Source: Lewinella sp. IMCC34183 (GTDB taxonomy: Bacteria > Bacteroidota > Bacteroidia > Chitinophagales > Saprospiraceae). From it: a DNA stretch of 64,000 nucleotides. Below, piece by piece: positions 1 to 64,000 of the stretch. Made by a program: the position numbers and the translations under genes. Location: NCBI RefSeq assembly GCF_003390915.1, contig NZ_QMEM01000004.1, positions 372,001 to 436,000 of the forward strand, written 5' to 3'. A model generated the notes under the pieces. That model did no database searches, was not told where the DNA came from, and saw only the letters and a program-made list of their open reading frames with translations. Position 1 is the first letter of the stretch. The number at the start of each line of letters is the position of its first letter.

Positions 1-581
1 CCGGGGAACATGATCAGGCTGGCCGGCCCGTAAAAGTCAACTACGCCACGGATACGAAAATCGCGGGGGGAACCGTACGGGTAAAAGTCGTCAATGCGCG
101 CGTTGTGGGCCAGTCCGGCAAGAGAAGCCAGGTGCCCGCCCGCAGAGAACCCGATGAGCGCGATGCGCGAAGTATCCAGCCCGTAGTCAGCGGCGTGCTC
201 CGTCAGAAAGCCCAGCGCTCCGTAGCAATCCTGCAATTGGGCGGGAAAGACCGCCTGGGTACTGAAGCGATAATCAATGGACGCTAGCGCGTAACCCTCC
301 GCTACGATGTCATGCACCGTCTGCTGCATGTAGCTCATATCGGCGTACTTGTCGTTGAGCATCCATGCCCCACCGTGGATCCAGACGACCAGCGGCAGCG
401 GCCCGGTAGCGTCCGGGGGCAGGTATAGATCGAGTAGGTGCTTACTGAGCGTATCCCCGGCGTAGTTTAGATCGGCGTGTAATACCGTTCCCTCCGGGAA
501 GTAGGAGTACACGCGGTTCGTCTGCGCGAAAAGCGTGGCGGCGAAGCCCTGAAAGAGAATAAGAATAAGTAGTCGGTTCAT
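1..581 (-). CDS. Alpha/beta-hydrolase-fold esterase, secreted, 3' end cut by window edge
   Basis: The reading frame starts at an ATG (579-581) and stays open for 193 codons to the window edge, so the C-terminus is missing. An N-terminal hydrophobic stretch ending in FAQ looks like a signal peptide. Further in are the oxyanion-hole motif HGGAW and the nucleophile elbow GFSAGG, in the order typical of BD-FAE/carboxylesterase-type hydrolases. The likely role is hydrolysis of an ester in the periplasm or outside the cell; the substrate cannot be told. The catalytic Asp and His lie outside the window. Confidence 0.85.
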   Translation of the reverse strand, partial: MNRLLILILFQGFAATLFAQTNRVYSYFPEGTVLHADLNYAGDTLSKHLLDLYLPPDATGPLPLVVWIHGGAWMLNDKYADMSYMQQTVHDIVAEGYALASIDYRFSTQAVFPAQLQDCYGALGFLTEHAADYGLDTSRIALIGFSAGGHLASLAGLAHNARIDDFYPYGSPRDFRIRGVVDFYGPASLIMFP

Positions 582-1396
582 GGAGGGGAGCAGCGGTTAC
601 TGGTCAAAGACAAGGTACGCCGGTCTTGCCGGGATCGTATTACTGCTTGTCGCCAACGCCCATCCGCACAATGCCATCGACGCTTCGGTCCGGCCGGAAC
701 ATCCGCTGCCGTGGATCAGTCCATCGCAGCACCTCCGCAAGTCGTTCGGCACGCTCGGATCGAGTTAAGCGTTCTCCTGCGCACCGACGAATTTGCAGCC
801 GTACGATAGCCCCGCCAGCCTGAAGCTCTACATCAGGACCACGGCCTGCTGCCACGGGACAAGCCACGCGAGGGGAAACGGCGGCAGGGCGCGGGTGCAA
901 CGGTTCCCATAGGTGCGCACCCGTATGTGGGCATCTAGAGCACTATGATCACCCTGATCTGCGAGGCATCGTGAAGACTCACCGCATTGATACCGTCATG
1001 CGCAACATCCGGCAGAGCTTCTTCACCCTGTGGCGCTACGCTTCTGTTCGGTATCGGTGATCGGAAATGCCCTGGGGCTTCGGGCGACGAAGACATACGG
1101 TTCCTGAAATCCGGTCGCCGCGCGGGCTGCAATCCGCGCCTATATCCGTGCCCCCATCCCCGGAATACGCGGTGAACTCCAGCAAGCGTAGCTTCCAATG
1201 CCCAAAACAGCACCTACGATAGACCGCAGTAGCCTTACCCTTCCCTTCGACCCGTAGCGGATCGATTTATTCACGCGTAATTTTTTTTCCAGCCATCGGG
1301 GGAATGTGACCCAAAAACCGGGTTATCGTCAGACGGAAGCGACTGCCGGTCCCGTACTGCGGGGGCGGTAGCTGCCTGCACAAGCTAAAGCGATCG
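582..1396. other. Gene-poor 815-bp gap, possible decayed permease remnant
   Basis: No intact gene could be recognised. Short open frames exist on both strands but none resembles a known family. On the + strand, around 968-1108, two frames read in succession give a stretch ending FFTLWRYA and then SVSVIGNALGLRA. That is reminiscent of the N-terminus of FtsX/MacB-type ABC permeases split by a frameshift. The resemblance is weak and is recorded only as a possibility. Confidence 0.3.
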
Positions 1397-2695
1397 ATGA
1401 TTACCTTCCTCCTGCTTTGTTTCGTCCTCGGCTACGCCTGCATCGCCCTGGAGCACACCATCAAGATCGACAAGGCGGCCACGGCCATCCTGACCGGCGT
1501 CGTTTGCTGGACGATCCTGGTCGTCGGGCAGAACACCTTCTTCCCGGGCGGTCCCGAGGAGGGCTTCATCGAGGAAAGCATTCTGGAACATACCGGGGAG
1601 ATCGCCGAGATCCTCTTCTTCCTTCTGGCCGCCATGACGATCGTCGAGCTCATCGATACCCACGGCGGCTTCGAGATCATCACGTCCCGCATCCAGACCA
1701 CCGACCGCGTGAAGTTGCTGTGGATATTGAGTTTCGTGACCTTCTTCCTCTCCTCGGTACTCGACAACCTCACCACGACCATCGTAATGGCCACCCTGCT
1801 GCGCAAGGTGATCGGCGACAAAGACGACTTGTGGTTCTTCGGGGGCGTGGTCGTGATCGCGGCCAACGCGGGGGGCGCCTGGTCGCCCATTGGCGACGTT
1901 ACCACCATCATGCTCTGGATCGGCGGGCAGGTCACGGCCGTTAATATCGTCCTGGCCCTTCTCCTGCCGAGTCTCGCCTGTTTGCTGGTACCCCTGGCGG
2001 TCCTCTCCGTTACCAAACGGGGTACCGTGGAGCCGCCCGCGGAGGTGGACGACCTCCACGCGCAGGTTGAGGTAGCGCCCAGCGAGTCTTCCCTCGTCCT
2101 GTGGCTGGGCGTCGGCGCGCTGCTGTTCGTTCCGGTATTCAAGAGCCTTACCCACCTGCCGCCCTTCATGGGAATGTTGCTGAGCCTCGGTGTGCTGTGG
2201 GTCGTCACCGAGCTCCTCCATCGGCACAAGCCGGCAGAAGAGCGCCACTCCCTCTCGGTGGCCCACGTGATCCGGCGGGTAGATACGCCCAGTATCCTCT
2301 TTTTCCTGGGCATCCTGCTGGCGGTGGCCAGCCTGCAGACTACGGGACTGCTGAGCCAGTTCGCGGTGGTCCTGAGCGATACCTTTGGCAGCATCTACCT
2401 CATCAACATCATCATCGGCCTGGTCTCCTCCATCGTGGACAACGTACCGCTGGTGGCCGGTGCTATGGGGATGTACTCCCTCGATATCTTCCCACCGGAC
2501 AACGACTTCTGGGAGTTGCTCGCCTACTGCGCGGGGACCGGCGGCAGTGCCCTCATCATCGGCTCGGCCGCCGGGGTGGCCATGATGGGTATCCTGAAGA
2601 TCGATTTCGTCTGGTACCTCAAGCGCATCAGCTGGCTGGCCTTGCTGGGGTACTTTTCGGGAGTGGGAGTTTACTATTTGACGCACGGATTGTAA
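1397..2695 (+). CDS. nhaD: NhaD-type Na+/H+ antiporter
   Basis: This 432-residue, strongly hydrophobic protein has about a dozen membrane segments. It carries the duplicated half-helix motifs of the ion transporter superfamily: DNLTT near residue 123 and VDNVPLVAGAM near residue 348. The full-length similarity is to NhaD, which exchanges cytoplasmic Na+ (or Li+) for protons across the inner membrane and supports life in salt water. The gene stands alone; the following 400 bp hold palindromic repeats. The ATG was chosen because the hydrophobic N-terminal helix begins immediately after it. Confidence 0.9.
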   Translation: MITFLLLCFVLGYACIALEHTIKIDKAATAILTGVVCWTILVVGQNTFFPGGPEEGFIEESILEHTGEIAEILFFLLAAMTIVELIDTHGGFEIITSRIQTTDRVKLLWILSFVTFFLSSVLDNLTTTIVMATLLRKVIGDKDDLWFFGGVVVIAANAGGAWSPIGDVTTIMLWIGGQVTAVNIVLALLLPSLACLLVPLAVLSVTKRGTVEPPAEVDDLHAQVEVAPSESSLVLWLGVGALLFVPVFKSLTHLPPFMGMLLSLGVLWVVTELLHRHKPAEERHSLSVAHVIRRVDTPSILFFLGILLAVASLQTTGLLSQFAVVLSDTFGSIYLINIIIGLVSSIVDNVPLVAGAMGMYSLDIFPPDNDFWELLAYCAGTGGSALIIGSAAGVAMMGILKIDFVWYLKRISWLALLGYFSGVGVYYLTHGL

Positions 2696-2718
2696 GGCCT
2701 GTCTACGGTCAACTAGCC

Positions 2719-2793
2719 ACATCGGATGTACCCGACATCGGATGTTGAAAATACGCTCACCATCGCCCGGATTTACGTGACTACATCGGATGT
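2719..2793. repeat. Three ACATCGGATGT palindromes after nhaD, two at 16-bp spacing
   Basis: The 11-bp odd palindrome ACATCGGATGT occurs at 2719-2729, 2735-2745 and 2783-2793. The first two start exactly 16 bp apart with a 5-nt linker (ACCCG), the same geometry as the other pairs in this window. Here both copies have G at the centre, so the pair is a direct repeat as well as two palindromes. They lie in the 411-bp gap between nhaD and the next gene. Confidence 0.85.
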
Positions 2794-2930
2794 GGGTCCC
2801 GCTCAGCGGGCTTCTTCCGGACGGATATTTTTGCAATTCAAAGGCCTAATTGATTGATTACTAATCACTTTACCGGCAACGTGGATGCCAGGTTGATTCC
2901 TGGGCAAATAATTATTTGCTCACCTCTGCC

Positions 2931-2963
2931 TGCACATCGGATGTGGTCCACATCCGATGTGCA
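2931..2963. repeat. 33-bp perfect inverted repeat made of two ACATCSGATGT units
   Basis: Two 16-nt arms are perfectly complementary around a single central T. Each arm contains one ACATCSGATGT palindrome (2934-2944 and 2950-2960), again with starts 16 bp apart. It could extrude as a cruciform or form an RNA hairpin, but no T-run follows, so it is not a standard terminator. The rest of the 2696-3106 gap shows nothing gene-like. Confidence 0.85.
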
Positions 2964-3106
2964 GCTCAACCCTCGCCGAGCCCTTCTTCCGGGTCACCCC
3001 CGATCCCACAACCCCTTGTGCAGCACTACCTCACGGACTATATTACACGTCGTACCCATATGACCAACGGGCTGACGGAGGGCTTCCTGCGGCCATACTT
3101 CCCGCT

Positions 3107-4657
3107 ATGAAGGTTTTCACCTTGCTCCTGCTGTCCTGCATCCTTCTGACCTGCGGCCCTACCGAAGCACCCACCGCGACCGACCTTCCCACCGGGGGAG
3201 CTACCGTCAGCGGACGCGTTGCCGGCGGAGCGGGCGAGTACATCACCCTATTCTACGCTTCTCGGCTGCGGGGTAACCTGAACCCGGACGGCTTCCGCAC
3301 CAAGGGGATGCGCATGGAGCCGGATGGTGCGTTCCACTTTACCGTCGACCAGGTTACGGAAGGCGGCAACTACGCCCTGCGGCTGAAAAATGGCTTCTAT
3401 CCCCTTATCCTTTCGGCCGGCGATGTGCTGTCCCTCACCCTCGATCCCACCAATCCGGATGCCACCATCATCGCCGCGGGTACCGGCGCCGGCAAGATCA
3501 ACTTCCAGCGGCTCGATCAGCTGGACCTTGACTACGGCTACATCGTAGCTCCGGATACCCCGGTGGCGTTCGCCGCCCGGGCCGACAGCGTCGTCGCCGC
3601 CCACCGCAGAATCCTCGAAACGGTCTACGCCGGAGATGTACAAAGCCCCGTAGTGACCGGCGCAAGCAACCAGGCGGACCTAGAACACCTCATGACGCAA
3701 ACGCCCCTTAGCCCGGAGGAATACTCCTACCTGGATCAGCTGCTGCGGCTACGCCGCTTTACCTTCACCGAAAGCTGGCTGTCAGGAATGGCCGATGACC
3801 CAAAACTGGCAGCCCTGCCCATCGACGGTCAGGCTTTCCCGCCCTTTGATGACGCGGCATCGGTCAGACTGAACCACATCAACGATTTCCGGCTGGCCAA
3901 CGGTCTCGAGGCCGTGCTGACCCTGGAGCACGTGAAAGACCTCTCCCGCCGCAGCGATACCCCCCTCACCTACGGAGACTGGCGCGAACGCCTGTGGCAG
4001 GATAGCGGGGACTGGAACACCAATTTCCTGCGGGAGAATTTTCCTGACAACATTTATACCTCCTACTATAGCGCCCTGGCCGGGTGGATGCTCACCATGG
4101 GACAGGATCCCGGCCAATACTACGCCCGTCTCGATCCGGCAGCCGACGGTGCCTTTACCGCTAGGCTACAGCAATTCGAGCACCTGTTGGAGCGGGGAAC
4201 CCGCCTGGAGCAGGGCCTGGAGGCGGACTCCCTTATCCTCGACCAGCCCGAACTGCGGGCCCTGCTGGACCGCTACGCCGGCCAGGAACTGCTGATCAAC
4301 TTCTGGTCCGCGGAGTTTGCCGGCTCCTCCATCGTTGACGACATCCCCCTGATGCAGGACTTTCAGGCACGCAACCGGGGAAAGCTCGCGGTCATCAATA
4401 TATGCGTCGACAGCCTGCGGCACAAAGACCTCTGGGCAGCCCGCATCATAGACAGCGACTGGGACGCCGAACATTACTTCGTGCCGATCGAGGGCAACGA
4501 CGGCCTGCTCAACGACTTCACCGCCCGCAACCTGGCCACCTTCTGTGAGGGCGGCGCTTCCCAGGCATACATCGACGCCCAGGGAACCATCTTCCAGGAG
4601 ATCAATGCTCCTTTCTACAAGCTTGCCGACGAGATCGCACGGGAGGTCCATCCGTAA
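3107..4657 (+). CDS. TlpA-like thioredoxin-fold lipoprotein lacking CxxC
   Basis: The 516-residue product starts at the ATG that opens a lipoprotein signal peptide (MKVFTLLLLSCILLTC); the frame is open further upstream but that part has no signal sequence. After the signal comes a beta-sandwich region resembling the DUF4369 domain common in Bacteroidota TlpA proteins (about residues 30-140). A helical middle follows, then a C-terminal thioredoxin-like domain from about residue 380. Where TlpA has a CxxC active site this protein has FWSAEFAGSS, so it should have no disulfide redox activity. It may be a folding, binding or structural relative at the membrane surface. Function unknown. Confidence 0.7.
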   Translation: MKVFTLLLLSCILLTCGPTEAPTATDLPTGGATVSGRVAGGAGEYITLFYASRLRGNLNPDGFRTKGMRMEPDGAFHFTVDQVTEGGNYALRLKNGFYPLILSAGDVLSLTLDPTNPDATIIAAGTGAGKINFQRLDQLDLDYGYIVAPDTPVAFAARADSVVAAHRRILETVYAGDVQSPVVTGASNQADLEHLMTQTPLSPEEYSYLDQLLRLRRFTFTESWLSGMADDPKLAALPIDGQAFPPFDDAASVRLNHINDFRLANGLEAVLTLEHVKDLSRRSDTPLTYGDWRERLWQDSGDWNTNFLRENFPDNIYTSYYSALAGWMLTMGQDPGQYYARLDPAADGAFTARLQQFEHLLERGTRLEQGLEADSLILDQPELRALLDRYAGQELLINFWSAEFAGSSIVDDIPLMQDFQARNRGKLAVINICVDSLRHKDLWAARIIDSDWDAEHYFVPIEGNDGLLNDFTARNLATFCEGGASQAYIDAQGTIFQEINAPFYKLADEIAREVHP

Positions 4658-4665
4658 CCGCGGTA

Positions 4666-5946
4666 TCATTTCGCTGCAACTCCCCCCCTTTTCTCGATCC
4701 CGACATCGGATGTGGGGTACATCCGATGTCGGGGGACCGCCGCGCGCCGCCGCCACCTTAGCCTCCGCTCGCCGAGATAGGTCAGTGACCGCCACGCCCA
4801 CTCCAGCGGACCCTGCTGGAAATACCTGAGCCACAGCGCGCTCCCGGTCATCTGCACCGCGATCACGGCCACGGCCAGCACCCCGAGCTGGTGGATACGC
4901 AGTACGGAAAACAAGCCGAGCCCCCAGTCGAACAGCAAAAAGGTACCGATCACGGACAGCAGCACGTAGTTTGTCAGCGCCATCCGCCCGTACGGAGCGA
5001 ACATGGTGAGGGCCCGGCGGCCCGCCGCAGTCTGGAACCGGTTAACGAACCAGACGAGCAGCAGCGCGGCGACGGCGACGTTGGTCCAGTCGTAAAAGTT
5101 GAGAGCGACCACCGGCAGCCAGCCCGACCAGTCGAAGGGCTGCTCCGCCTGGCTGAACAGCAACAGCATCAGGACCGTACCCACGCTCAGACCCGTCAGG
5201 CTGCTCCGCACGATCGCTCGCCGCACTCCCCGCAGGTAGCAGGGCCGCGCAAAAAACCGAAGCCGCCCGAGGAGTAGCCCCACCAGAAAGTAGCCGAAGG
5301 TGTAGTAGTACCGGCCGAGCACACCGAGGTAAAGGTTGGCCTTAATGGCCAGTCCGGTAGTGGTATGCCGCCGCGCCAGTTCCCCGAAGCTGCCCTCCTG
5401 CAGGAGGGCCGTGTAGGCGCCTACCGAAGCGTGGTCCGCCTCCAGCACCGGTGCGGCGTCAAAGACCGGGGCATCGCCCCAGATCGCGAACGACAGCAGC
5501 CGGGGCACGCTGAAGAAGCAGCCGGCCACCAGCACCAGCAGCCACCGCGTACGAAGGCGGTCAGCGAGCAGCAGCAGGGGCGCCAGGGTGGCGTAAATCA
5601 GCAGTATATCCCCCCGGTAAATACACTGGTGCAGGAAGCCGATGCCGGCCAGGAGGCAGGCACGCCAGACGTACCGCGCTGCGAAGGATTCCCCGCGTTC
5701 GGCGGCCGACTGCCGCATCAGGTAAAAGCTCAGCCCGAACAGGATCGAGAACAAGGCAAAGAACTTGCCGAAACTGCTCCATAACAGTGCGCGAAAGGCA
5801 AGGTCTACCCACCCGTGATCGATGCGCGCCAGGGCCTCCGGGGCCAAGAGACCGCCCCCGAACCGCTCCAGGAAGTGCACGAGGCCCACCCCCGCGAGGG
5901 CAAATCCCCGCAGGGCGTCGATCGCTTCGATACGTGGTTGCGGCAT
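4666..5946 (-). CDS. DUF418-family multi-pass membrane protein
   Basis: The 426-residue product begins with a polar stretch IEAIDALRGFALAG, the hallmark N-terminus of DUF418/DUF1624 membrane proteins, and contains about ten hydrophobic segments. The family's role is not firmly known; related proteins are acyltransferase-like. The C-terminal DUF418 domain ends near GPLEWAWRSLTYLG. The remaining ~35 residues are basic and low in hydrophobicity, and are partly encoded by the palindromic repeat at 4699-4733. The ancestral stop was therefore probably upstream, and the repeat has extended the protein. The gene is convergent with the preceding lipoprotein gene, with 8 bp between stops. Confidence 0.8.
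   Translation of the reverse strand: MPQPRIEAIDALRGFALAGVGLVHFLERFGGGLLAPEALARIDHGWVDLAFRALLWSSFGKFFALFSILFGLSFYLMRQSAAERGESFAARYVWRACLLAGIGFLHQCIYRGDILLIYATLAPLLLLADRLRTRWLLVLVAGCFFSVPRLLSFAIWGDAPVFDAAPVLEADHASVGAYTALLQEGSFGELARRHTTTGLAIKANLYLGVLGRYYYTFGYFLVGLLLGRLRFFARPCYLRGVRRAIVRSSLTGLSVGTVLMLLLFSQAEQPFDWSGWLPVVALNFYDWTNVAVAALLLVWFVNRFQTAAGRRALTMFAPYGRMALTNYVLLSVIGTFLLFDWGLGLFSVLRIHQLGVLAVAVIAVQMTGSALWLRYFQQGPLEWAWRSLTYLGERRLRWRRRAAVPRHRMYPTSDVGIEKRGGVAAK
4699..4733. repeat. Paired ACATCSGATGT inverted repeat inside the end of a gene
   Basis: Perfect 15-bp arms, CCCGACATCGGATGT (4699-4713) and its complement (4719-4733), flank a GGGGT loop. The two 11-bp cores start 16 bp apart. The element sits between convergent genes but is translated as part of the C-terminal tail of the DUF418 gene on the minus strand. 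Confidence 0.9.
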
Positions 5947-6132
5947 GCTACGGTAATGCGGAAACGACTGAACGGTTCTCGGACCAGCGTCACCTGGAAG
6001 ACCCGCGCCGCGCCGGGGCTTCCCCGCCCTATGCCTTGCTTCTCAGCGGGGAAGCCGCTATCTTATACAGGACACACCGGCCGGTCCCACCCACTACGGT
6101 ACGGACCGGGTATAAACACACTATACAACGCC

Positions 6133-6513
6133 ATGCACGCATCCTACCTGACCTCTCTTCTGCTCTTCTTCGCCGCCGCCTCCACGCTTTCCGCCCAATC
6201 GCTCACCGGCCAGTGGACGTATGCCCTGACAACACCCTCGGGTGAAACCCTGCACAACCTGCTCATCGTGAAGGACGACGGCACCATCACCATCGACATG
6301 GGCACCGACGGGGAGGTGGACGTGGTCTCCGAGTATACCATCGACGGTAACGAGATCACCGTTCACGCTACCGAGGCGGAAGATCCCTGCTACGATACCC
6401 CGGGCGTATACCGATTCACCCGCGAAGGTGATACCGTAACCCTGACGGCCATCGACGACCCCTGTGAAGCCCGCAACCAGGGCGCCCCGACAACCATGAC
6501 GTTGGTGGAGTAG
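6133..6513 (+). CDS. Small secreted protein, lipocalin-like size and pattern
   Basis: The 126-residue product has a signal peptide (MHASYLTSLLLFFAAASTLSAQ) followed by about 105 residues of alternating beta-strand pattern beginning LTGQWTY. Two cysteines (in EDPCYD and DDPCEA) could form a disulfide. The opening G-x-W motif recalls lipocalin-like folds, but no specific family is recognised. The first ATG with a signal peptide was taken as the start, although the frame is open far upstream. Confidence 0.7.
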   Translation: MHASYLTSLLLFFAAASTLSAQSLTGQWTYALTTPSGETLHNLLIVKDDGTITIDMGTDGEVDVVSEYTIDGNEITVHATEAEDPCYDTPGVYRFTREGDTVTLTAIDDPCEARNQGAPTTMTLVE

Positions 6514-6577
6514 CCAGGGCTCTAGGCTTGCGCCCGATGGGCAGCAAGGCGTATTTTCGATTCCTAAACGACAGCGT

Positions 6578-7159
6578 ATGAATCCGAAAGTAGATCGGTT
6601 CCTGGACCGACAGCAAGATTGGCGGGAAGAGATGCTGCTCCTGCGTTCGCTGCTGCTCGATTGCGGGCTGGATGAGACCATCAAATGGGGCAAACCCTGC
6701 TACACCTACGCGGGCGGCAACGTCGCCATCCTGCAGGGCTTTAAGCGGTATGGTGCCCTGCTCTTCTTCAAGGGGGTCCTTATGAAGGATCAGAACGGCA
6801 TTCTCACCCGACCGGGAGAGAATAGCCGCGTCGGACGGCAATTCCGCTTCGAACAGCCCACGGACATTACCAACCTGGAACCGGAACTGAGGGACTACAT
6901 CCGGCAAGCCATCGAACTGGAACGGGCGGGGACGCAGGTGCCGGGGATAGCGGATGAGGAGCTAACCCTTCCGGATGAGGTCCGCGAAGTCTTTGCCAAT
7001 GACCCCGAGCTGCAGGCCGGCTTCGAGGCGCTCACGGCCGGGCGGCAACGGGGCTACCGTCAGTATTTCTCCTCGGCCAAGCAGGCAAAGACCCGTACGG
7101 CCCGGGTGGAGAAATGCCGGGAACGGATCCTGTCCGGCCGGGGGTACAACGAGCGGTAG
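6578..7159 (+). CDS. YdeI/OmdA-type protein with DUF1801 domain
   Basis: This 193-residue cytoplasmic protein has an N-terminal DUF1801-like domain (ETIKWGKPCYTYAGGNVA, then FFKGVLMKD) and a C-terminal Lys/Arg-rich helical part ending YRQYFSSAKQAKTRTARVEKC. This is the layout of YdeI/OmpD-associated proteins. The biochemical function of the family is not known. A TATTTTCG box (TAnnTTTG type) lies just upstream. Confidence 0.8.
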   Translation: MNPKVDRFLDRQQDWREEMLLLRSLLLDCGLDETIKWGKPCYTYAGGNVAILQGFKRYGALLFFKGVLMKDQNGILTRPGENSRVGRQFRFEQPTDITNLEPELRDYIRQAIELERAGTQVPGIADEELTLPDEVREVFANDPELQAGFEALTAGRQRGYRQYFSSAKQAKTRTARVEKCRERILSGRGYNER

Positions 7160-7161
7160 GC

Positions 7162-7176
7162 GCACATCCGATGTGC
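7162..7176. repeat. Single ACATCCGATGT palindrome between convergent genes
   Basis: GCACATCCGATGTGC is an odd palindrome of 15 bp centred between the stops of two convergent genes (7159 and 7183). It is a solo copy of the family found in pairs elsewhere. Confidence 0.8.
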
Positions 7177-7182
7177 ATTCCG

Positions 7183-10100
7183 CTACTGCTTCGCCACCCT
7201 GCTTTGGTGGATCACCTTGCCCTCCCGTCGTAGCGTTAGCCAGTACAGGCCCGGCACGCACCGCTCCATGTCCAGCCGGTGCGGAATCTTACCGCCCCCC
7301 TCCAGCGGGCCCGTCAGAACGACCTGCCCCCGGGCATCCGTCAGCGTGAAGGTGGCCGTACCGGCCACCGCCCCGTCGTACGTCAGCGTCAGGGCCGTCC
7401 GGACGGGGTTGGGGTGGATAGAAAACGACTCGGGTGCGGTGGATCGGACGGTGACTATTCCGGAGTAGATCGCTCCGCCGTCGAAATCCACCTGTCGGAG
7501 CCGGTAATACACAACGCCCGTCCCCGGGGCATCGTCCGCATACGTGTACGCGAGTAGGTTGCGACTGTCTCCGGCCCCCGCCACGAAGCCGATAGGCCGG
7601 AAGAAATTGCCGTCGGCGGAGCGCTCGACCTCGAACCCCCGGTTGTTGGTCTCGCTGGCCGTCGTCCACCGCAACGCTACCCTACCGTTCACTTGCTCGG
7701 CCCGGAACGAAAGAAGCGCCGTAGGCAGCACGGCGGCGGCGCTCACTACTGCGGCCACCGTGACCGGGTCGGAAGTGCAGGTGCCGTTGGAGGACGTGAC
7801 GGTATAATCACCAGCGTTATCGAGGGTAGCGTCGGGGATGGTCGGGTTCTGTTCGGTTGAGGTGAAGCCGGCGGGGCCCGTCCACGAGTAGCTAACGCCT
7901 TCGCGGTAGTTGGCCTTCAGCTCGATCGTCTCTCCGGCACTTACCGGCCGCACGCTGGCACCGTACAGGCTCGTCAGGTCATCCGCGGTGATCTCGGTGG
8001 AGTAGTAAATGTTGATATCGTCCAGTGCTCCCTGGAAATGGTGGCTGGTGGGCTGATCCGGCCATCCCGCGAGGTTATCGTAGCCGATCCGCCAGTAGCC
8101 GGGGACCGTATACTTTTCCCCTTCCGTCACGGTTGCATCGCTTGCCTGTAATACCCCGTCGATGTATAATCTGATCCCGCTCGGCGACAGGATGGCCACG
8201 GCGTTGTGCCAGGCCCCGTCGTTGTAGGAATCATCCGTCGCAATGATCCGGTGGGTATCGATGAAGATGCCGAAGACGACGCGCCCGTCGTTGGTCATGT
8301 AGATGTGCCTGTCGTACTGTCCGCTCGCCTGGTACTGATTCGTGCCCAGCCCCAGCATTTTCCCCCCCTGGGTGGTGGTAGTGTTGAACCACACACTCAG
8401 CGAGAAAATATTCGTACCCTCAATGTCGGTGGGAAACGAGGTACTGGTGGTGATGAAGTCGTCCACCCCGTCAAAGTTGTAAGCACTGTTGGCCTTACCA
8501 AAACGGTCCGCCGTCAGCGTAGCGCCGTTGACGATACCGGTATTGCCCTTACCGGTCGCGTCCGTCGCGTTGCCGTGGAAGGGGTAGGAACTCGTCAGCC
8601 CTGTGGTGTTGGCCTGCGCCAGCTTGTTGGAGCTGGCCGTCACCGGGGCCCGCTGGCTTTCTTGCTGTTGCGGACTCACGGCGGCCACGTAGTAGGTCCG
8701 GGTGACGTCAACCGGGGGCGTGGTATACTCCGCTGCGGTTTCGCTGGCGATCGGCGTACCCCCCATGGGGACGGTGTACCACCGGTACGTGCCGCCGTCC
8801 GGGGTTCCCGCGGCGGATAAGGTCACCGGTTCTCCGCAGCTGTACGCGCCGGTGGTGGCCGGCACCACGTAGACGTGGACGGTGGAAGAAACGGTCACGG
8901 ATTCGTCCTGGTGATAAATACGGGCGTGCAACTCGTAGTTCCCGGCGGGAAGGTCCGTCACCGCTACGGTATAGTCGAAGGGGGCGGCGGTGCGGGTATC
9001 CACCACGCCGTCGTCAACCAATAATTCAATGCGTGACACGTCGTTACCGGCGGCCGAGCCCGTTATTTCCACGTCCAGCGTACCCGGTGCGGTGTACGTC
9101 GACCCAGCGACGGGGGCCGTGATCACGTTGGCCCCCTGGGAGCCGTACACTTCGAACTCGTACAGGGAGTACCCGAAGGAATTCGACGCCCGGGTGGTAC
9201 CGTACATCCTTACGTAGCGGCCCGAGCCGGTCAGGTGGTTCAGGTCATTCACCAGGTTGTTCCCCAGCCCGGAATTATTCGTCCCGCTGGCGATCGTGGT
9301 CCAGTCCACAGCATTGTTTGACAGGTCGATGCGGTAGTTGCCCGCGTAGGCTCTTTCCCAGGTAAGTTTCACCCGGTCGATGGTGTATTCTTCCCCCAGG
9401 TCGACGTATATCCATTGCGGATCCACGTCGTGTACACTTTCCCACCGGGTAGCAGGATTACCGTCAAAAGCGAAGGCGGCCGGCTTTTCGCTACTGGATG
9501 CGGTGGCCGGCGCATTGAGCGCAACGTTTACCGCATTGACCGATATCCTGACCGGCGTGGAAACGGTCAGCAAGCCGTCGCTATCGGTAGCCCGGGCGGT
9601 AAGCGTGTGCGTTCCGGCGGGGGCATCCGGCCAGGTGTAGGAAAAGGGAGCGGTAGTTGTTGAACCCAGATAAGCGTCGCCGCTGTAAAAATCTACCTTG
9701 GTGATCGTCTTACCGTCCTTTGCCGTGGCACTGGCGGTCAACGTGATGGTGTCGGGGAGGGTCACGACGGTCCCGCTGGCCGGTGCGGTAAGGCTTACGT
9801 CGGGGGCGCTCGCGTCGCCGTACACCTCGAATTCCCACAGCGAATAGCCGAATTCCGTGCCGCGGGCGGTTCCGTACATCCTGACGTATCGTCCTTCGCC
9901 GGTCAGGCCGGTGAGGTCATTGTCCAGGGCGGTGTTGCCGGTAACCGTCTGGATGGTTTGCCAGGTACCGGCGTCGTCCGATACCTGGATTTGGTAGTCT
10001 TTTCCATAGGCGCCCTCCCACGCCAGCCTGACCCGGCTGATCCTCTGTGTCGCGCCGAGGTCTACCTGTATCCACTGGGGATCTACCTTGACCACGCTCT

Positions 10101-10308
10101 CCCAGCGGGTGTCGGATGGGTTCCCGTCGACTGCGAGGGCGGCAAGGTTACCGTTTATCTCGGAGGAGGCCAGGATCTCGCGATTAAGGGCTAGGTTTGC
10201 GGTTCCCTGGGCAGTGGCCACGGAAGTATAGGGTAAAAGCGCTACCACCAGAATGCATATTACCTGACGGTACTGACCTGCGAACAGGCCCCTGATGAGA
10301 TTACTCAT
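7183..10308 (-). CDS. Secreted multi-domain adhesin: discoidin, Ig-like, LamG, T9SS sorting domain
   Basis: This protein of about 1041 residues starts at the ATG opening MSNLIRGLFAG, which gives a signal peptide ending VATAQ. Domains in order: F5/8-type discoidin (about 35-165), bacterial Ig-like (170-255), second discoidin (260-390), another Ig-like module (390-485), a short PKD-like stretch, a LamG/concanavalin-A-like domain (about 590-740), an Ig-like module (770-830) and a T9SS type-A sorting domain at the end (IHPNPVRTALTLTYDG to SRVAKQ). No catalytic domain is visible, so it is probably a surface-anchored glycan-binding or adhesive protein exported by T9SS. It is convergent with the YdeI gene and divergent from ogt. 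Confidence 0.88.
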   Translation of the reverse strand: MSNLIRGLFAGQYRQVICILVVALLPYTSVATAQGTANLALNREILASSEINGNLAALAVDGNPSDTRWESVVKVDPQWIQVDLGATQRISRVRLAWEGAYGKDYQIQVSDDAGTWQTIQTVTGNTALDNDLTGLTGEGRYVRMYGTARGTEFGYSLWEFEVYGDASAPDVSLTAPASGTVVTLPDTITLTASATAKDGKTITKVDFYSGDAYLGSTTTAPFSYTWPDAPAGTHTLTARATDSDGLLTVSTPVRISVNAVNVALNAPATASSSEKPAAFAFDGNPATRWESVHDVDPQWIYVDLGEEYTIDRVKLTWERAYAGNYRIDLSNNAVDWTTIASGTNNSGLGNNLVNDLNHLTGSGRYVRMYGTTRASNSFGYSLYEFEVYGSQGANVITAPVAGSTYTAPGTLDVEITGSAAGNDVSRIELLVDDGVVDTRTAAPFDYTVAVTDLPAGNYELHARIYHQDESVTVSSTVHVYVVPATTGAYSCGEPVTLSAAGTPDGGTYRWYTVPMGGTPIASETAAEYTTPPVDVTRTYYVAAVSPQQQESQRAPVTASSNKLAQANTTGLTSSYPFHGNATDATGKGNTGIVNGATLTADRFGKANSAYNFDGVDDFITTSTSFPTDIEGTNIFSLSVWFNTTTTQGGKMLGLGTNQYQASGQYDRHIYMTNDGRVVFGIFIDTHRIIATDDSYNDGAWHNAVAILSPSGIRLYIDGVLQASDATVTEGEKYTVPGYWRIGYDNLAGWPDQPTSHHFQGALDDINIYYSTEITADDLTSLYGASVRPVSAGETIELKANYREGVSYSWTGPAGFTSTEQNPTIPDATLDNAGDYTVTSSNGTCTSDPVTVAAVVSAAAVLPTALLSFRAEQVNGRVALRWTTASETNNRGFEVERSADGNFFRPIGFVAGAGDSRNLLAYTYADDAPGTGVVYYRLRQVDFDGGAIYSGIVTVRSTAPESFSIHPNPVRTALTLTYDGAVAGTATFTLTDARGQVVLTGPLEGGGKIPHRLDMERCVPGLYWLTLRREGKVIHQSRVAKQ

Positions 10309-10399
10309 TGGTTTAGGTTCAGACGACAACTGATCGATTCCAACCAAATAATTGGAATGATTGGGTTAACGGTGTCCGTCCTCTAAATATTGACTTGGC

Positions 10400-10429
10400 C
10401 TGCATTTGAAAATGCAGGACATCCGATGT
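10400..10429. repeat. Hairpin plus solo ACATCCGATGT in a divergent promoter region
   Basis: CTGCATTT-GA-AAATGCAG (10400-10417) is a perfect inverted repeat. One base later lies ACATCCGATGT (10419-10429). Both sit in the 240-bp spacer between the divergent adhesin and ogt genes, a place where an operator would be plausible. Confidence 0.65.
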
Positions 10430-10536
10430 GCGGGCGGGGTCGCGGGTGCCGGGTCTGTCCAGTAAGGAGCCACGCCTACCGGGAGTAGAACCAGCAATCA
10501 TTCGCCCTGGGAAGCGGCCAATCATCTCTCCGGCCT

Positions 10537-10544
10537 TACCTTGA
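10537..10544 (+). promoter_or_regulatory. Promoter -7 box TACCTTGA for ogt
   Basis: TACCTTGA matches the Bacteroidota TAnnTTTG element except at the last two positions and ends only 4 nt before the GTG start, implying a leaderless or nearly leaderless mRNA. No clear -33 TTG was seen. Confidence 0.45.
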
Positions 10545-10548
10545 TCGG

Positions 10549-11025
10549 GTGAGACGAATTATTCCCAGCCCCCTCGGCCCCATCGAGCTGCGGGCCACCG
10601 ACCGGGGCCTGAGCCACGCTACCTTTCTGGATGAACCACCATCGCACGAGCAGGCCTGGGACCCGGATACGCCCGCCGGTGGTCACCTGGCCCTGGCCGC
10701 GGAAGAGTTCAACTCCTACTTCGCCGGCAACCGCGCGCCATTTACCGTGCCTCTCGATCCCGGGGGGACCGACTTCCAGCGGGCCGTATGGACAAAGCTC
10801 CGGGCCGTACCCCGCGGGTATACCACTACGTATGGCGAGCTGGCCCGGGCTGTCGGTAACCCCAACGGCAGCCAGGCGGTGGGGGCGGCCAACGGGCAAA
10901 ACCCGCTCGCCGTGATCGTTCCGTGTCACCGCGTGGTGGGCACCGACGGAAAACTTACCGGCTACGCGGGAGGTATCGAACGGAAAACCTGGCTGCTGCG
11001 GCACGAGTCAGCTGCCCTGTTCTGA
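10549..11025 (+). CDS. ogt: Methylated-DNA--protein-cysteine methyltransferase
   Basis: The 158-residue protein carries the suicide active site IVPCHRVVG near residue 125, followed by TGYAGGIERKTWLL, the usual helix after it. It removes O6-methyl groups from guanine (and O4-methylthymine), transferring them irreversibly to its cysteine. The length matches Ogt/MGMT without an Ada regulatory domain. The start is GTG; the promoter box lies directly upstream and no earlier start would fit behind it. Confidence 0.92.
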   Translation: MRRIIPSPLGPIELRATDRGLSHATFLDEPPSHEQAWDPDTPAGGHLALAAEEFNSYFAGNRAPFTVPLDPGGTDFQRAVWTKLRAVPRGYTTTYGELARAVGNPNGSQAVGAANGQNPLAVIVPCHRVVGTDGKLTGYAGGIERKTWLLRHESAALF

Positions 11026-11336
11026 CCGTCAGCCTTTTCCCCGCGACCGATTTGCGCCCCGGAACGGCATATCGGCGTCACCGGCGTGTCAATTTAGTAT
11101 CGTTTTGTGATTTTCCCCGCACCCGCGCGCCGCCGCCGCCCCTTTCCAAAGCGAAATATTCATACGCTACGGGAAGAAAAATGACCGGTTCGGGTATGCC
11201 GGTCCGCTTTTCCACTATAAAATTCGCTTTGGCATTTGGTCACCGGGCCGGGCAATAGTAATACTGCCGCACCCGCGAAGCATTTATCCACCCCTTCCCG
11301 CGAAATACATTTGCTGTCACTAGCCGCCGGCTTCGC
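11026..11336. other. 311-bp intergenic stretch with one promoter-like box
   Basis: Apart from TACATTTG at 11306-11313, a good TAnnTTTG match placed 23 nt before the next ATG, nothing specific is seen here. The stretch is more AT-rich than its surroundings. Confidence 0.5.
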
Positions 11337-11717
11337 ATGACGCTTCTGTACCTGATCCTTGCCCTCCTTTCGGGCCTCGCACCGCGGGGAATGGATACGG
11401 TATCCCAGACCACGGCCGGCGAAGTTTCCTATTCAGCCCGGCTCGCGGATGACGACCACGCGGTGATGTACCAGGCTCCCCACGGTCAATCGCACCTCCC
11501 CGAATCCCCCGCCGAGCGGGAAGAAGAGGAAGTTCGCGAATTCAAGGGATACGACGCGCATTCCCCCGCCGTGCTGCGGACCTGCCTGTCGTTTTTGGCT
11601 GCCTTCCTGGAGCCGAGCCCCTGCCTGGCGAGTCCGCCGCAGGTGCTGCGCAAGCCCATAGTAGAGCCCGTCGTGGCTACCTCCCGTACTATCCTGCACC
11701 AGGTTTTTGTGATCTGA
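11337..11717 (+). CDS. Small hypothetical exported protein upstream of efflux operon
   Basis: The 126-residue frame begins with a hydrophobic signal-like segment (MTLLYLILALLSGLAP). It then has a polar acidic middle (AEREEEEVREF) and a C-terminal half with two cysteines. A good promoter box stands 23 nt upstream. No family is recognised. Position directly before an RND efflux operon suggests a partner or a co-transcribed leader gene, but the 189-bp gap leaves that open. Confidence 0.5.
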   Translation: MTLLYLILALLSGLAPRGMDTVSQTTAGEVSYSARLADDDHAVMYQAPHGQSHLPESPAEREEEEVREFKGYDAHSPAVLRTCLSFLAAFLEPSPCLASPPQVLRKPIVEPVVATSRTILHQVFVI

Positions 11718-11906
11718 CCGCCACCCTTCAGTCGGTTCGGTAACTGATCTCCAGTCGCCGCACGCCTCCTTTCTCCGGAGCGTTTCAACCGGTCATTTCC
11801 CCTCCCCTGCTTTTCTGACGCGTCACCCCGCAGGTGACTTCCGTCTCCGCATCCGGCTCCGCCGGCACTCTACCTCTTTTCCGTTTACCATCAACTAAAC
11901 TCAAGA

Positions 11907-12989
11907 ATGAGCAAATTAGCCGTTCTCCTTTCGCTCGTGCTCATCCTCGCCGGCAGTTGCCAACACGAGGAAGCCGAACACCACGAAGTGACCCCAAAAC
12001 TGGAGGTCACCACCCCCCTCATCCAGGACGTCACCGTGACCCGCGAATACGTGGGTCAAGTCCACGCCAGCCGCCACATTGAGCTGCGGGCGCTGGAGCG
12101 GGGCTACCTGCAGTCGATCTACGTCGACGAGGGCCAGTCCGTCCGCAAGGGCCAGAAGATGTTCAAGATCCTGCCCAACATCTACGAGGCCGAGCTGCAG
12201 ATCAAAAAGGCCGAAGCCGAACTCGCCGGTATCGAGTATAAAAACACCAAGCTGCTCGCCGACGAGAAGGTCGTAGCCCCCAACGAACTGGCAATGGCCA
12301 AGGCACACGTCGACCGCGCCAACGCCGAGGTAACCCTGGCTGAAGCCCACCTCGACTTCACCAATATCCGGGCACCCTACGACGGCATCATGGACCACCT
12401 GGAAGCCCGCGAGGGCAGCCTGCTGGAAGAGGGCGAACTGCTCACCACGCTGTCCGACAACAGCAAGATGTGGATCTACTTCAGCGTCCCCGAAGCCGAG
12501 TACCTCGATTACGTGGCCAACACCGACAAGCCCAAGCAACAGCACGTGCGCCTGCGCATGGCCAACGGGCAGGATTTCGGACAGGACGGCGTAGTCGAGG
12601 CCATTGAAGGCGAATTCGACCACGAAACCGGCAACATCGAATTCCGGGCCACCTTCCCCAACCCCGGCAAGGTGCTGCGCCACGGCGAAACCGGCAGCGT
12701 ACTGCTGCCGATCCCCTACGAGCATGCGCTGGTCATCCCCCAGAAGGCCACCTTCGAGATCCTGGACAAGAAGTACGTCTACGTGGTCACCAAGGACAAC
12801 AAACTGGAGCAGCGGCCGGTGGTCATCGCCGAGGAGCTGCCGCACGTCTACGTCGTCCGTGACGGACTCCAGCCCGACGACCGCATCCTAATCGAGGGAC
12901 TGCGCAAGGTGCGCAACGGCGACACGATCGAGGTCGACTACCAGGCCCCGGAGCGGGCCATGTCCCAACTCGCGCTCAGTGTAGACTAG
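11907..12989 (+). CDS. RND efflux periplasmic adaptor lipoprotein
   Basis: The 360-residue product is a lipoprotein (lipobox LAGSC, Cys at about 18). It has the membrane fusion protein order: lipoyl half (VHASRHIELRALERGYL), alpha-helical hairpin (about 75-140, rich in Ala/Glu/Lys), second lipoyl half (FTNIRAPYDGIMD), beta-barrel and membrane-proximal domain. It bridges the inner-membrane pump and the outer-membrane factor encoded next. The spacing to the pump gene is 26 bp, so they are co-transcribed. Confidence 0.92.
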   Translation: MSKLAVLLSLVLILAGSCQHEEAEHHEVTPKLEVTTPLIQDVTVTREYVGQVHASRHIELRALERGYLQSIYVDEGQSVRKGQKMFKILPNIYEAELQIKKAEAELAGIEYKNTKLLADEKVVAPNELAMAKAHVDRANAEVTLAEAHLDFTNIRAPYDGIMDHLEAREGSLLEEGELLTTLSDNSKMWIYFSVPEAEYLDYVANTDKPKQQHVRLRMANGQDFGQDGVVEAIEGEFDHETGNIEFRATFPNPGKVLRHGETGSVLLPIPYEHALVIPQKATFEILDKKYVYVVTKDNKLEQRPVVIAEELPHVYVVRDGLQPDDRILIEGLRKVRNGDTIEVDYQAPERAMSQLALSVD

Positions 12990-13015
12990 TCGCCTAACCC
13001 CAAAAGAACCGTCCC

Positions 13016-16000
13016 ATGTTCCAGAATTTCATCCGGCGGCCCGTCCTCGCGATCGTGGTCTCCCTCTTTATCGTGCTGATCGGCGTACTGGCGATATTCT
13101 CGCTGCCGATCTCCCAATTTCCCGAGATCGCCCCGCCGCGGGTGATCGTCACCGTAGCCTACCCCGGCGCCAGCGCCGACGTACTGGTACAGTCTACCCT
13201 CATCCCCCTCGAACGCGCCATCAACGGGGTGCAGGGCATGAAGTACATCGCCTCCGACGCCACCAGCGCGGGCGAGGCGACCATCCAGGTCATCTTCGAG
13301 CTCGGCACCGACCCCAACCAGGCGGTCGTCAACGTCAAGAACCGCGTCGACCAGGCTATCAACCGCCTGCCCCCCCTGGTACAGCTGGAGGGCGTGGTCG
13401 TCTCGCGCGTCCAGCCCAGTATGCTGATGTACGTGAACCTTTACAGCCGCGACACCGCCGCCGACGAGAAGTTCCTCTACAACTACGCCAACATCAACGT
13501 CATCCCCGAGATCCAGCGCATCGACGGCATCGCCAGCGCCCAGATCCTCGGTAGCCAGACCTACGCCATGCGCATCTGGCTGAAGCCCGACCGCATGCGG
13601 GCCTACGAGGTATCCAGTGAGGAGGTGATGGAGGCCATCGACGAACAAAGCGTGATCGGCCGCCCCGGCCGCCTCGGTCGCAGCTCGGGCATCGCCGCCC
13701 AGAGCCTGGAATACACCCTGGTGTACGAAGGCCGCTACAACCAGGTAGACCAGTACAAGGACATCATCGTCCGCGCCAACCCCGACGGGCAGGTGCTGCG
13801 GCTGCGCGACGTGGCCGACGTGGAACTTGGCAGCGAATTCCAGGATATCTACTCCAATAAGGACGGCTTCCCCTCGGCGGCCATCGTGCTGAAGCAGAAC
13901 TACGGCACCAACGCTTCCGACGTAATTGCGAACGTGAAGGAGCAGATGGCCGACCTGCAGCAGGCCTTTCCGAGCGGTATGGAGTATGAGATCAACTACG
14001 ACGTCTCCACCTTCCTCGACGCCTCGATCGAGAAAGTACTGCACACCCTGGGCGAGGCCTTCGTGCTGGTGGCTTTGGTAGTGTTCATCTTCCTCGGCGA
14101 TTGGCGGTCGACGCTCATTCCTACCCTGGCCGTGCCGATCTCGCTGATCGGTACCTTCTTCGTGATGCAGATCTTCGGACTGAGCATCAACCTGATCACT
14201 CTCTTCGCGCTGGTGCTTGCTATCGGTATCGTGGTCGACAACGCCATCGTGGTGGTGGAGGCCGTCCACGTCAAGATGGAAGAGAAGAACCTGCAGCCCT
14301 ATGCGGCGACCCGCGAGGTACTCGGCGAGATCGGCGGGGCTATCGTGGCCATCACGCTGATGATGACCTCGGTGTTCGTCCCGGTGGCCTTCATGAGCGG
14401 TCCGGTGGGCGTTTTCTACCGGCAGTTCGCGATCACCATGGCGTCTTCCATCGTCATTTCCGGCATCGTGGCCCTGACCCTCACGCCGGTGCTGTGCGCC
14501 ATGATCCTCAAGAACAACCACGGCAAGGAGCGCGGCCGCAACCCCATCAACTACCTCATCGACGGCTTCAACCGGTGGTTCGAGCGGCTGACCGGCCGCT
14601 ACGTGCGGGTACTGAACGGCATCGTCGCCCGCCGCTTCGTCACCCTGCTGCTGCTGGGGGCGGGCATCGTGGGCATCGTGCTGGTCAACCAGGTCCTGCC
14701 CGGTGGCTTCATCCCCGGCGAGGACCAGGGGATGGTCTACGCCATCATCCAGACGCCTCCGGGCAGCACGCTCGAGGCCACCAACAAGGTGTCGCGGGAG
14801 CTGCAGAAGATTGCCGAGGAGATCGATGGCGTACAGTCCGTGTCCTCGCTGGCCGGTTACGAGATCCTCACCGAGGGCCGGGGCTCCAACGCCGGTACCT
14901 GTATCATCAACCTGAAGCCCTGGGACGAACGGAAGCACTCCGTCCGCGAGGTCATCGAGGAACTGGAGGAGGAAACGCGCGACTTCGGCGCGATCATCGA
15001 GTTCTTCGAGCCGCCCGCCGTACCGGGCTACGGTGCCGCCGGCGGCCTGGCGCTGCGCCTGCTCGACAAGACCAACGGTACCGACTACCAGGAATTCGAC
15101 CGGGTGAACCAGGAGTTTATGGATGCCCTCCGGGAGCGCAAGGAGCTCAAGGGCCTCTTCACCTTCTACGCGGCCAACTACCCGCAGTACGAACTGAAGA
15201 TCGATAACAAGCTGGCCATGCAGAAGGGCGTATCCATCGGCGCGGCCATGGAGAACCTGAACATCCTCATCGGCAGTACCTACGAGCAGGGCTTCATCCG
15301 CTTCAATAATTTCTTCAAGGTGTACACCCAGGCCGGCCCCGAGTACCGCCGCTTTCCGAGTGACATCCTGAACTACTACGTCAAGAACGAGGAGGGACAG
15401 ATGGTCCCCTACTCCGCCTTTATGAAGCTGGTCAAGCAGCAGGGCCCCAACGAGATCACCCGCTACAACCTCTACAACTCGGCTACCATCCGCGGCGAAC
15501 CCGCGCCGGGCTACACCTCCAACGACGCCATCAAGGTGGTACAGGAGGTCGCCAAGGCCACGCTGCCGCAGGGCTACGACATCGCCTGGGAGGGCCTGAG
15601 CTACGACGAGGCGCGGCGCGGTAACGAGTCGCTGGTCATCTTCGGCCTCGTGGTCATCTTCGTCTACATGGTGCTGGCCGCCCAGTACGAGAGCTTTCTG
15701 CTGCCCTTCGTGGTGCTGCTGTCGCTGCCCGTGGGCATCTTCGGTTCCTTCCTCCTCCTCAAGGTCATGGGCCTGGCCAACGACATCTTCGCCCAGGTGG
15801 GACTCGTCATGCTGGTCGGCCTGCTCGGCAAGAACGCGGTACTGATCGTGGAATTCGCGGTGCAGCAGCACCAGAAGGGGATGTCGGTCTTCGACGCCGC
15901 CGTCTCGGGGGCCAAGATGCGCTTCCGCCCCATCCTCATGACCTCCTTTGCCTTCGTGGCCGGCCTTATTCCGCTGGTCCTGGCCACCGGTGCCGGCGCC

Positions 16001-16189
16001 GTCGGCAACCGCACCATCGGCACCTCCGCCCTCGGCGGCATGCTGTTCGGTACCCTGTTCGGGGTGCTCCTGATCCCTGGTCTCTACTACCTCTTCGGCA
16101 AGCTTGGCGAAGGAAAGCAACTGATCCAGGGCGAAGATTTCGATCCGTTAACCGAAGAATACCCCTACAATGATACCGACCTCATCTAA
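13016..16189 (+). CDS. RND multidrug efflux pump, HAE-1 (AcrB-like) family
   Basis: The 1057-residue protein starts MFQNFIRRPVLAIVVSL, the standard first transmembrane helix, and has two large periplasmic loops and twelve membrane helices. In TM4 the proton-relay pair of AcrB (Asp407-Asp408) reads Asp408-Asn409 here (VVDNAIVVVEAV). The TM10 lysine is present (LLGKNAVLIVEFA). The D-N pair resembles a subgroup I recall from other Bacteroidota pumps, so it need not mean loss of function. It exports hydrophobic drugs or bile/detergent-like compounds, driven by protons. Confidence 0.92.
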   Translation: MFQNFIRRPVLAIVVSLFIVLIGVLAIFSLPISQFPEIAPPRVIVTVAYPGASADVLVQSTLIPLERAINGVQGMKYIASDATSAGEATIQVIFELGTDPNQAVVNVKNRVDQAINRLPPLVQLEGVVVSRVQPSMLMYVNLYSRDTAADEKFLYNYANINVIPEIQRIDGIASAQILGSQTYAMRIWLKPDRMRAYEVSSEEVMEAIDEQSVIGRPGRLGRSSGIAAQSLEYTLVYEGRYNQVDQYKDIIVRANPDGQVLRLRDVADVELGSEFQDIYSNKDGFPSAAIVLKQNYGTNASDVIANVKEQMADLQQAFPSGMEYEINYDVSTFLDASIEKVLHTLGEAFVLVALVVFIFLGDWRSTLIPTLAVPISLIGTFFVMQIFGLSINLITLFALVLAIGIVVDNAIVVVEAVHVKMEEKNLQPYAATREVLGEIGGAIVAITLMMTSVFVPVAFMSGPVGVFYRQFAITMASSIVISGIVALTLTPVLCAMILKNNHGKERGRNPINYLIDGFNRWFERLTGRYVRVLNGIVARRFVTLLLLGAGIVGIVLVNQVLPGGFIPGEDQGMVYAIIQTPPGSTLEATNKVSRELQKIAEEIDGVQSVSSLAGYEILTEGRGSNAGTCIINLKPWDERKHSVREVIEELEEETRDFGAIIEFFEPPAVPGYGAAGGLALRLLDKTNGTDYQEFDRVNQEFMDALRERKELKGLFTFYAANYPQYELKIDNKLAMQKGVSIGAAMENLNILIGSTYEQGFIRFNNFFKVYTQAGPEYRRFPSDILNYYVKNEEGQMVPYSAFMKLVKQQGPNEITRYNLYNSATIRGEPAPGYTSNDAIKVVQEVAKATLPQGYDIAWEGLSYDEARRGNESLVIFGLVVIFVYMVLAAQYESFLLPFVVLLSLPVGIFGSFLLLKVMGLANDIFAQVGLVMLVGLLGKNAVLIVEFAVQQHQKGMSVFDAAVSGAKMRFRPILMTSFAFVAGLIPLVLATGAGAVGNRTIGTSALGGMLFGTLFGVLLIPGLYYLFGKLGEGKQLIQGEDFDPLTEEYPYNDTDLI

Positions 16190-17618
16190 GCACCCCCTCC
16201 TCCTGGCGGGAATGCTCCTGCTACTGCTCAGCGCCTGCTCTATTCCGCAGGTGGCCACGCGTACACCGACGGTCGCCGTTCCGGACGCCTTCCCGCTGGC
16301 GCCCGCGCGCCAGGATACGGCGCAGGCCGTCGCCGGCCACAGCTGGGACGACTACTTCACCGATCCCTTCCTCGTTTCCCTCATCGATACCGCCCTGGCC
16401 AACAACCGGGAGATAAACATCCTGGCCCAGCGCATCAGCGTGGCCCGCAACGAGATCCAGGCCCGTCAGGGTGAGTACCTGCCCTTCGTCGACGCCGGGG
16501 TCGGCGCGGACGTGGAAAAGGTCGGACGCTACACCCGTAACGGGGCCCTGGAGGAAAGCCTCGACATCCGCGAGGACCGCAACTTCCCGGAGTTCCTGAC
16601 CAACCTCCAGGTTGGCCTCTACGCCAGCTGGGAGCTCGATATCTGGAACAAGCTGCACAATGCCGCCAAGGCTTCCGTCCTGGAGTACCTCGCCACGCGT
16701 GAGGGCCGCAACTTCGTCGTGACCAACCTGGTGGCCGAGGTGGCCAACTCCTACTACGAACTGATCGCCCTCGACAACAAGCTTGTCAACCTCCGTAACA
16801 ACATCGCCCTACAGGAGGACGCCCTCCGCGTCGTGGGGCTGATGCAGCAGGCGGGCCGCGCCAACTCGCTTGGCGTGAAGCGCTTCGAGGCGGAAATCCA
16901 GAAGAACGCCGGGGAAACCTTCGCCATCGAGCAGGAGATCACCGCCGTGGAGAACCGGATCAACTTTCTGCTGGGGCGCACGCCCCAGCCGATCGCCCGT
17001 CGGTCCGAGGGCTTCCTGGAGCGGGAGCCTGCCTACGTGGAGACCGGGGTCCCCTCCCAGCTGCTGCGCAACCGCCCCGACATCCGGCAGGCGGAGTTCG
17101 AGCTGGCCGCGGCCGACCTGAATATCCAGGTGGCCCGGGCCAACTTCCTGCCTTCCTTCGGCATCCGCGCGGGACTGGGACTGCAGTCCTTTAATCCCAG
17201 GTACCTGGTGCAGCTGCCCGAGTCCTTACTCCTCTCGCTGGCCGGCGACGCCATGGCCCCCCTGATCAATCGGCGGGCCATCGAGGCCGATTACCAGAGT
17301 TCGGGTGCCCGGCAGATTGAGGCCGTGTTCGAGTACGAGCAGTCGATCCTGAAAGCGTACCGCGAGGTAGCTACGGAGGTGTCCAACATCGAACAGCTCG
17401 CCAATACCTACCGCCGCAAGGAGGAGCAGGTGGCGGCGCTGGACGAGTCGATCCGCATCGCCAACCAGCTCTTCCAGTCCACCCGGGCGGAATACCTGGA
17501 GGTACTGCTTACCCAGCGGGAAGCCCTGGAGGCCCGGCAGGAACTTATCCAGACCAAGCAAGATCAATTGGCCGCCACCGTAAACCTGTACCAGGCCCTC
17601 GGCGGCGGATGGAAATAA
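16170..17618 (+). CDS. Outer-membrane efflux factor (TolC/OprM, NodT-type lipoprotein)
   Basis: The 482-residue protein overlaps the end of the pump gene by 20 bp, so its translation is probably coupled. The signal peptide ends in a lipobox (LLSACS). Two repeated coiled-coil halves with the outer-membrane efflux pattern follow, including LRNRPDIRQAEFELAAADL and a C-terminal half ending NLYQALGGGWK, both typical of NodT/OprM proteins. It forms the trimeric outer-membrane channel of the tripartite pump. Confidence 0.93.
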   Translation: MIPTSSKHPLLLAGMLLLLLSACSIPQVATRTPTVAVPDAFPLAPARQDTAQAVAGHSWDDYFTDPFLVSLIDTALANNREINILAQRISVARNEIQARQGEYLPFVDAGVGADVEKVGRYTRNGALEESLDIREDRNFPEFLTNLQVGLYASWELDIWNKLHNAAKASVLEYLATREGRNFVVTNLVAEVANSYYELIALDNKLVNLRNNIALQEDALRVVGLMQQAGRANSLGVKRFEAEIQKNAGETFAIEQEITAVENRINFLLGRTPQPIARRSEGFLEREPAYVETGVPSQLLRNRPDIRQAEFELAAADLNIQVARANFLPSFGIRAGLGLQSFNPRYLVQLPESLLLSLAGDAMAPLINRRAIEADYQSSGARQIEAVFEYEQSILKAYREVATEVSNIEQLANTYRRKEEQVAALDESIRIANQLFQSTRAEYLEVLLTQREALEARQELIQTKQDQLAATVNLYQALGGGWK

Positions 17619-17645
17619 TGGAGTGAGAACAGTTTAGTTGATTGG

Positions 17646-17698
17646 GCCCCTTCCCTGGGCAGCACGACCTCGGTCACGCTTCGGGGGAGGGGCTTTTT
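17646..17698 (+). terminator. Intrinsic terminator of the efflux operon
   Basis: The stem GCCCCTTCCC (17646-17655) pairs with GGGGAGGGGC (17684-17693, one G-U), followed by TTTTT. It lies 28 bp after the outer-membrane factor stop. Confidence 0.85.
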
Positions 17699-17711
17699 AC
17701 GTACCTGACCC

Positions 17712-18716
17712 TCACCGGATCGTGACGCGTTGTACCCGTACCGACCGGCCGCGCTCGAGCACGGCAAAGTATACGCCGGCCGCCAGATTACCGACGGCAA
17801 AGTCCATCGTACCCGTTTCGCCGGCCACAATATGCCGCCGTAGCACGGACCTTCCCGCCGTGTCAAACAGGTGGAATTCCCCCGCGGCGGTTTCCATTCC
17901 TGGCAGAACGACACGGAAGGTACCGGTAGTAGGGTTCGGAAAGAGCCGCAGGAAGCTGTCCGCCGCATCTTCCACCGCAGTGCTTCCCGCCCGATACTGG
18001 AAGGAGCGGCAGGTGGCAAAACTTGCCCGGTCGTCCGTGCGGATGGCGGTCAGGCAAATGTCGTAGGTTTCATCGTCGACCAGGTCCGTGGTCTCGGGGG
18101 CGAACGCTACCTCGACGTAATGCACCGGCTCGGCCAGGCGGTACGTGAAGGTAGCCGTAGTATCTCCGCCGGCGGCGTAGTAATACGTAAGGCGGTCGAT
18201 CCGGGCCTGCGCCTGGCTGCGGATGAAGGTAGACCGCAGCAGGGTGGGGCCCCAACGGCCGGCCGCATCCGCGGCGCGGACCTGGAAGTAGTGCACCCCC
18301 GGATCGAGGGCCGATAGGTCCAGCGGAATACTCGCCGTAGCGGTATCGCCGGTCAGGACGAACCCCTGCCCCATACCATAGCCGGGGTCGGCATCCCAAA
18401 ACCACTCACCCCCCACGAGGCCGGCCGGGCCCAGGCCACTGAGTACGTAGAAGGTGCGAGATAGCGTCTGGGACCACCTGCCGGCGGTATCGCGGACCCG
18501 CGCGTGGTACGTGTGTACGCCGGGCGTCAGCCCCAGGTCGGCTGCGGTAAACTCGTGGTCGATTCGGACAGGCGAACCTCCGGCGACGGAGGCAAAGGGA
18601 GTGGCCCTGCCGTAACCGGGGTCCGTGTCGATGAACCATTCCCCCCCGGCAACCGACGCCTGCGCCAGTAGGGGTCCCGTGCCCAGCAGGGCAAGTAAGT
18701 ATACCAGTAGATGCAT
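17712..18716 (-). CDS. Secreted T9SS-sorted protein with repeated DPGYG modules
   Basis: The 334-residue product has a signal peptide ending LLAQA and two modules of about 100 residues, each opening with GGEWF-x-D-x-DPGYG and closing with an Ig-like stretch (HTYHARVRDTAGRW / HYFQVRAADAAGRW). A third beta-rich region follows, then a T9SS type-A sorting domain (LFPNPTTGTFRVVLPG to VQRVTIR). Such DPGxG modules recur in Bacteroidota secreted proteins; their ligand is unknown. It lies 10 bp after the beta-helix gene and is likely co-transcribed with it. Confidence 0.82.
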   Translation of the reverse strand: MHLLVYLLALLGTGPLLAQASVAGGEWFIDTDPGYGRATPFASVAGGSPVRIDHEFTAADLGLTPGVHTYHARVRDTAGRWSQTLSRTFYVLSGLGPAGLVGGEWFWDADPGYGMGQGFVLTGDTATASIPLDLSALDPGVHYFQVRAADAAGRWGPTLLRSTFIRSQAQARIDRLTYYYAAGGDTTATFTYRLAEPVHYVEVAFAPETTDLVDDETYDICLTAIRTDDRASFATCRSFQYRAGSTAVEDAADSFLRLFPNPTTGTFRVVLPGMETAAGEFHLFDTAGRSVLRRHIVAGETGTMDFAVGNLAAGVYFAVLERGRSVRVQRVTIR

Positions 18717-18726
18717 AGCGCAGGAA

Positions 18727-19752
18727 TTAGTGGCCGGAAATAGCCCGTAAGGTGACGCTGAGCGTGGAAGATGGGTGGGCGGCGCCGGGCACCTGTAGCG
18801 TTAGTATAACCGGTAGGTCCGGCAGCCCCGACAGCACGTAGGGCAGTTCGCCCCCGAACGGGCCACGGTCGGTACCGTCGTGGGCATTGCCCGTGGCGGC
18901 GGTTGCGTCTTGCTGTAAGCGGTACTGACCATCGGTACTGTTGCCGGACTCACCGACGAAAATTTCCGGAGGCGTTGATGTGTTGTTGTAGTGGTCGTCG
19001 CCAATCTGGCCGGTTGCAGCTGTATTATGGGATGTATTACCAACCCCTACTGTAGAAACTTTAATATCCTCACTCCTTGTACTCGCTAGAATATTAGAAC
19101 GAAATTCGCCCACGAAATTTGTTATATGTACATCAGCACCTAAGAACAAATTATGGTTTACTACTCCGGATGACATATCGTGGACCCGAAAGCTATTTAC
19201 AATATTATTGGTAAAAATTAAATTATTAGCCACCGCTCCAAAAGCATTTGCAAATCTCAGCGCATAACTGGCGATCGAAAAGTTTTGTACGATAGTTATA
19301 GCGTTGACATTTCCAATATATATGTCGCGGCTGAGGAAGCATTTTGCTATCAAAACATTATTAGCGCTTACAATAATACTGGTATTGTCTTCCTCAGTAA
19401 AGCTTAGACCGATAATCTCGGTACCTACGCCACCAGCGCTTGGATCATTATTCTCTCCTGGTTTGATAAAGAACTGACCGACGATTGCACTCAGGCTTGC
19501 GGGGGCTTTGGCGTTTTCACCCAGAAAATATCCAGGCCCGATAATCGTCAGCTGTTTCGTAATAGTTAATCTACCATACCCGATGCTAGAGCCCTCAACC
19601 ATTAGCGTGTCCCCCGCCTCCGCCGCCGCATGGGCCGTAGTAAGGTCGGTATATTCGGCAGTACTATTTACCGAGTTGTTTACCCGCAATACACGGGCAA
19701 ATAGCTGCTGGGTGCTGGCCAATAATACTAAGCCTAACCATAAGTGTTTCAT
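18727..19752 (-). CDS. Secreted parallel beta-helix protein with AT-rich core
   Basis: The 341-residue product starts at MKHLWLGLVLLAS, a signal peptide; the frame upstream lacks one. The body (ADTLMVEG-type opening, then repeated NN and V-I-A-x-N-x-F patterns) resembles right-handed parallel beta-helix/pectate-lyase-like or polymorphic-outer-membrane-protein folds. No catalytic residues could be assigned and no T9SS sorting domain is seen at its end. The coding DNA between about 19030 and 19500 is visibly richer in A and T than both flanks, which suggests transfer or a replaced segment. Confidence 0.65.
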   Translation of the reverse strand: MKHLWLGLVLLASTQQLFARVLRVNNSVNSTAEYTDLTTAHAAAEAGDTLMVEGSSIGYGRLTITKQLTIIGPGYFLGENAKAPASLSAIVGQFFIKPGENNDPSAGGVGTEIIGLSFTEEDNTSIIVSANNVLIAKCFLSRDIYIGNVNAITIVQNFSIASYALRFANAFGAVANNLIFTNNIVNSFRVHDMSSGVVNHNLFLGADVHITNFVGEFRSNILASTRSEDIKVSTVGVGNTSHNTAATGQIGDDHYNNTSTPPEIFVGESGNSTDGQYRLQQDATAATGNAHDGTDRGPFGGELPYVLSGLPDLPVILTLQVPGAAHPSSTLSVTLRAISGH

Positions 19753-20285
19753 AGTGTGATCCGTTGTGAATAGAGAATAAACTACCTTCCCGGCCGGGTC
19801 TGGGGGACCACCGCGAAGCAAAGGTTTAGGATAGGATACTAAAGGGTATCGCCCGGACTGGCAGATAAATAAATCGGGATGTGTATATTCCGGTGTTCCG
19901 ACGGCCTAATTGTAATGTACCGGAATATATCGGATTCATCAAGTTTAAACTTGCATATAAATTTTCTAGTAGCGTCAGCAGGGACCGGTAGCCGTTGGTC
20001 AGCACAGACTGAAAAGCGCCCTGCTTATCCTTCCGGCGATAGTAGTAAAGAAACCCACAAGAGAAGAGGACCAGGGATCTTTTGCCTGGTACCTGTTGTT
20101 CGGAATTCTTCGGTGGTGGTGGGGTAGCGCAGGATGCGCTGGCGTCCGAATTCAGCTGACGGTTGGCAGGGTCGGGTTAATACTACCGTAATACACGGGC
20201 GGGCAACTTAACGCAAACGTAACGGGCTAACTTTTTCAGTGCGCTACGGTAGCAAATAGCTTTGCGGCCAGCTAACTCACAGTAT
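19753..20285. other. 533-bp divergent intergenic region, AT-rich on the left
   Basis: This spacer lies between the beta-helix gene (minus) and susC (plus). It contains the susC promoter at its right end. A short 82-codon frame at 19879-20127 shows no protein-like features. No riboswitch or repeat family was recognised. Confidence 0.5.
20257..20264 (+). promoter_or_regulatory. Promoter -7 box TAGCTTTG for the susCD operon
   Basis: TAGCTTTG is a perfect match to the Bacteroidota TAnnTTTG element, 21 nt before the susC ATG. Transcription should begin a few bases downstream, leaving a short leader. Confidence 0.7.
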
Positions 20286-23243
20286 ATGAAATTACCGCTT
20301 TGCCTGCTCTGCGCGTTTTTAATCAGCGCCTATGGATACGGCCAATCCGAATACATTTCCGGTTCGGTCCGGGATATTGATAACCAGCCCCTGACCGGCG
20401 TCACGGTAATGGTCGGAAACTCCGGCTCCGGAACCGTAACCGACATTGATGGCCGTTTTGAAGTCTCCGCCGCCGTGGGCGATACCCTTCGCCTAAGTTA
20501 TATAGGCATGCAGCCCCGCGAAATCATCGTACGCAACGAAGAGGAACTGTCAATCGTGCTGCAGGACAACGCCACCCAACTGAATGAGGTCGTGGTAGTG
20601 GGTTATGGTACTACGAAACGTTCCGACGTCACCGGCTCCATTGCTTCCGTCAGCGACAAAGACTTTAACAAGGGCGTCGTAGTCAATCCCGGGCAACTGC
20701 TCCAGGGCAAGGTCGCCGGCGTTAACGTTACCGCAGCCAGCGGAGAACCGGGAGCGGCCCAGGATATCGTCATCCGGGGGGTAGGCAGTCTGCGCTCCGG
20801 CACGACTCCCCTCTTCGTAGTCGACGGCTTCGCGCTGGACAACTCCGGTAACGGCGTACCCACCAACCCGCTCAACTTCATCAACCCCGCGGACATCGAA
20901 AGCATCGACGTGCTGAAGGATGCCTCCGCCGCGGCCATCTACGGGGCACGTGCGGCCAATGGGGTAATCGTGATCACTACGAAGAAGGGCCGGGCGGGGC
21001 AATCGCAGATCAACGTTTCGGCTTCCACCGCCGTGGGTTCGCTGGCCCGCGAGATCGACGTTTTTTCGGCCAACGAATTTCGTGCGCAGATCAATGCCAT
21101 CAACGGGGTACTGAACGACGGCGGGGCAACTACCAACTGGCAGGACGAACTGACCCGTACAGCCAACACCCACCGGGTCAATCTTTCCCTGAGCGGGGGG
21201 GCGGGCAGCGGGTCGTACTTCGCTTCCTTTTCCGCCGACGACCAGGAGGGCATCCTGCGGAACAACGACCTGCAACGGTACGCCGGCCGGCTCAATCTTA
21301 CCCAACGCGGGCTGAACGACCGGCTCAGCGTAGCCCTGAATCTATCCGCCACCCGCTTTGAGAATAACCGTGCCAACAGCAACTCGGTAGTGACGGACAT
21401 GCTGCAGCTCAACCCGACCTTCCCGGCCACCGCCGGCGACGCGCTTCCGGAACTCGTGGGAGACAACATCAACCCCCTGGTACGGGAGCGCATCTTCGAC
21501 GACATCGCCCTTAACAACCGCTTCCTGGCCAACATTTCCCCGTCCCTGGAAATCGTGGAGGGCCTGACGTATCGCCTCAGCGTGGGGGTCGATTACTCGA
21601 CGACCAACCGGGACGTGCAGTACCTGCCCTTCCCCAGCATTACGGACTTCGAGCTGGGAAGCCTGAATACCTATACCACCTCCAACACTAATACCCAAGC
21701 GGAAAATACGCTGACCTACGAATGGGACCGGGGTGCACACGACCTGACCCTCCTGGCCGGCCATACCTACCAGCAGATCGAGGTAAACCAAAAGGCCTTC
21801 TTTACCGAAGGCTTCCCCAACAACGGCGTAGAGCCCCGCTTCCAAGTAGGGGCAGCCAGCGAACCAACGCGGCAGTCGGCCTTCGCCACGATCAACGAAC
21901 TACAGTCCTTCTTCGGCCGTGTGAATTACGGCTTTGACGACCGCTACCTGGTCACGGTAACCATGCGCGCCGACGGCTCGTCCAAGTTCGGCACCAATAA
22001 TAAATACGGCTACTTCCCCTCCGTAGCCCTGGGCTGGAACATAACCAACGAAGATTTCCTACCCGCCGGGGACGTACTTACTTACCTCAAGCTCCGTGGT
22101 AGCTGGGGAAAGACCGGCAACCAGGAAATACCGGCCAAGATCACCCAGGCCAGCTTCACCGAAAGCAATACCGGCAATAATACCTATCCGCTTGACCCGG
22201 GCGCTACGACGCTGAGCGAGTACCCCTACGGGACGATCTACACCCGCCTGGCCAACCCCGACATCCAGTGGGAGGTATCGACCCAAACGAACGTCGGACT
22301 GGACTTTGCGCTATTCAACTATCGCCTGACCGGTAACCTGGATGCCTTTAATAAGGTGTCGGAGAACATCCTGTTAGAGGTTGCCCCCGTCGATCCGATT
22401 CAGCCCACCGACCGCTACTGGACCAATATCCCCAATATGGAGATCCGTAACACGGGGGTGGAACTCGCGCTGAACTACCGCAGCAACGAAAGTCGCGACT
22501 TCATCTACGGCATCGGTGGCAACGTTTCCTACACTACCAACAAGGTGACCGACTCCCCTTACAGCATACTGACCACCGGGTCGGTGATCGGAGCGGGGCA
22601 GACCGGCGCCACCGTCAACGGTGTCCTGAACGGGGAGCCGATCGGTACCTTCTTCTTGCAAGACTTTCTGGGCATCGGCGAGGACGGACTGAACCTGTTC
22701 GCCGACCGCAACGGCGACGGCGAGATCCTGGACAACGACCGCTTCGCCGCAGGTACCGCGCTGCCGAAGTACATCTATGCCCTGAACGCCGACATCGCCT
22801 GGCGGAACTTCGACCTGGGCGTCAATTTCAACGGGGTGGCCGGCAACCGGATCTTCAACCACGTAGCCCTTTCCATCTTTAGCAAAGGCAACTTGGCCAA
22901 TTCGCTCAACACCACTGACCTGGCGGTACAGTACCCCGACGAGGACGTGTCCAACTCAAATCGCGTTTCCACCCGCTACCTGGAGGACGGTGGTTTTCTT
23001 CGGCTGAACAACGCTACCCTGGGCTACACCTTCGACCTGGAACGGCTGGGTATCGGGCAGGCCGTCCAGAACATCCGCCTGTCCGTGACCGGCCAGAACC
23101 TGCTCCTCTTTACCGACTACTCCGGCTTCGACCCCGAGATCAATACCGGCAGCTCAGTCGGTGACATCCAGACCTTCGGAATCGACTACTTCAGCTACCC
23201 GCGGGCCCGTACGGTCCTCTTCTCCCTGGACGTCACTTTCTAA
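20286..23243 (+). CDS. susC: SusC/RagA-family TonB-linked outer membrane transporter
   Basis: The 985-residue protein has a signal peptide (ending GYGQ) and a carboxypeptidase-regulatory-like domain (GSVRDIDNQPLTGVTVMV, about 25-105). The plug follows (NEVVVVGYGTTKRSDVTGS, then FVVDGF and LKDASAAAIYGARAANGVI, the SusC signature), and then a 22-strand barrel to the C-terminus. It imports a bound substrate through the outer membrane using TonB energy, with the SusD lipoprotein as lid. The start is the ATG after the promoter; the upstream TTG would remove the signal peptide's N-region. The phosphatases downstream suggest a phosphorylated substrate rather than a polysaccharide; this is inference. 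Confidence 0.93.
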   Translation: MKLPLCLLCAFLISAYGYGQSEYISGSVRDIDNQPLTGVTVMVGNSGSGTVTDIDGRFEVSAAVGDTLRLSYIGMQPREIIVRNEEELSIVLQDNATQLNEVVVVGYGTTKRSDVTGSIASVSDKDFNKGVVVNPGQLLQGKVAGVNVTAASGEPGAAQDIVIRGVGSLRSGTTPLFVVDGFALDNSGNGVPTNPLNFINPADIESIDVLKDASAAAIYGARAANGVIVITTKKGRAGQSQINVSASTAVGSLAREIDVFSANEFRAQINAINGVLNDGGATTNWQDELTRTANTHRVNLSLSGGAGSGSYFASFSADDQEGILRNNDLQRYAGRLNLTQRGLNDRLSVALNLSATRFENNRANSNSVVTDMLQLNPTFPATAGDALPELVGDNINPLVRERIFDDIALNNRFLANISPSLEIVEGLTYRLSVGVDYSTTNRDVQYLPFPSITDFELGSLNTYTTSNTNTQAENTLTYEWDRGAHDLTLLAGHTYQQIEVNQKAFFTEGFPNNGVEPRFQVGAASEPTRQSAFATINELQSFFGRVNYGFDDRYLVTVTMRADGSSKFGTNNKYGYFPSVALGWNITNEDFLPAGDVLTYLKLRGSWGKTGNQEIPAKITQASFTESNTGNNTYPLDPGATTLSEYPYGTIYTRLANPDIQWEVSTQTNVGLDFALFNYRLTGNLDAFNKVSENILLEVAPVDPIQPTDRYWTNIPNMEIRNTGVELALNYRSNESRDFIYGIGGNVSYTTNKVTDSPYSILTTGSVIGAGQTGATVNGVLNGEPIGTFFLQDFLGIGEDGLNLFADRNGDGEILDNDRFAAGTALPKYIYALNADIAWRNFDLGVNFNGVAGNRIFNHVALSIFSKGNLANSLNTTDLAVQYPDEDVSNSNRVSTRYLEDGGFLRLNNATLGYTFDLERLGIGQAVQNIRLSVTGQNLLLFTDYSGFDPEINTGSSVGDIQTFGIDYFSYPRARTVLFSLDVTF

Positions 23244-23263
23244 CCCCCCAGCAAAATAACCCA

Positions 23264-25012
23264 ATGAAAAACTTACTTCGCCCCACCCTCCTGGTCGGTT
23301 CAGTGACTATCCTGAGTGCCTGTACCGACCTGCAGGAAGTCGTTTTGGACGAATCATTCACGGGCAGCGGCCTATCGGAAACCATCAGCGGGGCCATTGC
23401 ACCGGCCTACGGGCAGGTATCCTGGACTTGGCGCCACACCAACTACTACGGCCTGCAGCTCCTCGCCTCCGACGAAGCTATTCTTCCCCACCGCGGCGGC
23501 ACCGACTGGTTCGACGGCGGCAAGTTCCTGGCAGCCCATACGCACAGTATCACGCCGACCAACGACTTGGTCACCACTTCCTGGAACGAACTGACCCGCA
23601 ACATTTCCCGGACCCTCACAGCCCTGGAAACCCTGCGCCCCCTGGCCGATAACGGCAATCAAGAAGCCCAGGCCGCCCTGTATGAGATGGTTGCCCTGCG
23701 CGGATACCTGAATATGCTGATGCTCGACAGCTGGGGCGTCGTATTCCGGAAGGAGAATTCCTTCGAAACGTCGGAAATTCTACGTGGACAGGCCGCGATT
23801 GATTACATCGAAAGTGAATTCACCTCGGTAGTCGACGTCATCAATACCGACCGGGGGGCAGGCCGCATGACGCAAACGGCCGTCTGGGGCTTCCTGGCCC
23901 GCCTCCACCTAAACGCGGCCGTATACCGCGACCCCTACGGGACGCCTAACTTCACGCAGGACGATATGGACCGGGTCATCGAATATACCGGTAAAGTGAT
24001 CGACTCCGGACTGTACGAACTGAGCCCGGAATACTTCGCGCTCTTCGACGACACCAACTCCGGTAACCGCGAGTTGATCTTCGCCCTGGACCAGCGGGGC
24101 GTACTGGAGGAGGAACACAGCCGGTGGACGTACTGGTCGCTGGCGGGCTCGATGTGGGGACGCCCGGAATTTCCCAGTTCCGACGGCACCGACGGACCGG
24201 CCATCACTCCCGACTTTTACCGTTCCTGGACGGAGGCGTACGACGTCGATCCGGCCGAGGCGGATAACCGCTTCTATATGCAAAACCAGCAAGTACCGGA
24301 AGAGCTGCGCGACCTGACGGGGGTGACGCCGGCCAATGACGAAGAACACTACTACTGCACCACCGCCGAGGAGTACGAATTCAATCGGGGCATCATCCGG
24401 GGCGTCATCTGGGGGCCGCGGAAGGATGAGAACGGCGCGTTCCTGCGCTGCGACGACGATCCCAACGTTTACCGTATCTACCCCGTCATTCAGATCAAGG
24501 GCAACGGTCCCGACCGGGACGTGGACTACGTCAATCACGAACTGCAGATCGACTTCACCAACGAGGGTCGCCTCCATTCCAAGGGCTACCGCGTGTCCAA
24601 GTATGCCTTCAGTCGTACGTCCCCGAACGCGAATAACTACAGCAGCATCGACATCGTACTGATGCGTCTCGCGGAGATGTACCTGATGCGGGCCGAGGCA
24701 AGACTGCGCACCGTAGACGAAGCCGGTGCCCTGGCCGACGTGAACACGGTCCGCACGTCGCGCACGGCGCGCGAGCCCGTTCCGGCGGCGCTGGAAAGCA
24801 TAGACCTGGACATCCTATTCCGGGAGCTGGGCTTTGAATTCTACTGGGAAGGCCTGCGTCGGACCAACCAGATACGCTTCGGCAAGTACGAGGACAGCTG
24901 GACGGAGAAAACCGACAGCGATCCTCAGAACCGCCTGTTCCCGATTCCGCAATCGGCCATCGACGGGGCCTCCAACACCCCGGGCTATCTGCAGCAAAAC
25001 GTAGGCTACTAG
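23264..25012 (+). CDS. susD: SusD/RagB-family substrate-binding lipoprotein
   Basis: The 582-residue lipoprotein has its lipobox Cys at residue 20 (ILSAC). The N-terminal SusD-like TPR region includes LMLDSWGVVFRKE, and the RagB C-terminal domain includes LMRLAEMYLMRAEARLRT and ELGFEFYWEGLRRTNQIRF, all typical. It sits 20 bp after susC and forms the surface lid of the SusC transporter. No SusE-like or enzyme gene intervenes before the terminator. Confidence 0.93.
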   Translation: MKNLLRPTLLVGSVTILSACTDLQEVVLDESFTGSGLSETISGAIAPAYGQVSWTWRHTNYYGLQLLASDEAILPHRGGTDWFDGGKFLAAHTHSITPTNDLVTTSWNELTRNISRTLTALETLRPLADNGNQEAQAALYEMVALRGYLNMLMLDSWGVVFRKENSFETSEILRGQAAIDYIESEFTSVVDVINTDRGAGRMTQTAVWGFLARLHLNAAVYRDPYGTPNFTQDDMDRVIEYTGKVIDSGLYELSPEYFALFDDTNSGNRELIFALDQRGVLEEEHSRWTYWSLAGSMWGRPEFPSSDGTDGPAITPDFYRSWTEAYDVDPAEADNRFYMQNQQVPEELRDLTGVTPANDEEHYYCTTAEEYEFNRGIIRGVIWGPRKDENGAFLRCDDDPNVYRIYPVIQIKGNGPDRDVDYVNHELQIDFTNEGRLHSKGYRVSKYAFSRTSPNANNYSSIDIVLMRLAEMYLMRAEARLRTVDEAGALADVNTVRTSRTAREPVPAALESIDLDILFRELGFEFYWEGLRRTNQIRFGKYEDSWTEKTDSDPQNRLFPIPQSAIDGASNTPGYLQQNVGY

Positions 25013-25031
25013 CACCTTCATTCTTCATCGG

Positions 25032-25067
25032 GGCCGGCGGGGACAGGGTTTCCCGTCGGCCGTTTTT
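25032..25067 (+). terminator. Terminator after susD
   Basis: GGCCGGCGGGGA (25032-25043) pairs with TTCCCGTCGGCC (25050-25061, one G-U) and is followed by GTTTTT. It separates susCD from the phosphatase genes, so read-through or a separate promoter is needed for those. Confidence 0.8.
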
Positions 25068-25083
25068 ATCAAGCCACCTCCGT

Positions 25084-26181
25084 ATGCGCTACCTCTTCTT
25101 TCCGCTGACCCTTCTTTTGTGCTTCACCCTGAACGTGCCGGCCTTCGCCCAGCAACCGCCCAACGTGATCTTACTTATCGGTGACGGTATGGGCGTTCCA
25201 CAGGTATCCTCGGCGTTCTATTTCGGGGAGGGGACGCCCCATTTTCAGCGTTTTACCAAGATTGGCCTGGTCAAGACCAACAGCGTGAGCAATAAGGTGA
25301 CCGATTCCGCCGCGGCGGCTACGGCGATAGCCACCGGCGTACGGTCGTATAACCGGGCGATCTCTGTCTCTCCCGATACCGTAGCCGTACCCACCATCCT
25401 GGAGCAATTGCGGGAGGAGTACGGGTACCGGACCGGGCTGGTCAGCCTGACCTCGATCACCCACGCCACCCCGGCCTGCTTTTACGCCCACGTGGCCGAC
25501 CGCGACCAGCACGAGGACATCGCCGCCCACCTGGTCGGTAGCGGCGTGGACTTCTTCGCGGGCGGGGGCCTGGACTACTTCAGGCGACGTAGCGACGGCC
25601 GCGACCTATACCGGGAACTCGCCGCGCAGGGCTACCGCCTCGATAGCCTGCAGCTTTCCGCCGCCGACCCCGATCGGAAGAACGGCTACCTGTTAGCCCC
25701 GGAATCCCTGCCGTCCAAAGTCGAGGGGCGAGGCGACTTCCTGCCCGACGCGGCCCGGATGGGACTGGATTACCTCTCGCACCAGGAAGCGCCCTTCTTC
25801 TTCATGGTGGAAGGATCGTACATCGACTGGGCCGGACACGCGGAGAACGATACCATGCTGATCCGGGAGGTAGCGGACTTCGATAAGACGCTCGGGATAC
25901 TTCTGGATTACGTAGAGGAGCACCCCAATACCCTGCTGATTGTCACGGCCGACCACGAGACCGGGGGGGTGAGCCTGGCGAAAAGCTACCATTCGCAGGT
26001 GGTGTTCGGGCAGCGGAAGGAAATCCCCGACGAGGTAGCGGTTAGCTTCAATTCCAACCAGCACAGTGCCGAACTCGTGCCGATCTTCGCCAAAGGCGCG
26101 GGCGAAGACCACTTCCCGGGGATCTACCAGAACAACGAAATTTTCACGCGCCTGCTCCGGGCCGTTCGAACGGAACAGTAA
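25084..26181 (+). CDS. Alkaline phosphatase (PhoA superfamily), secreted
   Basis: The 365-residue product has a signal peptide ending AFAQ. The metal-binding LIGDGMG is at about 31-37, and the nucleophile serine lies in TDSAAAATA (Ser75). The histidine motif ADHETGG is near residue 289. It hydrolyses phosphomonoesters, releasing phosphate in the periplasm or at the surface. It is shorter than E. coli PhoA, as usual for the Bacteroidota members. The next gene begins 18 bp later. Confidence 0.9.
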   Translation: MRYLFFPLTLLLCFTLNVPAFAQQPPNVILLIGDGMGVPQVSSAFYFGEGTPHFQRFTKIGLVKTNSVSNKVTDSAAAATAIATGVRSYNRAISVSPDTVAVPTILEQLREEYGYRTGLVSLTSITHATPACFYAHVADRDQHEDIAAHLVGSGVDFFAGGGLDYFRRRSDGRDLYRELAAQGYRLDSLQLSAADPDRKNGYLLAPESLPSKVEGRGDFLPDAARMGLDYLSHQEAPFFFMVEGSYIDWAGHAENDTMLIREVADFDKTLGILLDYVEEHPNTLLIVTADHETGGVSLAKSYHSQVVFGQRKEIPDEVAVSFNSNQHSAELVPIFAKGAGEDHFPGIYQNNEIFTRLLRAVRTEQ

Positions 26182-26199
26182 TTCTAGGTCACTAAAGTA

Positions 26200-27972
26200 A
26201 TGCCCGTGTCCCTCCGCCATCACCTCCTTTTCTTTTTGCTCCCGGCCCTCTGCGTGTCCCTGCCCGCCCAGGAAACTTACCGGGTACACTCCCACAACGA
26301 CTACCTGCGGGAAGTTCCCTTCTGGCAGGCCTACAGTGCCGGCGCGGCATCCATCGAGGTAGACCTGGTACTCCGGAACGACACGCTGTACACGGCCCAC
26401 GGCCACGACGATATCACCCCGGGCAAGACCTTCGCCGGCGAGTACCTGGAGACCCTGGACGGGCTGGCGACGAAGGGTACCCTGCGCCCCGTTCAACTGC
26501 TCGTGGACCTGAAGACCGACGCGTATTCCACGCTGGATAAGGTGGTGGCCGAAATTGCGGCCTATCCTACCCTGACGGACAATGATGCCGTGACCTTTGC
26601 CATCTCCGGCAACCGGCCACGCCCCGACGATTACGACAATTATCCCCCTTTCATCCGGTTTGACCACCAGCGGCTGGACGACCTGGACCGGGTGAACCTG
26701 GACCGGGTGGCCCTGATCAGCCAATCCTTCACGCCCTACTCCGTCTGGAACGGCTACGGCCGGATGACGGCGGCGGACCAGGCGCGGGTGGATTCCGTCC
26801 TGCAACGCGCCGCCGCTACCGGTAAACCCTTCCGGTTCTGGGCGACACCGGACACGAAAACGGCCTGGGCCCGGCTGGCGAAGCTGGGGGTAGGGTACAT
26901 CAATACCGATAAACCCGCCACTGCCCGCGCTTTCCTGGACCGGCTTGACACAAACACCTATACAGCAGATTCCGCCACGACCGTCTACGCGCCCGCCTAC
27001 CGGATTGATCCCGCGGGCCGGCCCCGCAACGTCATCCTGCTGATCGGCGACGGGAACGGTCTGGCGCAACTCTCAGCGGCGCGGCTGGCCAACGGGGGCC
27101 AACTGACAATTACCAACCTGCGCGACGTGGGCCTTATGAATACGGCGTCGGCCGACGATCCGGTCACCGACTCCGCCGCGGCGGGTACGGCCATGGCTAC
27201 CGGCCGCAAAACCAACAACCGCGCCATCGGCGTGGACACGGCGGGGCGTCCCCTCCCCACCCTGATCGAAATTCTGGCCGAGCGCGACTTCCGCACCGGC
27301 ATCGTCACTACCGATGCCATCTACGGGGCTACGCCGTCCGCCTTCTACGCGCACACGCCCGAGCGGGACGACACCGATGGCATCGTCGACGATCTGGTGG
27401 GTAGCGGCTTGTCCTTCTTCGTGGCCGGCGGAAAGTCGCGGGACCAAATGATCGATGCCCGATTTACCACCACTCAACTTGAGGAATTTCGTGACCTCAC
27501 CACGCCACGGGCCGTGTATCACGGGGCGGAAAAGATGCCGACGATCCTGGCCGGGCGAGGCGACTTCCTCCCGCGCGGCGTTGGCCACGTCCTCTCCGTA
27601 CTGGAAGACGACGAACGGCCCTTCTTCCTGCTCGTGGAGGGTGCTCAGATCGATAACGGGGGCCACGCTAACGACATCACCACCGTCGTCACCGAGATGC
27701 TCGACTTCGATCGCGCGGTGGCCACGGCGCTACGCTTCGCGGACCGCGACGGCGAAACGCTGGTGATCGTCACCGCCGACCACGAAACCGGTGGACTGGG
27801 CGTGGCGGGCGGCGACCACGATGGTACCGTGCGGGCGGAATTTCTCAGCGTGGACCATTCCGGTATTCTCGTTCCCGTATTTGCCTACGGCCCGGGCGCC
27901 GGAGCCTTCCGGGGCGTTTTTGAAAATACGGAGATTCACGCCAAGATCCTGGCGGCCCTGTCCCGCCCCTGA
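26200..27972 (+). CDS. Fusion of GDPD/PI-PLC-like domain and alkaline phosphatase
   Basis: The 590-residue product has a signal peptide and then two enzymes. Residues ~28-265 form a phosphodiesterase-type TIM barrel: HSHNDY at 30-35, acidic metal ligands in SIEVDLVLRND (Glu53, Asp55) and HGHDD near 67. From about residue 277 comes a complete alkaline phosphatase domain with LIGDGNG, TDSAAAGTA (Ser near 325) and ADHETGG. The order suggests two-step breakdown: diester to monoester, then to free phosphate. It directly follows another alkaline phosphatase and a SusCD pair. Confidence 0.85.
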   Translation: MPVSLRHHLLFFLLPALCVSLPAQETYRVHSHNDYLREVPFWQAYSAGAASIEVDLVLRNDTLYTAHGHDDITPGKTFAGEYLETLDGLATKGTLRPVQLLVDLKTDAYSTLDKVVAEIAAYPTLTDNDAVTFAISGNRPRPDDYDNYPPFIRFDHQRLDDLDRVNLDRVALISQSFTPYSVWNGYGRMTAADQARVDSVLQRAAATGKPFRFWATPDTKTAWARLAKLGVGYINTDKPATARAFLDRLDTNTYTADSATTVYAPAYRIDPAGRPRNVILLIGDGNGLAQLSAARLANGGQLTITNLRDVGLMNTASADDPVTDSAAAGTAMATGRKTNNRAIGVDTAGRPLPTLIEILAERDFRTGIVTTDAIYGATPSAFYAHTPERDDTDGIVDDLVGSGLSFFVAGGKSRDQMIDARFTTTQLEEFRDLTTPRAVYHGAEKMPTILAGRGDFLPRGVGHVLSVLEDDERPFFLLVEGAQIDNGGHANDITTVVTEMLDFDRAVATALRFADRDGETLVIVTADHETGGLGVAGGDHDGTVRAEFLSVDHSGILVPVFAYGPGAGAFRGVFENTEIHAKILAALSRP

Positions 27973-27980
27973 GAGAGGTA

Positions 27981-29129
27981 TCAGGCGCCCACGATACGCA
28001 GCAGTTCCTTCGCGCGGGCGGCCCGCTGCCGGGCTACCGCAACCGTATCGCCCAGGGCGGTCAGGTGGCCCATCTTGCGGAAGGGCCGCGTTTCCGCTTT
28101 TCCGTACAGGTGGGGGTGGACTTCCGGGATGGCCAGTACGTCCATCCAGCCTTCGTACACGGTATCTCCGGTGCTGCCCTCTTCCCCGAGCAGGTTGATC
28201 AGGGCGGCGGGGCGCAGGAGCTGGGGGTCGCCTAACGGCAAGCCGAGTATGGCCCGCAGGTGTTGCTCGTACTGGCTGGTGGCGCAGGCCTCGATGGTGT
28301 GGTGACCGCTGTTGTGGGGGCGGGGGGCTACTTCGTTGACGAGCAACTCCCCGTCCTTGGTCAGGAACAGTTCGACGGCCAGCAGGCCCACGATCTCCAT
28401 ATGCCGGACCACGTCTACGGCCAGTTTGCTGGCGCGACCGTCGGTGTCGCCATCGAGGGCGGCGGGGCATACCAGGAATTCCACCAGGTTGGCCGTGGGG
28501 TGGAATTCCATCTCCACGGTATTGAAGACCTTTATCTCCCCCGTGGCCGAGCGGGCCACGATGACGGCCAGTTCCTTATCGATGTCGGCCAGGTCCTCTA
28601 TCAGGCAGGGACCGTCGAGGAGGTTCTCCTCCAGGTCGCGGTCGTGCAGGATCACCGCCACTCCCTGCCCGTCGTAGCCACCGGTCCGGGTCTTCTGAAC
28701 GAACGGGATAGACACTGCACCTGCGTCCACCGCCCGAATCACCTCCTCCTTGGTGCCGAAGAGCTGAAAGTCGGTGGTCGGGATGCCGTGGTCGGCGTAG
28801 AACTGTTTCTGGAGGCCCTTGTCCTTGATCAGGTCGATCTTGTCGGGCTGGGGGTACACCTTCACGCCCTGCGCTACGAGGTCGTGGAGGGCCCGGGTAT
28901 CGATGTGCTCGATCTCAATGGTGACCACGTCCAGGTTATGGGCGAAGGCCATGACGTCGTCGTAGTCGCGGAAGTTGCCCCGCTCGAAGACGGTGGCGTA
29001 GGGCGCGGCGGGAAAGCCCTCGTCGCGGTCGAGAACGTACACGGGCAGGTGCCACGCGCTGGCCGCCTGACAGAGCATCTTACCGAGCTGACCGCCGCCG
29101 AGGATGCCGATTTTGGGGAAAGTAGACAT
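27981..29129 (-). CDS. purK: 5-(carboxyamino)imidazole ribonucleotide synthase
   Basis: The 382-residue ATP-grasp enzyme begins MSTFPKIGILGGGQLGKML, typical of PurK. Its later motifs (QKTRTGGYDGQGVAV; NEVAPRPHNSGHHT) also match the family. It carboxylates AIR with bicarbonate and ATP in purine synthesis; the partner mutase PurE is not in this window. The start at 29129 was chosen over an in-frame upstream TTG-type start because it matches the family N-terminus and has a promoter box right upstream. It is convergent with the fusion phosphatase (8 bp). Confidence 0.93.
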   Translation of the reverse strand: MSTFPKIGILGGGQLGKMLCQAASAWHLPVYVLDRDEGFPAAPYATVFERGNFRDYDDVMAFAHNLDVVTIEIEHIDTRALHDLVAQGVKVYPQPDKIDLIKDKGLQKQFYADHGIPTTDFQLFGTKEEVIRAVDAGAVSIPFVQKTRTGGYDGQGVAVILHDRDLEENLLDGPCLIEDLADIDKELAVIVARSATGEIKVFNTVEMEFHPTANLVEFLVCPAALDGDTDGRASKLAVDVVRHMEIVGLLAVELFLTKDGELLVNEVAPRPHNSGHHTIEACATSQYEQHLRAILGLPLGDPQLLRPAALINLLGEEGSTGDTVYEGWMDVLAIPEVHPHLYGKAETRPFRKMGHLTALGDTVAVARQRAARAKELLRIVGA

Positions 29130-29133
29130 GCCC

Positions 29134-29141
29134 GAAAGGTA
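29134..29141 (-). promoter_or_regulatory. Promoter -7 box TACCTTTC for purK
   Basis: On the minus strand TACCTTTC, one base off TAnnTTTG, ends 4 nt before the purK ATG, again suggesting a leaderless mRNA. Confidence 0.5.
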
Positions 29142-29226
29142 CGCAAGGCAACACAACCCGGCGTGGATCGCAGCCGCCGCCCTCCTCCGCCGGGGGTCGC
29201 GCTACCGGGAGTGAGCTACCGGTGGA

Positions 29227-29631
29227 TCAGTTTGCTCCCGTGATCTGAAACTTGACGGGCAAATGAAACAGCACCCGTACCGGCTTACCCTTTTGTATCC
29301 CGGGCTCCCAGCGTGCCCCGTTCGCCTCCATTTGCTCGACCGCCGCCAAAGCGACCTCGCCCAGCCCGCCCCCCGGATCCCGAGCGAGCCGAATATTGGA
29401 TATGCTTCCATCCGTTTCTACGATAAAGGTGATCACGGCAAGGCCTTCTTTACCTATTTCTCTGGCCTGCGGCGGGTACGTAATATGTTGATGGATATGT
29501 TCTAGCATGGCCTGGTCCGCGCACGCTTTTCTTTCGGCGTAGGCTTCGAGCTGTCCGCAGGCTTCCGCGCGAAAAAGGGGCATCTGCTCGACGATCTTGA
29601 AGATCTCGTCTTCGGGTAGCTGTTCGTGCAT
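29227..29631 (-). CDS. TonB C-terminal domain protein without membrane anchor
   Basis: The 134-residue product is a TonB C-terminal-type domain (YPPQAREIGKEGLAVITFIVETDG to GKPVRVLFHLPVKF) with a ~50-residue N-terminal part. It is closely similar in sequence to the next upstream gene product but lacks that protein's N-terminal transmembrane helix and signal. It therefore looks like a truncated tandem duplicate. Without an anchor it may stay in the cytoplasm and be non-functional, or its true N-terminus may have been lost. Confidence 0.65.
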   Translation of the reverse strand: MHEQLPEDEIFKIVEQMPLFRAEACGQLEAYAERKACADQAMLEHIHQHITYPPQAREIGKEGLAVITFIVETDGSISNIRLARDPGGGLGEVALAAVEQMEANGARWEPGIQKGKPVRVLFHLPVKFQITGAN

Positions 29632-29703
29632 GCTACTGTGGGTTTAGTTGCTGATTACTACCTGCTTGCCCGTGGACCCGCCGGGGTGGGGCAAACCCCG
29701 CCG

Positions 29704-30219
29704 CTACTCCAGCTTAAAGCGGATCGGCAGGTTGAACTCTACCGGCACCGGCTTTCCCTTTTGCAGTCCGGGCTCCCAGCGGGTATTGTCGTTCTTCATC
29801 TTGCCGACCACCTTCAGGGCCGCCTCGCCGAGACCGGCGCCGGGGTCGCGAACCAGCCGGATATCGGACATCACGCCGTGAGGCTCGATCACGAACCTGA
29901 CCACCGCCATCCCCTGCTTGCCGCGGTCCCTGGCTTCTTTTGGGTACTTGACGTGGTCGTAGACGTAGTCCAGGAGGGCCCGTTCGGCGCAGGGCTTGCG
30001 GTCGGCGTAGTCTTCCAGGTCGCCGCAGTCGGCGCCCGGGAACAGGGGCATCTGCTCCACGACCTTGAACACGTCACGGTCCTTGGCAACTTCCACTTCG
30101 ACAGCGGGTACGGTGGTCACCCGCGGGGCGGTGGGGGTAGCGACAAAAAAGCCAAACAGCAGGGCAACGACGGCCAGCGCGGCACTCAGTCGGAAATAGG
30201 GAGAGTCGAAAGTCTTCAT
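29704..30219 (-). CDS. Membrane-anchored TonB-like protein
   Basis: The 171-residue protein has one N-terminal transmembrane helix (LSAALAVVALLFGFFVA) and then a periplasmic TonB C-terminal domain (YPKEARDRGKQGMAVVRFVIEPHG to GKPVPVEFNLPIRFKLE). No long proline-rich linker is present. The TonB CTD normally contacts TonB-dependent receptors to pass on the energy of the proton gradient, but single small copies such as this often have unknown partners. The gene at 29227-29631 appears to be its duplicate. Confidence 0.75.
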   Translation of the reverse strand: MKTFDSPYFRLSAALAVVALLFGFFVATPTAPRVTTVPAVEVEVAKDRDVFKVVEQMPLFPGADCGDLEDYADRKPCAERALLDYVYDHVKYPKEARDRGKQGMAVVRFVIEPHGVMSDIRLVRDPGAGLGEAALKVVGKMKNDNTRWEPGLQKGKPVPVEFNLPIRFKLE

Positions 30220-30272
30220 AGTGGGTGTTTGAAGTTACGATGCCGCGGACCCGGATTTTGGTGGGCGGACCC

Positions 30273-30308
30273 AAAAAAAACGCCCCCCGGAAGGTATTCC
30301 GGGGGGCG
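30273..30308 (-). terminator. Strong terminator of hppA
   Basis: On the minus strand the 12-bp perfect arms CGCCCCCCGGAA / TTCCGGGGGGCG flank a 4-nt loop and are followed by eight T residues (A-run at 30273-30280 on the plus strand). It lies 25 bp after the hppA stop. Confidence 0.92.
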
Positions 30309-30333
30309 TGTCCTGGCGGACGGTGGCCGCGGC

Positions 30334-32595
30334 TTACAGCAGCGGTGCGATCACCAGCGCCACTACGCTCATCAGCTTGAGCAGAATGTTGAGCGAGGGA
30401 CCGGAGGTGTCCTTGAAGGGGTCACCGACCGTATCGCCGACGACGGCGGCCTTATGGGGCTCGGAACCCTTGTAGTAGACCGTACCCTGAACCGAGGCAC
30501 CCTCCTCGAACATCTTCTTGGCGTTGTCCCAGGCGCCACCGGCGTTACTCTGGAAGATGGCCATCATGACGCCCGCAGAGGTCACGCCGGCCAGCAGGCC
30601 ACCCAGCATCTCGGCACCCACGTCGGCCCCGAACAGGCGCGGCGCGAAGCCGACGACGACGGGCGCGAGTACCGCGATCAGTCCGGGCATCACCATCTCG
30701 CGGATGGAGGCTTCGGTGGAGATCTCCACGCACTTGGCGTAGTCGGCCTTGCCGTCGGCGGCATCGAAGGTGGCCTTATCGGCGGGGGACCATTTCGTCT
30801 CGTCGTGTCCGGAGCGGCGCATCACCTCGAGGGCGGCCTTCAGCTCGGGGATTTCCTGGAACTGCCGGCGTACCTCCTGGATCATATCGTTGGCGGCGCG
30901 GCCCACAGCCTCCATGGAGAAGGCGCTGAAGAGGAAGGGCAGCATGGCCCCGAGGAAGAGGCCGGCCATCACGTAGGGGTTGGCGATGTCGATGCTGGTG
31001 ATGCCGGCCGTCTGCATGAAGGCGGCAAAGAGCGCCAGGGCCGTCAGGGCGGCGGAGCCGATGGCGAAGCCCTTACCGATGGCGGCGGTGGTGTTACCGA
31101 CGGCGTCGAGCTTATCGGTGCGCTCGCGTACCTCCTTGGGCAGGTTGGCCATCTCGGCGATACCGCCGGCGTTGTCGGAGATCGGCCCGTAGGCGTCGAC
31201 CGCCAGCTGGATACCGGTATTGGAGAGCATACCTACGGCGGCGATGGCGATGCCGTAAAGTCCCGCGAAGTAGTACGCGCCGATGATGGCAGCCGCGAGG
31301 ACCAGAATGGGCAGGGCGGTAGAGCGCATACCCACGGCCAGTCCCGCGATGATGTTGGTGGCGGAGCCGGTCAGCGACTGGTCCACGATGCCCTGTACAG
31401 GCTTGGTGCCGGTACCGGTGTAGTGTTCGGTGATGTAGCCGATACCCAGGCCGGCTACGAGGCCCATAATGATGGCGTAGAAGACGCCCATATTGGTATA
31501 GGCGAAGCTGACGGGATCGCCCTGTGGATCGGTCAGCGGCTTGCCCAGTCCGTCGTAGTTGATGGTCCAGCTGTCGGGGAGCAGGGTGGTCACGGCAAAG
31601 AAGGTCAGCACCAGCATGATCGCCGCGGCGATCAGCTCCCCGGTGTTCAGTGCCTTCTGCGGATCGCCACCCTCGCCCACGCGGACGAAGAAGGTGCCGA
31701 CAATGGAGGCTACGATACCTATACCGGCTACCACGAGGGGCAACAGTACGGCGTTGAGGCCGCCGATTTCGCTCTGCGCGAATTCCGGCAACACGATGAA
31801 GGCCGCCCCGATCACCATGGTACCGATGATGGACCCGACGTACGATTCGAAAAGGTCGGCACCCATACCGGCTACGTCGCCCACGTTGTCGCCTACGTTA
31901 TCGGCGATGGTGGCGGGGTTAAGGGGGTGATCTTCGGGGATGCCGGCTTCCACCTTACCCACGAGGTCGGCACCGACGTCGGCGGCCTTGGTGTAGATGC
32001 CGCCGCCCACGCGGGCGAAGAGCGCAATGGAGGAGGCGCCAAAGCTGAATCCGGTAATGACGGTGACCACCCGCACGATGGCCTGCTGCGCTTCCACGGT
32101 CCCGTTGACTACGGTATCCGGGACGAACATGCCCTGGAACACCAGAAAAAGCGCGCCCAGGCCCAGCAGTCCGAGGCCGACCACGCCCAGCCCCATGACC
32201 GAGCCGCCCGCGAAAGCGACGCCGAGGGCCTTGCCTAGGCTTTCCCGGGCGGCGTGGGTAGTACGTACGTTCGCTTTGGTCGCCACGCGCATACCGATGA
32301 AGCCGGCCAGGGCCGAACAGATGGCGCCGAGGATGAAGCTCACGCCGATCATCCAGCTGGAGGTGGCGGCATCGGCGGTGACCATAAGCAGGGCCGCCAC
32401 TACGCCGACGAAGATGGCGAGCACCTTGTACTCCGCCCGCAGGAAGGCCATCGCGCCGTCGGCGATGTTTTCCCCGATGCGGACCATACGCTCGTTACCG
32501 GGGTCTTGCTTACCGACCCAGCTGTAGCGGATCGCCATGAAAATAAGGGCCAGGATACCCAGGACGGGTATTGCCAAGAGTATAGTTGAAACCAT
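30334..32595 (-). CDS. hppA: Membrane-bound ion-translocating pyrophosphatase, K+-dependent type
   Basis: The 753-residue, roughly 16-helix protein has the pyrophosphatase signature motifs, including the substrate loop ([19 protein letters not shown]) and [15 protein letters not shown]. The Ala in NTTAA, where K+-independent enzymes have Lys, indicates a K+-dependent enzyme. Many Bacteroidota members pump Na+ instead of or along with H+; which ion applies here cannot be told with certainty. It couples hydrolysis of PPi to ion export across the inner membrane. Confidence 0.93.
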
Positions 32596-32726
32596 AAATT
32601 TTAGGGAGATTAACTTGTTTTGAAGAAAGAGGTGAGATCCGTCTTCGATGACAAGCGATCTAGATGGCCGCGAAAAAATCGCGCTTCAAAAGTTCGATGA
32701 TCGAGATTGCGCAGACAAAATAGTAA

Positions 32727-33881
32727 TTATTGCTTTATCAGCTTTCGCAGTGTTTTCCCCGCTTCCGTGGCAAGTTCGAAGTAGTACATTCCGTTTGGTA
32801 AGTCCACCAGGGGAGCCGTGATCCGGTGCGTTCCCGCCCCCCGCTCGGCCGCCGGCCAACTGCCGACCCGTCGGCCCGCGGCGTCGCGCAGCTCCACCGC
32901 TATCCGCCCCGGGCGTAGCATCCGGTAGGTCAGGGTTGCCTCCTCGGTCGCGGGATTAGGGTACAATTCCACGTTCGCCACGCTGGGGTCGGGCCGGTGG
33001 ACGGCCGTAGTTTTGCCCCCCCGCTTGTATAGAAAGGTCGTGGGCCGCTCCTCCGCGTCGAATTCGATCTCGACCACCGGTTCTTTCTCGCCCTCCGCCC
33101 AGAAATAGTAGGTACCCTCCTCCGGCTGCCGGCCCAGGTAGGCCTCGGTGGAGGGGTCGGCCGCCCGTACGATGCCGGTAACGTCGAGGTAGGCGGACTG
33201 CCCCGCCTTCACGTATACACGGGTATCCATTATTTCCACCCGTTTCTCCCGCAGCACGGTGTAGGTATCGCCCTCCAGGGTGAGGCTGCCATAGGCGTCC
33301 ACTACGTCGCTGATTATGCTGGTACTGGTGACGCGGACGGAATCGTAGCTGCGCAGGGCGCTGCCGATGTCGCTCGTGCGTATATCCGCCGGCAGGCTGT
33401 CTACGCTGATGCGTATCTCCCGCACCGACGTTGAGGAAAAGCTGTCGCCGTAGGAGATCCCGGCGCGCCGTACGGCACGCGGCGGTACCAGCGCGGCGGC
33501 GAACACCTCATCGCGGAAGAACGGCAGGGAGCCCACCAGCCCCACGAGCTCAAAGGTCGTGTCCGTACTCCGGTAGTATTCGTAATCGAAGGCCGCCGAA
33601 GTGAGCCGCATCTCCGCCGTGGGGAAGAGGGTGTCGGCCACCACCGCCTCCAGGACCTCGGTGTATTCGGTCCGCAGGTCCGGAAAACCAAAGTCCCAGG
33701 TAAGTGCCTCCCCGGGGGGCTGAAAGACGATACCCTCCCGGTACGCGTCCGTAGCCTGATTCGTGAGCAGGCTGTCCCCGACGACCGGGAAGTAGGCACG
33801 GCCGAGCGTGATTTGGGCACCGACCCCGGAAGTCAGGCCGGCGAGGAGCAGGGAACACAGGAAAGCACGAGTAAGGGACAT
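32727..33881 (-). CDS. Secreted T9SS-sorted protein of unknown function
   Basis: The 384-residue product has a signal peptide (MSLTRAFLCSLLLAGLTSGVGAQ), a beta-rich body of about 280 residues and a T9SS type-A sorting domain (LYPNPATEEATLTYRMLRPG to KTLRKLIKQ). The body matches no family I recognise. It lies 35 bp downstream of the broken phoD-like gene on the same strand and may have been co-transcribed with it. Confidence 0.8.
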   Translation of the reverse strand: MSLTRAFLCSLLLAGLTSGVGAQITLGRAYFPVVGDSLLTNQATDAYREGIVFQPPGEALTWDFGFPDLRTEYTEVLEAVVADTLFPTAEMRLTSAAFDYEYYRSTDTTFELVGLVGSLPFFRDEVFAAALVPPRAVRRAGISYGDSFSSTSVREIRISVDSLPADIRTSDIGSALRSYDSVRVTSTSIISDVVDAYGSLTLEGDTYTVLREKRVEIMDTRVYVKAGQSAYLDVTGIVRAADPSTEAYLGRQPEEGTYYFWAEGEKEPVVEIEFDAEERPTTFLYKRGGKTTAVHRPDPSVANVELYPNPATEEATLTYRMLRPGRIAVELRDAAGRRVGSWPAAERGAGTHRITAPLVDLPNGMYYFELATEAGKTLRKLIKQ

Positions 33882-33916
33882 ATGCGGGGAGATTGGTGTG
33901 GGTGCGCGCGGCGGCG

Positions 33917-35964
33917 TTAACGCTTGACCAGGGGCTGCAGGGTGGTCCCCTGCGGGCTGGCCAGACGAAGATAGTAGGTACCGGCCGGTACATTATCCAG
34001 CCCGGCCGACAGGGTGTACAGTCCGGCCACCTGCCGCCCCGTACGGAAGACGCGGAGCTGCCGGCCGGTCGCATCTAGCAGATCGATGGTCATCGTGCCT
34101 CCCACCGGCAGTGAGTACCTCACGCGGCTGGCGTTGCCGGTAAGGGTTAGGCGCTACCGGCAGTACCGTCGGCCCGGATACGGTAGAGGTCGCGGTTCCC
34201 AGGCCCGGGGGACCGGCCGGGGCGGGCGTATCGGTGCGGGCCTTGCCCGCCGCCGGGGCGTCCGCAGTCTGCAGGTGGTTGCTTACGGCGGCCTTGCGGA
34301 AACCGGCGGCGAAGGTTTCCGTGGTCGACCGTTCCAGGATCGGCGAAGAGAAGTAATCGACCGTGATACTATCCGGCCGCACGTCGAGCACATAGTAGCC
34401 GTGGTCGGAGAGGTTGGCGTATTTCATGTGGGGGTTGGGGACGCCCAGGTTGAGGCCAGGCTTCGGACTTAGCTCGGTGATGAGCTGTTCGGCCAATTGC
34501 TGCGCGACTTCGCGCCCCGTGGCTTCGTCGAAGTTGGCGGCCGAGATACTCGGGATAGCGAATTCCAGCGCCACCGTGCCCGCGCCCGTTTCCGGATCGT
34601 AGGCGGTTGGCGTGTATATCGGTACCCGGCCCAGGGTGCCCTCCGTCCGGAAGGAGAGTTCGTTGGCCGGTACCGCCACCTCGAAAGCGAGAGCCGTATG
34701 GAAGTCGCCGGTCAGGATGACCACGTCATGGATGCCCAGCGAGTCGATCCGGTCGACTATTCGCTGCCGCGCGGCGGGGTAGCCATCCCAGATGTCGAGG
34801 AAGTCGCTTTCCACACTTTCGTATGGCCACTGCAACTGGAGGCCCGCCCAGTCCATGTTGAATTCGGAAAAGATCACCTGGTGACCGATCAGCTTGTACC
34901 GGGCGGTGGAGGAGGCCAGTTGATCCAGAAACCAGGCGCGCTGCTCCTCGCCAAGCAGGGTACGGTCCGCCGCCTGCAGGGCGGGATCACTAACGTCCTA
35001 GATCTGCGCCTCGCGACCCTCCAGGCGGGTTATCCAGCATGATGAGGTCCGCCAGGTCCCCGTAGGAGATCGTGCGGTAAATGCTGCGGTTTCCCGTTTC
35101 GCGGATCGGCAACCGTTCGAAGTAGGCCCGCCGCGACCATTCCTTGCGGTCGGTCCAGCTGCCTTCGTCGCCGGGCTGGTGATTGCTCGCGCCCGTTTCG
35201 TAGCTGTCGTTGGCCGACTCGTGATCGTCCCACACGGAGATGATGGGGTGTTGCTGGTGCAGGTGCCGGAGGTCACTGTCCAGGCGGTAGGTGGAGTAGC
35301 GGTTGCGGTAGTCTTCCAGGCTCACGATTTCCCGGTCCGGCGCTACGATCCGGTCGTCCCAGACTTCGGTGTTTCCGTATTCCCGGTTGGCGTATTCGTA
35401 GATGTAGTCGCCCAGGTGGATCACCGCCTCCAGGTCGTTACGCTCGGCCAGGCGGCCGTAGGCGTTGAAGTAACCGGCCTGAAAGTTGCTGCAACTCACC
35501 ACGCCGAAGCGCAGGTGGTCGGCCGTTGCGCCGGTCGGTGTCGTTTTCGTGCGTCCGGTCAGGGAATCGCGGCCGAGGGCCGAAAAGCTGTAGTAGTAGG
35601 TAGTGGCGGGAGCCAGCCCGTCCACGTCTACCTTGACGGTGTAGTCGGTTTCGCCTTCGATCGTGAAGGTGCCCTCCTGTACCAGGTCTTCCAGTCCGGG
35701 ATCGGTGGCCACGCACCATTCCCCCCTGATGCTCCGCCCGTCGACGGTGTCCGGCGTGACCCGCGTCCAGAAGATCACCCGGTCGGCCAGCGGATCCCCG
35801 GAGGCTACGCCGTGGTAGAAGGGCCGCAGGTCGGCCTCCGCGAGTTGCGGCCGGGCGCCCGTCCAGGGCCGCGTGTGCGTAAAAAGGGTTTGTGCGGGTA
35901 CGCAGGTGCAGTAGAACAGGGCAACTAACAGCGTAGACAGGTAAGCGGGGCGGATAGCAGTGAG
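33917..35964 (-). pseudogene. PhoD-like alkaline phosphatase with T9SS domain, inactivated
   Basis: Read in three frames, the minus strand encodes a signal-like stretch ending CVPAQ, a PhoD N-terminal domain (FYHGVASGDPLADRVIFWTRVTP) and the metallophosphatase core (HLGDYIYEYANREYG; SVWDDHESANDSYE). The late motifs (LTGDFHTALAFEV) and a T9SS sorting domain ending TLQPLVKR follow. Three lesions break it: a frameshift near 35027-35034, an in-frame TAG at 34998-35000 (before DVSDP), and a frameshift near 34141-34149 at the start of the sorting domain. No ordinary start codon precedes the signal stretch. PhoD enzymes cleave phosphodiesters and monoesters. Sequencing error could explain one lesion, hardly all. 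Confidence 0.82.
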
Positions 35965-36044
35965 GTCTCCGGTAAGGTAAGGTGTGGCGGGCAGGCGCCT
36001 GCCCCCGGGCGAAAGTGGCTGCTCCGGTATTTCTCTAAAGCCCC

Positions 36045-36052
36045 TATATTTG
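36045..36052 (+). promoter_or_regulatory. Promoter -7 box TATATTTG of the methionine operon
   Basis: TATATTTG is a perfect TAnnTTTG match. Transcription should start around 36057-36060, so the RNA would begin with the hairpin at 36061 followed by the riboswitch. Confidence 0.75.
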
Positions 36053-36060
36053 TGCCCCAT

Positions 36061-36084
36061 CCCGCAGCCGTGCGGGCTTTTTTT
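36061..36084 (+). promoter_or_regulatory. Terminator-like hairpin at the 5' end of the riboswitch leader
   Basis: CCCGC-AGCCGT-GCGGG-C is followed by seven T residues, exactly like an intrinsic terminator. It lies between promoter and aptamer, with no plus-strand gene upstream to terminate. The last four T of the run are also the 5' strand of the aptamer's closing helix. The arm CCCGC recurs in the aptamer's 3' hairpin (36169-36183). It may act as an attenuator, protect the 5' end, or form an alternative fold. Confidence 0.6.
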
Positions 36085-36193
36085 ATAACGAAGGGTGGAG
36101 AGATCAGGCTCTGCGAAACCCTGGCAACCACTTTCCCGATGGCTTGGGAAAAAAGGTGCCAACGCCTGTCCCGCTTGGCGGGAAACTATAAAA
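36081..36193 (+). promoter_or_regulatory. SAM-I-clan (S-box) riboswitch
   Basis: The leader has the S-box core: AGGGTGGAGAGATC, AGGCTCTGCGAAACC, CTGGCAACC and GGTGCCAACGCCTG in order, matching the conserved P2/J/P3 core that binds S-adenosylmethionine. The closing helix is TTTTATA (36081-36087) with TATAAAA (36187-36193). A TCCCGC-TTG-GCGGGA hairpin precedes its 3' strand. The start codon of the first gene follows by 10 nt, so control of translation initiation is plausible. Upstream of met genes it should reduce expression when SAM is plentiful. Confidence 0.88.
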
Positions 36194-36203
36194 TCATACT
36201 GCC

Positions 36204-39034
<2,831 letters not shown>

Positions 39035-39054
39035 TCATCCATAATTGACGAATC

Positions 39055-39525
39055 ATGACCCCCGATCTATACAAGGACCAGTACGAGGTGCTGCACGGCC
39101 AGATGCCGATGTACGGCAAGGGTGTGCAGGAGAGCCTGGAGCCTATCCCGGAAGAGGATTTTCACCGGCCGGTAGGGCACCGTACCATCGCACAGCTCGT
39201 GGCGCACATAGTGGCCTGGCGTCGCAACACTGCCCTGCGACTGCAGAAAAAGCCCCGCCCACAGATCGAACTGGGCTCACCCGTGGACTGGCCGGACTAC
39301 TCCGGGAAAACCAAGGCGGAGATGCTGGATGAACTGGCCGAGACCAAGGAGGAGATGCTGCAGGCCCTCGATGCGTTTGACTACGGTAGCCTGGAAGAGA
39401 AGGTACACCCCGACCACTACTACCACTACCGTCACGTGATCGACGGGGCCATACAGCACGACGTATACCACCTGGGACAGATCAACCTGATCGCCAGTGT
39501 GTTGCGCTTCGGTCGAAACCAATAA
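39055..39525 (+). CDS. DinB-family putative metal-dependent hydrolase/transferase
   Basis: This 156-residue four-helix protein has the DinB metal triad: His51 (LVAHIVAW), His135 and His139 (HDVYHLGQ). Characterised relatives are thiol-dependent (bacillithiol- or mycothiol-type) S-transferases or maleylpyruvate isomerases. It lies between metY (20 bp) and metX (17 bp), so it is co-transcribed with methionine synthesis genes, possibly handling a low-molecular-weight thiol. Confidence 0.85.
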   Translation: MTPDLYKDQYEVLHGQMPMYGKGVQESLEPIPEEDFHRPVGHRTIAQLVAHIVAWRRNTALRLQKKPRPQIELGSPVDWPDYSGKTKAEMLDELAETKEEMLQALDAFDYGSLEEKVHPDHYYHYRHVIDGAIQHDVYHLGQINLIASVLRFGRNQ

Positions 39526-39542
39526 TCCCAGAACCGCTTCCC

Positions 39543-40643
39543 TTGACGCGCTACCTGTACATCGAACACCCCTTCCAGCTGGAGTCTGGCTCGGTACTGC
39601 CCAACCTCACCGCGGCCTACGACACCTTCGGTACGCTGAACGCGGCCCGCGATAACGTCATCTGGATCTGCCACGCCCTGACCGCCAACAGCGACTGCGA
39701 AGACTGGTGGCCGGGACTGGTGGGGCCGGGCTGCACCATTGACCCGGAACGCTACTTCATCGTGTGCGTCAATATGCTGGGCAGTACCTACGGCAGCAGC
39801 AGCCCGCGCAGCCAAAACCCCGCCACGGGCCGGGCCTACGGGCTCGAGTTTCCGCTGGTGACCACCAAGGACAACGCCCGCTTCTTCTCGCTGGTCGCCA
39901 ACTACCTGGGTATCGGCCGCGTGCGCTTACTTATGGGCGGCAGCATGGGCGGGCAGCATGCCCTGGAGTGGGCCAGCCTGGAGCCCGACCGCTTCGACCT
40001 GCTGTGCGTACTGGCCACCAACGCCCGCCACTCGGCCTGGGGAATCGCTTTCAACGAGAGCCAGCGGATGGCCATGCGGGCCGATCCGACCCTCGGTACG
40101 GACGCGCCCGACGCCGGCAAGGCCGGCCTGGAAGCCGCCCGCGCCGTCGCCATGCTCTCCTACCGCCACTACCGGACCTACGTGGGTACCCAATCGGAGG
40201 AGGAAGCCGACAAGTACGACGACTACCGCGCCAGCAGCTACCAACGGTACCAGGGCTACAAGTTGTGGAAGCGGTTCGACCCCGTATGCTACTACGCCCT
40301 ATCCCGGGGCATGGATAGCCACGACGTGGGTCGGGGCCGCGGGGGCGTAGCCTCCGCGCTGGGCCGGATCAAGGCCCCTACCCTGGTCATCAGTATCGAC
40401 ACCGACATCCTCTTCCCGATCGAGGAGCAGGCCGTGATCAGCCGGCACATTCCTAACAGCCGCCTGGAAGTGATGCACTCCGACTACGGTCACGACGGCT
40501 TTCTGACGGAGGCGGTAAAGATCGGGGAGTTCCTGAGCGATTTCCTGGGAGATCAGCTGCGGATCGACGCTACGACCAAGCGGGCCTTTACCGATGCCCT
40601 CACGGGACGGAAGTTCGCGGTACCGGGGTCGGAGGAGGTTTAG
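39543..40643 (+). CDS. metX: Homoserine O-acetyltransferase
   Basis: This 366-residue alpha/beta hydrolase has the MetX nucleophile elbow GGSMGG (Ser134), the late aspartate region (SIDTDILFP) and the catalytic His (SDYGHDGFL). It transfers acetyl from acetyl-CoA to homoserine, the first committed step to methionine. The start appears to be TTG (39543); no ATG precedes the conserved YIEHPFQLESG. It is the last gene of the SAM-regulated operon; the repeat array begins at its stop codon. Confidence 0.93.
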   Translation: MTRYLYIEHPFQLESGSVLPNLTAAYDTFGTLNAARDNVIWICHALTANSDCEDWWPGLVGPGCTIDPERYFIVCVNMLGSTYGSSSPRSQNPATGRAYGLEFPLVTTKDNARFFSLVANYLGIGRVRLLMGGSMGGQHALEWASLEPDRFDLLCVLATNARHSAWGIAFNESQRMAMRADPTLGTDAPDAGKAGLEAARAVAMLSYRHYRTYVGTQSEEEADKYDDYRASSYQRYQGYKLWKRFDPVCYYALSRGMDSHDVGRGRGGVASALGRIKAPTLVISIDTDILFPIEEQAVISRHIPNSRLEVMHSDYGHDGFLTEAVKIGEFLSDFLGDQLRIDATTKRAFTDALTGRKFAVPGSEEV

Positions 40644-41199
40644 GGTTGCTGGGTGCTGGGTGCTGGTTGCGGGTTGCGGGTTGCGGGTTGCGCCGATCGT
40701 CTCCCTGGAAGGCCAGCGGAGGTCATCGGATGCGAGACGCGCGCAGCAAGGCCTCATCCGATGACCGGAGCGAGCTGGTTGCGGGTTGCGCCGATCGTCT
40801 CCCTGGAAGGCCAGCGGAGGTCATCGGATGCGAGACGCGCGCAGCAAGGCCTCATCCGATGACCGGAGCGAGCTGGTTGCGGGTTACCTGTTGCGCCGAT
40901 CGTACCCTGGAAGGCCAGCAGAGGTCATCGGATGCGAGACGCGCGCAGCAAGGCCTCATCCGATGACCGGAGCGAGCTGGTTGCGGGTTGCGGGTTGCGC
41001 CGATCGTCTCCCTGGAAGGCCAGCAGAGGTCATCGGATGCGAGACGCGCGCAGCAAGGCCTCATCCGATGACCGGAGCGAGCTGGTTGCGGGTTACCGGT
41101 TGCGCCGATCGTACCCTGGAAGGCCAGCAGAGGTCATCGGATGCGAGACGCGCGCAGCAAGGCCTCATCCGATGCCCGGAGCGCACGGGTTGCGGGTTG
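40644..41199. repeat. Five-copy ~100-bp tandem repeat array with inner inverted repeats
   Basis: Units starting at GCCGATCGT recur at 40692, 40790, 40895, 40999 and 41104 (spacings 98, 105, 104, 105). Each unit contains the arms GGTCATCGGATG and CATCCGATGACC separated by 22 nt, and is joined by one to three copies of a GGGTTGC heptamer. The array starts with GGGTTGC/GGTGCTG-type repeats directly after the metX stop and ends at the stop of the convergent lysozyme gene. The CATCGGATG core is the same as in the dispersed ACATCSGATGT family. There are no unique spacers. Confidence 0.95.
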
Positions 41200-41916
41200 C
41201 TAGTTGATGGCCAGGGGATCGTGCACGGTAGCCGGATAGGGTACGCAGAGCGAATCCAGCTGGGCCAGGGTACCCGAAAAGACGTTGCGGTCCACGGCAC
41301 CGACGATGCCGGGCGACGCCGCCCGGTCGGTGTATTGCCAGAACTGGAAGGGCCGGCCGCAGACGGTCACGGGCTCGTGGTCATTGTAGCGCGCCAGCCA
41401 GAGCGGGTACTCGTTAAATTGACCGGCCAGGTGACGGTTATAGAAATTAAGGCCGGTATACAGGATGGGCTTGACGCCGTAGTGATCTTCGGCCAGGCGA
41501 AGCCACTGGCGTACGTGGGCGACAAAGTCCGGGCCGGAAAGATCACCGCGGTTTTCCACGTCGAGGACGGGGGGCAGATCACCGGGCTGCAATTTTACCA
41601 GGTCGATGAAGTTGCTCAGCTGCCGCTCCACGCTGGTATGGGGCAGGAAAAAGTGGTAGGCACCACGGCGAATCCCGGCGCGGCCGGCCTCGGCCCAGTT
41701 GGCGCGGAAGGCGATATCACGGTGCGTCCAACCCTCGGAAGCCTTGATGAATACGAAGTGGTGGCCGGCGTTGGCCACGCTGTCCCAGTTGACCACCCCC
41801 TGGTAGCGGCTGACGTCCAGGCCGGACACCGCGTACCGCTCACTCACCTCCTCCTTGCCACACGCCGACAGTAGCGCGCAGAGGAGCAGACTCAGGATGA
41901 AGCGGGATTGGTTCAA
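41200..41916 (-). CDS. GH25-family lysozyme lipoprotein
   Basis: The 238-residue protein has a lipobox (LLSACG, Cys19) and a glycoside hydrolase 25 domain: GLDVSRYQGVVNW at the start, FIKASEGWTHRD, RRGAYHFF, the catalytic acid pair in PVLDVEN and FWQYTD near the end. It should cleave the MurNAc-GlcNAc bond of peptidoglycan at the periplasmic face or on competitors. The stop codon lies exactly at the border of the tandem repeat array. Confidence 0.92.
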   Translation of the reverse strand: MNQSRFILSLLLCALLSACGKEEVSERYAVSGLDVSRYQGVVNWDSVANAGHHFVFIKASEGWTHRDIAFRANWAEAGRAGIRRGAYHFFLPHTSVERQLSNFIDLVKLQPGDLPPVLDVENRGDLSGPDFVAHVRQWLRLAEDHYGVKPILYTGLNFYNRHLAGQFNEYPLWLARYNDHEPVTVCGRPFQFWQYTDRAASPGIVGAVDRNVFSGTLAQLDSLCVPYPATVHDPLAIN

Positions 41917-41984
41917 GGGGTTATGTTCGCTAATTGGTACTGTAATTTACGAAAAAAGGGCGTGGACAGATGCCCTGAGGAAAA

Positions 41985-42563
41985 TTATTCTCCTCCCAGG
42001 ATGCCCCGGATGTTCCAGTTCACTTGCTCGCCGGTGATGTCCCGGAAGCTTGCCCACTGGTTGGGGTTGGTGGCCAGCCGGAGCAGGTCGCCGTTGGAGT
42101 TGTAGGTGCGCCCGGCGTCGCACCCCACCGAGAATGGCTCTCCGTCGGGCAGCACCACTTCGACCGCCAGCCACAGGCCCTGGCCGTCGATCTCGAGGCC
42201 CGGGATGACGCGGTCCTCGATCCAGCGGTTGGTCGTGATGCGGTTGGTCATGGGCTGCCGGTAAAGTTCCGCGCCGGGCGTGCGGTCGTCGGGTCCCTCT
42301 CCGTAGACTACAACGGCCGTGGAGTCCGGTATGGTGTTCAGGTAGAACCGGATACGCTCGAGCGTGCGGCCCGTATACTGCTGGGTAACGGAGGGAGGGA
42401 AGTAGGCGGCAAACATGTTCTTCCCGGGCGGCAGCTGGGGCGCGGAGACGGGGTCCCCGTCGTAGTTGAGGGTCGTGGCGACGGCGGGGTCGTCCTTTTC
42501 ACAGCTCGTCCAGAGAAGCAGCGGTGCGGCGAGGAGTAACAGGAAGACCAGGGAAGATTTCAT
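41985..42563 (-). CDS. Hypothetical lipoprotein, beta-rich
   Basis: The 192-residue product starts at MKSSLVFLLLLAAP with a lipobox (LWTSC, then EKDD). The remainder is beta-strand rich, with the pattern YTGRTLERIRFYLNTIPDSTAVVVYGEG. That resembles accessory domains of Bacteroidota secreted proteins rather than an enzyme. No function is recognised. It lies 69 bp upstream of the lysozyme gene on the same strand. Confidence 0.7.
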   Translation of the reverse strand: MKSSLVFLLLLAAPLLLWTSCEKDDPAVATTLNYDGDPVSAPQLPPGKNMFAAYFPPSVTQQYTGRTLERIRFYLNTIPDSTAVVVYGEGPDDRTPGAELYRQPMTNRITTNRWIEDRVIPGLEIDGQGLWLAVEVVLPDGEPFSVGCDAGRTYNSNGDLLRLATNPNQWASFRDITGEQVNWNIRGILGGE

Positions 42564-42646
42564 GGGCGGGGGCATTAGGAAGCAAGATCGTATATAAGAC
42601 GTTTCAACGGGCCCCGGGGCTGCTTAAGGATATACTAAAGTCTGCT

Positions 42647-42683
42647 GGCGCACATCGGATGTCCCCGACATCCGATGTGCGCC
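42647..42683. repeat. Paired ACATCSGATGT inverted repeat upstream of the MATE gene
   Basis: Perfect 16-bp arms, GGCGCACATCGGATGT (42647-42662) and its complement (42668-42683), flank a CCCCG loop. Cores start 16 bp apart. It lies in a divergent promoter region, 13 bp before the MATE gene's -7 box, so it could be an operator. Confidence 0.9.
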
Positions 42684-42695
42684 GGCCGGCCGCGC

Positions 42696-42703
42696 TACCT
42701 TCG
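42696..42703 (+). promoter_or_regulatory. Promoter -7 box TACCTTCG for the MATE gene
   Basis: TACCTTCG (TAnnTTTG type with one change) ends 5 nt before the ATG, so the mRNA is probably leaderless. The paired palindrome ends just upstream, covering the -33 area. Confidence 0.6.
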
Positions 42704-42708
42704 CCGCC

Positions 42709-44025
42709 ATGAACCGCGAGATCCTCCGGCTGGCCGTACCCAATATCCTGAGCAACCTGTCTGTGCCGCTGATCTCCAGCTTCGATACGGCCCTGATGGG
42801 CGGCCTCGGGGGCGGCCACATCGCCGCGGTGGGCCTCGGCAGCATGGCCTTCAACTTCGTGTACTGGAACTTCGGCTTCCTGCGTATGGGCACAACCGGA
42901 TTGACCGCCCAGGCCTTCGGGCGCGGGAGCCTGCCCGGACAGGCGCAGGCCCTCTACCGCGGCGCCCTCCTGGCCGCCGGCATCGGTCTGGCACTGGTGC
43001 TGCTGCAGACCCCCGCCCTGCGGCTGACCGCCTGGCTGCTCAATATCCGCCCCGAACAGCTGCCCCTGGTGGAGGAGTATTTTTACATCCGCATCGTCGC
43101 CGCCCCCGCCGCCCTGCTGCAGATGGTGCTCCTGGGCTGGTTCTTCGGGCGGCAGAACGCGGTGTGGCCCCTCGTGCTCACCGTAGCGGTCAACCTCGCC
43201 AACCTGGGACTGAGCTACTACCTCGTCACCCGGGCCGGCTGGGGCATTGCCGGGGTGGCCTGGGGGACGGTGGCCGCGCAGTACGGCGGGCTCCTCATCG
43301 GGCTGGGGCTGCTGGTGTACGGCCGGTACCGGAGCCCGGACTGGCCCCTCTTCGCATCCGCACCGCACCCGCGCTCCGCCGGCGAAGCGAGCCTGAGGGC
43401 CTTCTTCCGGATCAACCGCGACATATTTATCCGCACGGTCTGCCTCACGCTGAGCTTTGCCTTCTTCTACAACCGCGCCAACGCCCTCGACGTCGGTACC
43501 GCCACCGTGGCCGCCAACGTCATCTTGCTGCAGCTGGTCAACTGGCTGAGCTACGGGGTAGATGGCTTCGCCTTCGCCGCCGAGAGCCTGGTGGGCAAGT
43601 ACGCCGGCGCGGACCGCCCGGGACAACTGAAGCGGGCCGTGCGCTACGTATTCGCCTGGGGCATGGGCCTGGCCGTCCTCTACGCGCTTGTCTACTGGTT
43701 TGGCGGTAGCGCGCTGCTGTCCCTCTTCGCCCCCGCCGCCAGTGCCGCCGATACGCTGGCCGTGACCCTGCAATATCTGCCGATCCTGGTCGCCTTCTGC
43801 CTGCTGGCCACTCCCTGCTACCTCGCGGACGGCGTCCTCGTCGGCCTCACCGCCGCCGCCACCATGCGGCAGACGATGCTCGTAGCCCTGGCCGGATACC
43901 TCGTTGCCTACTACCTCATCGGCCAGTACTTTGACAACTGGGGACTCTGGGGCAGCCTGCTGCTGTTCATGGTGCTGCGAGCGGGCTTGCAGGGGCTCTG
44001 GTGGAAACTGGGGTTAGTACGGTAG
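42709..44025 (+). CDS. dinF: MATE-family efflux transporter, DinF-type
   Basis: The 438-residue protein has twelve membrane helices in two halves. It starts MNREILRLAVPNILSNLSVPLISSFDTALMG, the MATE signature, with GTTGLTAQAFG after helix 2. Sequence flavour fits the DinF branch. It exports cationic drugs or oxidised compounds in exchange for H+ or Na+. The predicted leaderless promoter and the paired palindrome upstream suggest dedicated control. Confidence 0.9.
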   Translation: MNREILRLAVPNILSNLSVPLISSFDTALMGGLGGGHIAAVGLGSMAFNFVYWNFGFLRMGTTGLTAQAFGRGSLPGQAQALYRGALLAAGIGLALVLLQTPALRLTAWLLNIRPEQLPLVEEYFYIRIVAAPAALLQMVLLGWFFGRQNAVWPLVLTVAVNLANLGLSYYLVTRAGWGIAGVAWGTVAAQYGGLLIGLGLLVYGRYRSPDWPLFASAPHPRSAGEASLRAFFRINRDIFIRTVCLTLSFAFFYNRANALDVGTATVAANVILLQLVNWLSYGVDGFAFAAESLVGKYAGADRPGQLKRAVRYVFAWGMGLAVLYALVYWFGGSALLSLFAPAASAADTLAVTLQYLPILVAFCLLATPCYLADGVLVGLTAAATMRQTMLVALAGYLVAYYLIGQYFDNWGLWGSLLLFMVLRAGLQGLWWKLGLVR

Positions 44026-44173
44026 TCTTGTAGTACGGTAGTACCGTAGGCTCGCACCACCCCAGTACCATCAGACTACAATTTACCAGACGACCCGACT
44101 ATAGCACTACCCAACTACAAGCTACTCGCTCCAGGACTACCCGACTACAGAACTACCCGACTACCATACTAAC
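44013..44173. repeat. CTAC-rich low-complexity spacer bounded by inverted repeats
   Basis: GTTAGTACGGTAGTC (44013-44027) and GACTACCATACTAAC (44159-44173) are complementary except for one base. Between them run degenerate repeats of ACTACCCGACTAC and TAGTACGGTAGT. The left repeat includes the MATE stop codon and the right one ends 8 nt before the gatA start. Confidence 0.8.
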
Positions 44174-44181
44174 TTACGCCC

Positions 44182-45600
44182 ATGTTCTACACCTCCATAG
44201 CCGACACCCAGCAAGCACTAGCCGCCGGAGAAACCACGACCCTGAAACTCGTGGAGCGCTACCTGGCCAGCATCGGCGATCAGCGGTACCTGAATATCTA
44301 CGTGGAGGTGTTTGCCGACGAGGCCCTGGAGCAAGCCCGCGCGCAGGACGAGAAGCGTGCCGCCGGAGCGTCTCTCGGGCAACTGGCCGGCGTGGTCGTC
44401 AGCATCAAGGACGTGATCTGCTATAAGGACCACATCGTGAGTGCCGGCTCGGCCATGCTGGAGGAGTTCGTAGCCACCTATACGGCCACGGCCCTGCAGC
44501 GGCTCCTGGACGAGGACGCCATCGTCATCGGCCGCACCAATTGCGATGAGTTTGCCATGGGCAGCGGCAACGAGAACAGTCACTACGGCCCTACCCGAAA
44601 CGCCGCCGACCCGGCCCGCGTACCCGGGGGCAGCAGCGGGGGCGCCGCCGTTTCCGTACAGGCCAACACCTGCCTGCTGGCCGTGGGTTCCAGTACCGGA
44701 GGATCGGTACGGCAGCCGGCTTCCTTCTGCGGGCTCTACGGATTCAAGCCGACCTACGGGCGCATCAGCCGCCACGGCCTCATCGCCTACGGCAGCAGCT
44801 TCGACCAGATCGGCCTGCTCGCGCGCGATCCGGCCGATATCGCCCTGGGCCTGGAACTGATGGCCGGGGCCGACGGCTTCGACGCCACCGCCCCCAACCG
44901 GTCGGTGCCCGCCTACACTGCCGCAACCAGTGAGGGCCCGCGCCGCGTGGCGTACTTCGCCGACCTGCTGGAAAACGAGGGCGTCGACGCGGCTATCCGG
45001 CAGACCACCAGTGAGGCCCTGGATCGCCTGCGGGACGCGGGGCACACCGTCGAGCCAGTCACCTTCGACTACTTCGACTACGTGGTGCCTACCTACTATG
45101 TGCTCACCACCGCGGAGGCCAGCAGCAACCTCAGCCGCTTCGACGGCATGCGGTACGGCTACCGGACCGAAGAGGAAGGGACGCTGGAAAAAACCTACAA
45201 AAGAAGCCGCTCCGAGGGCTTCGGTACCGAAGTGCAGCGGCGCATTCTGCTGGGCACCTTCGTCCTGAGCAGCGGCTACTACGACGCCTTCTACGGCAAG
45301 GCGCAGCGGGCCCGGCGGGTCATCCAAGAGCAGTTGCGGGGTATTCTGGCGGACTACGACTTCATCCTGATGCCCGTGTCCCCGAGCCAGCCCTGGCCGG
45401 TGGGCGACCAGATCGACGACCCCGTGGCCAACTACCTAGCCGACATCTACACCGTTCTCGCCAACCTCGCCGGCCTGCCCGCCATCGCCATCCCGGCCGG
45501 AGAGGCATCCGGCGGTCACCTGCCCGTGGGCTACCAGTTGATGGCCGACCTGTGGAACGAGGAGGAATTACTCGCCTTTGCACAGGCCCTAAAAAAATAG
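44182..45600 (+). CDS. gatA: Asp-tRNA(Asn)/Glu-tRNA(Gln) amidotransferase subunit A
   Basis: The 472-residue amidase-signature enzyme has the catalytic triad Lys76 (SIKD), cis-Ser151 (GGSSGG) and nucleophile Ser175 (STGGSVRQP), at almost the positions of GatA. It also has the GatA-type TNCDEFAMGSGNENSHYGPTRN. It hydrolyses glutamine to supply ammonia for transamidation of mischarged tRNA; GatB and GatC are not in this window. Its last codons overlap the T-tract of a terminator serving the opposite strand. Confidence 0.93.
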   Translation: MFYTSIADTQQALAAGETTTLKLVERYLASIGDQRYLNIYVEVFADEALEQARAQDEKRAAGASLGQLAGVVVSIKDVICYKDHIVSAGSAMLEEFVATYTATALQRLLDEDAIVIGRTNCDEFAMGSGNENSHYGPTRNAADPARVPGGSSGGAAVSVQANTCLLAVGSSTGGSVRQPASFCGLYGFKPTYGRISRHGLIAYGSSFDQIGLLARDPADIALGLELMAGADGFDATAPNRSVPAYTAATSEGPRRVAYFADLLENEGVDAAIRQTTSEALDRLRDAGHTVEPVTFDYFDYVVPTYYVLTTAEASSNLSRFDGMRYGYRTEEEGTLEKTYKRSRSEGFGTEVQRRILLGTFVLSSGYYDAFYGKAQRARRVIQEQLRGILADYDFILMPVSPSQPWPVGDQIDDPVANYLADIYTVLANLAGLPAIAIPAGEASGGHLPVGYQLMADLWNEEELLAFAQALKK

Positions 45601-45625
45601 CGGCGCACCCGGGTGGGTACGCCGC
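45591..45625 (-). terminator. Terminator of the OmpA gene, overlapping the end of gatA
   Basis: On the minus strand GCGGCGTACCC pairs with GGGTGCGCCGC around a 4-nt loop, followed by TA and seven T residues. The T-run is the complement of the A-run in the last codons of gatA. In the plus direction no T-run follows. Confidence 0.85.
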
Positions 45626-45654
45626 CAGCCTGTAACACAAGCAATAGTTGGTGA

Positions 45655-46335
45655 TTATTCGGGGATGGTCATCGTACCGTCCTGGGCCTGCTGCTGCAGG
45701 TTCTCGTTGGCGGTGATGGCTACCTCTACCCGGCGGTTGGCCTGGCGACCTTCCTCGGTATCGTTAGTGGCGACGGGCTGCATTTCGCCGTGTCCGACGA
45801 CGGTCATACGGCTGCGGTCCACGCCGAGCTCGACCAGGTAGTCGGCTACACTGGCGGCACGCTGCTCGCTAAGTTTCTGGTTGGAGGATTCGCTGCCGAC
45901 GTTGTCGGTGTGTCCGTCGACGGTCAGGTCGGTGTCGGGGTACTTCTGGAAGACGTCGGCCATGCGGCGCAGTTCGATCTTCGAAGCCTCGGTGAGCTGG
46001 TACTTGGCGGTGGGGAAGAGGATACCGCTGTCGAAGGTCACCATGATGCCTTCGCCTACCCGCTCCACTTCGGCTCCTTCGACCTGCTCGATCTCCTTGG
46101 CCTGCTTGTCCATGTAGTCACCGATCACGGCACCCGCGGCACCGCCTACGACGGAGCCGATAATGGCACCCTTGGTGCCGCTGCCGTTATTCTTACCGAT
46201 AATGCCACCTACGACGCCACCGATGGCACCGCCTGCGGCACCGCCCTTGACGGCCTTACTGGTGTTGCAGCCGGTAGCGAATACCAGCGCAAAGGCCAGC
46301 ACAAAAAGGGTGAACGTTCTGATAATAGTCTTCAT
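45655..46335 (-). CDS. OmpA-family lipoprotein with glycine-zipper domain
   Basis: The 226-residue product has a lipobox (FATGCN, Cys23), a glycine-zipper stretch (GGAAGGAIGGVVGGIIG, about 31-75) and a C-terminal OmpA domain binding peptidoglycan (DGHTDNVGSESSNQKLSEQRAASVADYL; GRQANRRVEVAI). It matches the YiaD/YfiB layout, a structural link between outer membrane and cell wall. It has its own terminator and is convergent with gatA. Confidence 0.92.
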   Translation of the reverse strand: MKTIIRTFTLFVLAFALVFATGCNTSKAVKGGAAGGAIGGVVGGIIGKNNGSGTKGAIIGSVVGGAAGAVIGDYMDKQAKEIEQVEGAEVERVGEGIMVTFDSGILFPTAKYQLTEASKIELRRMADVFQKYPDTDLTVDGHTDNVGSESSNQKLSEQRAASVADYLVELGVDRSRMTVVGHGEMQPVATNDTEEGRQANRRVEVAITANENLQQQAQDGTMTIPE

Positions 46336-46404
46336 AATGCTTTAGTTAGGTTGAATGCACCTACTAAAACCCGGCGCGCGGGGGCCATGTTTGTTTTCGC
46401 TCTG

Positions 46405-47883
46405 TTAACGGCCCGTTACTAAATCGCCCACGATGCGGGCCGAGAGCAGGCACAGGGGCAGTCCACCGCCGGGGTGCACGCTGCCGCCGAGGAAGTAGAG
46501 CCCGTCGATCTCGCGGCTGAAATTGGGGTGGCGCAGGAAGGCCGCCATGGGGTTGTTGCTGCTGCTGCCGTACAGCGCACCCTGGTGGCTGCCGGTGAGC
46601 GCCTCGATGTCGGGGGGGCGGACGATGCGCTCGGCCCTGATGTGTTTTTCCAACTCATTGGGCGCGACCGCGGGTGCCAGGTTTTTCTCCAGAATGGCCA
46701 GCACCCGGGCTCGTAAGTCGGTGGTCATGGTGTCCCAGTCCTGTCCGGCGTGGGCGGGAGCGTTGACCATCACGAACCAGTTCTCGTGCCCTTCGGGGGC
46801 GTCTCCGGGGACCAGCTTGCTGCTTATATTTACGTAGACGGTGACATCGTCGCTCAGCTTTCCTTCCTCCAGCCGGCCGAACTCGGAGGCGTAGTCGTGG
46901 CTGAAAAAGATGTTGTGCAGCCCCAGCTCCGGAAAGGCCCGGTCGATGCCCCAGTAGAAAATGACGGCGCTGCTGCTCTTCTGCTGCTTCAGGGTCCGCT
47001 CCGGCCGCTTGCTGCCCGCCAGCAGGCGGTCGTACGCGAGCCATACGTCCATGTTGCAGACGACGGTGTCAAAGTCGAGTTCCTCGCCGTTTACCAGGAT
47101 CCCTTGCACCTGCGTCCCCGCCGTACAGATTCGCTCGACTCGCTGCCCGAAGTGGTAGGTCACGCCCAGCCGCTTGCCCAGCTCGTAGATGCTCTCCGCG
47201 ATGTCGTACATACCGCCGGTGGGCAGGTAGGCCCCGAAATGGTGCTCGAAGTGGGGGATCATCGACAGCAGGCCGGGGGCCTTATAGGGGTTGCTGCCGT
47301 TGTAGGTGGCGAAGCGGTCGAAGAGCTGCACCAGCCGCGGGTCGTCGAAGGCGGCCGCGTGGACGGCGTGCATGCTGCGGAAGAGGTCCAGTCCCGGGAT
47401 CTTCAGCATGGCCCAGGCGACCTGCGGGTCGAGCCAGGTACTTGCTTTATGCAGGCTTTTTTCCAGGAAGGTGCGGCCGGTGAGTTCGTACTTCTCGGCG
47501 GCCTTGTCCATGAAGGCCTTCATTTGCGCTTCGTCGACGTCGAAGGTATCGGCGGCCTCGCGCACCAGGTCTTCCGTAGCGGCCGGGGCGTTGAAGCGGG
47601 TGCCGTCGGGCCACCAGTAGCGGCAGACCTCGGGCAGGCGGACGTAGCTGAAGTGGTCGCGGGGGTCCTCACCGGCCAGCGCGAAGAGTTCGTCGACGTA
47701 CTGCGGCATGGTGAACAGGGAGGGGCCGAAATCAAAGCGGTAGCCGCCCCCGAGCGAGAACTGGTGAAGCTTGCCGCCGGGCCCGTCGGCGGACTCGAAG
47801 ACCTCCACCTCATGGCCGGCGACGGCGAGGCGAACGGCGGCGGCCAGTCCGGCGATGCCGGCCCCGATGACGGCGGTTTTCAT
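46405..47883 (-). CDS. Phytoene desaturase-family carotenoid enzyme (CrtI/CrtD-like)
   Basis: The 492-residue FAD enzyme opens with the dinucleotide fold MKTAVIGAGIAGLAAA. It ends with the CrtI-family motif FLGGSVHPGGGLPLCLLSARIVGDLV. The middle (SSAVIFYWGIDRAFPELGLHNIFFSHDY) resembles Bacteroidota 1-hydroxycarotenoid 3,4-desaturase (CrtD) more than plain CrtI, but I cannot separate them with certainty. It introduces double bonds in carotenoid synthesis (for example saproxanthin-type pigments). No other crt gene is nearby. The start is the ATG opening the FAD fold; the longer frame runs antisense to RNase P RNA. Confidence 0.8.
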   Translation of the reverse strand: MKTAVIGAGIAGLAAAVRLAVAGHEVEVFESADGPGGKLHQFSLGGGYRFDFGPSLFTMPQYVDELFALAGEDPRDHFSYVRLPEVCRYWWPDGTRFNAPAATEDLVREAADTFDVDEAQMKAFMDKAAEKYELTGRTFLEKSLHKASTWLDPQVAWAMLKIPGLDLFRSMHAVHAAAFDDPRLVQLFDRFATYNGSNPYKAPGLLSMIPHFEHHFGAYLPTGGMYDIAESIYELGKRLGVTYHFGQRVERICTAGTQVQGILVNGEELDFDTVVCNMDVWLAYDRLLAGSKRPERTLKQQKSSSAVIFYWGIDRAFPELGLHNIFFSHDYASEFGRLEEGKLSDDVTVYVNISSKLVPGDAPEGHENWFVMVNAPAHAGQDWDTMTTDLRARVLAILEKNLAPAVAPNELEKHIRAERIVRPPDIEALTGSHQGALYGSSSNNPMAAFLRHPNFSREIDGLYFLGGSVHPGGGLPLCLLSARIVGDLVTGR

Positions 47884-47920
47884 ACGGGGAACAACCCCGC
47901 GGCCGGTAAAGGGTTTATAT

Positions 47921-48312
47921 CCCCTGACCGTCCACTCCACCGCTTGCCCCTCGCGGGCAAGAGGAAAGTCCGGGCAACATAGGGCACCACGCCGGCTAAC
48001 GGCCGGGGTCTTCCTCCGGGAAGGCACGGAAAGTGCAACAGAAAGCAAACCGCCCCGCTCCGGCGGGGTAAGGGTGAAACCGTGGGGTAAGAGCCCACGC
48101 CTTCCGGCAGTAATGTCGGATGGAGGTAAACCCCGTGGGTTGAAATACCAAACAGCAGTGCGTTCCCCTTCGGGGGATGCGGCCGGCCCGGTCGAACCCC
48201 AGCGCTGCGGGTAGGTAGATCGAGCCGTCGGGCAACCGGCGGCCTAGATAAATGGTGGAGCGCCCCGCCTCGGCGGGGCCGACAGAACCCGGCTTACCGG
48301 AACGGTCAACCT
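47921..48312 (+). ncRNA. rnpB: RNase P RNA (type A)
   Basis: The hallmark sequences occur in order: GAGGAAAGTCCGGGC, CATAGGGCA, GTGCAACAGAAAGCAAACCGCC, AAGGGTGAAACCGTGGGGTAAGAGCCCAC, GGTAAACCCC, CCTAGATAAATGG and ACAGAACCCGGCTTAC. The closing P1 helix is TGACCGT (47925-47931) with ACGGTCA (48302-48308). It is the catalytic RNA that trims tRNA 5' ends. It lies head-to-head with the carotenoid gene, only 37 bp away. Exact ends are uncertain by a few bases. Confidence 0.96.
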
Positions 48313-48342
48313 GGCCCCGTCTTCTTCCCGGAGGGCGGGGCC
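48313..48342 (+). terminator. Hairpin directly after rnpB
   Basis: GGCCCCG (48313-48319) pairs with CGGGGCC (48336-48342), followed by TCTTCGT. The T-run is poor, so it is either a weak terminator or a 3'-end processing hairpin. Confidence 0.5.
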
Positions 48343-48354
48343 TCTTCGTACAAA

Positions 48355-48395
48355 GCGGTCTCCGACCGCGGAAGCACAATGCGGCCTCCGGCCGC
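48355..48395. repeat. Two 15-nt hairpins at 26-bp period (minus orientation)
   Basis: GCGGTCTCCGACCGC (48355-48369) and GCGGCCTCCGGCCGC (48381-48395) are separated by GGAAGCACAAT (11 nt). They are the reverse-strand form of the family at 53439-53531, with the same 15+11 architecture and related linker. They occupy the spacer between rnpB and the GLPGLI operon. Confidence 0.85.
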
Positions 48396-48508
48396 GAAAC
48401 CGCCTCGGGCTCCAGCTATCCCAACCACGAGTAGCCGGCACCCCCCGCCACCCCAGAAAAATTTCACCGCTCCCACCCACGTTCCCTACCCGTACCCTTC
48501 CCAGCACT

Positions 48509-49321
48509 ATGCCACGCCACACTACTTCCGCGCTTCTCCTGCTGTTTCTGGCCTGTTCCACCGCTACTCCGGTAGCCGCCCAGCGGAACAACCATCCTCC
48601 GGTGGGCCAGGTCACCTACGGTTTTTACCCGGATTCAGCGTCCATCTTCGCGGAGGTGGAGGACCTGAAACGATCGGGTGGCCCGTCCGATCTCCGTAGC
48701 GGCAACTGGCTGCGCGACCAGTACTACGTCACCCGCACCCTGGTTTTCGATCTTTTCTTCGTTGGAAAGGAGTCGCTGTTCCAGCTGCAGCCGCAACTTC
48801 GCCTGGATACCGAAAACCGTTTCCTCCACAACCTGGCCATTCTGGAAACCGACGGCGACCGGCGCTACTACCTGAACACCTCCACCCAAACGCGGCTCCA
48901 CGAGCGGCCCGCGCTGGACAGCGACACGTTGTACCACCTCACCGATACCTTCGACAAGTACCAGTGGACGCAGACGTCAGCTACCAAAACCGTAGCCGGC
49001 TACCCGTGCCGGCAGGCGACTTACGACTACACCTACACCGACCTGGACGGCATCGACAAGACCGTACACGTCACCGCCTGGTACGCCCCCGACCTCCCCT
49101 ACCCCTACGGCCCGGCGGGCTACGACGGGCTGCCGGGCCTCATCCTCGAACTGACGACGTGGTGGAAACGATCGCAAACCTACCGCGCTACCTCGATCCA
49201 CATCGGACCGGATACCCGGCAGTCGCTCCCCGCCCTGGACACCCCCGACCGCATCACTACCGAGGCCCGACTGGCGCGGGAGGCGTACGAACGGATTGAG
49301 CCGAGGACCCCGGATCGGTAA
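48509..49321 (+). CDS. GLPGLI family protein
   Basis: The 270-residue product has a signal peptide (ending PVAAQ) and the defining motif YDGLPGLILEL near residue 210. The preceding ATYDYT... and AWYAPDLPYPYGPAGY regions are typical for the family (TIGR01200). GLPGLI proteins are secreted Bacteroidota proteins of unknown function, often next to a TonB-dependent receptor, as here. Confidence 0.9.
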   Translation: MPRHTTSALLLLFLACSTATPVAAQRNNHPPVGQVTYGFYPDSASIFAEVEDLKRSGGPSDLRSGNWLRDQYYVTRTLVFDLFFVGKESLFQLQPQLRLDTENRFLHNLAILETDGDRRYYLNTSTQTRLHERPALDSDTLYHLTDTFDKYQWTQTSATKTVAGYPCRQATYDYTYTDLDGIDKTVHVTAWYAPDLPYPYGPAGYDGLPGLILELTTWWKRSQTYRATSIHIGPDTRQSLPALDTPDRITTEARLAREAYERIEPRTPDR

Positions 49322-49436
49322 TTACCGGTCGGCATTCAGAATCAAGCCCTTCCGCACCGTATCTTACGCAACACGCCCTGCTGCATTTGGGTGACACTGC
49401 ACCCGCGCCCCGCCGCCCCACCTAACCGGTTTGCTC

Positions 49437-50249
49437 ATGGTATACGTCTTACTTGTTTGCTTTTCCCTCCTCGGTCCGCTGCTTTCTGCCCAGTCTACTG
49501 CCCCGCCGGTATACGGCAAAATCACCTACGCCGTAGTCTCCGATTCGGCCGCCTCGGCCGCCTTTTACGCCTTCATAGACTCCATGCGGCGGGAAAAACC
49601 CGAGCAGCACGCCATGGTCGGCCAGGATATCACCGACCAGTTCGAGCTATCGCGGACCCTGACGTTTGAACTGTACTTCGACCGCAGTGTGTCCATCTTT
49701 CAGTTGGTGAGGGAGGCTATACCCACCGGCGGCAAGGATGAATTTACTTACAACGGTGCCATTGGTATGGCTATGGGTACTGTGGGGGAGCAACGCCACT
49801 ACCTCAATACGACCGACAGCACGCGCCTCACCGAAAAGACCCTGGGGGGCTCCAGCAGCCTGGTCCACGTTCCGGAACCCTTCGCGAAATGGGACTGGAC
49901 CATTACGGGAAAAACGAAGCAGATCGGTAACTACATCTGCCGCGAGGCGACGTCCAGCTACTCCTTCGAGAGCTACAAGGGGGGTACGGTGACGATTCCC
50001 GTCACGGCCTGGTTCGCGCCCCGGTTGCCGTTCCCGTACGGTCCCAATGGCTACGACGGACTGCCCGGCCTCATCCTGGAACTCACCACAGGAGGCAACC
50101 GTGTCCGAGGCTTCCGGGCGGTGGCCATCGATATTCAACCCGGTATAGAACGCGCCCTTCCGGAGTTAGGAAAGCCACGCGCCGTCCTGACCGAAGACGA
50201 ACTCAACGCCACCGCCAAGAAGCGGATGGAACGGATCAGAAGAAACTGA
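49437..50249 (+). CDS. GLPGLI family protein, second copy
   Basis: The 270-residue product has a signal peptide (MVYVLLVCFSLLGPLLSAQ) and the motif YDGLPGLILELTTGG near residue 205. It is a diverged paralogue of the preceding gene. The ATG at 49437 was chosen over an in-frame TTG two codons upstream. The next gene begins one base after its stop. Confidence 0.9.
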   Translation: MVYVLLVCFSLLGPLLSAQSTAPPVYGKITYAVVSDSAASAAFYAFIDSMRREKPEQHAMVGQDITDQFELSRTLTFELYFDRSVSIFQLVREAIPTGGKDEFTYNGAIGMAMGTVGEQRHYLNTTDSTRLTEKTLGGSSSLVHVPEPFAKWDWTITGKTKQIGNYICREATSSYSFESYKGGTVTIPVTAWFAPRLPFPYGPNGYDGLPGLILELTTGGNRVRGFRAVAIDIQPGIERALPELGKPRAVLTEDELNATAKKRMERIRRN

Positions 50250-50250
50250 G

Positions 50251-52902
50251 GTGGCCGGCTACCGGCATACCTGCTACCTACTGCTCCTGCTGTGCCTGAT
50301 CGCCGGGTCGGCACTGGCGCAGGAACCGGTTACCCTGACCGGTACGGTCAGCGACAGTGTGACCGGCACCCCGCTCGCGTACGCGACCGTCATCTTCACG
50401 CCGGAAAACCGTGGCGGCCGCACCGCCTTCGCCCAAACGGGTGAGGAAGGAAGCTTCACCCTTACACTGGCTGCCGACACGCGGTACCGGGCCGAAGCCT
50501 TCTACCTGGGCTACGGTGACCTCGTGCGCGCCGTGGGTCCGGTCACCGCCGATACCACGGTCATCTTCCGGCTGGCCCCCACGACCAACGAACTGAGCGA
50601 GGTGACGGTCCGCGACACGCTACCCCCCATCAGCCGCAGCGGCGACACCGTCACCTACAACGCCAAGCACTTCTACACCGGCCGCGAACGCAAGCTCAAC
50701 GAGCTCATCGATAACCTGCCGGGCCTGGAGGTAGACGACGAAAACCGGATCACCTACCAGGGTAAGCCGGTAGACGACGTACTGGTCGAAGGCAAACCCT
50801 TCTTCGGCGGCAATGCCGAACTGGCCGTCACCGGGCTGCCCGCCGACGCCGCCGACCGCATCGAGGTACTCGAAAACTACCAGCCGCTGGGCTTCTCCCT
50901 CGACCCCGGTGCCGCGGCCAAGATCGCCCTGAACGTCAAGCTGCGCCCCGACCGGAAAAATATCGTCTTCGGTGAGGCCACGGCCGGTGCCGGACCGCCG
51001 CGCCACTACACGGGCCGGGCCGACGTGTTCAACTACACGCCGAACCGCAACCTGTACCTTATCGGGGGCAGCAACAATACCAATTCGGAGCTCCTCTCCT
51101 TCCGGCAACGCGTCCAACTGCTCGGCGGGCCCATGAGCCTGCGCCGCGACAATCACTTCGACCGCTATTCCGAGATGTCCACCCTGATGCCCCGCCCCTA
51201 TACCACGGAGAGCAGCGCCCACCTCGCCGCCCTGGGAGCAGACTTTTCGCCGGTAGCCTCCACCACCCTCCACCTCTACGGCATCGTTTCCGACCAGCGC
51301 AACGATTTTCGCAACTTCTCCACCACCGTCTACGACCCCGCCGCCGGGTCCGGGCTCCTGGAGCGGGAAAATGAATCGGGTACCACCCACCATACCGCCG
51401 GCATCCTGCGCCTCGACGCAAAAACGTCCCTTCCCAAGCAGCAATTCATCACCCTCAACCTTCGCCTGCGCGGACTGGCCAGCGACCGGCGGGCCCAGCA
51501 GGACTACCGCGCCTCCACGGGTACCGACCGCACCTCCGGCAGCTCCGACGAGCGCAACTCCCTGGGGGCGGATCTCCTGACCGAATACGTCCGCCGCCTG
51601 CCGGGGGGCCACACCCACCACCTGTCCCTGTCCTTCCGCTTGGAAGATGCCGCCGAAGACCTGGTCCTCCGCAGCAACGTCCCTTTCCTGGAGAGCCTGG
51701 TACCCTGGTCGGCGGTCGAGGGTCCGTACCGGCTGGTGCAGCGTACCGCCCTCCCCGCCCGGCGCTGGTCGGTACACGACCGCTACGTCCACCGCTTCCA
51801 CCCCAAACTCTACCTGACCGCGGAGGCCCGCGCCATGGGTAGCCGGGATGATATCGATCTCCGGCGCGAAATCACGCTTACGGACGCGGCGACCCGGCTG
51901 GACCGCGGCGAGCAGTCGGCCACCCTAACGCTCACTACCCTGCCGGGCGGCTGGAAACTCTCCCCCTCCCTGAACCTGTTCCGGCAGCACTGGCGGTGGG
52001 GCGGCGGCGCGCAGGATGCAAGGATCAGCGTACTTCCGGGCCTGCGGATCGAGCGCAGCCTGCCCAACCTTGGTGAGCTGACCGGCGGTTACGAGCGGTC
52101 GGTGAGCAACGCCGAGCGGAGCTGGTTCTACCCCGTGGCGTACGTCACCTCCTTCACCGCGTCCCGGATCGGCAACTCTTCTCTGGAACCCGTGGCGTCT
52201 TCCCGTGCATTCCTCGAGTTTCAGCGCACTGACCCGTTCAGCTTTTCCAGTTGGGGCGTGGCCGTTTCCCACACCTTTACGGAAGCCAGCAGCATCGTCA
52301 GTGCGCTCCGGCTGACGGGCAACGAGCGGCAATTCTTCTACGGGCAGCCCCGGGTGTCCACGCGTTCCTCCTCGGTGAACGGCCACTTCAGTAAGGAGCT
52401 GGACAAGGGCGACCTGCGCCTTATGCTCATTGCCTTCCAATCCCGTAACTACACCCTGCTCGATCGGGACCAACCGGTCGGAAGCCGGCAACGCACCGTC
52501 CTGCTGCGTGCCAGCTACAAGCACTTTGTCGGGGAAACATCGGACGTAACCTTCCAAACGAACCTCAACCGGGCGTCCTTCCGCCGGGGAGTGGCCAGCA
52601 GTAGCCTGCACACGCTCGGAGGCGGCATCAGCGGCAAGATCATGGCCGGCGACTGGGGGTTCTATCCTATGCTGGACGCCGACGTATACCAGGTAGCTAC
52701 CGATCCGCTGTCCGTGGTGCGCGCCGGGGGAGAAGTGCGGTACCATCAGGCGCATTCCCCCTGGTCCTTCGAACTGCGCGGCAACGTACCGCTGACCGGC
52801 CGCGAGGTGCTGACGGCCTCCCAGACGGAGTTGTTCTACCAGGAGTCCATCCGGCTCACCTTCCCGGGCTACGCCCTGGTCGCCGTCAGCCGCGATTTCT
52901 AG
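50251..52902 (+). CDS. TonB-dependent receptor-like protein with carboxypeptidase-regulatory domain
   Basis: The protein of about 883 residues starts with GTG one base after the second GLPGLI gene, implying translational coupling. It has a signal peptide and a carboxypeptidase-like regulatory domain (VTLTGTVSDSVTGTPLAYATV, about 28-110). A plug-like region follows (LNELIDNLPGLEVDDENRITYQGKPVDDVLVEGKPFFGG), then a long barrel. This is the outer-membrane protein type regularly paired with GLPGLI genes. Its ligand is unknown, and whether it transports or exports is not settled. Confidence 0.88.
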   Translation: MAGYRHTCYLLLLLCLIAGSALAQEPVTLTGTVSDSVTGTPLAYATVIFTPENRGGRTAFAQTGEEGSFTLTLAADTRYRAEAFYLGYGDLVRAVGPVTADTTVIFRLAPTTNELSEVTVRDTLPPISRSGDTVTYNAKHFYTGRERKLNELIDNLPGLEVDDENRITYQGKPVDDVLVEGKPFFGGNAELAVTGLPADAADRIEVLENYQPLGFSLDPGAAAKIALNVKLRPDRKNIVFGEATAGAGPPRHYTGRADVFNYTPNRNLYLIGGSNNTNSELLSFRQRVQLLGGPMSLRRDNHFDRYSEMSTLMPRPYTTESSAHLAALGADFSPVASTTLHLYGIVSDQRNDFRNFSTTVYDPAAGSGLLERENESGTTHHTAGILRLDAKTSLPKQQFITLNLRLRGLASDRRAQQDYRASTGTDRTSGSSDERNSLGADLLTEYVRRLPGGHTHHLSLSFRLEDAAEDLVLRSNVPFLESLVPWSAVEGPYRLVQRTALPARRWSVHDRYVHRFHPKLYLTAEARAMGSRDDIDLRREITLTDAATRLDRGEQSATLTLTTLPGGWKLSPSLNLFRQHWRWGGGAQDARISVLPGLRIERSLPNLGELTGGYERSVSNAERSWFYPVAYVTSFTASRIGNSSLEPVASSRAFLEFQRTDPFSFSSWGVAVSHTFTEASSIVSALRLTGNERQFFYGQPRVSTRSSSVNGHFSKELDKGDLRLMLIAFQSRNYTLLDRDQPVGSRQRTVLLRASYKHFVGETSDVTFQTNLNRASFRRGVASSSLHTLGGGISGKIMAGDWGFYPMLDADVYQVATDPLSVVRAGGEVRYHQAHSPWSFELRGNVPLTGREVLTASQTELFYQESIRLTFPGYALVAVSRDF

Positions 52903-52909
52903 CATAGGC

Positions 52910-53359
52910 CTACAGCGCGTGCGGCGCCACCTTGCCGCCCTCTAGTTCTTTCTTGTCCTTCAGCTGTACGATCATCATGCGGCAGGGTTTGCCGTCCAGG
53001 GTACCGGACTTGTGGCCCTTCTCACCGGTCGTGCCCTGGTCGGCGCCGAAGCTGAGTTCGCCGGTGCGCATCTCCACCCGCTGCCCGTCCATGGTTTCCA
53101 CCCACCAGCCGCCGCTGATCGGGATGATCCACTGGGGGGCGGGGTTTTCGTGCCAGTCGCCGTCGAAGTCGGCGGGCAGCTCGCTAAAGATGATTTGGGT
53201 GGCCCCCTTCATCAGTTTGTTGTTCCACTGGCTGCCGGAATCGCCGCCCATGCTTTCCAGCTCGAAACCGGTGAGGTATTCTTTCTTCTGCCTGCTGGTG
53301 CCGTTTTGGTCGGTGTAGACGTGCCAGTAGGGGATCCTGGGTTTTTGGGGGTCGGCCAT
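52910..53359 (-). CDS. Cupin-fold protein
   Basis: The 149-residue product has a cupin-like barrel with GDWHENPAPQWIIPISGGWWVETMDGQ, including a His-Glu pair and a late QLKDKKELEGG tail. It may bind a metal, but the second cupin histidine is not obvious. Substrate unknown. The ATG at 53359 is preferred to an in-frame TTG seven codons upstream. It lies downstream of the ROK kinase, separated by the hairpin repeats. Confidence 0.7.
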   Translation of the reverse strand: MADPQKPRIPYWHVYTDQNGTSRQKKEYLTGFELESMGGDSGSQWNNKLMKGATQIIFSELPADFDGDWHENPAPQWIIPISGGWWVETMDGQRVEMRTGELSFGADQGTTGEKGHKSGTLDGKPCRMMIVQLKDKKELEGGKVAPHAL

Positions 53360-53438
53360 GGTTGGGTTTTTTGGGTGCAACCGGAGGATTCGGGGCTTTG
53401 TTTTACCGGGGATTTGCCCGCGGGCAACCCTACCCCGC

Positions 53439-53531
53439 GCGGTCGGAGACCGCTTCTTGCTTCCGCTGCCGGAGGCAGCATTGTACTTGTGCTGCCGGAG
53501 GCAGCATTGTACTTGTGCTGCCGGAGGCAGC
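53439..53531. repeat. Four 15-nt hairpins with 11-nt linkers, exact 26-bp period
   Basis: GCGGTCGGAGACCGC (53439-53453) is followed by three copies of GCTGCCGGAGGCAGC (53465-, 53491-, 53517-). Linkers are TTCTTGCTTCC, then ATTGTACTTGT twice. Stem changes between copies are compensatory (T-A versus C-G, G-C versus T-A), keeping the hairpin with a GGA loop. The block ends 3 bp before the ROK kinase stop. Confidence 0.95.
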
Positions 53532-53534
53532 GTG

Positions 53535-54425
53535 TTACAGCAGCGCGGCTCCGAACACCCCCGCCGAGTCCCCCAGCTTGGGCTTCAGGAATTTGGTGCC
53601 CATGCGCGGATTGAAGAGGTGGTCCACCACCTGCGGTACCCCCTGGGTATATAGCTCTTCGATGTTGCCCAGGCCGCCGCCGAGGACCACTACGTCGGGG
53701 TCGAGGACATTGATGATGTTGGCGATCCCCTTGGCGAAGAAGTGGAAAAACCGCTCCAGCGTCTGCGTAGCCGCGGCGTCGGTGCCCGCCCGGAAGCGGG
53801 GCACGATCTCGCGCATGGTGAGGGAGTTGCCACTCATGCGCAGGTAGTAGCGCTCGAGGGCCGGCCCGGCGATGATCTGCTCCGTACAGCCTACCCGACC
53901 GCAGTAGCAGTGGCCGCCCGAGACGTCGAGAAAGGTGTGGCCCCACTCCCCGCCGATGCCCTGGGCACCCCCGATGATCTTGCCGTCGACGATGACGCCG
54001 CCGCCGGTGCCCGTACCGAGGATCACGCCGAATACCACCTTGGCGTCGGGCGCCTCTTCCGGTACGCAGCCCATGAGGGTTTCGGCCACCGCGAAGCAGT
54101 TGGCGTCGTTGGCGAAGACGAGAGGCTTGCCGATGAGCCGTTCGAGGTCATGCCCCAGCGGCTTACCATTCAGGACCACGGTATTGCTGTTCTTCATCAG
54201 CCCCGTAGGCGGGTCGATCGTACCCGGCGTGCCAATGCCTACCCGCTCGGCGGTAAGGCCGGTGACCTCCTCCATTTCCCGGACGACCCGGGCAATGCCC
54301 GAAAGAATATGGTCGTAGCCCTTTTCGCGTTCCGTGGGGATACGCCGGCGCTCGACCACCTTGCCCTGTCCGTCCAGGACGACGCCTTCGATCTTGGTAC
54401 CGCCCAGGTCAATGCCAAACTTCAT
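53535..54425 (-). CDS. ROK-family sugar kinase (glucokinase-like)
   Basis: The 296-residue product has the ATP-binding DLGGTK motif (6-11), the ROK zinc site GHCYCGRVGCTEQ and the sugar-binding GEWGHTFLD. It lacks the N-terminal HTH of ROK repressors, so it is a kinase. Glucose or N-acetyl amino sugars are the usual substrates. The start is the ATG opening MKFGIDLGG; a TACTTTG box lies 13 nt upstream. Confidence 0.9.
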   Translation of the reverse strand: MKFGIDLGGTKIEGVVLDGQGKVVERRRIPTEREKGYDHILSGIARVVREMEEVTGLTAERVGIGTPGTIDPPTGLMKNSNTVVLNGKPLGHDLERLIGKPLVFANDANCFAVAETLMGCVPEEAPDAKVVFGVILGTGTGGGVIVDGKIIGGAQGIGGEWGHTFLDVSGGHCYCGRVGCTEQIIAGPALERYYLRMSGNSLTMREIVPRFRAGTDAAATQTLERFFHFFAKGIANIINVLDPDVVVLGGGLGNIEELYTQGVPQVVDHLFNPRMGTKFLKPKLGDSAGVFGAALL

Positions 54426-54483
54426 GCCGTTGCTTTGCCGCAAAGTATCGTTTTTCTGGCATCCCCCCGGTTCGTCCCTTCCT

Positions 54484-54693
54484 TTACGCGTCCGGCCGGA
54501 ACCCACGGCGCACCAGCAGGTAGAGCAGCGGGCCGAAAACCGGGAACAGCAACAGGGCGTAAACCACGGCGTTGCTCTGCCCCGCCTGCGTGCGCTCGGC
54601 CATGTCCGCCCGCGCGATGCGCAGGATCGGCCGGTAGATCAGCACGGCGACGACGATGACAACCAGGGCAAAAATCAGCGTTGAGGTAGGCAC
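54484..54693 (-). CDS. Small two-helix membrane protein, PLDc_N-like
   Basis: The 69-residue frame from a GTG start has two transmembrane helices (LIFALVVIVVAVLIY and VVYALLLFPVFGPLLYLLVRR). The latter resembles the phospholipase-D N-terminal (PLDc_N) membrane motif found in small stand-alone proteins. A longer version from 54756 would add a non-hydrophobic proline-rich tail and overlap the divergent bcp gene, so the shorter start is preferred. Confidence 0.6.
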   Translation of the reverse strand: MPTSTLIFALVVIVVAVLIYRPILRIARADMAERTQAGQSNAVVYALLLFPVFGPLLYLLVRRGFRPDA

Positions 54694-54740
54694 GGGCGGG
54701 GGTTTGCCTTTCTGAACCCCGTGGGGGGGTCCTTGTTTCA

Positions 54741-55205
54741 ATGGGCATGACGACACTGAACGCCGGCGACGCCGCTCCCCCCTTCACCGCTACCCTCCAG
54801 GACGGATCCGAGGTTTCCCTGGGTGACTACCGGGGCAAGAAGCTGGTCTTGTTCTTCTACCCCAAGGACGATACGCCCGGCTGTACCGCCGCGGCCTGCA
54901 GCCTCCGCGATCACTACGCCGAACTGCGGGAGGCTGGCTACGCCCTGCTCGGCGTCAGCCCCGACGACCCGGCCAAACACCGCAAATTCATCGACAAGCA
55001 CGATCTCCCCATGCCGCTGGTTGCCGACGAGGACCACGCCGTCATGGACGCTTACGGCGTATGGGGGCCGAAGAAGTTCATGGGCCGCGAGTACGACGGC
55101 GTGCACCGCACCACCTTCGTCATCGACGCGGAGGGGACGATCGAGCGCGTTATCACGAAGGTTAAGACCAAGACGCACGCCGCCCAGTTACTCGAAACGG
55201 CCTAG
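54741..55205 (+). CDS. bcp: Thiol peroxidase of the BCP/PrxQ type
   Basis: The 154-residue peroxiredoxin has FFYPKDDTPGCTAAACSLRD with the peroxidatic Cys48 and resolving Cys53 on the same helix, the PrxQ arrangement. It reduces organic and hydrogen peroxides using thioredoxin. Two possible ATGs (54741, 54747) differ by two codons. The following gene starts right after its stop. Confidence 0.93.
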   Translation: MGMTTLNAGDAAPPFTATLQDGSEVSLGDYRGKKLVLFFYPKDDTPGCTAAACSLRDHYAELREAGYALLGVSPDDPAKHRKFIDKHDLPMPLVADEDHAVMDAYGVWGPKKFMGREYDGVHRTTFVIDAEGTIERVITKVKTKTHAAQLLETA

Positions 55206-55832
55206 ATGCTGGGCTACGTCTGGGAAGGTATTCGGGCGGGCCTGGTGCTCTCCCTGCTGGTGGGCCCCCTGGTGGTCCTGCTGGTTCAACTGAGCCTGCG
55301 GCGTGGTACGGTGGCAAGCTTTGCCGCCGCCCTGGGCATCTGGACCAGCGACGTCCTCTACATCTCCATCGCCCACTACGGCCTGGAAGGCCTGGAGCGT
55401 ATACTGGAAAACGATTACCTCAACGAGATCTTCGGCACCATCGGTGCCCTCCTCCTGCTGGCCGTCGCCCTGGTGATGTGGTTCCGCAAGCCGCCCAGCC
55501 TCAAGGCCAACCGTATCATACCCTCTCGCCGCGGCCTGTTGAGCTGCTGGGCGCAGGGCTTTGCCGTCAATACCCTCAATCCCTTCACGGCCTTCTTCTG
55601 GTCGACCTTCGTGGTTACCCAGGTCCACAACCGTGAGCTCGTCGGCTACGAGTCGCTGGCCATCTACGCGGGCATCATGGGCACCATCATCGTAGCCGAC
55701 GCGGGCAAGGTGCTCGGTGCCCGTAAGTTGCGCGAGCTTCTCAAGCCCGCGACCATGCAACGGGCCCAGCGGGCGGGGGCCCTGGCCCTGGGCATGTTTG
55801 GGATACTGCTCGCGGTGCGCGTCTGGATGTAG
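55206..55832 (+). CDS. LysE-family exporter
   Basis: The 208-residue protein has six membrane helices, with the family pattern AGLVLSLLVGPLVVLLVQLSL at the start and FAVNTLNPFTAFFWSTFVV in the middle. LysE/RhtB proteins export amino acids or similar small molecules; the substrate is unknown. Its ATG follows the bcp stop codon with no gap, so the two are translated from one mRNA. Confidence 0.88.
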   Translation: MLGYVWEGIRAGLVLSLLVGPLVVLLVQLSLRRGTVASFAAALGIWTSDVLYISIAHYGLEGLERILENDYLNEIFGTIGALLLLAVALVMWFRKPPSLKANRIIPSRRGLLSCWAQGFAVNTLNPFTAFFWSTFVVTQVHNRELVGYESLAIYAGIMGTIIVADAGKVLGARKLRELLKPATMQRAQRAGALALGMFGILLAVRVWM

Positions 55833-55857
55833 CCCGGCAGCCCGCGCCTGCGGCGCC

Positions 55858-55865
55858 TATCTTGG
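55858..55865 (+). promoter_or_regulatory. Promoter -7 box TATCTTGG for the flavin monooxygenase gene
   Basis: TATCTTGG (one base off TAnnTTTG) ends 4 nt before the ATG, consistent with a leaderless mRNA. Confidence 0.5.
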
Positions 55866-55869
55866 TACT

Positions 55870-57153
55870 ATGCAAAAGGACATACGCGTCGCGGTCATCG
55901 GGGCGGGCTGCTCGGGCCTCGCCGCCGTAAAACACTGTCTCGATCAGGACCTGGCGGTAGTCTGCTACGAGGCAAACGCCGACCTCGGGGGCAACTGGCT
56001 GTACTCCGAAGAGCCCGGTCACAGCAGCGTCTGCGAAACCACCCACCTCATCAGCAGTAAATCCCTGAGTGGTTATCTGGAATTTCCGATGCCGGACCAC
56101 TACCCCGACTATCCGAGTCACGACCAGGTGCTGGCCTACTTCCGGAGCTACGCCCGGCACTTCAATCTCCGGCCGCACATTCGCTTCAATACCCGGATCA
56201 CCGAAGCCCGCCTGCTTCCCGACGGGCGCTGGCAGTTGAGCACGGAACGGGGAGATACGGCCACCTACGACTACCTGCTGACGGCCAACGGGCACCACCA
56301 CGCGCCCCGCCACCCGGAAGCGGTGCGCGCCGCCTTTACCGGGCGCTACCTCCACAGCCACGAATACAAACACAACCGTTCCTTTACCGGCGAACGGGTC
56401 CTGGTCATCGGGGGCGGCAATTCGGGTTGCGACTGCGCGGTGGAGATCAGTCGGCTGGCCCGGCGTACCGACATCAGCATCCGGCGGGCGCACTATATCC
56501 TGCCCAAGTTCTTCCTGGGCAAACCCGTCGATACCTTCAACCGGACCCTCCGCTACTTTCCCGAATTCGTACAGCGGGGTCTGCGCCGGCTCACGGTCAA
56601 GGCCATGGTCGGTAATTACGCGGATTACGGACTGGAATCCCCCTCCGTGCCCGTAACGACCACCCACCCTACCCTCAATTCGGAGTTGCTTTACAAGATT
56701 CGCCACGGAAGGGTGCATCCCCGGCGGGCCATCGCCGGAGTGGCCGGTAAAACGGTGACCTTCGCCGACGGAAAAGAGCAGGAGTACGACACTATCGTAG
56801 CGGCTACGGGCTACCGCATCACCTTTCCCTTTCTCGACCGGGCCCTGATCGACTACGAGGAGGCCGAACGGATTCCGCTGTACCTGCGCATGTTCCATCC
56901 GGAGTACCCCACCCTCCTGTTCATCGGCCTCTTCCAGCCGCAGGGGGCGATCTGGCCCCTCTCCGACGCCCAGAGCCGGCTCGCGGCGGCCTATATGGCA
57001 GGCTCCTATACCCTGCCGCGCGACCTGCGCGCCCGCGCCGAGGCCGACTCCGACCGTATCGACCGGGACTTCCAGCGTTCGAAGCGACACACGATCGAGG
57101 TACACTACCATCCCTTCCTGCGCAGACTGCAGCGGGAACTAGACCGGAACTGA
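55870..57153 (+). CDS. Flavin-containing monooxygenase
   Basis: The 427-residue protein has the FAD-binding GAGCSG (11-16), the FMO fingerprint region FTGRYLHSHEYKH and the NADPH fold VIGGGNSGCDCAVE. The late FAD-attachment region reads VAATGYRITFPFL. It oxygenates nucleophilic N or S atoms of a small molecule. The start was set at the ATG opening MQKDIRVAVIGAG; the frame upstream overlaps lysE and is not family-like. Confidence 0.88.
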   Translation: MQKDIRVAVIGAGCSGLAAVKHCLDQDLAVVCYEANADLGGNWLYSEEPGHSSVCETTHLISSKSLSGYLEFPMPDHYPDYPSHDQVLAYFRSYARHFNLRPHIRFNTRITEARLLPDGRWQLSTERGDTATYDYLLTANGHHHAPRHPEAVRAAFTGRYLHSHEYKHNRSFTGERVLVIGGGNSGCDCAVEISRLARRTDISIRRAHYILPKFFLGKPVDTFNRTLRYFPEFVQRGLRRLTVKAMVGNYADYGLESPSVPVTTTHPTLNSELLYKIRHGRVHPRRAIAGVAGKTVTFADGKEQEYDTIVAATGYRITFPFLDRALIDYEEAERIPLYLRMFHPEYPTLLFIGLFQPQGAIWPLSDAQSRLAAAYMAGSYTLPRDLRARAEADSDRIDRDFQRSKRHTIEVHYHPFLRRLQRELDRN

Positions 57154-57576
57154 TGCCCCCTCCGCGCGGTCGCGCAGGGCTTCGTTCAGGGCGATAAAGC
57201 CGTCCCTCGTGTCCTTTTCCAACTTTGACCGGAGCAGCGGCACCAGTATGCCGCGGAACCGCTCACCCTGTTCGAGGAGGGTGGAGCCGTCCGCCTGCGG
57301 GGTAAGCAGGAAGTAATGTTCCCCGTCGAAGATGCCCGGAATGCCGAGACTACCCAGCCAGCGGAGTTCGCGATCGGGGTCGGCGACCAGCACGCGGGGC
57401 CGGAACCGGGTACCGGCAATCGTGAGATTCAGCTTGCTACCCACGGTGGCCTCACCGGTAGCAGGGGTGATGAACGGGTTCCACTCAGCGTAGCGGGGGA
57501 AATCGGTCAGGATCGACCAGATGCGGCCAGGCGTGACTTGAATACGGATGGAGGTGGACAATTGGAGGGGCATCAC
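57139..57576 (-). CDS. SRPBCC-superfamily small-ligand binding protein
   Basis: The 145-residue product follows the polyketide cyclase/START-like pattern: TSIRIQVTPGRIWSILTDF, PRYAEWNPFI, then GSKLNLTIAG and a C-terminal long helix. The family binds hydrophobic ligands; no ligand can be named. Its 3' end overlaps the monooxygenase gene by 15 bp in convergent arrangement. A perfect TAGTTTTG promoter box lies 13 nt upstream of the ATG. Confidence 0.8.
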   Translation of the reverse strand: MMPLQLSTSIRIQVTPGRIWSILTDFPRYAEWNPFITPATGEATVGSKLNLTIAGTRFRPRVLVADPDRELRWLGSLGIPGIFDGEHYFLLTPQADGSTLLEQGERFRGILVPLLRSKLEKDTRDGFIALNEALRDRAEGASVPV

Positions 57577-57629
57577 GATTGCTTTTCTCCAAAACTAGGG
57601 GTCGTTACTCCCCCTCCGGTTGATCCAGA

Positions 57630-58196
57630 TCAAGAAGCGAGATCAGCGCGAATGCGGCTCAGGGTCTCCGGGGTCATACCCAGCATGGAAGCCAGGTACT
57701 GCAGGGGAACGGCATTAAATAGCTCGGGGTGGTCGGCAAAGAAGGACTCGTACCGCTGGCGGGCGGTCATGGACAAAAAGGACAGCACGCGGTTCTCGAG
57801 GGTGACAAAGCAGTGCGCAAGGAAGCCGCGCTCGGCCCGCGACCAGCCGGGAATCTCCCGGGCCAGTCCGGCGTAATCGGCGGCCGAAATCACGGACATC
57901 TCGCAGTCCGTGAGGGCCGTGATGGTAAAACGGGCCGGCTGGTCGTAAACGAGGGCCGCCAGGTCGGTGACCAGGTAGCCGGGCAGGGCAATCCACTGCG
58001 TGACCTCCTTTCCGTGGATTTCCGTGAGGATGCGGAGATAGCCCGTCCGAACGAAGGCCATACGGGGGCGGTAACTTCCTTGCCGCAGAAAGTGCTCCCC
58101 CTTTGCCAGTTGCAGCGGGCTGAACTTGCGGGACAGGTGCTCAAGCTCCGCGGGTGGGAGTTCGAAGTAGTCCTGTAACTGGTAGGGGTCGATCAT
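57630..58196 (-). CDS. Crp/Fnr-family transcriptional regulator
   Basis: The 188-residue protein has a cyclic-nucleotide-binding-type beta-roll (FSPLQLAKGEHFLRQGSYRPRMAFV) and a short C-terminal helix-turn-helix (LQYLASMLGMTPETLSRIRADL). No Fe-S cysteines of Fnr are present. It probably senses a small ligand and binds DNA as a dimer. Its ATG overlaps the ruvC stop (ATGA), so it is coupled to ruvC. Confidence 0.87.
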   Translation of the reverse strand: MIDPYQLQDYFELPPAELEHLSRKFSPLQLAKGEHFLRQGSYRPRMAFVRTGYLRILTEIHGKEVTQWIALPGYLVTDLAALVYDQPARFTITALTDCEMSVISAADYAGLAREIPGWSRAERGFLAHCFVTLENRVLSFLSMTARQRYESFFADHPELFNAVPLQYLASMLGMTPETLSRIRADLAS

Positions 58197-58768
58197 TTGA
58201 TCCGGTCGGCGTTCGCCTTGAGGAAGCCTTCCCATCCGGAAAAGCGCTTGCCGCCCGGTACCGCGCTGCGGTTCTGATAATAGTGGCACATGGCCGCCCC
58301 GAGGGCATCGGTGGCGTCGGCCAGGTAGCGGCTGCTGTCCAGGTCGAACTCATTTTCCAGCATGGCGGCTACCTGCTCCTTGCTGGCGTTGCCGTTGCCG
58401 GTGATACTCTGCTTGATCTTGCGGGGGGCGTATTCCGTCACTTCCAGGCCCTGACCGATGGCCGCGGCCATGCATACGCCCTGGGCGCGGCCGAGCTTCA
58501 GCATCGACTGGGGGTTCTTGCCGAAGAAGGGCGCCTCGATGGACATGACCGTGGGCGAATGTTCCTGGATCACCTGCGTCAGGCGGCGGTGGATCAACTC
58601 CAACCGCCGGGCGTGGTCCTTGAGCTGGGCCAGTTTCAGGACGCCGAGCTCAATTACCCGTCGGCTGCGGGGACGTACCTCGACTACGGCAAAGCCCAGT
58701 ACAACGGTGCCGGGGTCAATGCCCAGGATGCGGTATACGGCTGGTTCGGGAGTAGAATTCGTAGCCAC
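58193..58768 (-). CDS. ruvC: Crossover junction endodeoxyribonuclease RuvC
   Basis: The resolvase begins ILGIDPGTVVLGFAVVE with catalytic Asp18. It continues with MSIEAPFFGKNPQSMLKLGRAQG (Glu) and ends with DATDALGAAMCHYY (Asp), all RuvC motifs. It cuts Holliday junctions after RuvAB migration. The GTG at 58768 gives 191 residues, close to the usual size; an in-frame ATG at 58876 would add a hydrophobic, non-family stretch. It is followed by the overlapping Crp gene. Confidence 0.93.
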   Translation of the reverse strand: MATNSTPEPAVYRILGIDPGTVVLGFAVVEVRPRSRRVIELGVLKLAQLKDHARRLELIHRRLTQVIQEHSPTVMSIEAPFFGKNPQSMLKLGRAQGVCMAAAIGQGLEVTEYAPRKIKQSITGNGNASKEQVAAMLENEFDLDSSRYLADATDALGAAMCHYYQNRSAVPGGKRFSGWEGFLKANADRIK

Positions 58769-58996
58769 GGGGGCTGGGGTGTTTGAATGAGTAAGTACGG
58801 TTTTTGCAACGCTGACACCGTAGTCGAGGGTACATCTCGTCGGCCTAAGGTAGCAGGAATTTAGGAAGAGAAACAAATTTTTGCTTTCGGCTGTGGGATT
58901 AAACTATTTGGAGGATAGGCCGAAGTGCCCCGAATACGTGTTCTGCCAAACGACTAATACGTTTTAGTCACCGGACTAAATCCTTACTTTGGGTTG

Positions 58997-60580
58997 ATGA
59001 CTACTCCTGCCTTCCTGCTTACCGCCTTGCTGCTCCTGCTGTCGGGTATCGGGGCTGCCCAGATCTCCTGGCCCGCGGGGCAGGTGCTGCCCTCCTTTCC
59101 GCGACCCGCTCCGGTACAGGATTTGGTCGTACTAGGCGGCAGCGCGGGGCTGGAAGGGGACGAGTTGTACCTCTTTTCCTCCCTCAAGGGAATCGTCAAC
59201 CATACCCAACCCCGCATTTTCGCCTACGAAGGCAACGACGGCGGTGAGGGTCGGTATACCTGGCTGGAGTCCCTGGGCCTCGACTACGTTGAACACAGCG
59301 ACCCCTGGGCGCTGATGGATAAGTACCACGGGGAAGTCGCCGGGCTGATCGTCTACGATCCCGAACAGCTGCACACGGTAAACCTGGCGACTATGCTCGC
59401 CGGTGAGCGCGGTGCCGTGATCGCCTCTCCCCGGCTGGCCGAACGGCTCGGCGCGGCGCCCTACCGCCTTCCCGTTCTGGAGGACCTGCGGGGCCGGTTC
59501 AGTAGCAAATTGGCGGTGTACGAGACGCTGTACGAGCAGCACTGGCAGGATAAGGACCGCCGCCTGCTGGTGGGCATCAGTCCCACGATCATCAAATCGG
59601 CGATCCGGGAATACGCGGTCGCCCTCGCGCTGCCGACCGTCTGGCTCGATCCGGAAGTGGCCGAAGAAAGCGAACTGCTCGACAAGTTTCTCGGCAGCAT
59701 GGCCCCCGACGGCCACTACTTGGGCTGGTGGCCCGAGGAAGCGCCGGGCATCACGCGGGCCTCAAGCTTCGGAATTCCGACCATCCCGAGCGATTTCAGT
59801 TCCAACCTGACGGTCCACGGCGGATTCGACCGCACCATCCGTATAAAGCCCGCCCCCCCGGTTCCGGCGCTGGAAAATAAGATCTACGTGGCCTTCATCC
59901 TTAGCGACGGGGACAACCTGCAGTTCGTCGAGCACGCCCTGCGCAAGATCTGGTCCGACCCCGGACGGGGCTCCGTACCCCTGGGCTGGACGGTATCGCC
60001 GGCCATGCGGGACGCCATGCCCGGGGCACTTAATTACTACTACGACAGCGCTACCGATAACGATAACCTCATCTCGGGCCCCTCGGGGCTCGGCTATATC
60101 TACCCCAACTTCTACCCAGACGGCGAGCGCCTGGCCGAGTACGTACGGCGCACGGAGGCCTACAACCGCTCTACGGGCCTGCGGGTGACGACCGTCTGGA
60201 ATACGATCACCGGGGGCGTCGACGCGCGCGCGGGCAAGACGTATGCCCGTTATGCTCCCTCGCTGCTGGGCCTTACCGCACAGAACACCGGGGGGCCGTT
60301 GTCCATCTACCGCGACAGCCTGCCGGTCAAGCCGCTTACCTGCAACTATTGCTGGGACGAAGAGAATATGGGCCGCCACATTGCCCAGGCTTCGGAAGGA
60401 TGGGACGGTAAGGAACCGCGCTTTCTCATTATCCAGTCGCAGCCCTGGAAGGGAGCCACCCCCACCACCTTCCGGCGGGTGGCCGACGAGCTGGGGCCGG
60501 AATACCGCGTGGTGCGCCCGGACCACCTTTTCCTGCTCCTGCGCGAGCAACACGGCCTTGCGGTGCCCGGGGCGGAGTGA
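58997..60580 (+). CDS. GxGYxYP-domain secreted protein
   Basis: The 527-residue product has a signal peptide (ending IGAAQ) and a GxGYxYP domain pair. The N-terminal part includes SLKGIVNHTQPRIFAYEG. The C-terminal part carries the name-giving GPSGLGYIYPNFYP, and VAFILSDGDNLQ precedes it. The family is thought to comprise putative glycoside hydrolases with a barrel fold; activity is unproven. The ATG is preferred over the TTG one codon upstream. A TACTTTG box lies just upstream. Confidence 0.85.
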   Translation: MTTPAFLLTALLLLLSGIGAAQISWPAGQVLPSFPRPAPVQDLVVLGGSAGLEGDELYLFSSLKGIVNHTQPRIFAYEGNDGGEGRYTWLESLGLDYVEHSDPWALMDKYHGEVAGLIVYDPEQLHTVNLATMLAGERGAVIASPRLAERLGAAPYRLPVLEDLRGRFSSKLAVYETLYEQHWQDKDRRLLVGISPTIIKSAIREYAVALALPTVWLDPEVAEESELLDKFLGSMAPDGHYLGWWPEEAPGITRASSFGIPTIPSDFSSNLTVHGGFDRTIRIKPAPPVPALENKIYVAFILSDGDNLQFVEHALRKIWSDPGRGSVPLGWTVSPAMRDAMPGALNYYYDSATDNDNLISGPSGLGYIYPNFYPDGERLAEYVRRTEAYNRSTGLRVTTVWNTITGGVDARAGKTYARYAPSLLGLTAQNTGGPLSIYRDSLPVKPLTCNYCWDEENMGRHIAQASEGWDGKEPRFLIIQSQPWKGATPTTFRRVADELGPEYRVVRPDHLFLLLREQHGLAVPGAE

Positions 60581-60612
60581 GCGACCCCACGGCTCGATCG
60601 ATCGCGCGGCGA

Positions 60613-60620
60613 TACCTTCG
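60613..60620 (+). promoter_or_regulatory. Promoter -7 box TACCTTCG, 3 nt before a start codon
   Basis: TACCTTCG is identical to the box before the MATE gene and ends 3 nt before the ATG at 60624, the tightest spacing in this window; the mRNA is probably leaderless. Confidence 0.55.
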
Positions 60621-60623
60621 GGC

Positions 60624-61580
60624 ATGCCCCGCTCCGTACATATCCGCTGGTGGCTCCGCCTGCTGGCGGTGGTCGTGCTGGGGATTTTTGCTTACCAGTT
60701 CGTCGGCCTGTCCCGACAGCTGGACCGGGATGCCTTCGTTGCGGCCGTTGCCCGACCCGGTAACGGACGGGTGCTCCTGCTTGTCCTGGCGCTAATGCCC
60801 CTCAACTGGCTACTGGAGGCACGCAAATGGCAACTGCTGCTGGACGCCTTTGTCCGCTGGCCCTACCGCCGCGTACTGCGGGCTACGCTGGCCGGGGTGA
60901 GCGTGAGCGCCGCCACGCCCAATCGCGTCGGGGAGATCGGCGGCCGCCTGCTGCTGGCCCGGCGCGCGGAGTGGGAGGCCGTCACCGCCTCTACCCTGCT
61001 CGGCAGCCTCTGCCAGTGGGTGGCCTTCCTGCTGCTGGCCTGGCCGGCCCTGGTACTTACGGTGGGCGCGCTGCCGGGGGTATTGGACGGCATCCCCCTG
61101 TGGCTGTTGCTACCGGTGGGGCCGCTGCTCCTATTGGGCGTCGGTCTGGGAGGTAAACCATTCGCCCGCTGGTTGTTACAATGGGTGAAAAAGCGGTTTG
61201 GTCGGGACGTGGACGCACTCCGCACAGCCCTGCAAAACGTTACGATTACACTAATCTTTCGCAGTAGCCTGTACGCCTGCCTGCGATTTGGTGTTTACTG
61301 TATGCAGCTGTACCTGCTGCTCTGGTTTTTCGGGCTGGAATTGCCCCTGGGCAAGGGCCTGGCCGGTATCGCGGCGATCTACCTGGTGCAGGCCGGCATC
61401 CCGTTGCCCCCCGGCCTGAACCTGGTCACGCGGACGGAGTTGGGTCTCCTGCTCTGGTCCGCCAACCCAGAAGACGCCGTAGCGGTACTGGCAGCATATA
61501 CCGCCCTGTTCGGCGTTAACGTTCTGCTGCCGTCGATCCCCGGATACTGGTTTATCGTCCGGACAAACAAACTTGCATGA
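60624..61580 (+). CDS. Flippase-like integral membrane protein (LPG synthase TM region)
   Basis: The 318-residue protein has about eight membrane helices. The family pattern of lysylphosphatidylglycerol synthase transmembrane proteins/UPF0104 is visible, including NWLLEARKWQLLL and SVSAATPNRVGEIGGRLLLAR. It lacks the aminoacyl-transferase domain of MprF. Such stand-alone forms are thought to move lipids or lipid-linked molecules. It overlaps the next gene by 4 bp (ATGA). Confidence 0.83.
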   Translation: MPRSVHIRWWLRLLAVVVLGIFAYQFVGLSRQLDRDAFVAAVARPGNGRVLLLVLALMPLNWLLEARKWQLLLDAFVRWPYRRVLRATLAGVSVSAATPNRVGEIGGRLLLARRAEWEAVTASTLLGSLCQWVAFLLLAWPALVLTVGALPGVLDGIPLWLLLPVGPLLLLGVGLGGKPFARWLLQWVKKRFGRDVDALRTALQNVTITLIFRSSLYACLRFGVYCMQLYLLLWFFGLELPLGKGLAGIAAIYLVQAGIPLPPGLNLVTRTELGLLLWSANPEDAVAVLAAYTALFGVNVLLPSIPGYWFIVRTNKLA

Positions 61581-62470
61581 ATTCTTTCGGTCTTAAATAC
61601 TTGCTGCTGCTGTTTCTTGCCCTGCCGGGGCCGGATCCCGGTGCGGCCGGTCCGGAAGAAGCCACGCCCGACGACTTTCCCCTCACCGCCCCCGCACCCG
61701 CGCACCCCGCCCAGGTGGCACCCGACGTTTGCGGCATCGACAACACCGCCTTCCGTGCCGGGGAGGAGATCGTCTACAAGCTATACTACAACTGGAACTT
61801 CGTGTGGCTGGCCGCCGGCGAGGTGACCTTCCGCGTCCACGAGCTCGAAAACCAGTACCGCATCACCGTACGGGGACGGACCTACCCGAGCTACGAGTGG
61901 TTCTACAAGGTCACCGACAACTACGAGAGCTACCTCGACAAGGAGACCCTGCTGCCAAAGATCCACATCAAGGACATCCAGGAGGGCGGATACTCGCGCT
62001 ACGACCGCACTACCTTTTACCAGGACGAGGAGCGTATCGTGAGCTACCGCGGCCGGACCCGTGACGACCTGAAGCCGAAGCACATGGACGTGGACCCCTG
62101 TATGCACGATCTCATCTCCATCATCTACTTCGCCCGCAACCTGAACTACGACGGCCTACAGCGCAACCAGGAGATACCGATCAAGATCCTGATGGACCAG
62201 GAGATGCACCCCCTCAAGATCCGCTACCTCGGTCCCGAAGCCGACGTGCGGATCAAGGGCAGCGGCAACTACAATACCCTGCGTTTCAGCCCGCAGCTGA
62301 TCACCGGCGACCTCTTTACGGAGGGCGACGAGATGAAGATCTACGTAAGTGACGACCGCAACCGTATCCCGCTGCTCATCGAATCCCCCGTGAGCGTCGG
62401 CAGCGTCAAGGCGGTACTGAAGTCGTACCGCGGGCTGCGGTACCCCATGGAAGCTAAAGTCGGCAACTGA
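61577..62470 (+). CDS. DUF3108-domain secreted protein
   Basis: The 297-residue product has a signal sequence and a Pro/Ala-rich linker, and then a DUF3108 domain from about residue 55 (FRAGEEIVYKLYYNWNFVWLAAGEVTF). It ends with KSYRGLRYPMEAKVGN. The family is periplasmic, beta-rich and of unknown function. It is translationally coupled on both sides (4-bp and 1-bp overlaps). Confidence 0.88.
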   Translation: MNSFGLKYLLLLFLALPGPDPGAAGPEEATPDDFPLTAPAPAHPAQVAPDVCGIDNTAFRAGEEIVYKLYYNWNFVWLAAGEVTFRVHELENQYRITVRGRTYPSYEWFYKVTDNYESYLDKETLLPKIHIKDIQEGGYSRYDRTTFYQDEERIVSYRGRTRDDLKPKHMDVDPCMHDLISIIYFARNLNYDGLQRNQEIPIKILMDQEMHPLKIRYLGPEADVRIKGSGNYNTLRFSPQLITGDLFTEGDEMKIYVSDDRNRIPLLIESPVSVGSVKAVLKSYRGLRYPMEAKVGN

Positions 62471-63093
62471 TGAACCGTACTGTCCTCACTCTCGTCGTCG
62501 TTGTGCTGTCGTTCCTGCTGGGTATGGCCGCCCTTACCCTATACCAGAATCACCGGCAGGAACAGCAGGTACACGAGGAAGCTACCGTGCTCCTGGAGCG
62601 CGTGCGCAACGTGATGAAGCTGGTCACGGTGGAGGGCGACGTGAGCGAGCTCTTTTCGTCCACTTCTTCCCGTAACGTAACCTTTTACCTGCCGCTGCCC
62701 TCGCGCTTTTCCTTCGACAAGCAGGCTACGGTGGAGGTGCGCGGCACGGTACTGGTGGGCTACGACCTGGAGCAGCTGGACATCCGCATCGACCCCGACC
62801 GGCGCACGATGACGATCAGTAACCTGCCCGAGCCGGAGATCCTGGCCATCGACCACGAACTGATCTACCGCGACCTCAACGAGAGCTGGTTCAACACCTT
62901 CGACGCCGATGACTACAGCCGCCTCAACCGGCGCGCCAAGGAGCGCCTCCGCAACGCCGCCCTCGAGAGCGAACTGATGGCGCGGGCGCGGGTGCAAGGC
63001 AACTCCGTAATCGAAGGGATCGGGTACTTGGCCCGCAGCGCCGGCTACGAGCTGATCGTGGAGGGGGAAGCGCCGCCGACCGAACTGGAATAG
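62470..63093 (+). CDS. DUF4230-domain membrane-anchored protein
   Basis: The 207-residue protein has one N-terminal transmembrane helix (VLTLVVVVLSFLLGMAALTLY), then a coiled segment and a DUF4230 domain (LVTVEGDVSELF, TVEVRGTVLVGYDL, MTISNLPEPEILAIDHEL). Function unknown. It overlaps the DUF3108 gene by one base, which puts it in the same operon. Confidence 0.87.
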   Translation: MNRTVLTLVVVVLSFLLGMAALTLYQNHRQEQQVHEEATVLLERVRNVMKLVTVEGDVSELFSSTSSRNVTFYLPLPSRFSFDKQATVEVRGTVLVGYDLEQLDIRIDPDRRTMTISNLPEPEILAIDHELIYRDLNESWFNTFDADDYSRLNRRAKERLRNAALESELMARARVQGNSVIEGIGYLARSAGYELIVEGEAPPTELE

Positions 63094-63105
63094 GGAGTTG
63101 TCCGC

Positions 63106-63537
63106 TCAGTTTTTCATCCGGATCTCGATCACGCCGTTGGCCCCCTGCATACCGTAGCGGTTCGTTTCGCTCGTGGTCTTGAGCACCGTCACGCGGGCGA
63201 TATCGTTGATGTCGACGGCGTTGTAGACCGAGGAAAAGTTGTTGCCCAGCACCGTACCGTCTACGACGAAGAGCGGCGAAGTATCGGCGTTGTAGGCCGT
63301 ACCGCCGCGCACCCGGATGGTGGCCGAGGGGCCTTCGCCGCGCACCATCACGCCGGCCACCTGCCGCAGGTAGGAAGTGAGGTCGACACCGGTGGTAGCG
63401 GCCTCTACCTCTACGGTATTGGCGCCGCGGGCGCTGCGTGTGGCCCGGTGCGCTTGCTCGGTATCGGTAGCCGGCCGGCCGGTATGGCAGGAGGCCACCA
63501 GCAACCCGAGTAGGGTACAAAGGATGAGGCGGTACAT
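63106..63537 (-). CDS. TonB-plug-only lipoprotein
   Basis: The 143-residue product has a lipobox (LLVASC, Cys17), a ~30-residue linker and a single plug-type domain. The domain has the SusC/RagA signature order (VRGGTAYNADTSPLFVVDGTVLG, INDIARVTVLKT, YGMQGANGVIEIRMKN). There is no barrel. It is convergent with the DUF4230 gene (12 bp). It may be a stand-alone plug, a TonB-interaction partner or a remnant; such short plug proteins recur in Bacteroidota. Confidence 0.82.
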   Translation of the reverse strand: MYRLILCTLLGLLVASCHTGRPATDTEQAHRATRSARGANTVEVEAATTGVDLTSYLRQVAGVMVRGEGPSATIRVRGGTAYNADTSPLFVVDGTVLGNNFSSVYNAVDINDIARVTVLKTTSETNRYGMQGANGVIEIRMKN

Positions 63538-63882
63538 AGTTGTGGATTGCGTGATCGAAGAGCCGACATTAAAGATACGGTGTGGGCTGCGGTGTGGCCT
63601 ACGGCACCGGCGCCCGCTGCTCCGGGGATCGATAACGGGAAATACCAATGCACATCAAATCAGTCACCTGCATGAGTGGGTAGGAGGACCGCCCTTGCGG
63701 TCGCCCGGGGGCCGGACTTCGAACCGGCGTGAAAAAACCTACACTGTATGAGCCGGTACGGGTAGCGAGGTGCCAAATCGTCTACAGTCGGAAGCCTACT
63801 CCATCGAAGTGGGTATCGCCAACGCGAGTTTGTAGGTTTTAGCCGGGTTGGGGGCTGGAACCCGATCAGGCGCGCGCACAGG

Positions 63883-63920
63883 CTTGATCTTTTGGTTCTT
63901 TTCCATCAAGGGAAAAGAAC
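63883..63920. repeat. Two overlapping inverted repeats (switch-like hairpin)
   Basis: GTTCTTTTCC (63895-63904) pairs with GGAAAAGAAC (63911-63920) around ATCAAG. The loop ATCAAG (63905-63910) is itself complementary to CTTGAT at 63883-63888. The two foldings exclude each other. Confidence 0.7.
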
Positions 63921-63947
63921 GAAGGGTAGACGGTGGGGAAGGTTTCT

Positions 63948-64000
63948 CACAGATCGCCTGCGGCTGACACAGAGGCGCTGCGCTTCAGCACAGATGGCCG
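63948..64000. repeat. 20-21-bp tandem repeat beginning CACAGA, cut by window edge
   Basis: CACAGA recurs at 63948, 63968 and 63989, each time followed by a short GC palindrome-like core (GCCTGCGGC, then GCGCTGCGC). The array continues beyond the window. Confidence 0.7.

Follow-up and report, generated by a model that had tools for sequence, protein, structure and literature searches.

The window, 64,000 nt of the genome of Lewinella sp. IMCC34183 (genus Neolewinella; labeled G000 below), contains 11 exact matches to the odd palindrome ACATCSGATGT, against a mean of 0.02 and a largest count of 1 in 100 shuffled sequences. They lie at exactly the coordinates of the original prediction, and the four pairs that it described, with starts 16 bp apart and the linkers ACCCG, GGTCC, GGGGT, and CCCCG, were all verified. 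The first pair has G at both centers and hence is an imperfect inverted repeat, while the other three have G then C and are perfect. All copies had been placed between genes. This holds for nine of the 11, because those at 4703 and 4719 overlap the end of a called DUF418 gene (4666 to 5946, minus strand), within its final 20 or so codons. The features are as follows (none is assigned a strand):

2719 to 2745, palindrome pair spaced by 16 bp, G-ACCCG-G, imperfect at its centers (both G), 23 bp past a called stop
2783 to 2793, single palindrome (G)
2934 to 2960, palindrome pair G-GGTCC-C, a perfect inverted repeat whose stem continues outward for 4 bp
4703 to 4729, palindrome pair G-GGGGT-C, a perfect inverted repeat that continues outward for 4 bp, in the 3' end of the DUF418 gene
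7164 to 7174, single palindrome (C), within a 23-bp convergent gap
10419 to 10429, single palindrome (C), within a divergent gap
42652 to 42678, palindrome pair G-CCCCG-C, a perfect inverted repeat that continues outward for 5 bp, 30 bp ahead of the called MatE start

Across the 5,103,941 bases of the genome, the motif occurs 221 times and its reversed control not once, so that the abundance is far above chance, as had been expected. Thus, although the unit is short (11 bp), chance, an assembly artifact, or ordinary simple repeats are refuted by the shuffle and reversed-control counts and retain a negligible probability; the same family also appears in the separate assemblies of relatives. The concentration of pair spacing at 16 bp held as well. 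Among the 50 places listed, of 89 with two palindromes 2 to 30 nt apart, 44 had a 5-nt linker. In the portion of the genome that was sampled, counting copies with ≤1 mismatch, 56 of 90 neighbors ≤260 bp apart were spaced by 16 bp. This spacing is typical of G000, and the sampled relatives showed mostly 33 and 26 bp. In one of them (G007), only 8 of 22 neighbors under 60 bp were at 26 or 33 bp, compared with 153 of 170 for the remaining four genomes, a weak difference that involves a single species, spacings picked after inspection, and four further pairs at 34 bp.

Using gene calls from a home-made codon model, exact copies were found inside genes in 18 of 145 sampled cases in G000 (11 of these 18 belong to one 525-bp tandem array), 2 of 94 in G017, and 1 of 88 in G013. 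High-copy, mostly extragenic palindromes are a feature of REP/REPIN families. The sites of 16-bp pairs in G000 are convergent, divergent, and tandem, 10 of the 36 classified being divergent, and TTTT was found within 22 nt on either side in 6 of 54 sampled pairs. Because of the rarity of TTTT and the divergent sites, terminators were rejected as the main role, in agreement with the claim that a plain terminator would be insufficient. More broadly, RNA elements, either transcription terminators or 3'-end stabilizers, would fit the short-looped, perfect inverted repeats, which often lie directly past stop codons, but the same two counts and the helical phasing described below, unexpected for RNA, make them very improbable.

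The form most common in G000 is an inverted doublet, 11-5-11, that could fold into one hairpin, again a REP/REPIN feature. Of the 54 sampled 16-bp pairs, 40 were of the G..C type with co-varying flanks, as in a single hairpin, and 14 were not G..C. The outer flanks (positions 1 to 4) were complementary at frequencies of 0.70 to 0.82, against 0.45 to 0.50 expected, and linker position 1 was complementary to position 5 at 0.78, against 0.46 (the flank count excluded the 525-bp tandem array). This co-variation fits one hairpin better than two independent operator sites. Two separate palindromic sites per pair are little supported, since extension of each arm's own palindrome is scarcely raised (0.54 versus 0.48 at position 1). 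Constant geometry with varying linkers had been taken as evidence against simple copying; copying is indeed inadequate, but a single hairpin accounts for the geometry better than independent protein sites. A canonical GTAG-tagged REP was rejected, as none of the 40 G..C pairs in G000 carries a 5' GT[AG]G tetranucleotide at the foot of the palindrome. By eye, gtag right before the outer palindrome was seen in 2 of 28 arms in G017, 2 of 26 in G013, and 2 of 20 in G001.

Large copy numbers occurred only alongside one clade of genes for REP-associated tyrosine transposases (RAYTs), enzymes of a domesticated type. Among 60 genomes, five held at least 40 copies of either ACATCSGATGT or the variant ACGTCSGACGT, and all five carry a close RAYT. 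The sixth genome with a close RAYT, G020, has doublets of TCATCRGATGT beside that gene and, within a 240-kb sample, at one further place. In six stretches (L064 to L069) the RAYT gene is flanked on both sides by palindromes, as in REP/RAYT systems, and the palindrome sequence differs with the RAYT: ACATCSGATGT in L064, L066, L067, and L068, ACGTCSGACGT in L065, and the TCATCGGATGT type in L069. Such flanking was found at two different loci. In four relatives, the junction holding the RAYT corresponds to one in G000, with both neighbors in common, where there are palindromes but no RAYT. Of 36 RAYT loci, one carries an internal stop; 35 gave coordinates, and in the 27 aligned relatives the HUH and Tyr residues are invariant. 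Their profile matched TnpAREP 4er8 (E value, 1.3e-11), the next five chains being labeled only as transposases; the match to NCBIfam REP_Tyr_transpos (E value, 1e-11) and the Pfam scores lie below the curated cutoffs. Sixteen stretches with candidates found through Pfam (L048 to L063) were rejected as cognate, as they contain no exact ACATCSGATGT, and the palindrome was absent from the displayed parts around two other RAYT-like genes of G000 (L108 and L113). The suggestion of a small mobile palindrome served by a RAYT-type transposase is supported by flanking and co-occurrence, whereas its movement is what we infer.

In G017, G013, and G001, doubled palindromes enclose cores that are dissimilar and that step in length by helical turns (R = 0.83 over 39 composites). 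With 16 nonredundant distances, matched sites being otherwise shared by descent, R was still 0.90. The phase was fitted on G017 and G013 only, excluding one G013 distance of 78 (below 90), and the lengths of G001, whose exact positions were already known before the test, followed it with a P value of 3e-5. In these three relatives, the A/T content of the cores is also locked in phase to the arms, with a period of 10.5 bp. The outward flanks of composites, taken as a control, gave a weak signal (P = 0.0175 at 10.5 bp and P = 0.12 in the scan), and outward of 26-bp pairs there was none (scan P = 0.19; P = 0.42). No midpoint-anchored motif was found in the cores. In G000, the gaps between units are not stepped in length (R = 0.26 to 0.40 at periods of 10 to 11 bp, 23 gaps), but the A/T phase lock is present at about half the strength, 1.77 versus 3.66 in composites, in an inward test that omitted the first four positions, where G/C bases beside the palindrome distort the signal. 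HUH/Y1 enzymes are known to act on single strands, from which helical phasing is not predicted. The phasing, which is strong in the three relatives and in G000 extends to A/T content but not to length, nevertheless suggests a duplex-DNA protein, and to this extent the earlier idea of a structural element or nucleoid protein survives.

We compared matched sites in two relatives, N. marina and N. litorea (inferred species names), the latter with 96 copies of ACGTCSGACGT. At 11 matched composites (both flanking genes matched in eight, one in three), all 44 palindromes of N. marina are of the old type, while N. litorea has 38 new, six hybrid, and no old ones, the types being defined by bases 3 and 9 only. 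The identity of orthologous cores was 0.54 versus 0.50, with one of 11 above the 95th percentile of nonorthologous pairs. Copies at matched sites could also be reinsertions instead of products of overwriting in place. At the MatE junction of the window, G013, G017, and G001 have composites with 33-bp arms (degenerate in G001) and G007 a three-palindrome form. MatE was matched at the cutoff in 18 of 21 genomes of the genus, three giving no match, and 13 of the 18 have no copy there, a count with gene-by-gene confirmation of the junction in fewer than all genomes; upstream of MatE, the DNA of G002, at least, is different. In the MatE tree, the branch uniting G000, G013, and G017, plus several others, was not well supported.

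The palindromes might instead serve a host protein that binds duplex DNA, as operators or nucleoid-protein sites that are under selection and co-evolve with it, the RAYT having landed among them as a bystander. Helical phasing with phase-locked A/T speaks for this, as does the persistence of sites, with unchanged geometry, at matched junctions whose cores have diverged. However, high copy number tracks one RAYT clade, the gene is flanked at two different loci, the MatE site is empty in those 13 genomes, and the sites include convergent gene ends with no obvious promoter, so that we consider it unlikely. Our preferred explanation, with a probability of roughly 0.83, is a RAYT-linked family of the REP/REPIN kind, without the GTAG tag, of which the palindromes are the repeat units. 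The linkage to the RAYT, the geometry, and the phasing come from the computations, and we infer the movement, the overwriting, and the protein that wraps the DNA. The HUH/Y1 RAYT would recognize the palindrome as a hairpin, would have spread it into gene junctions, and would keep replacing old copies where they stand. The DNA between the arms may be wrapped or looped as duplex with both arms on one side, held by the RAYT, gyrase, or another nucleoid protein, and the 16-bp doublets of the window would be the compact G000 form of this element. Counting against this explanation are the missing tag, the 14 pairs that are not G..C, the family scores below the curated cutoffs, the single-strand action known for HUH/Y1 enzymes, the unstepped gaps and weaker phase lock of G000, and reinsertion as another source of copies at matched sites.

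A bolder version is more doubtful than probable: that the RAYT has made gene junctions into DNA-wrapping modules and renews all their arms in place, so that the genome-wide set switches together, while nothing of the core is preserved except its helical layout (an A/T phase of 10.5 bp, a length in whole turns) and its sequence drifts nearly to saturation. If true, the RAYT would be a domesticated transposase that looks after chromosome architecture. Apart from this version, the family bears on the benefit of RAYTs to hosts and on the switching of REP-family sequences: two relatives show before and after of a switch at identical sites, a third has a RAYT with an internal stop, and whole-turn lengths with phased A/T are a sharp physical signature pointing to a duplex DNA-protein complex.

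The literature searched, with most subscription journals outside it, described neither helically stepped REP composites nor the ACATCSGATGT family. As described for REPIN/RAYT systems (TnpAREP, REPtrons), extragenic inverted palindrome doublets form hairpins, the RAYT gene lies between them, inter-REP distances are preferred, and RAYT and REP co-vary (PMC3116915, PMC3686654, PMC8266576). Our family differs in having no GT[AG]G tag, a perfect odd 11-bp palindrome, spacings of 16, 26, or 33 bp and, in the relatives, doubled arms around helically stepped, A/T-phased cores. TnpAREP subclass 2.6 (RAYT group 5) comes from Bacteroidetes, likewise lacks GT[AG]G, and is described with "atypical" flanking structures that have genomic copies and a long HuH-Y distance (median, 82 residues; 75 here); its signature also includes a 21-aa insertion (PMC6006769). 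Compared by that description only, the motifs differ, NHFH, FQ, and Y[VL]HxN[PA] here versus NH[LIV]H, WQ, and YIH[QN]NP (PMC6006769). The orthoswitch of Nunvar and colleagues, with syntenic RAYTs of related strains flanked by differing REP classes and new variants partly replacing old ones, is comparable to the change of palindrome; on its molecular mechanism the authors state only speculation (PMC3686654). The difference is that here the switch is visible palindrome by palindrome at the 11 matched composites, with geometry mostly kept and no old type left. Finally, the gyrase-binding REPs (BIME-2) of E. coli are also intergenic, and the gyrase motif has a 10.75-bp periodic GC signal within 130 bp (PMC6379681); our periodic DNA, unlike theirs, sits between palindromic arms, and the likeness is that of an A/T periodicity of ~10.5 bp alone.

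The window has 11 copies of the palindrome ACATCSGATGT (2719, 2735, 2783, 2934, 2950, 4703, 4719, 7164, 10419, 42652, and 42668), as originally predicted, compared to 0.02 in shuffled sequences, and the four pairs with starts 16 bp apart were borne out. Genome-wide (5.10 Mb, 57 contigs), the palindrome was counted 221 times and its reversed control not once, and within the sampled part of this genome the 16-bp spacing accounted for 56 of the 90 neighbors separated by ≤260 bp. The linker was 5 nt long in 44 of the 50 close pairs listed out of 89. Placement between genes held for nine of the 11 window copies, but those at 4703 and 4719 are inside a called DUF418 gene, within its last ca. 20 codons. 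Another 11 copies of this genome are found within called genes at an exact period of 525 bp (locus L100, G000:C44:172392-177652), probably a repeated coding unit.

Among the 60 genomes searched, ≥40 copies were present in four: Lewinella sp. IMCC34183 itself (221), N. marina (120), N. xylanilytica (74), and Lewinella sp. IMCC34191 (40), with zero to five in each of the others. In N. marina, two doubled palindromes flank a stretch of ca. 680 bp with an open frame, whose product of 184 amino acids matched the NCBIfam model REP_Tyr_transpos (E value of 9e-11, under the curated cutoff) and Pfam Y1_Tnp at only 0.008. A profile of 27 relatives of this REP-associated tyrosine transposase (RAYT) retrieved TnpAREP 4er8 (E value of 1.3e-11) and then five chains labeled as transposases; both HUH histidines, the tyrosine, and one asparagine were invariant in the alignment. 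Using the N. marina protein as the query, close RAYT genes (at least 48% identity) appeared in six of the 60 genomes, the above four plus N. litorea and N. antarctica, while the next match by E value had 37% identity. All six are flanked by palindromes. N. litorea contains only five copies of ACATCSGATGT, and its RAYT is flanked by ACGTCSGACGT; a search for this variant recovered 96 copies, versus zero to six in the other genomes. N. antarctica has TCATCRGATGT doublets. The RAYT is located between the same two genes in N. marina, N. litorea, N. xylanilytica, and IMCC34191. In IMCC34183 these two genes enclose palindromes without a RAYT, which is found at another locus, also between palindromes, with a left neighbor matching a palindrome site of N. 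litorea. We read the family as a REP/REPIN-like system linked to a RAYT that would mobilize its palindromes. The GTAG tag is lacking (found in none of the 40 G..C pairs of IMCC34183 described below), and the system is perhaps near TnpAREP subclass 2.6, described in Bacteroidetes as flanked by atypical structures that are copied elsewhere in the genome (PMC6006769).

The cognate RAYT of N. xylanilytica (L066, G007:C2:877239-877754) has one internal TAG, and palindrome spacing in this genome is looser (22 to 26, 33 to 34, 40 to 44, and 53 to 57 bp). Two further RAYT-like genes of IMCC34183 (L108 and L113, G000:C52:287823 and C34:871055) sit among different repeats and palindromes, which suggests several RAYT-repeat systems in a single genome. 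A related second palindrome family, TCATCSGATGM, forms pairs 31 bp apart in five tandem units of ca. 104 bp with GGTTGC-rich repeats (window 40723-41175), and it is also present beside the main family in another fetched stretch (L032).

By central base, 54 sampled 16-bp pairs of IMCC34183 were G..C (40), CC (nine), GG (three), or CG (two). In the 40 G..C pairs, outer flanks were complementary at positions 1 to 4 (0.70 to 0.82 versus 0.45 to 0.50 expected), as were linker bases 1 and 5 (0.78 versus 0.46), with bases 2 and 4 reaching only 0.47 (0.40 expected); the own extension of single palindromes was hardly above expectation (0.54 versus 0.48 at position 1). Since flanks and linker ends are complementary and self-extension is hardly raised, the pair looks like a single stem with a loop of ca. 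3 nt, variable outside the conserved 11-mers, rather than two sites. Such a stem would explain the fixed geometry despite differing linkers noted in the original prediction. Of the four pairs in the window, only 2719/2735 departs from the G..C type that the other three share.

In the fetched stretches of N. marina and N. litorea, counting palindromes with up to one mismatch, neighbors were spaced by 33 bp in 31 and 33 cases and by 26 bp in seven and 12 cases, respectively. Many of the 33-bp neighbors build composites, in which two such pairs enclose a core (palindrome-33-palindrome, core, palindrome-33-palindrome) and which often take up almost the whole intergenic gap. Eleven composites were matched between both species, eight by both flanking genes and three by one. 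Their inner distance was equal within 1 bp in eight (the other three differ by 19, 11, and 11), and core identity was 0.54, against 0.50 in nonmatching cores, so that similarity is almost lost. Assigned by bases 3 and 9, all 44 N. marina palindromes at these sites were of the ACATC..GATGT type, while in N. litorea 38 were ACGTC..GACGT and six were hybrids, with the old type absent. ACGTC is probably the derived form, because ACATC is common to IMCC34183, IMCC34191, N. xylanilytica, and N. marina, and the elements may have been renewed in place. This resembles the REP sequence switch described as orthoswitch by Nunvar and colleagues (PMC3686654) but is observed at matched sites. N. marina also carries arrays of C-type palindromes at ca. 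122 bp (L120, L121, and L126; G017:C16:199258, C16:217534, and C18:223418) in same-strand order, differing from the composites, which are inverted.

Inner distances of the composites step by ca. 10.5 bp (N. marina, n = 14, R = 0.91; N. litorea, n = 15, R = 0.78; nonredundant set, n = 16, R = 0.90), and the phase fitted on these two species holds in IMCC34191, with all 10 composites within 1.7 bp (P = 3e-5). The cores of the three genomes have A/T peaks at ca. 66 to 69, 76 to 79, and 87 to 90 bp from the outer palindrome start, a signal reached by none of 2,000 shuffles in each genome. AA/TT was 0.65 at the first peak and fell to 0.04 in the deepest troughs; G/C ran in counterphase, and A/T phases agreed between individual composites (R = 0.84 to 0.88). 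In a wedge model, the cores had a net bend averaging 59 degrees, versus 30 when shuffled, and 35 of 37 lay above the shuffled value. As controls, DNA outward from the composites had a weak A/T signal at most and 26-bp pairs had none. In IMCC34183 the lengths of 23 gaps showed no stepping (R = 0.26 at 10.5 bp), but going inward from the units of this genome, A/T was phase-locked (46 arms; signal reached by none of 2,000 shuffles) at about half the strength of the composites. That dissimilar cores share phasing suggests that the bracketed DNA acts as a duplex, which could be wrapped. Bacterial genomes have a general periodicity of ca. 11 bp, from which the lock to palindromic arms distinguishes that of the cores. 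In E. coli, BIME-2 REPs are described as enriched in gyrase sites, and the gyrase motif has periodic arms like the phased cores (PMC6379681).

Of the 18 genomes of the genus in which MatE was matched, five (IMCC34183, IMCC34191, N. xylanilytica, N. litorea, and N. marina) carried elements at the site of the pair preceding the MatE start (42652), and 13 did not. At window 42680-42712 and in four fetched loci (L234, L235, L236, and L241), a sequence of the CTACCTTCG type (in L241, GTACCTTCG) lies between the MatE start codon and the element, which ends directly upstream of it. This sequence resembles a Bacteroidota -7 promoter box, so the adjoining element may be in promoter DNA.
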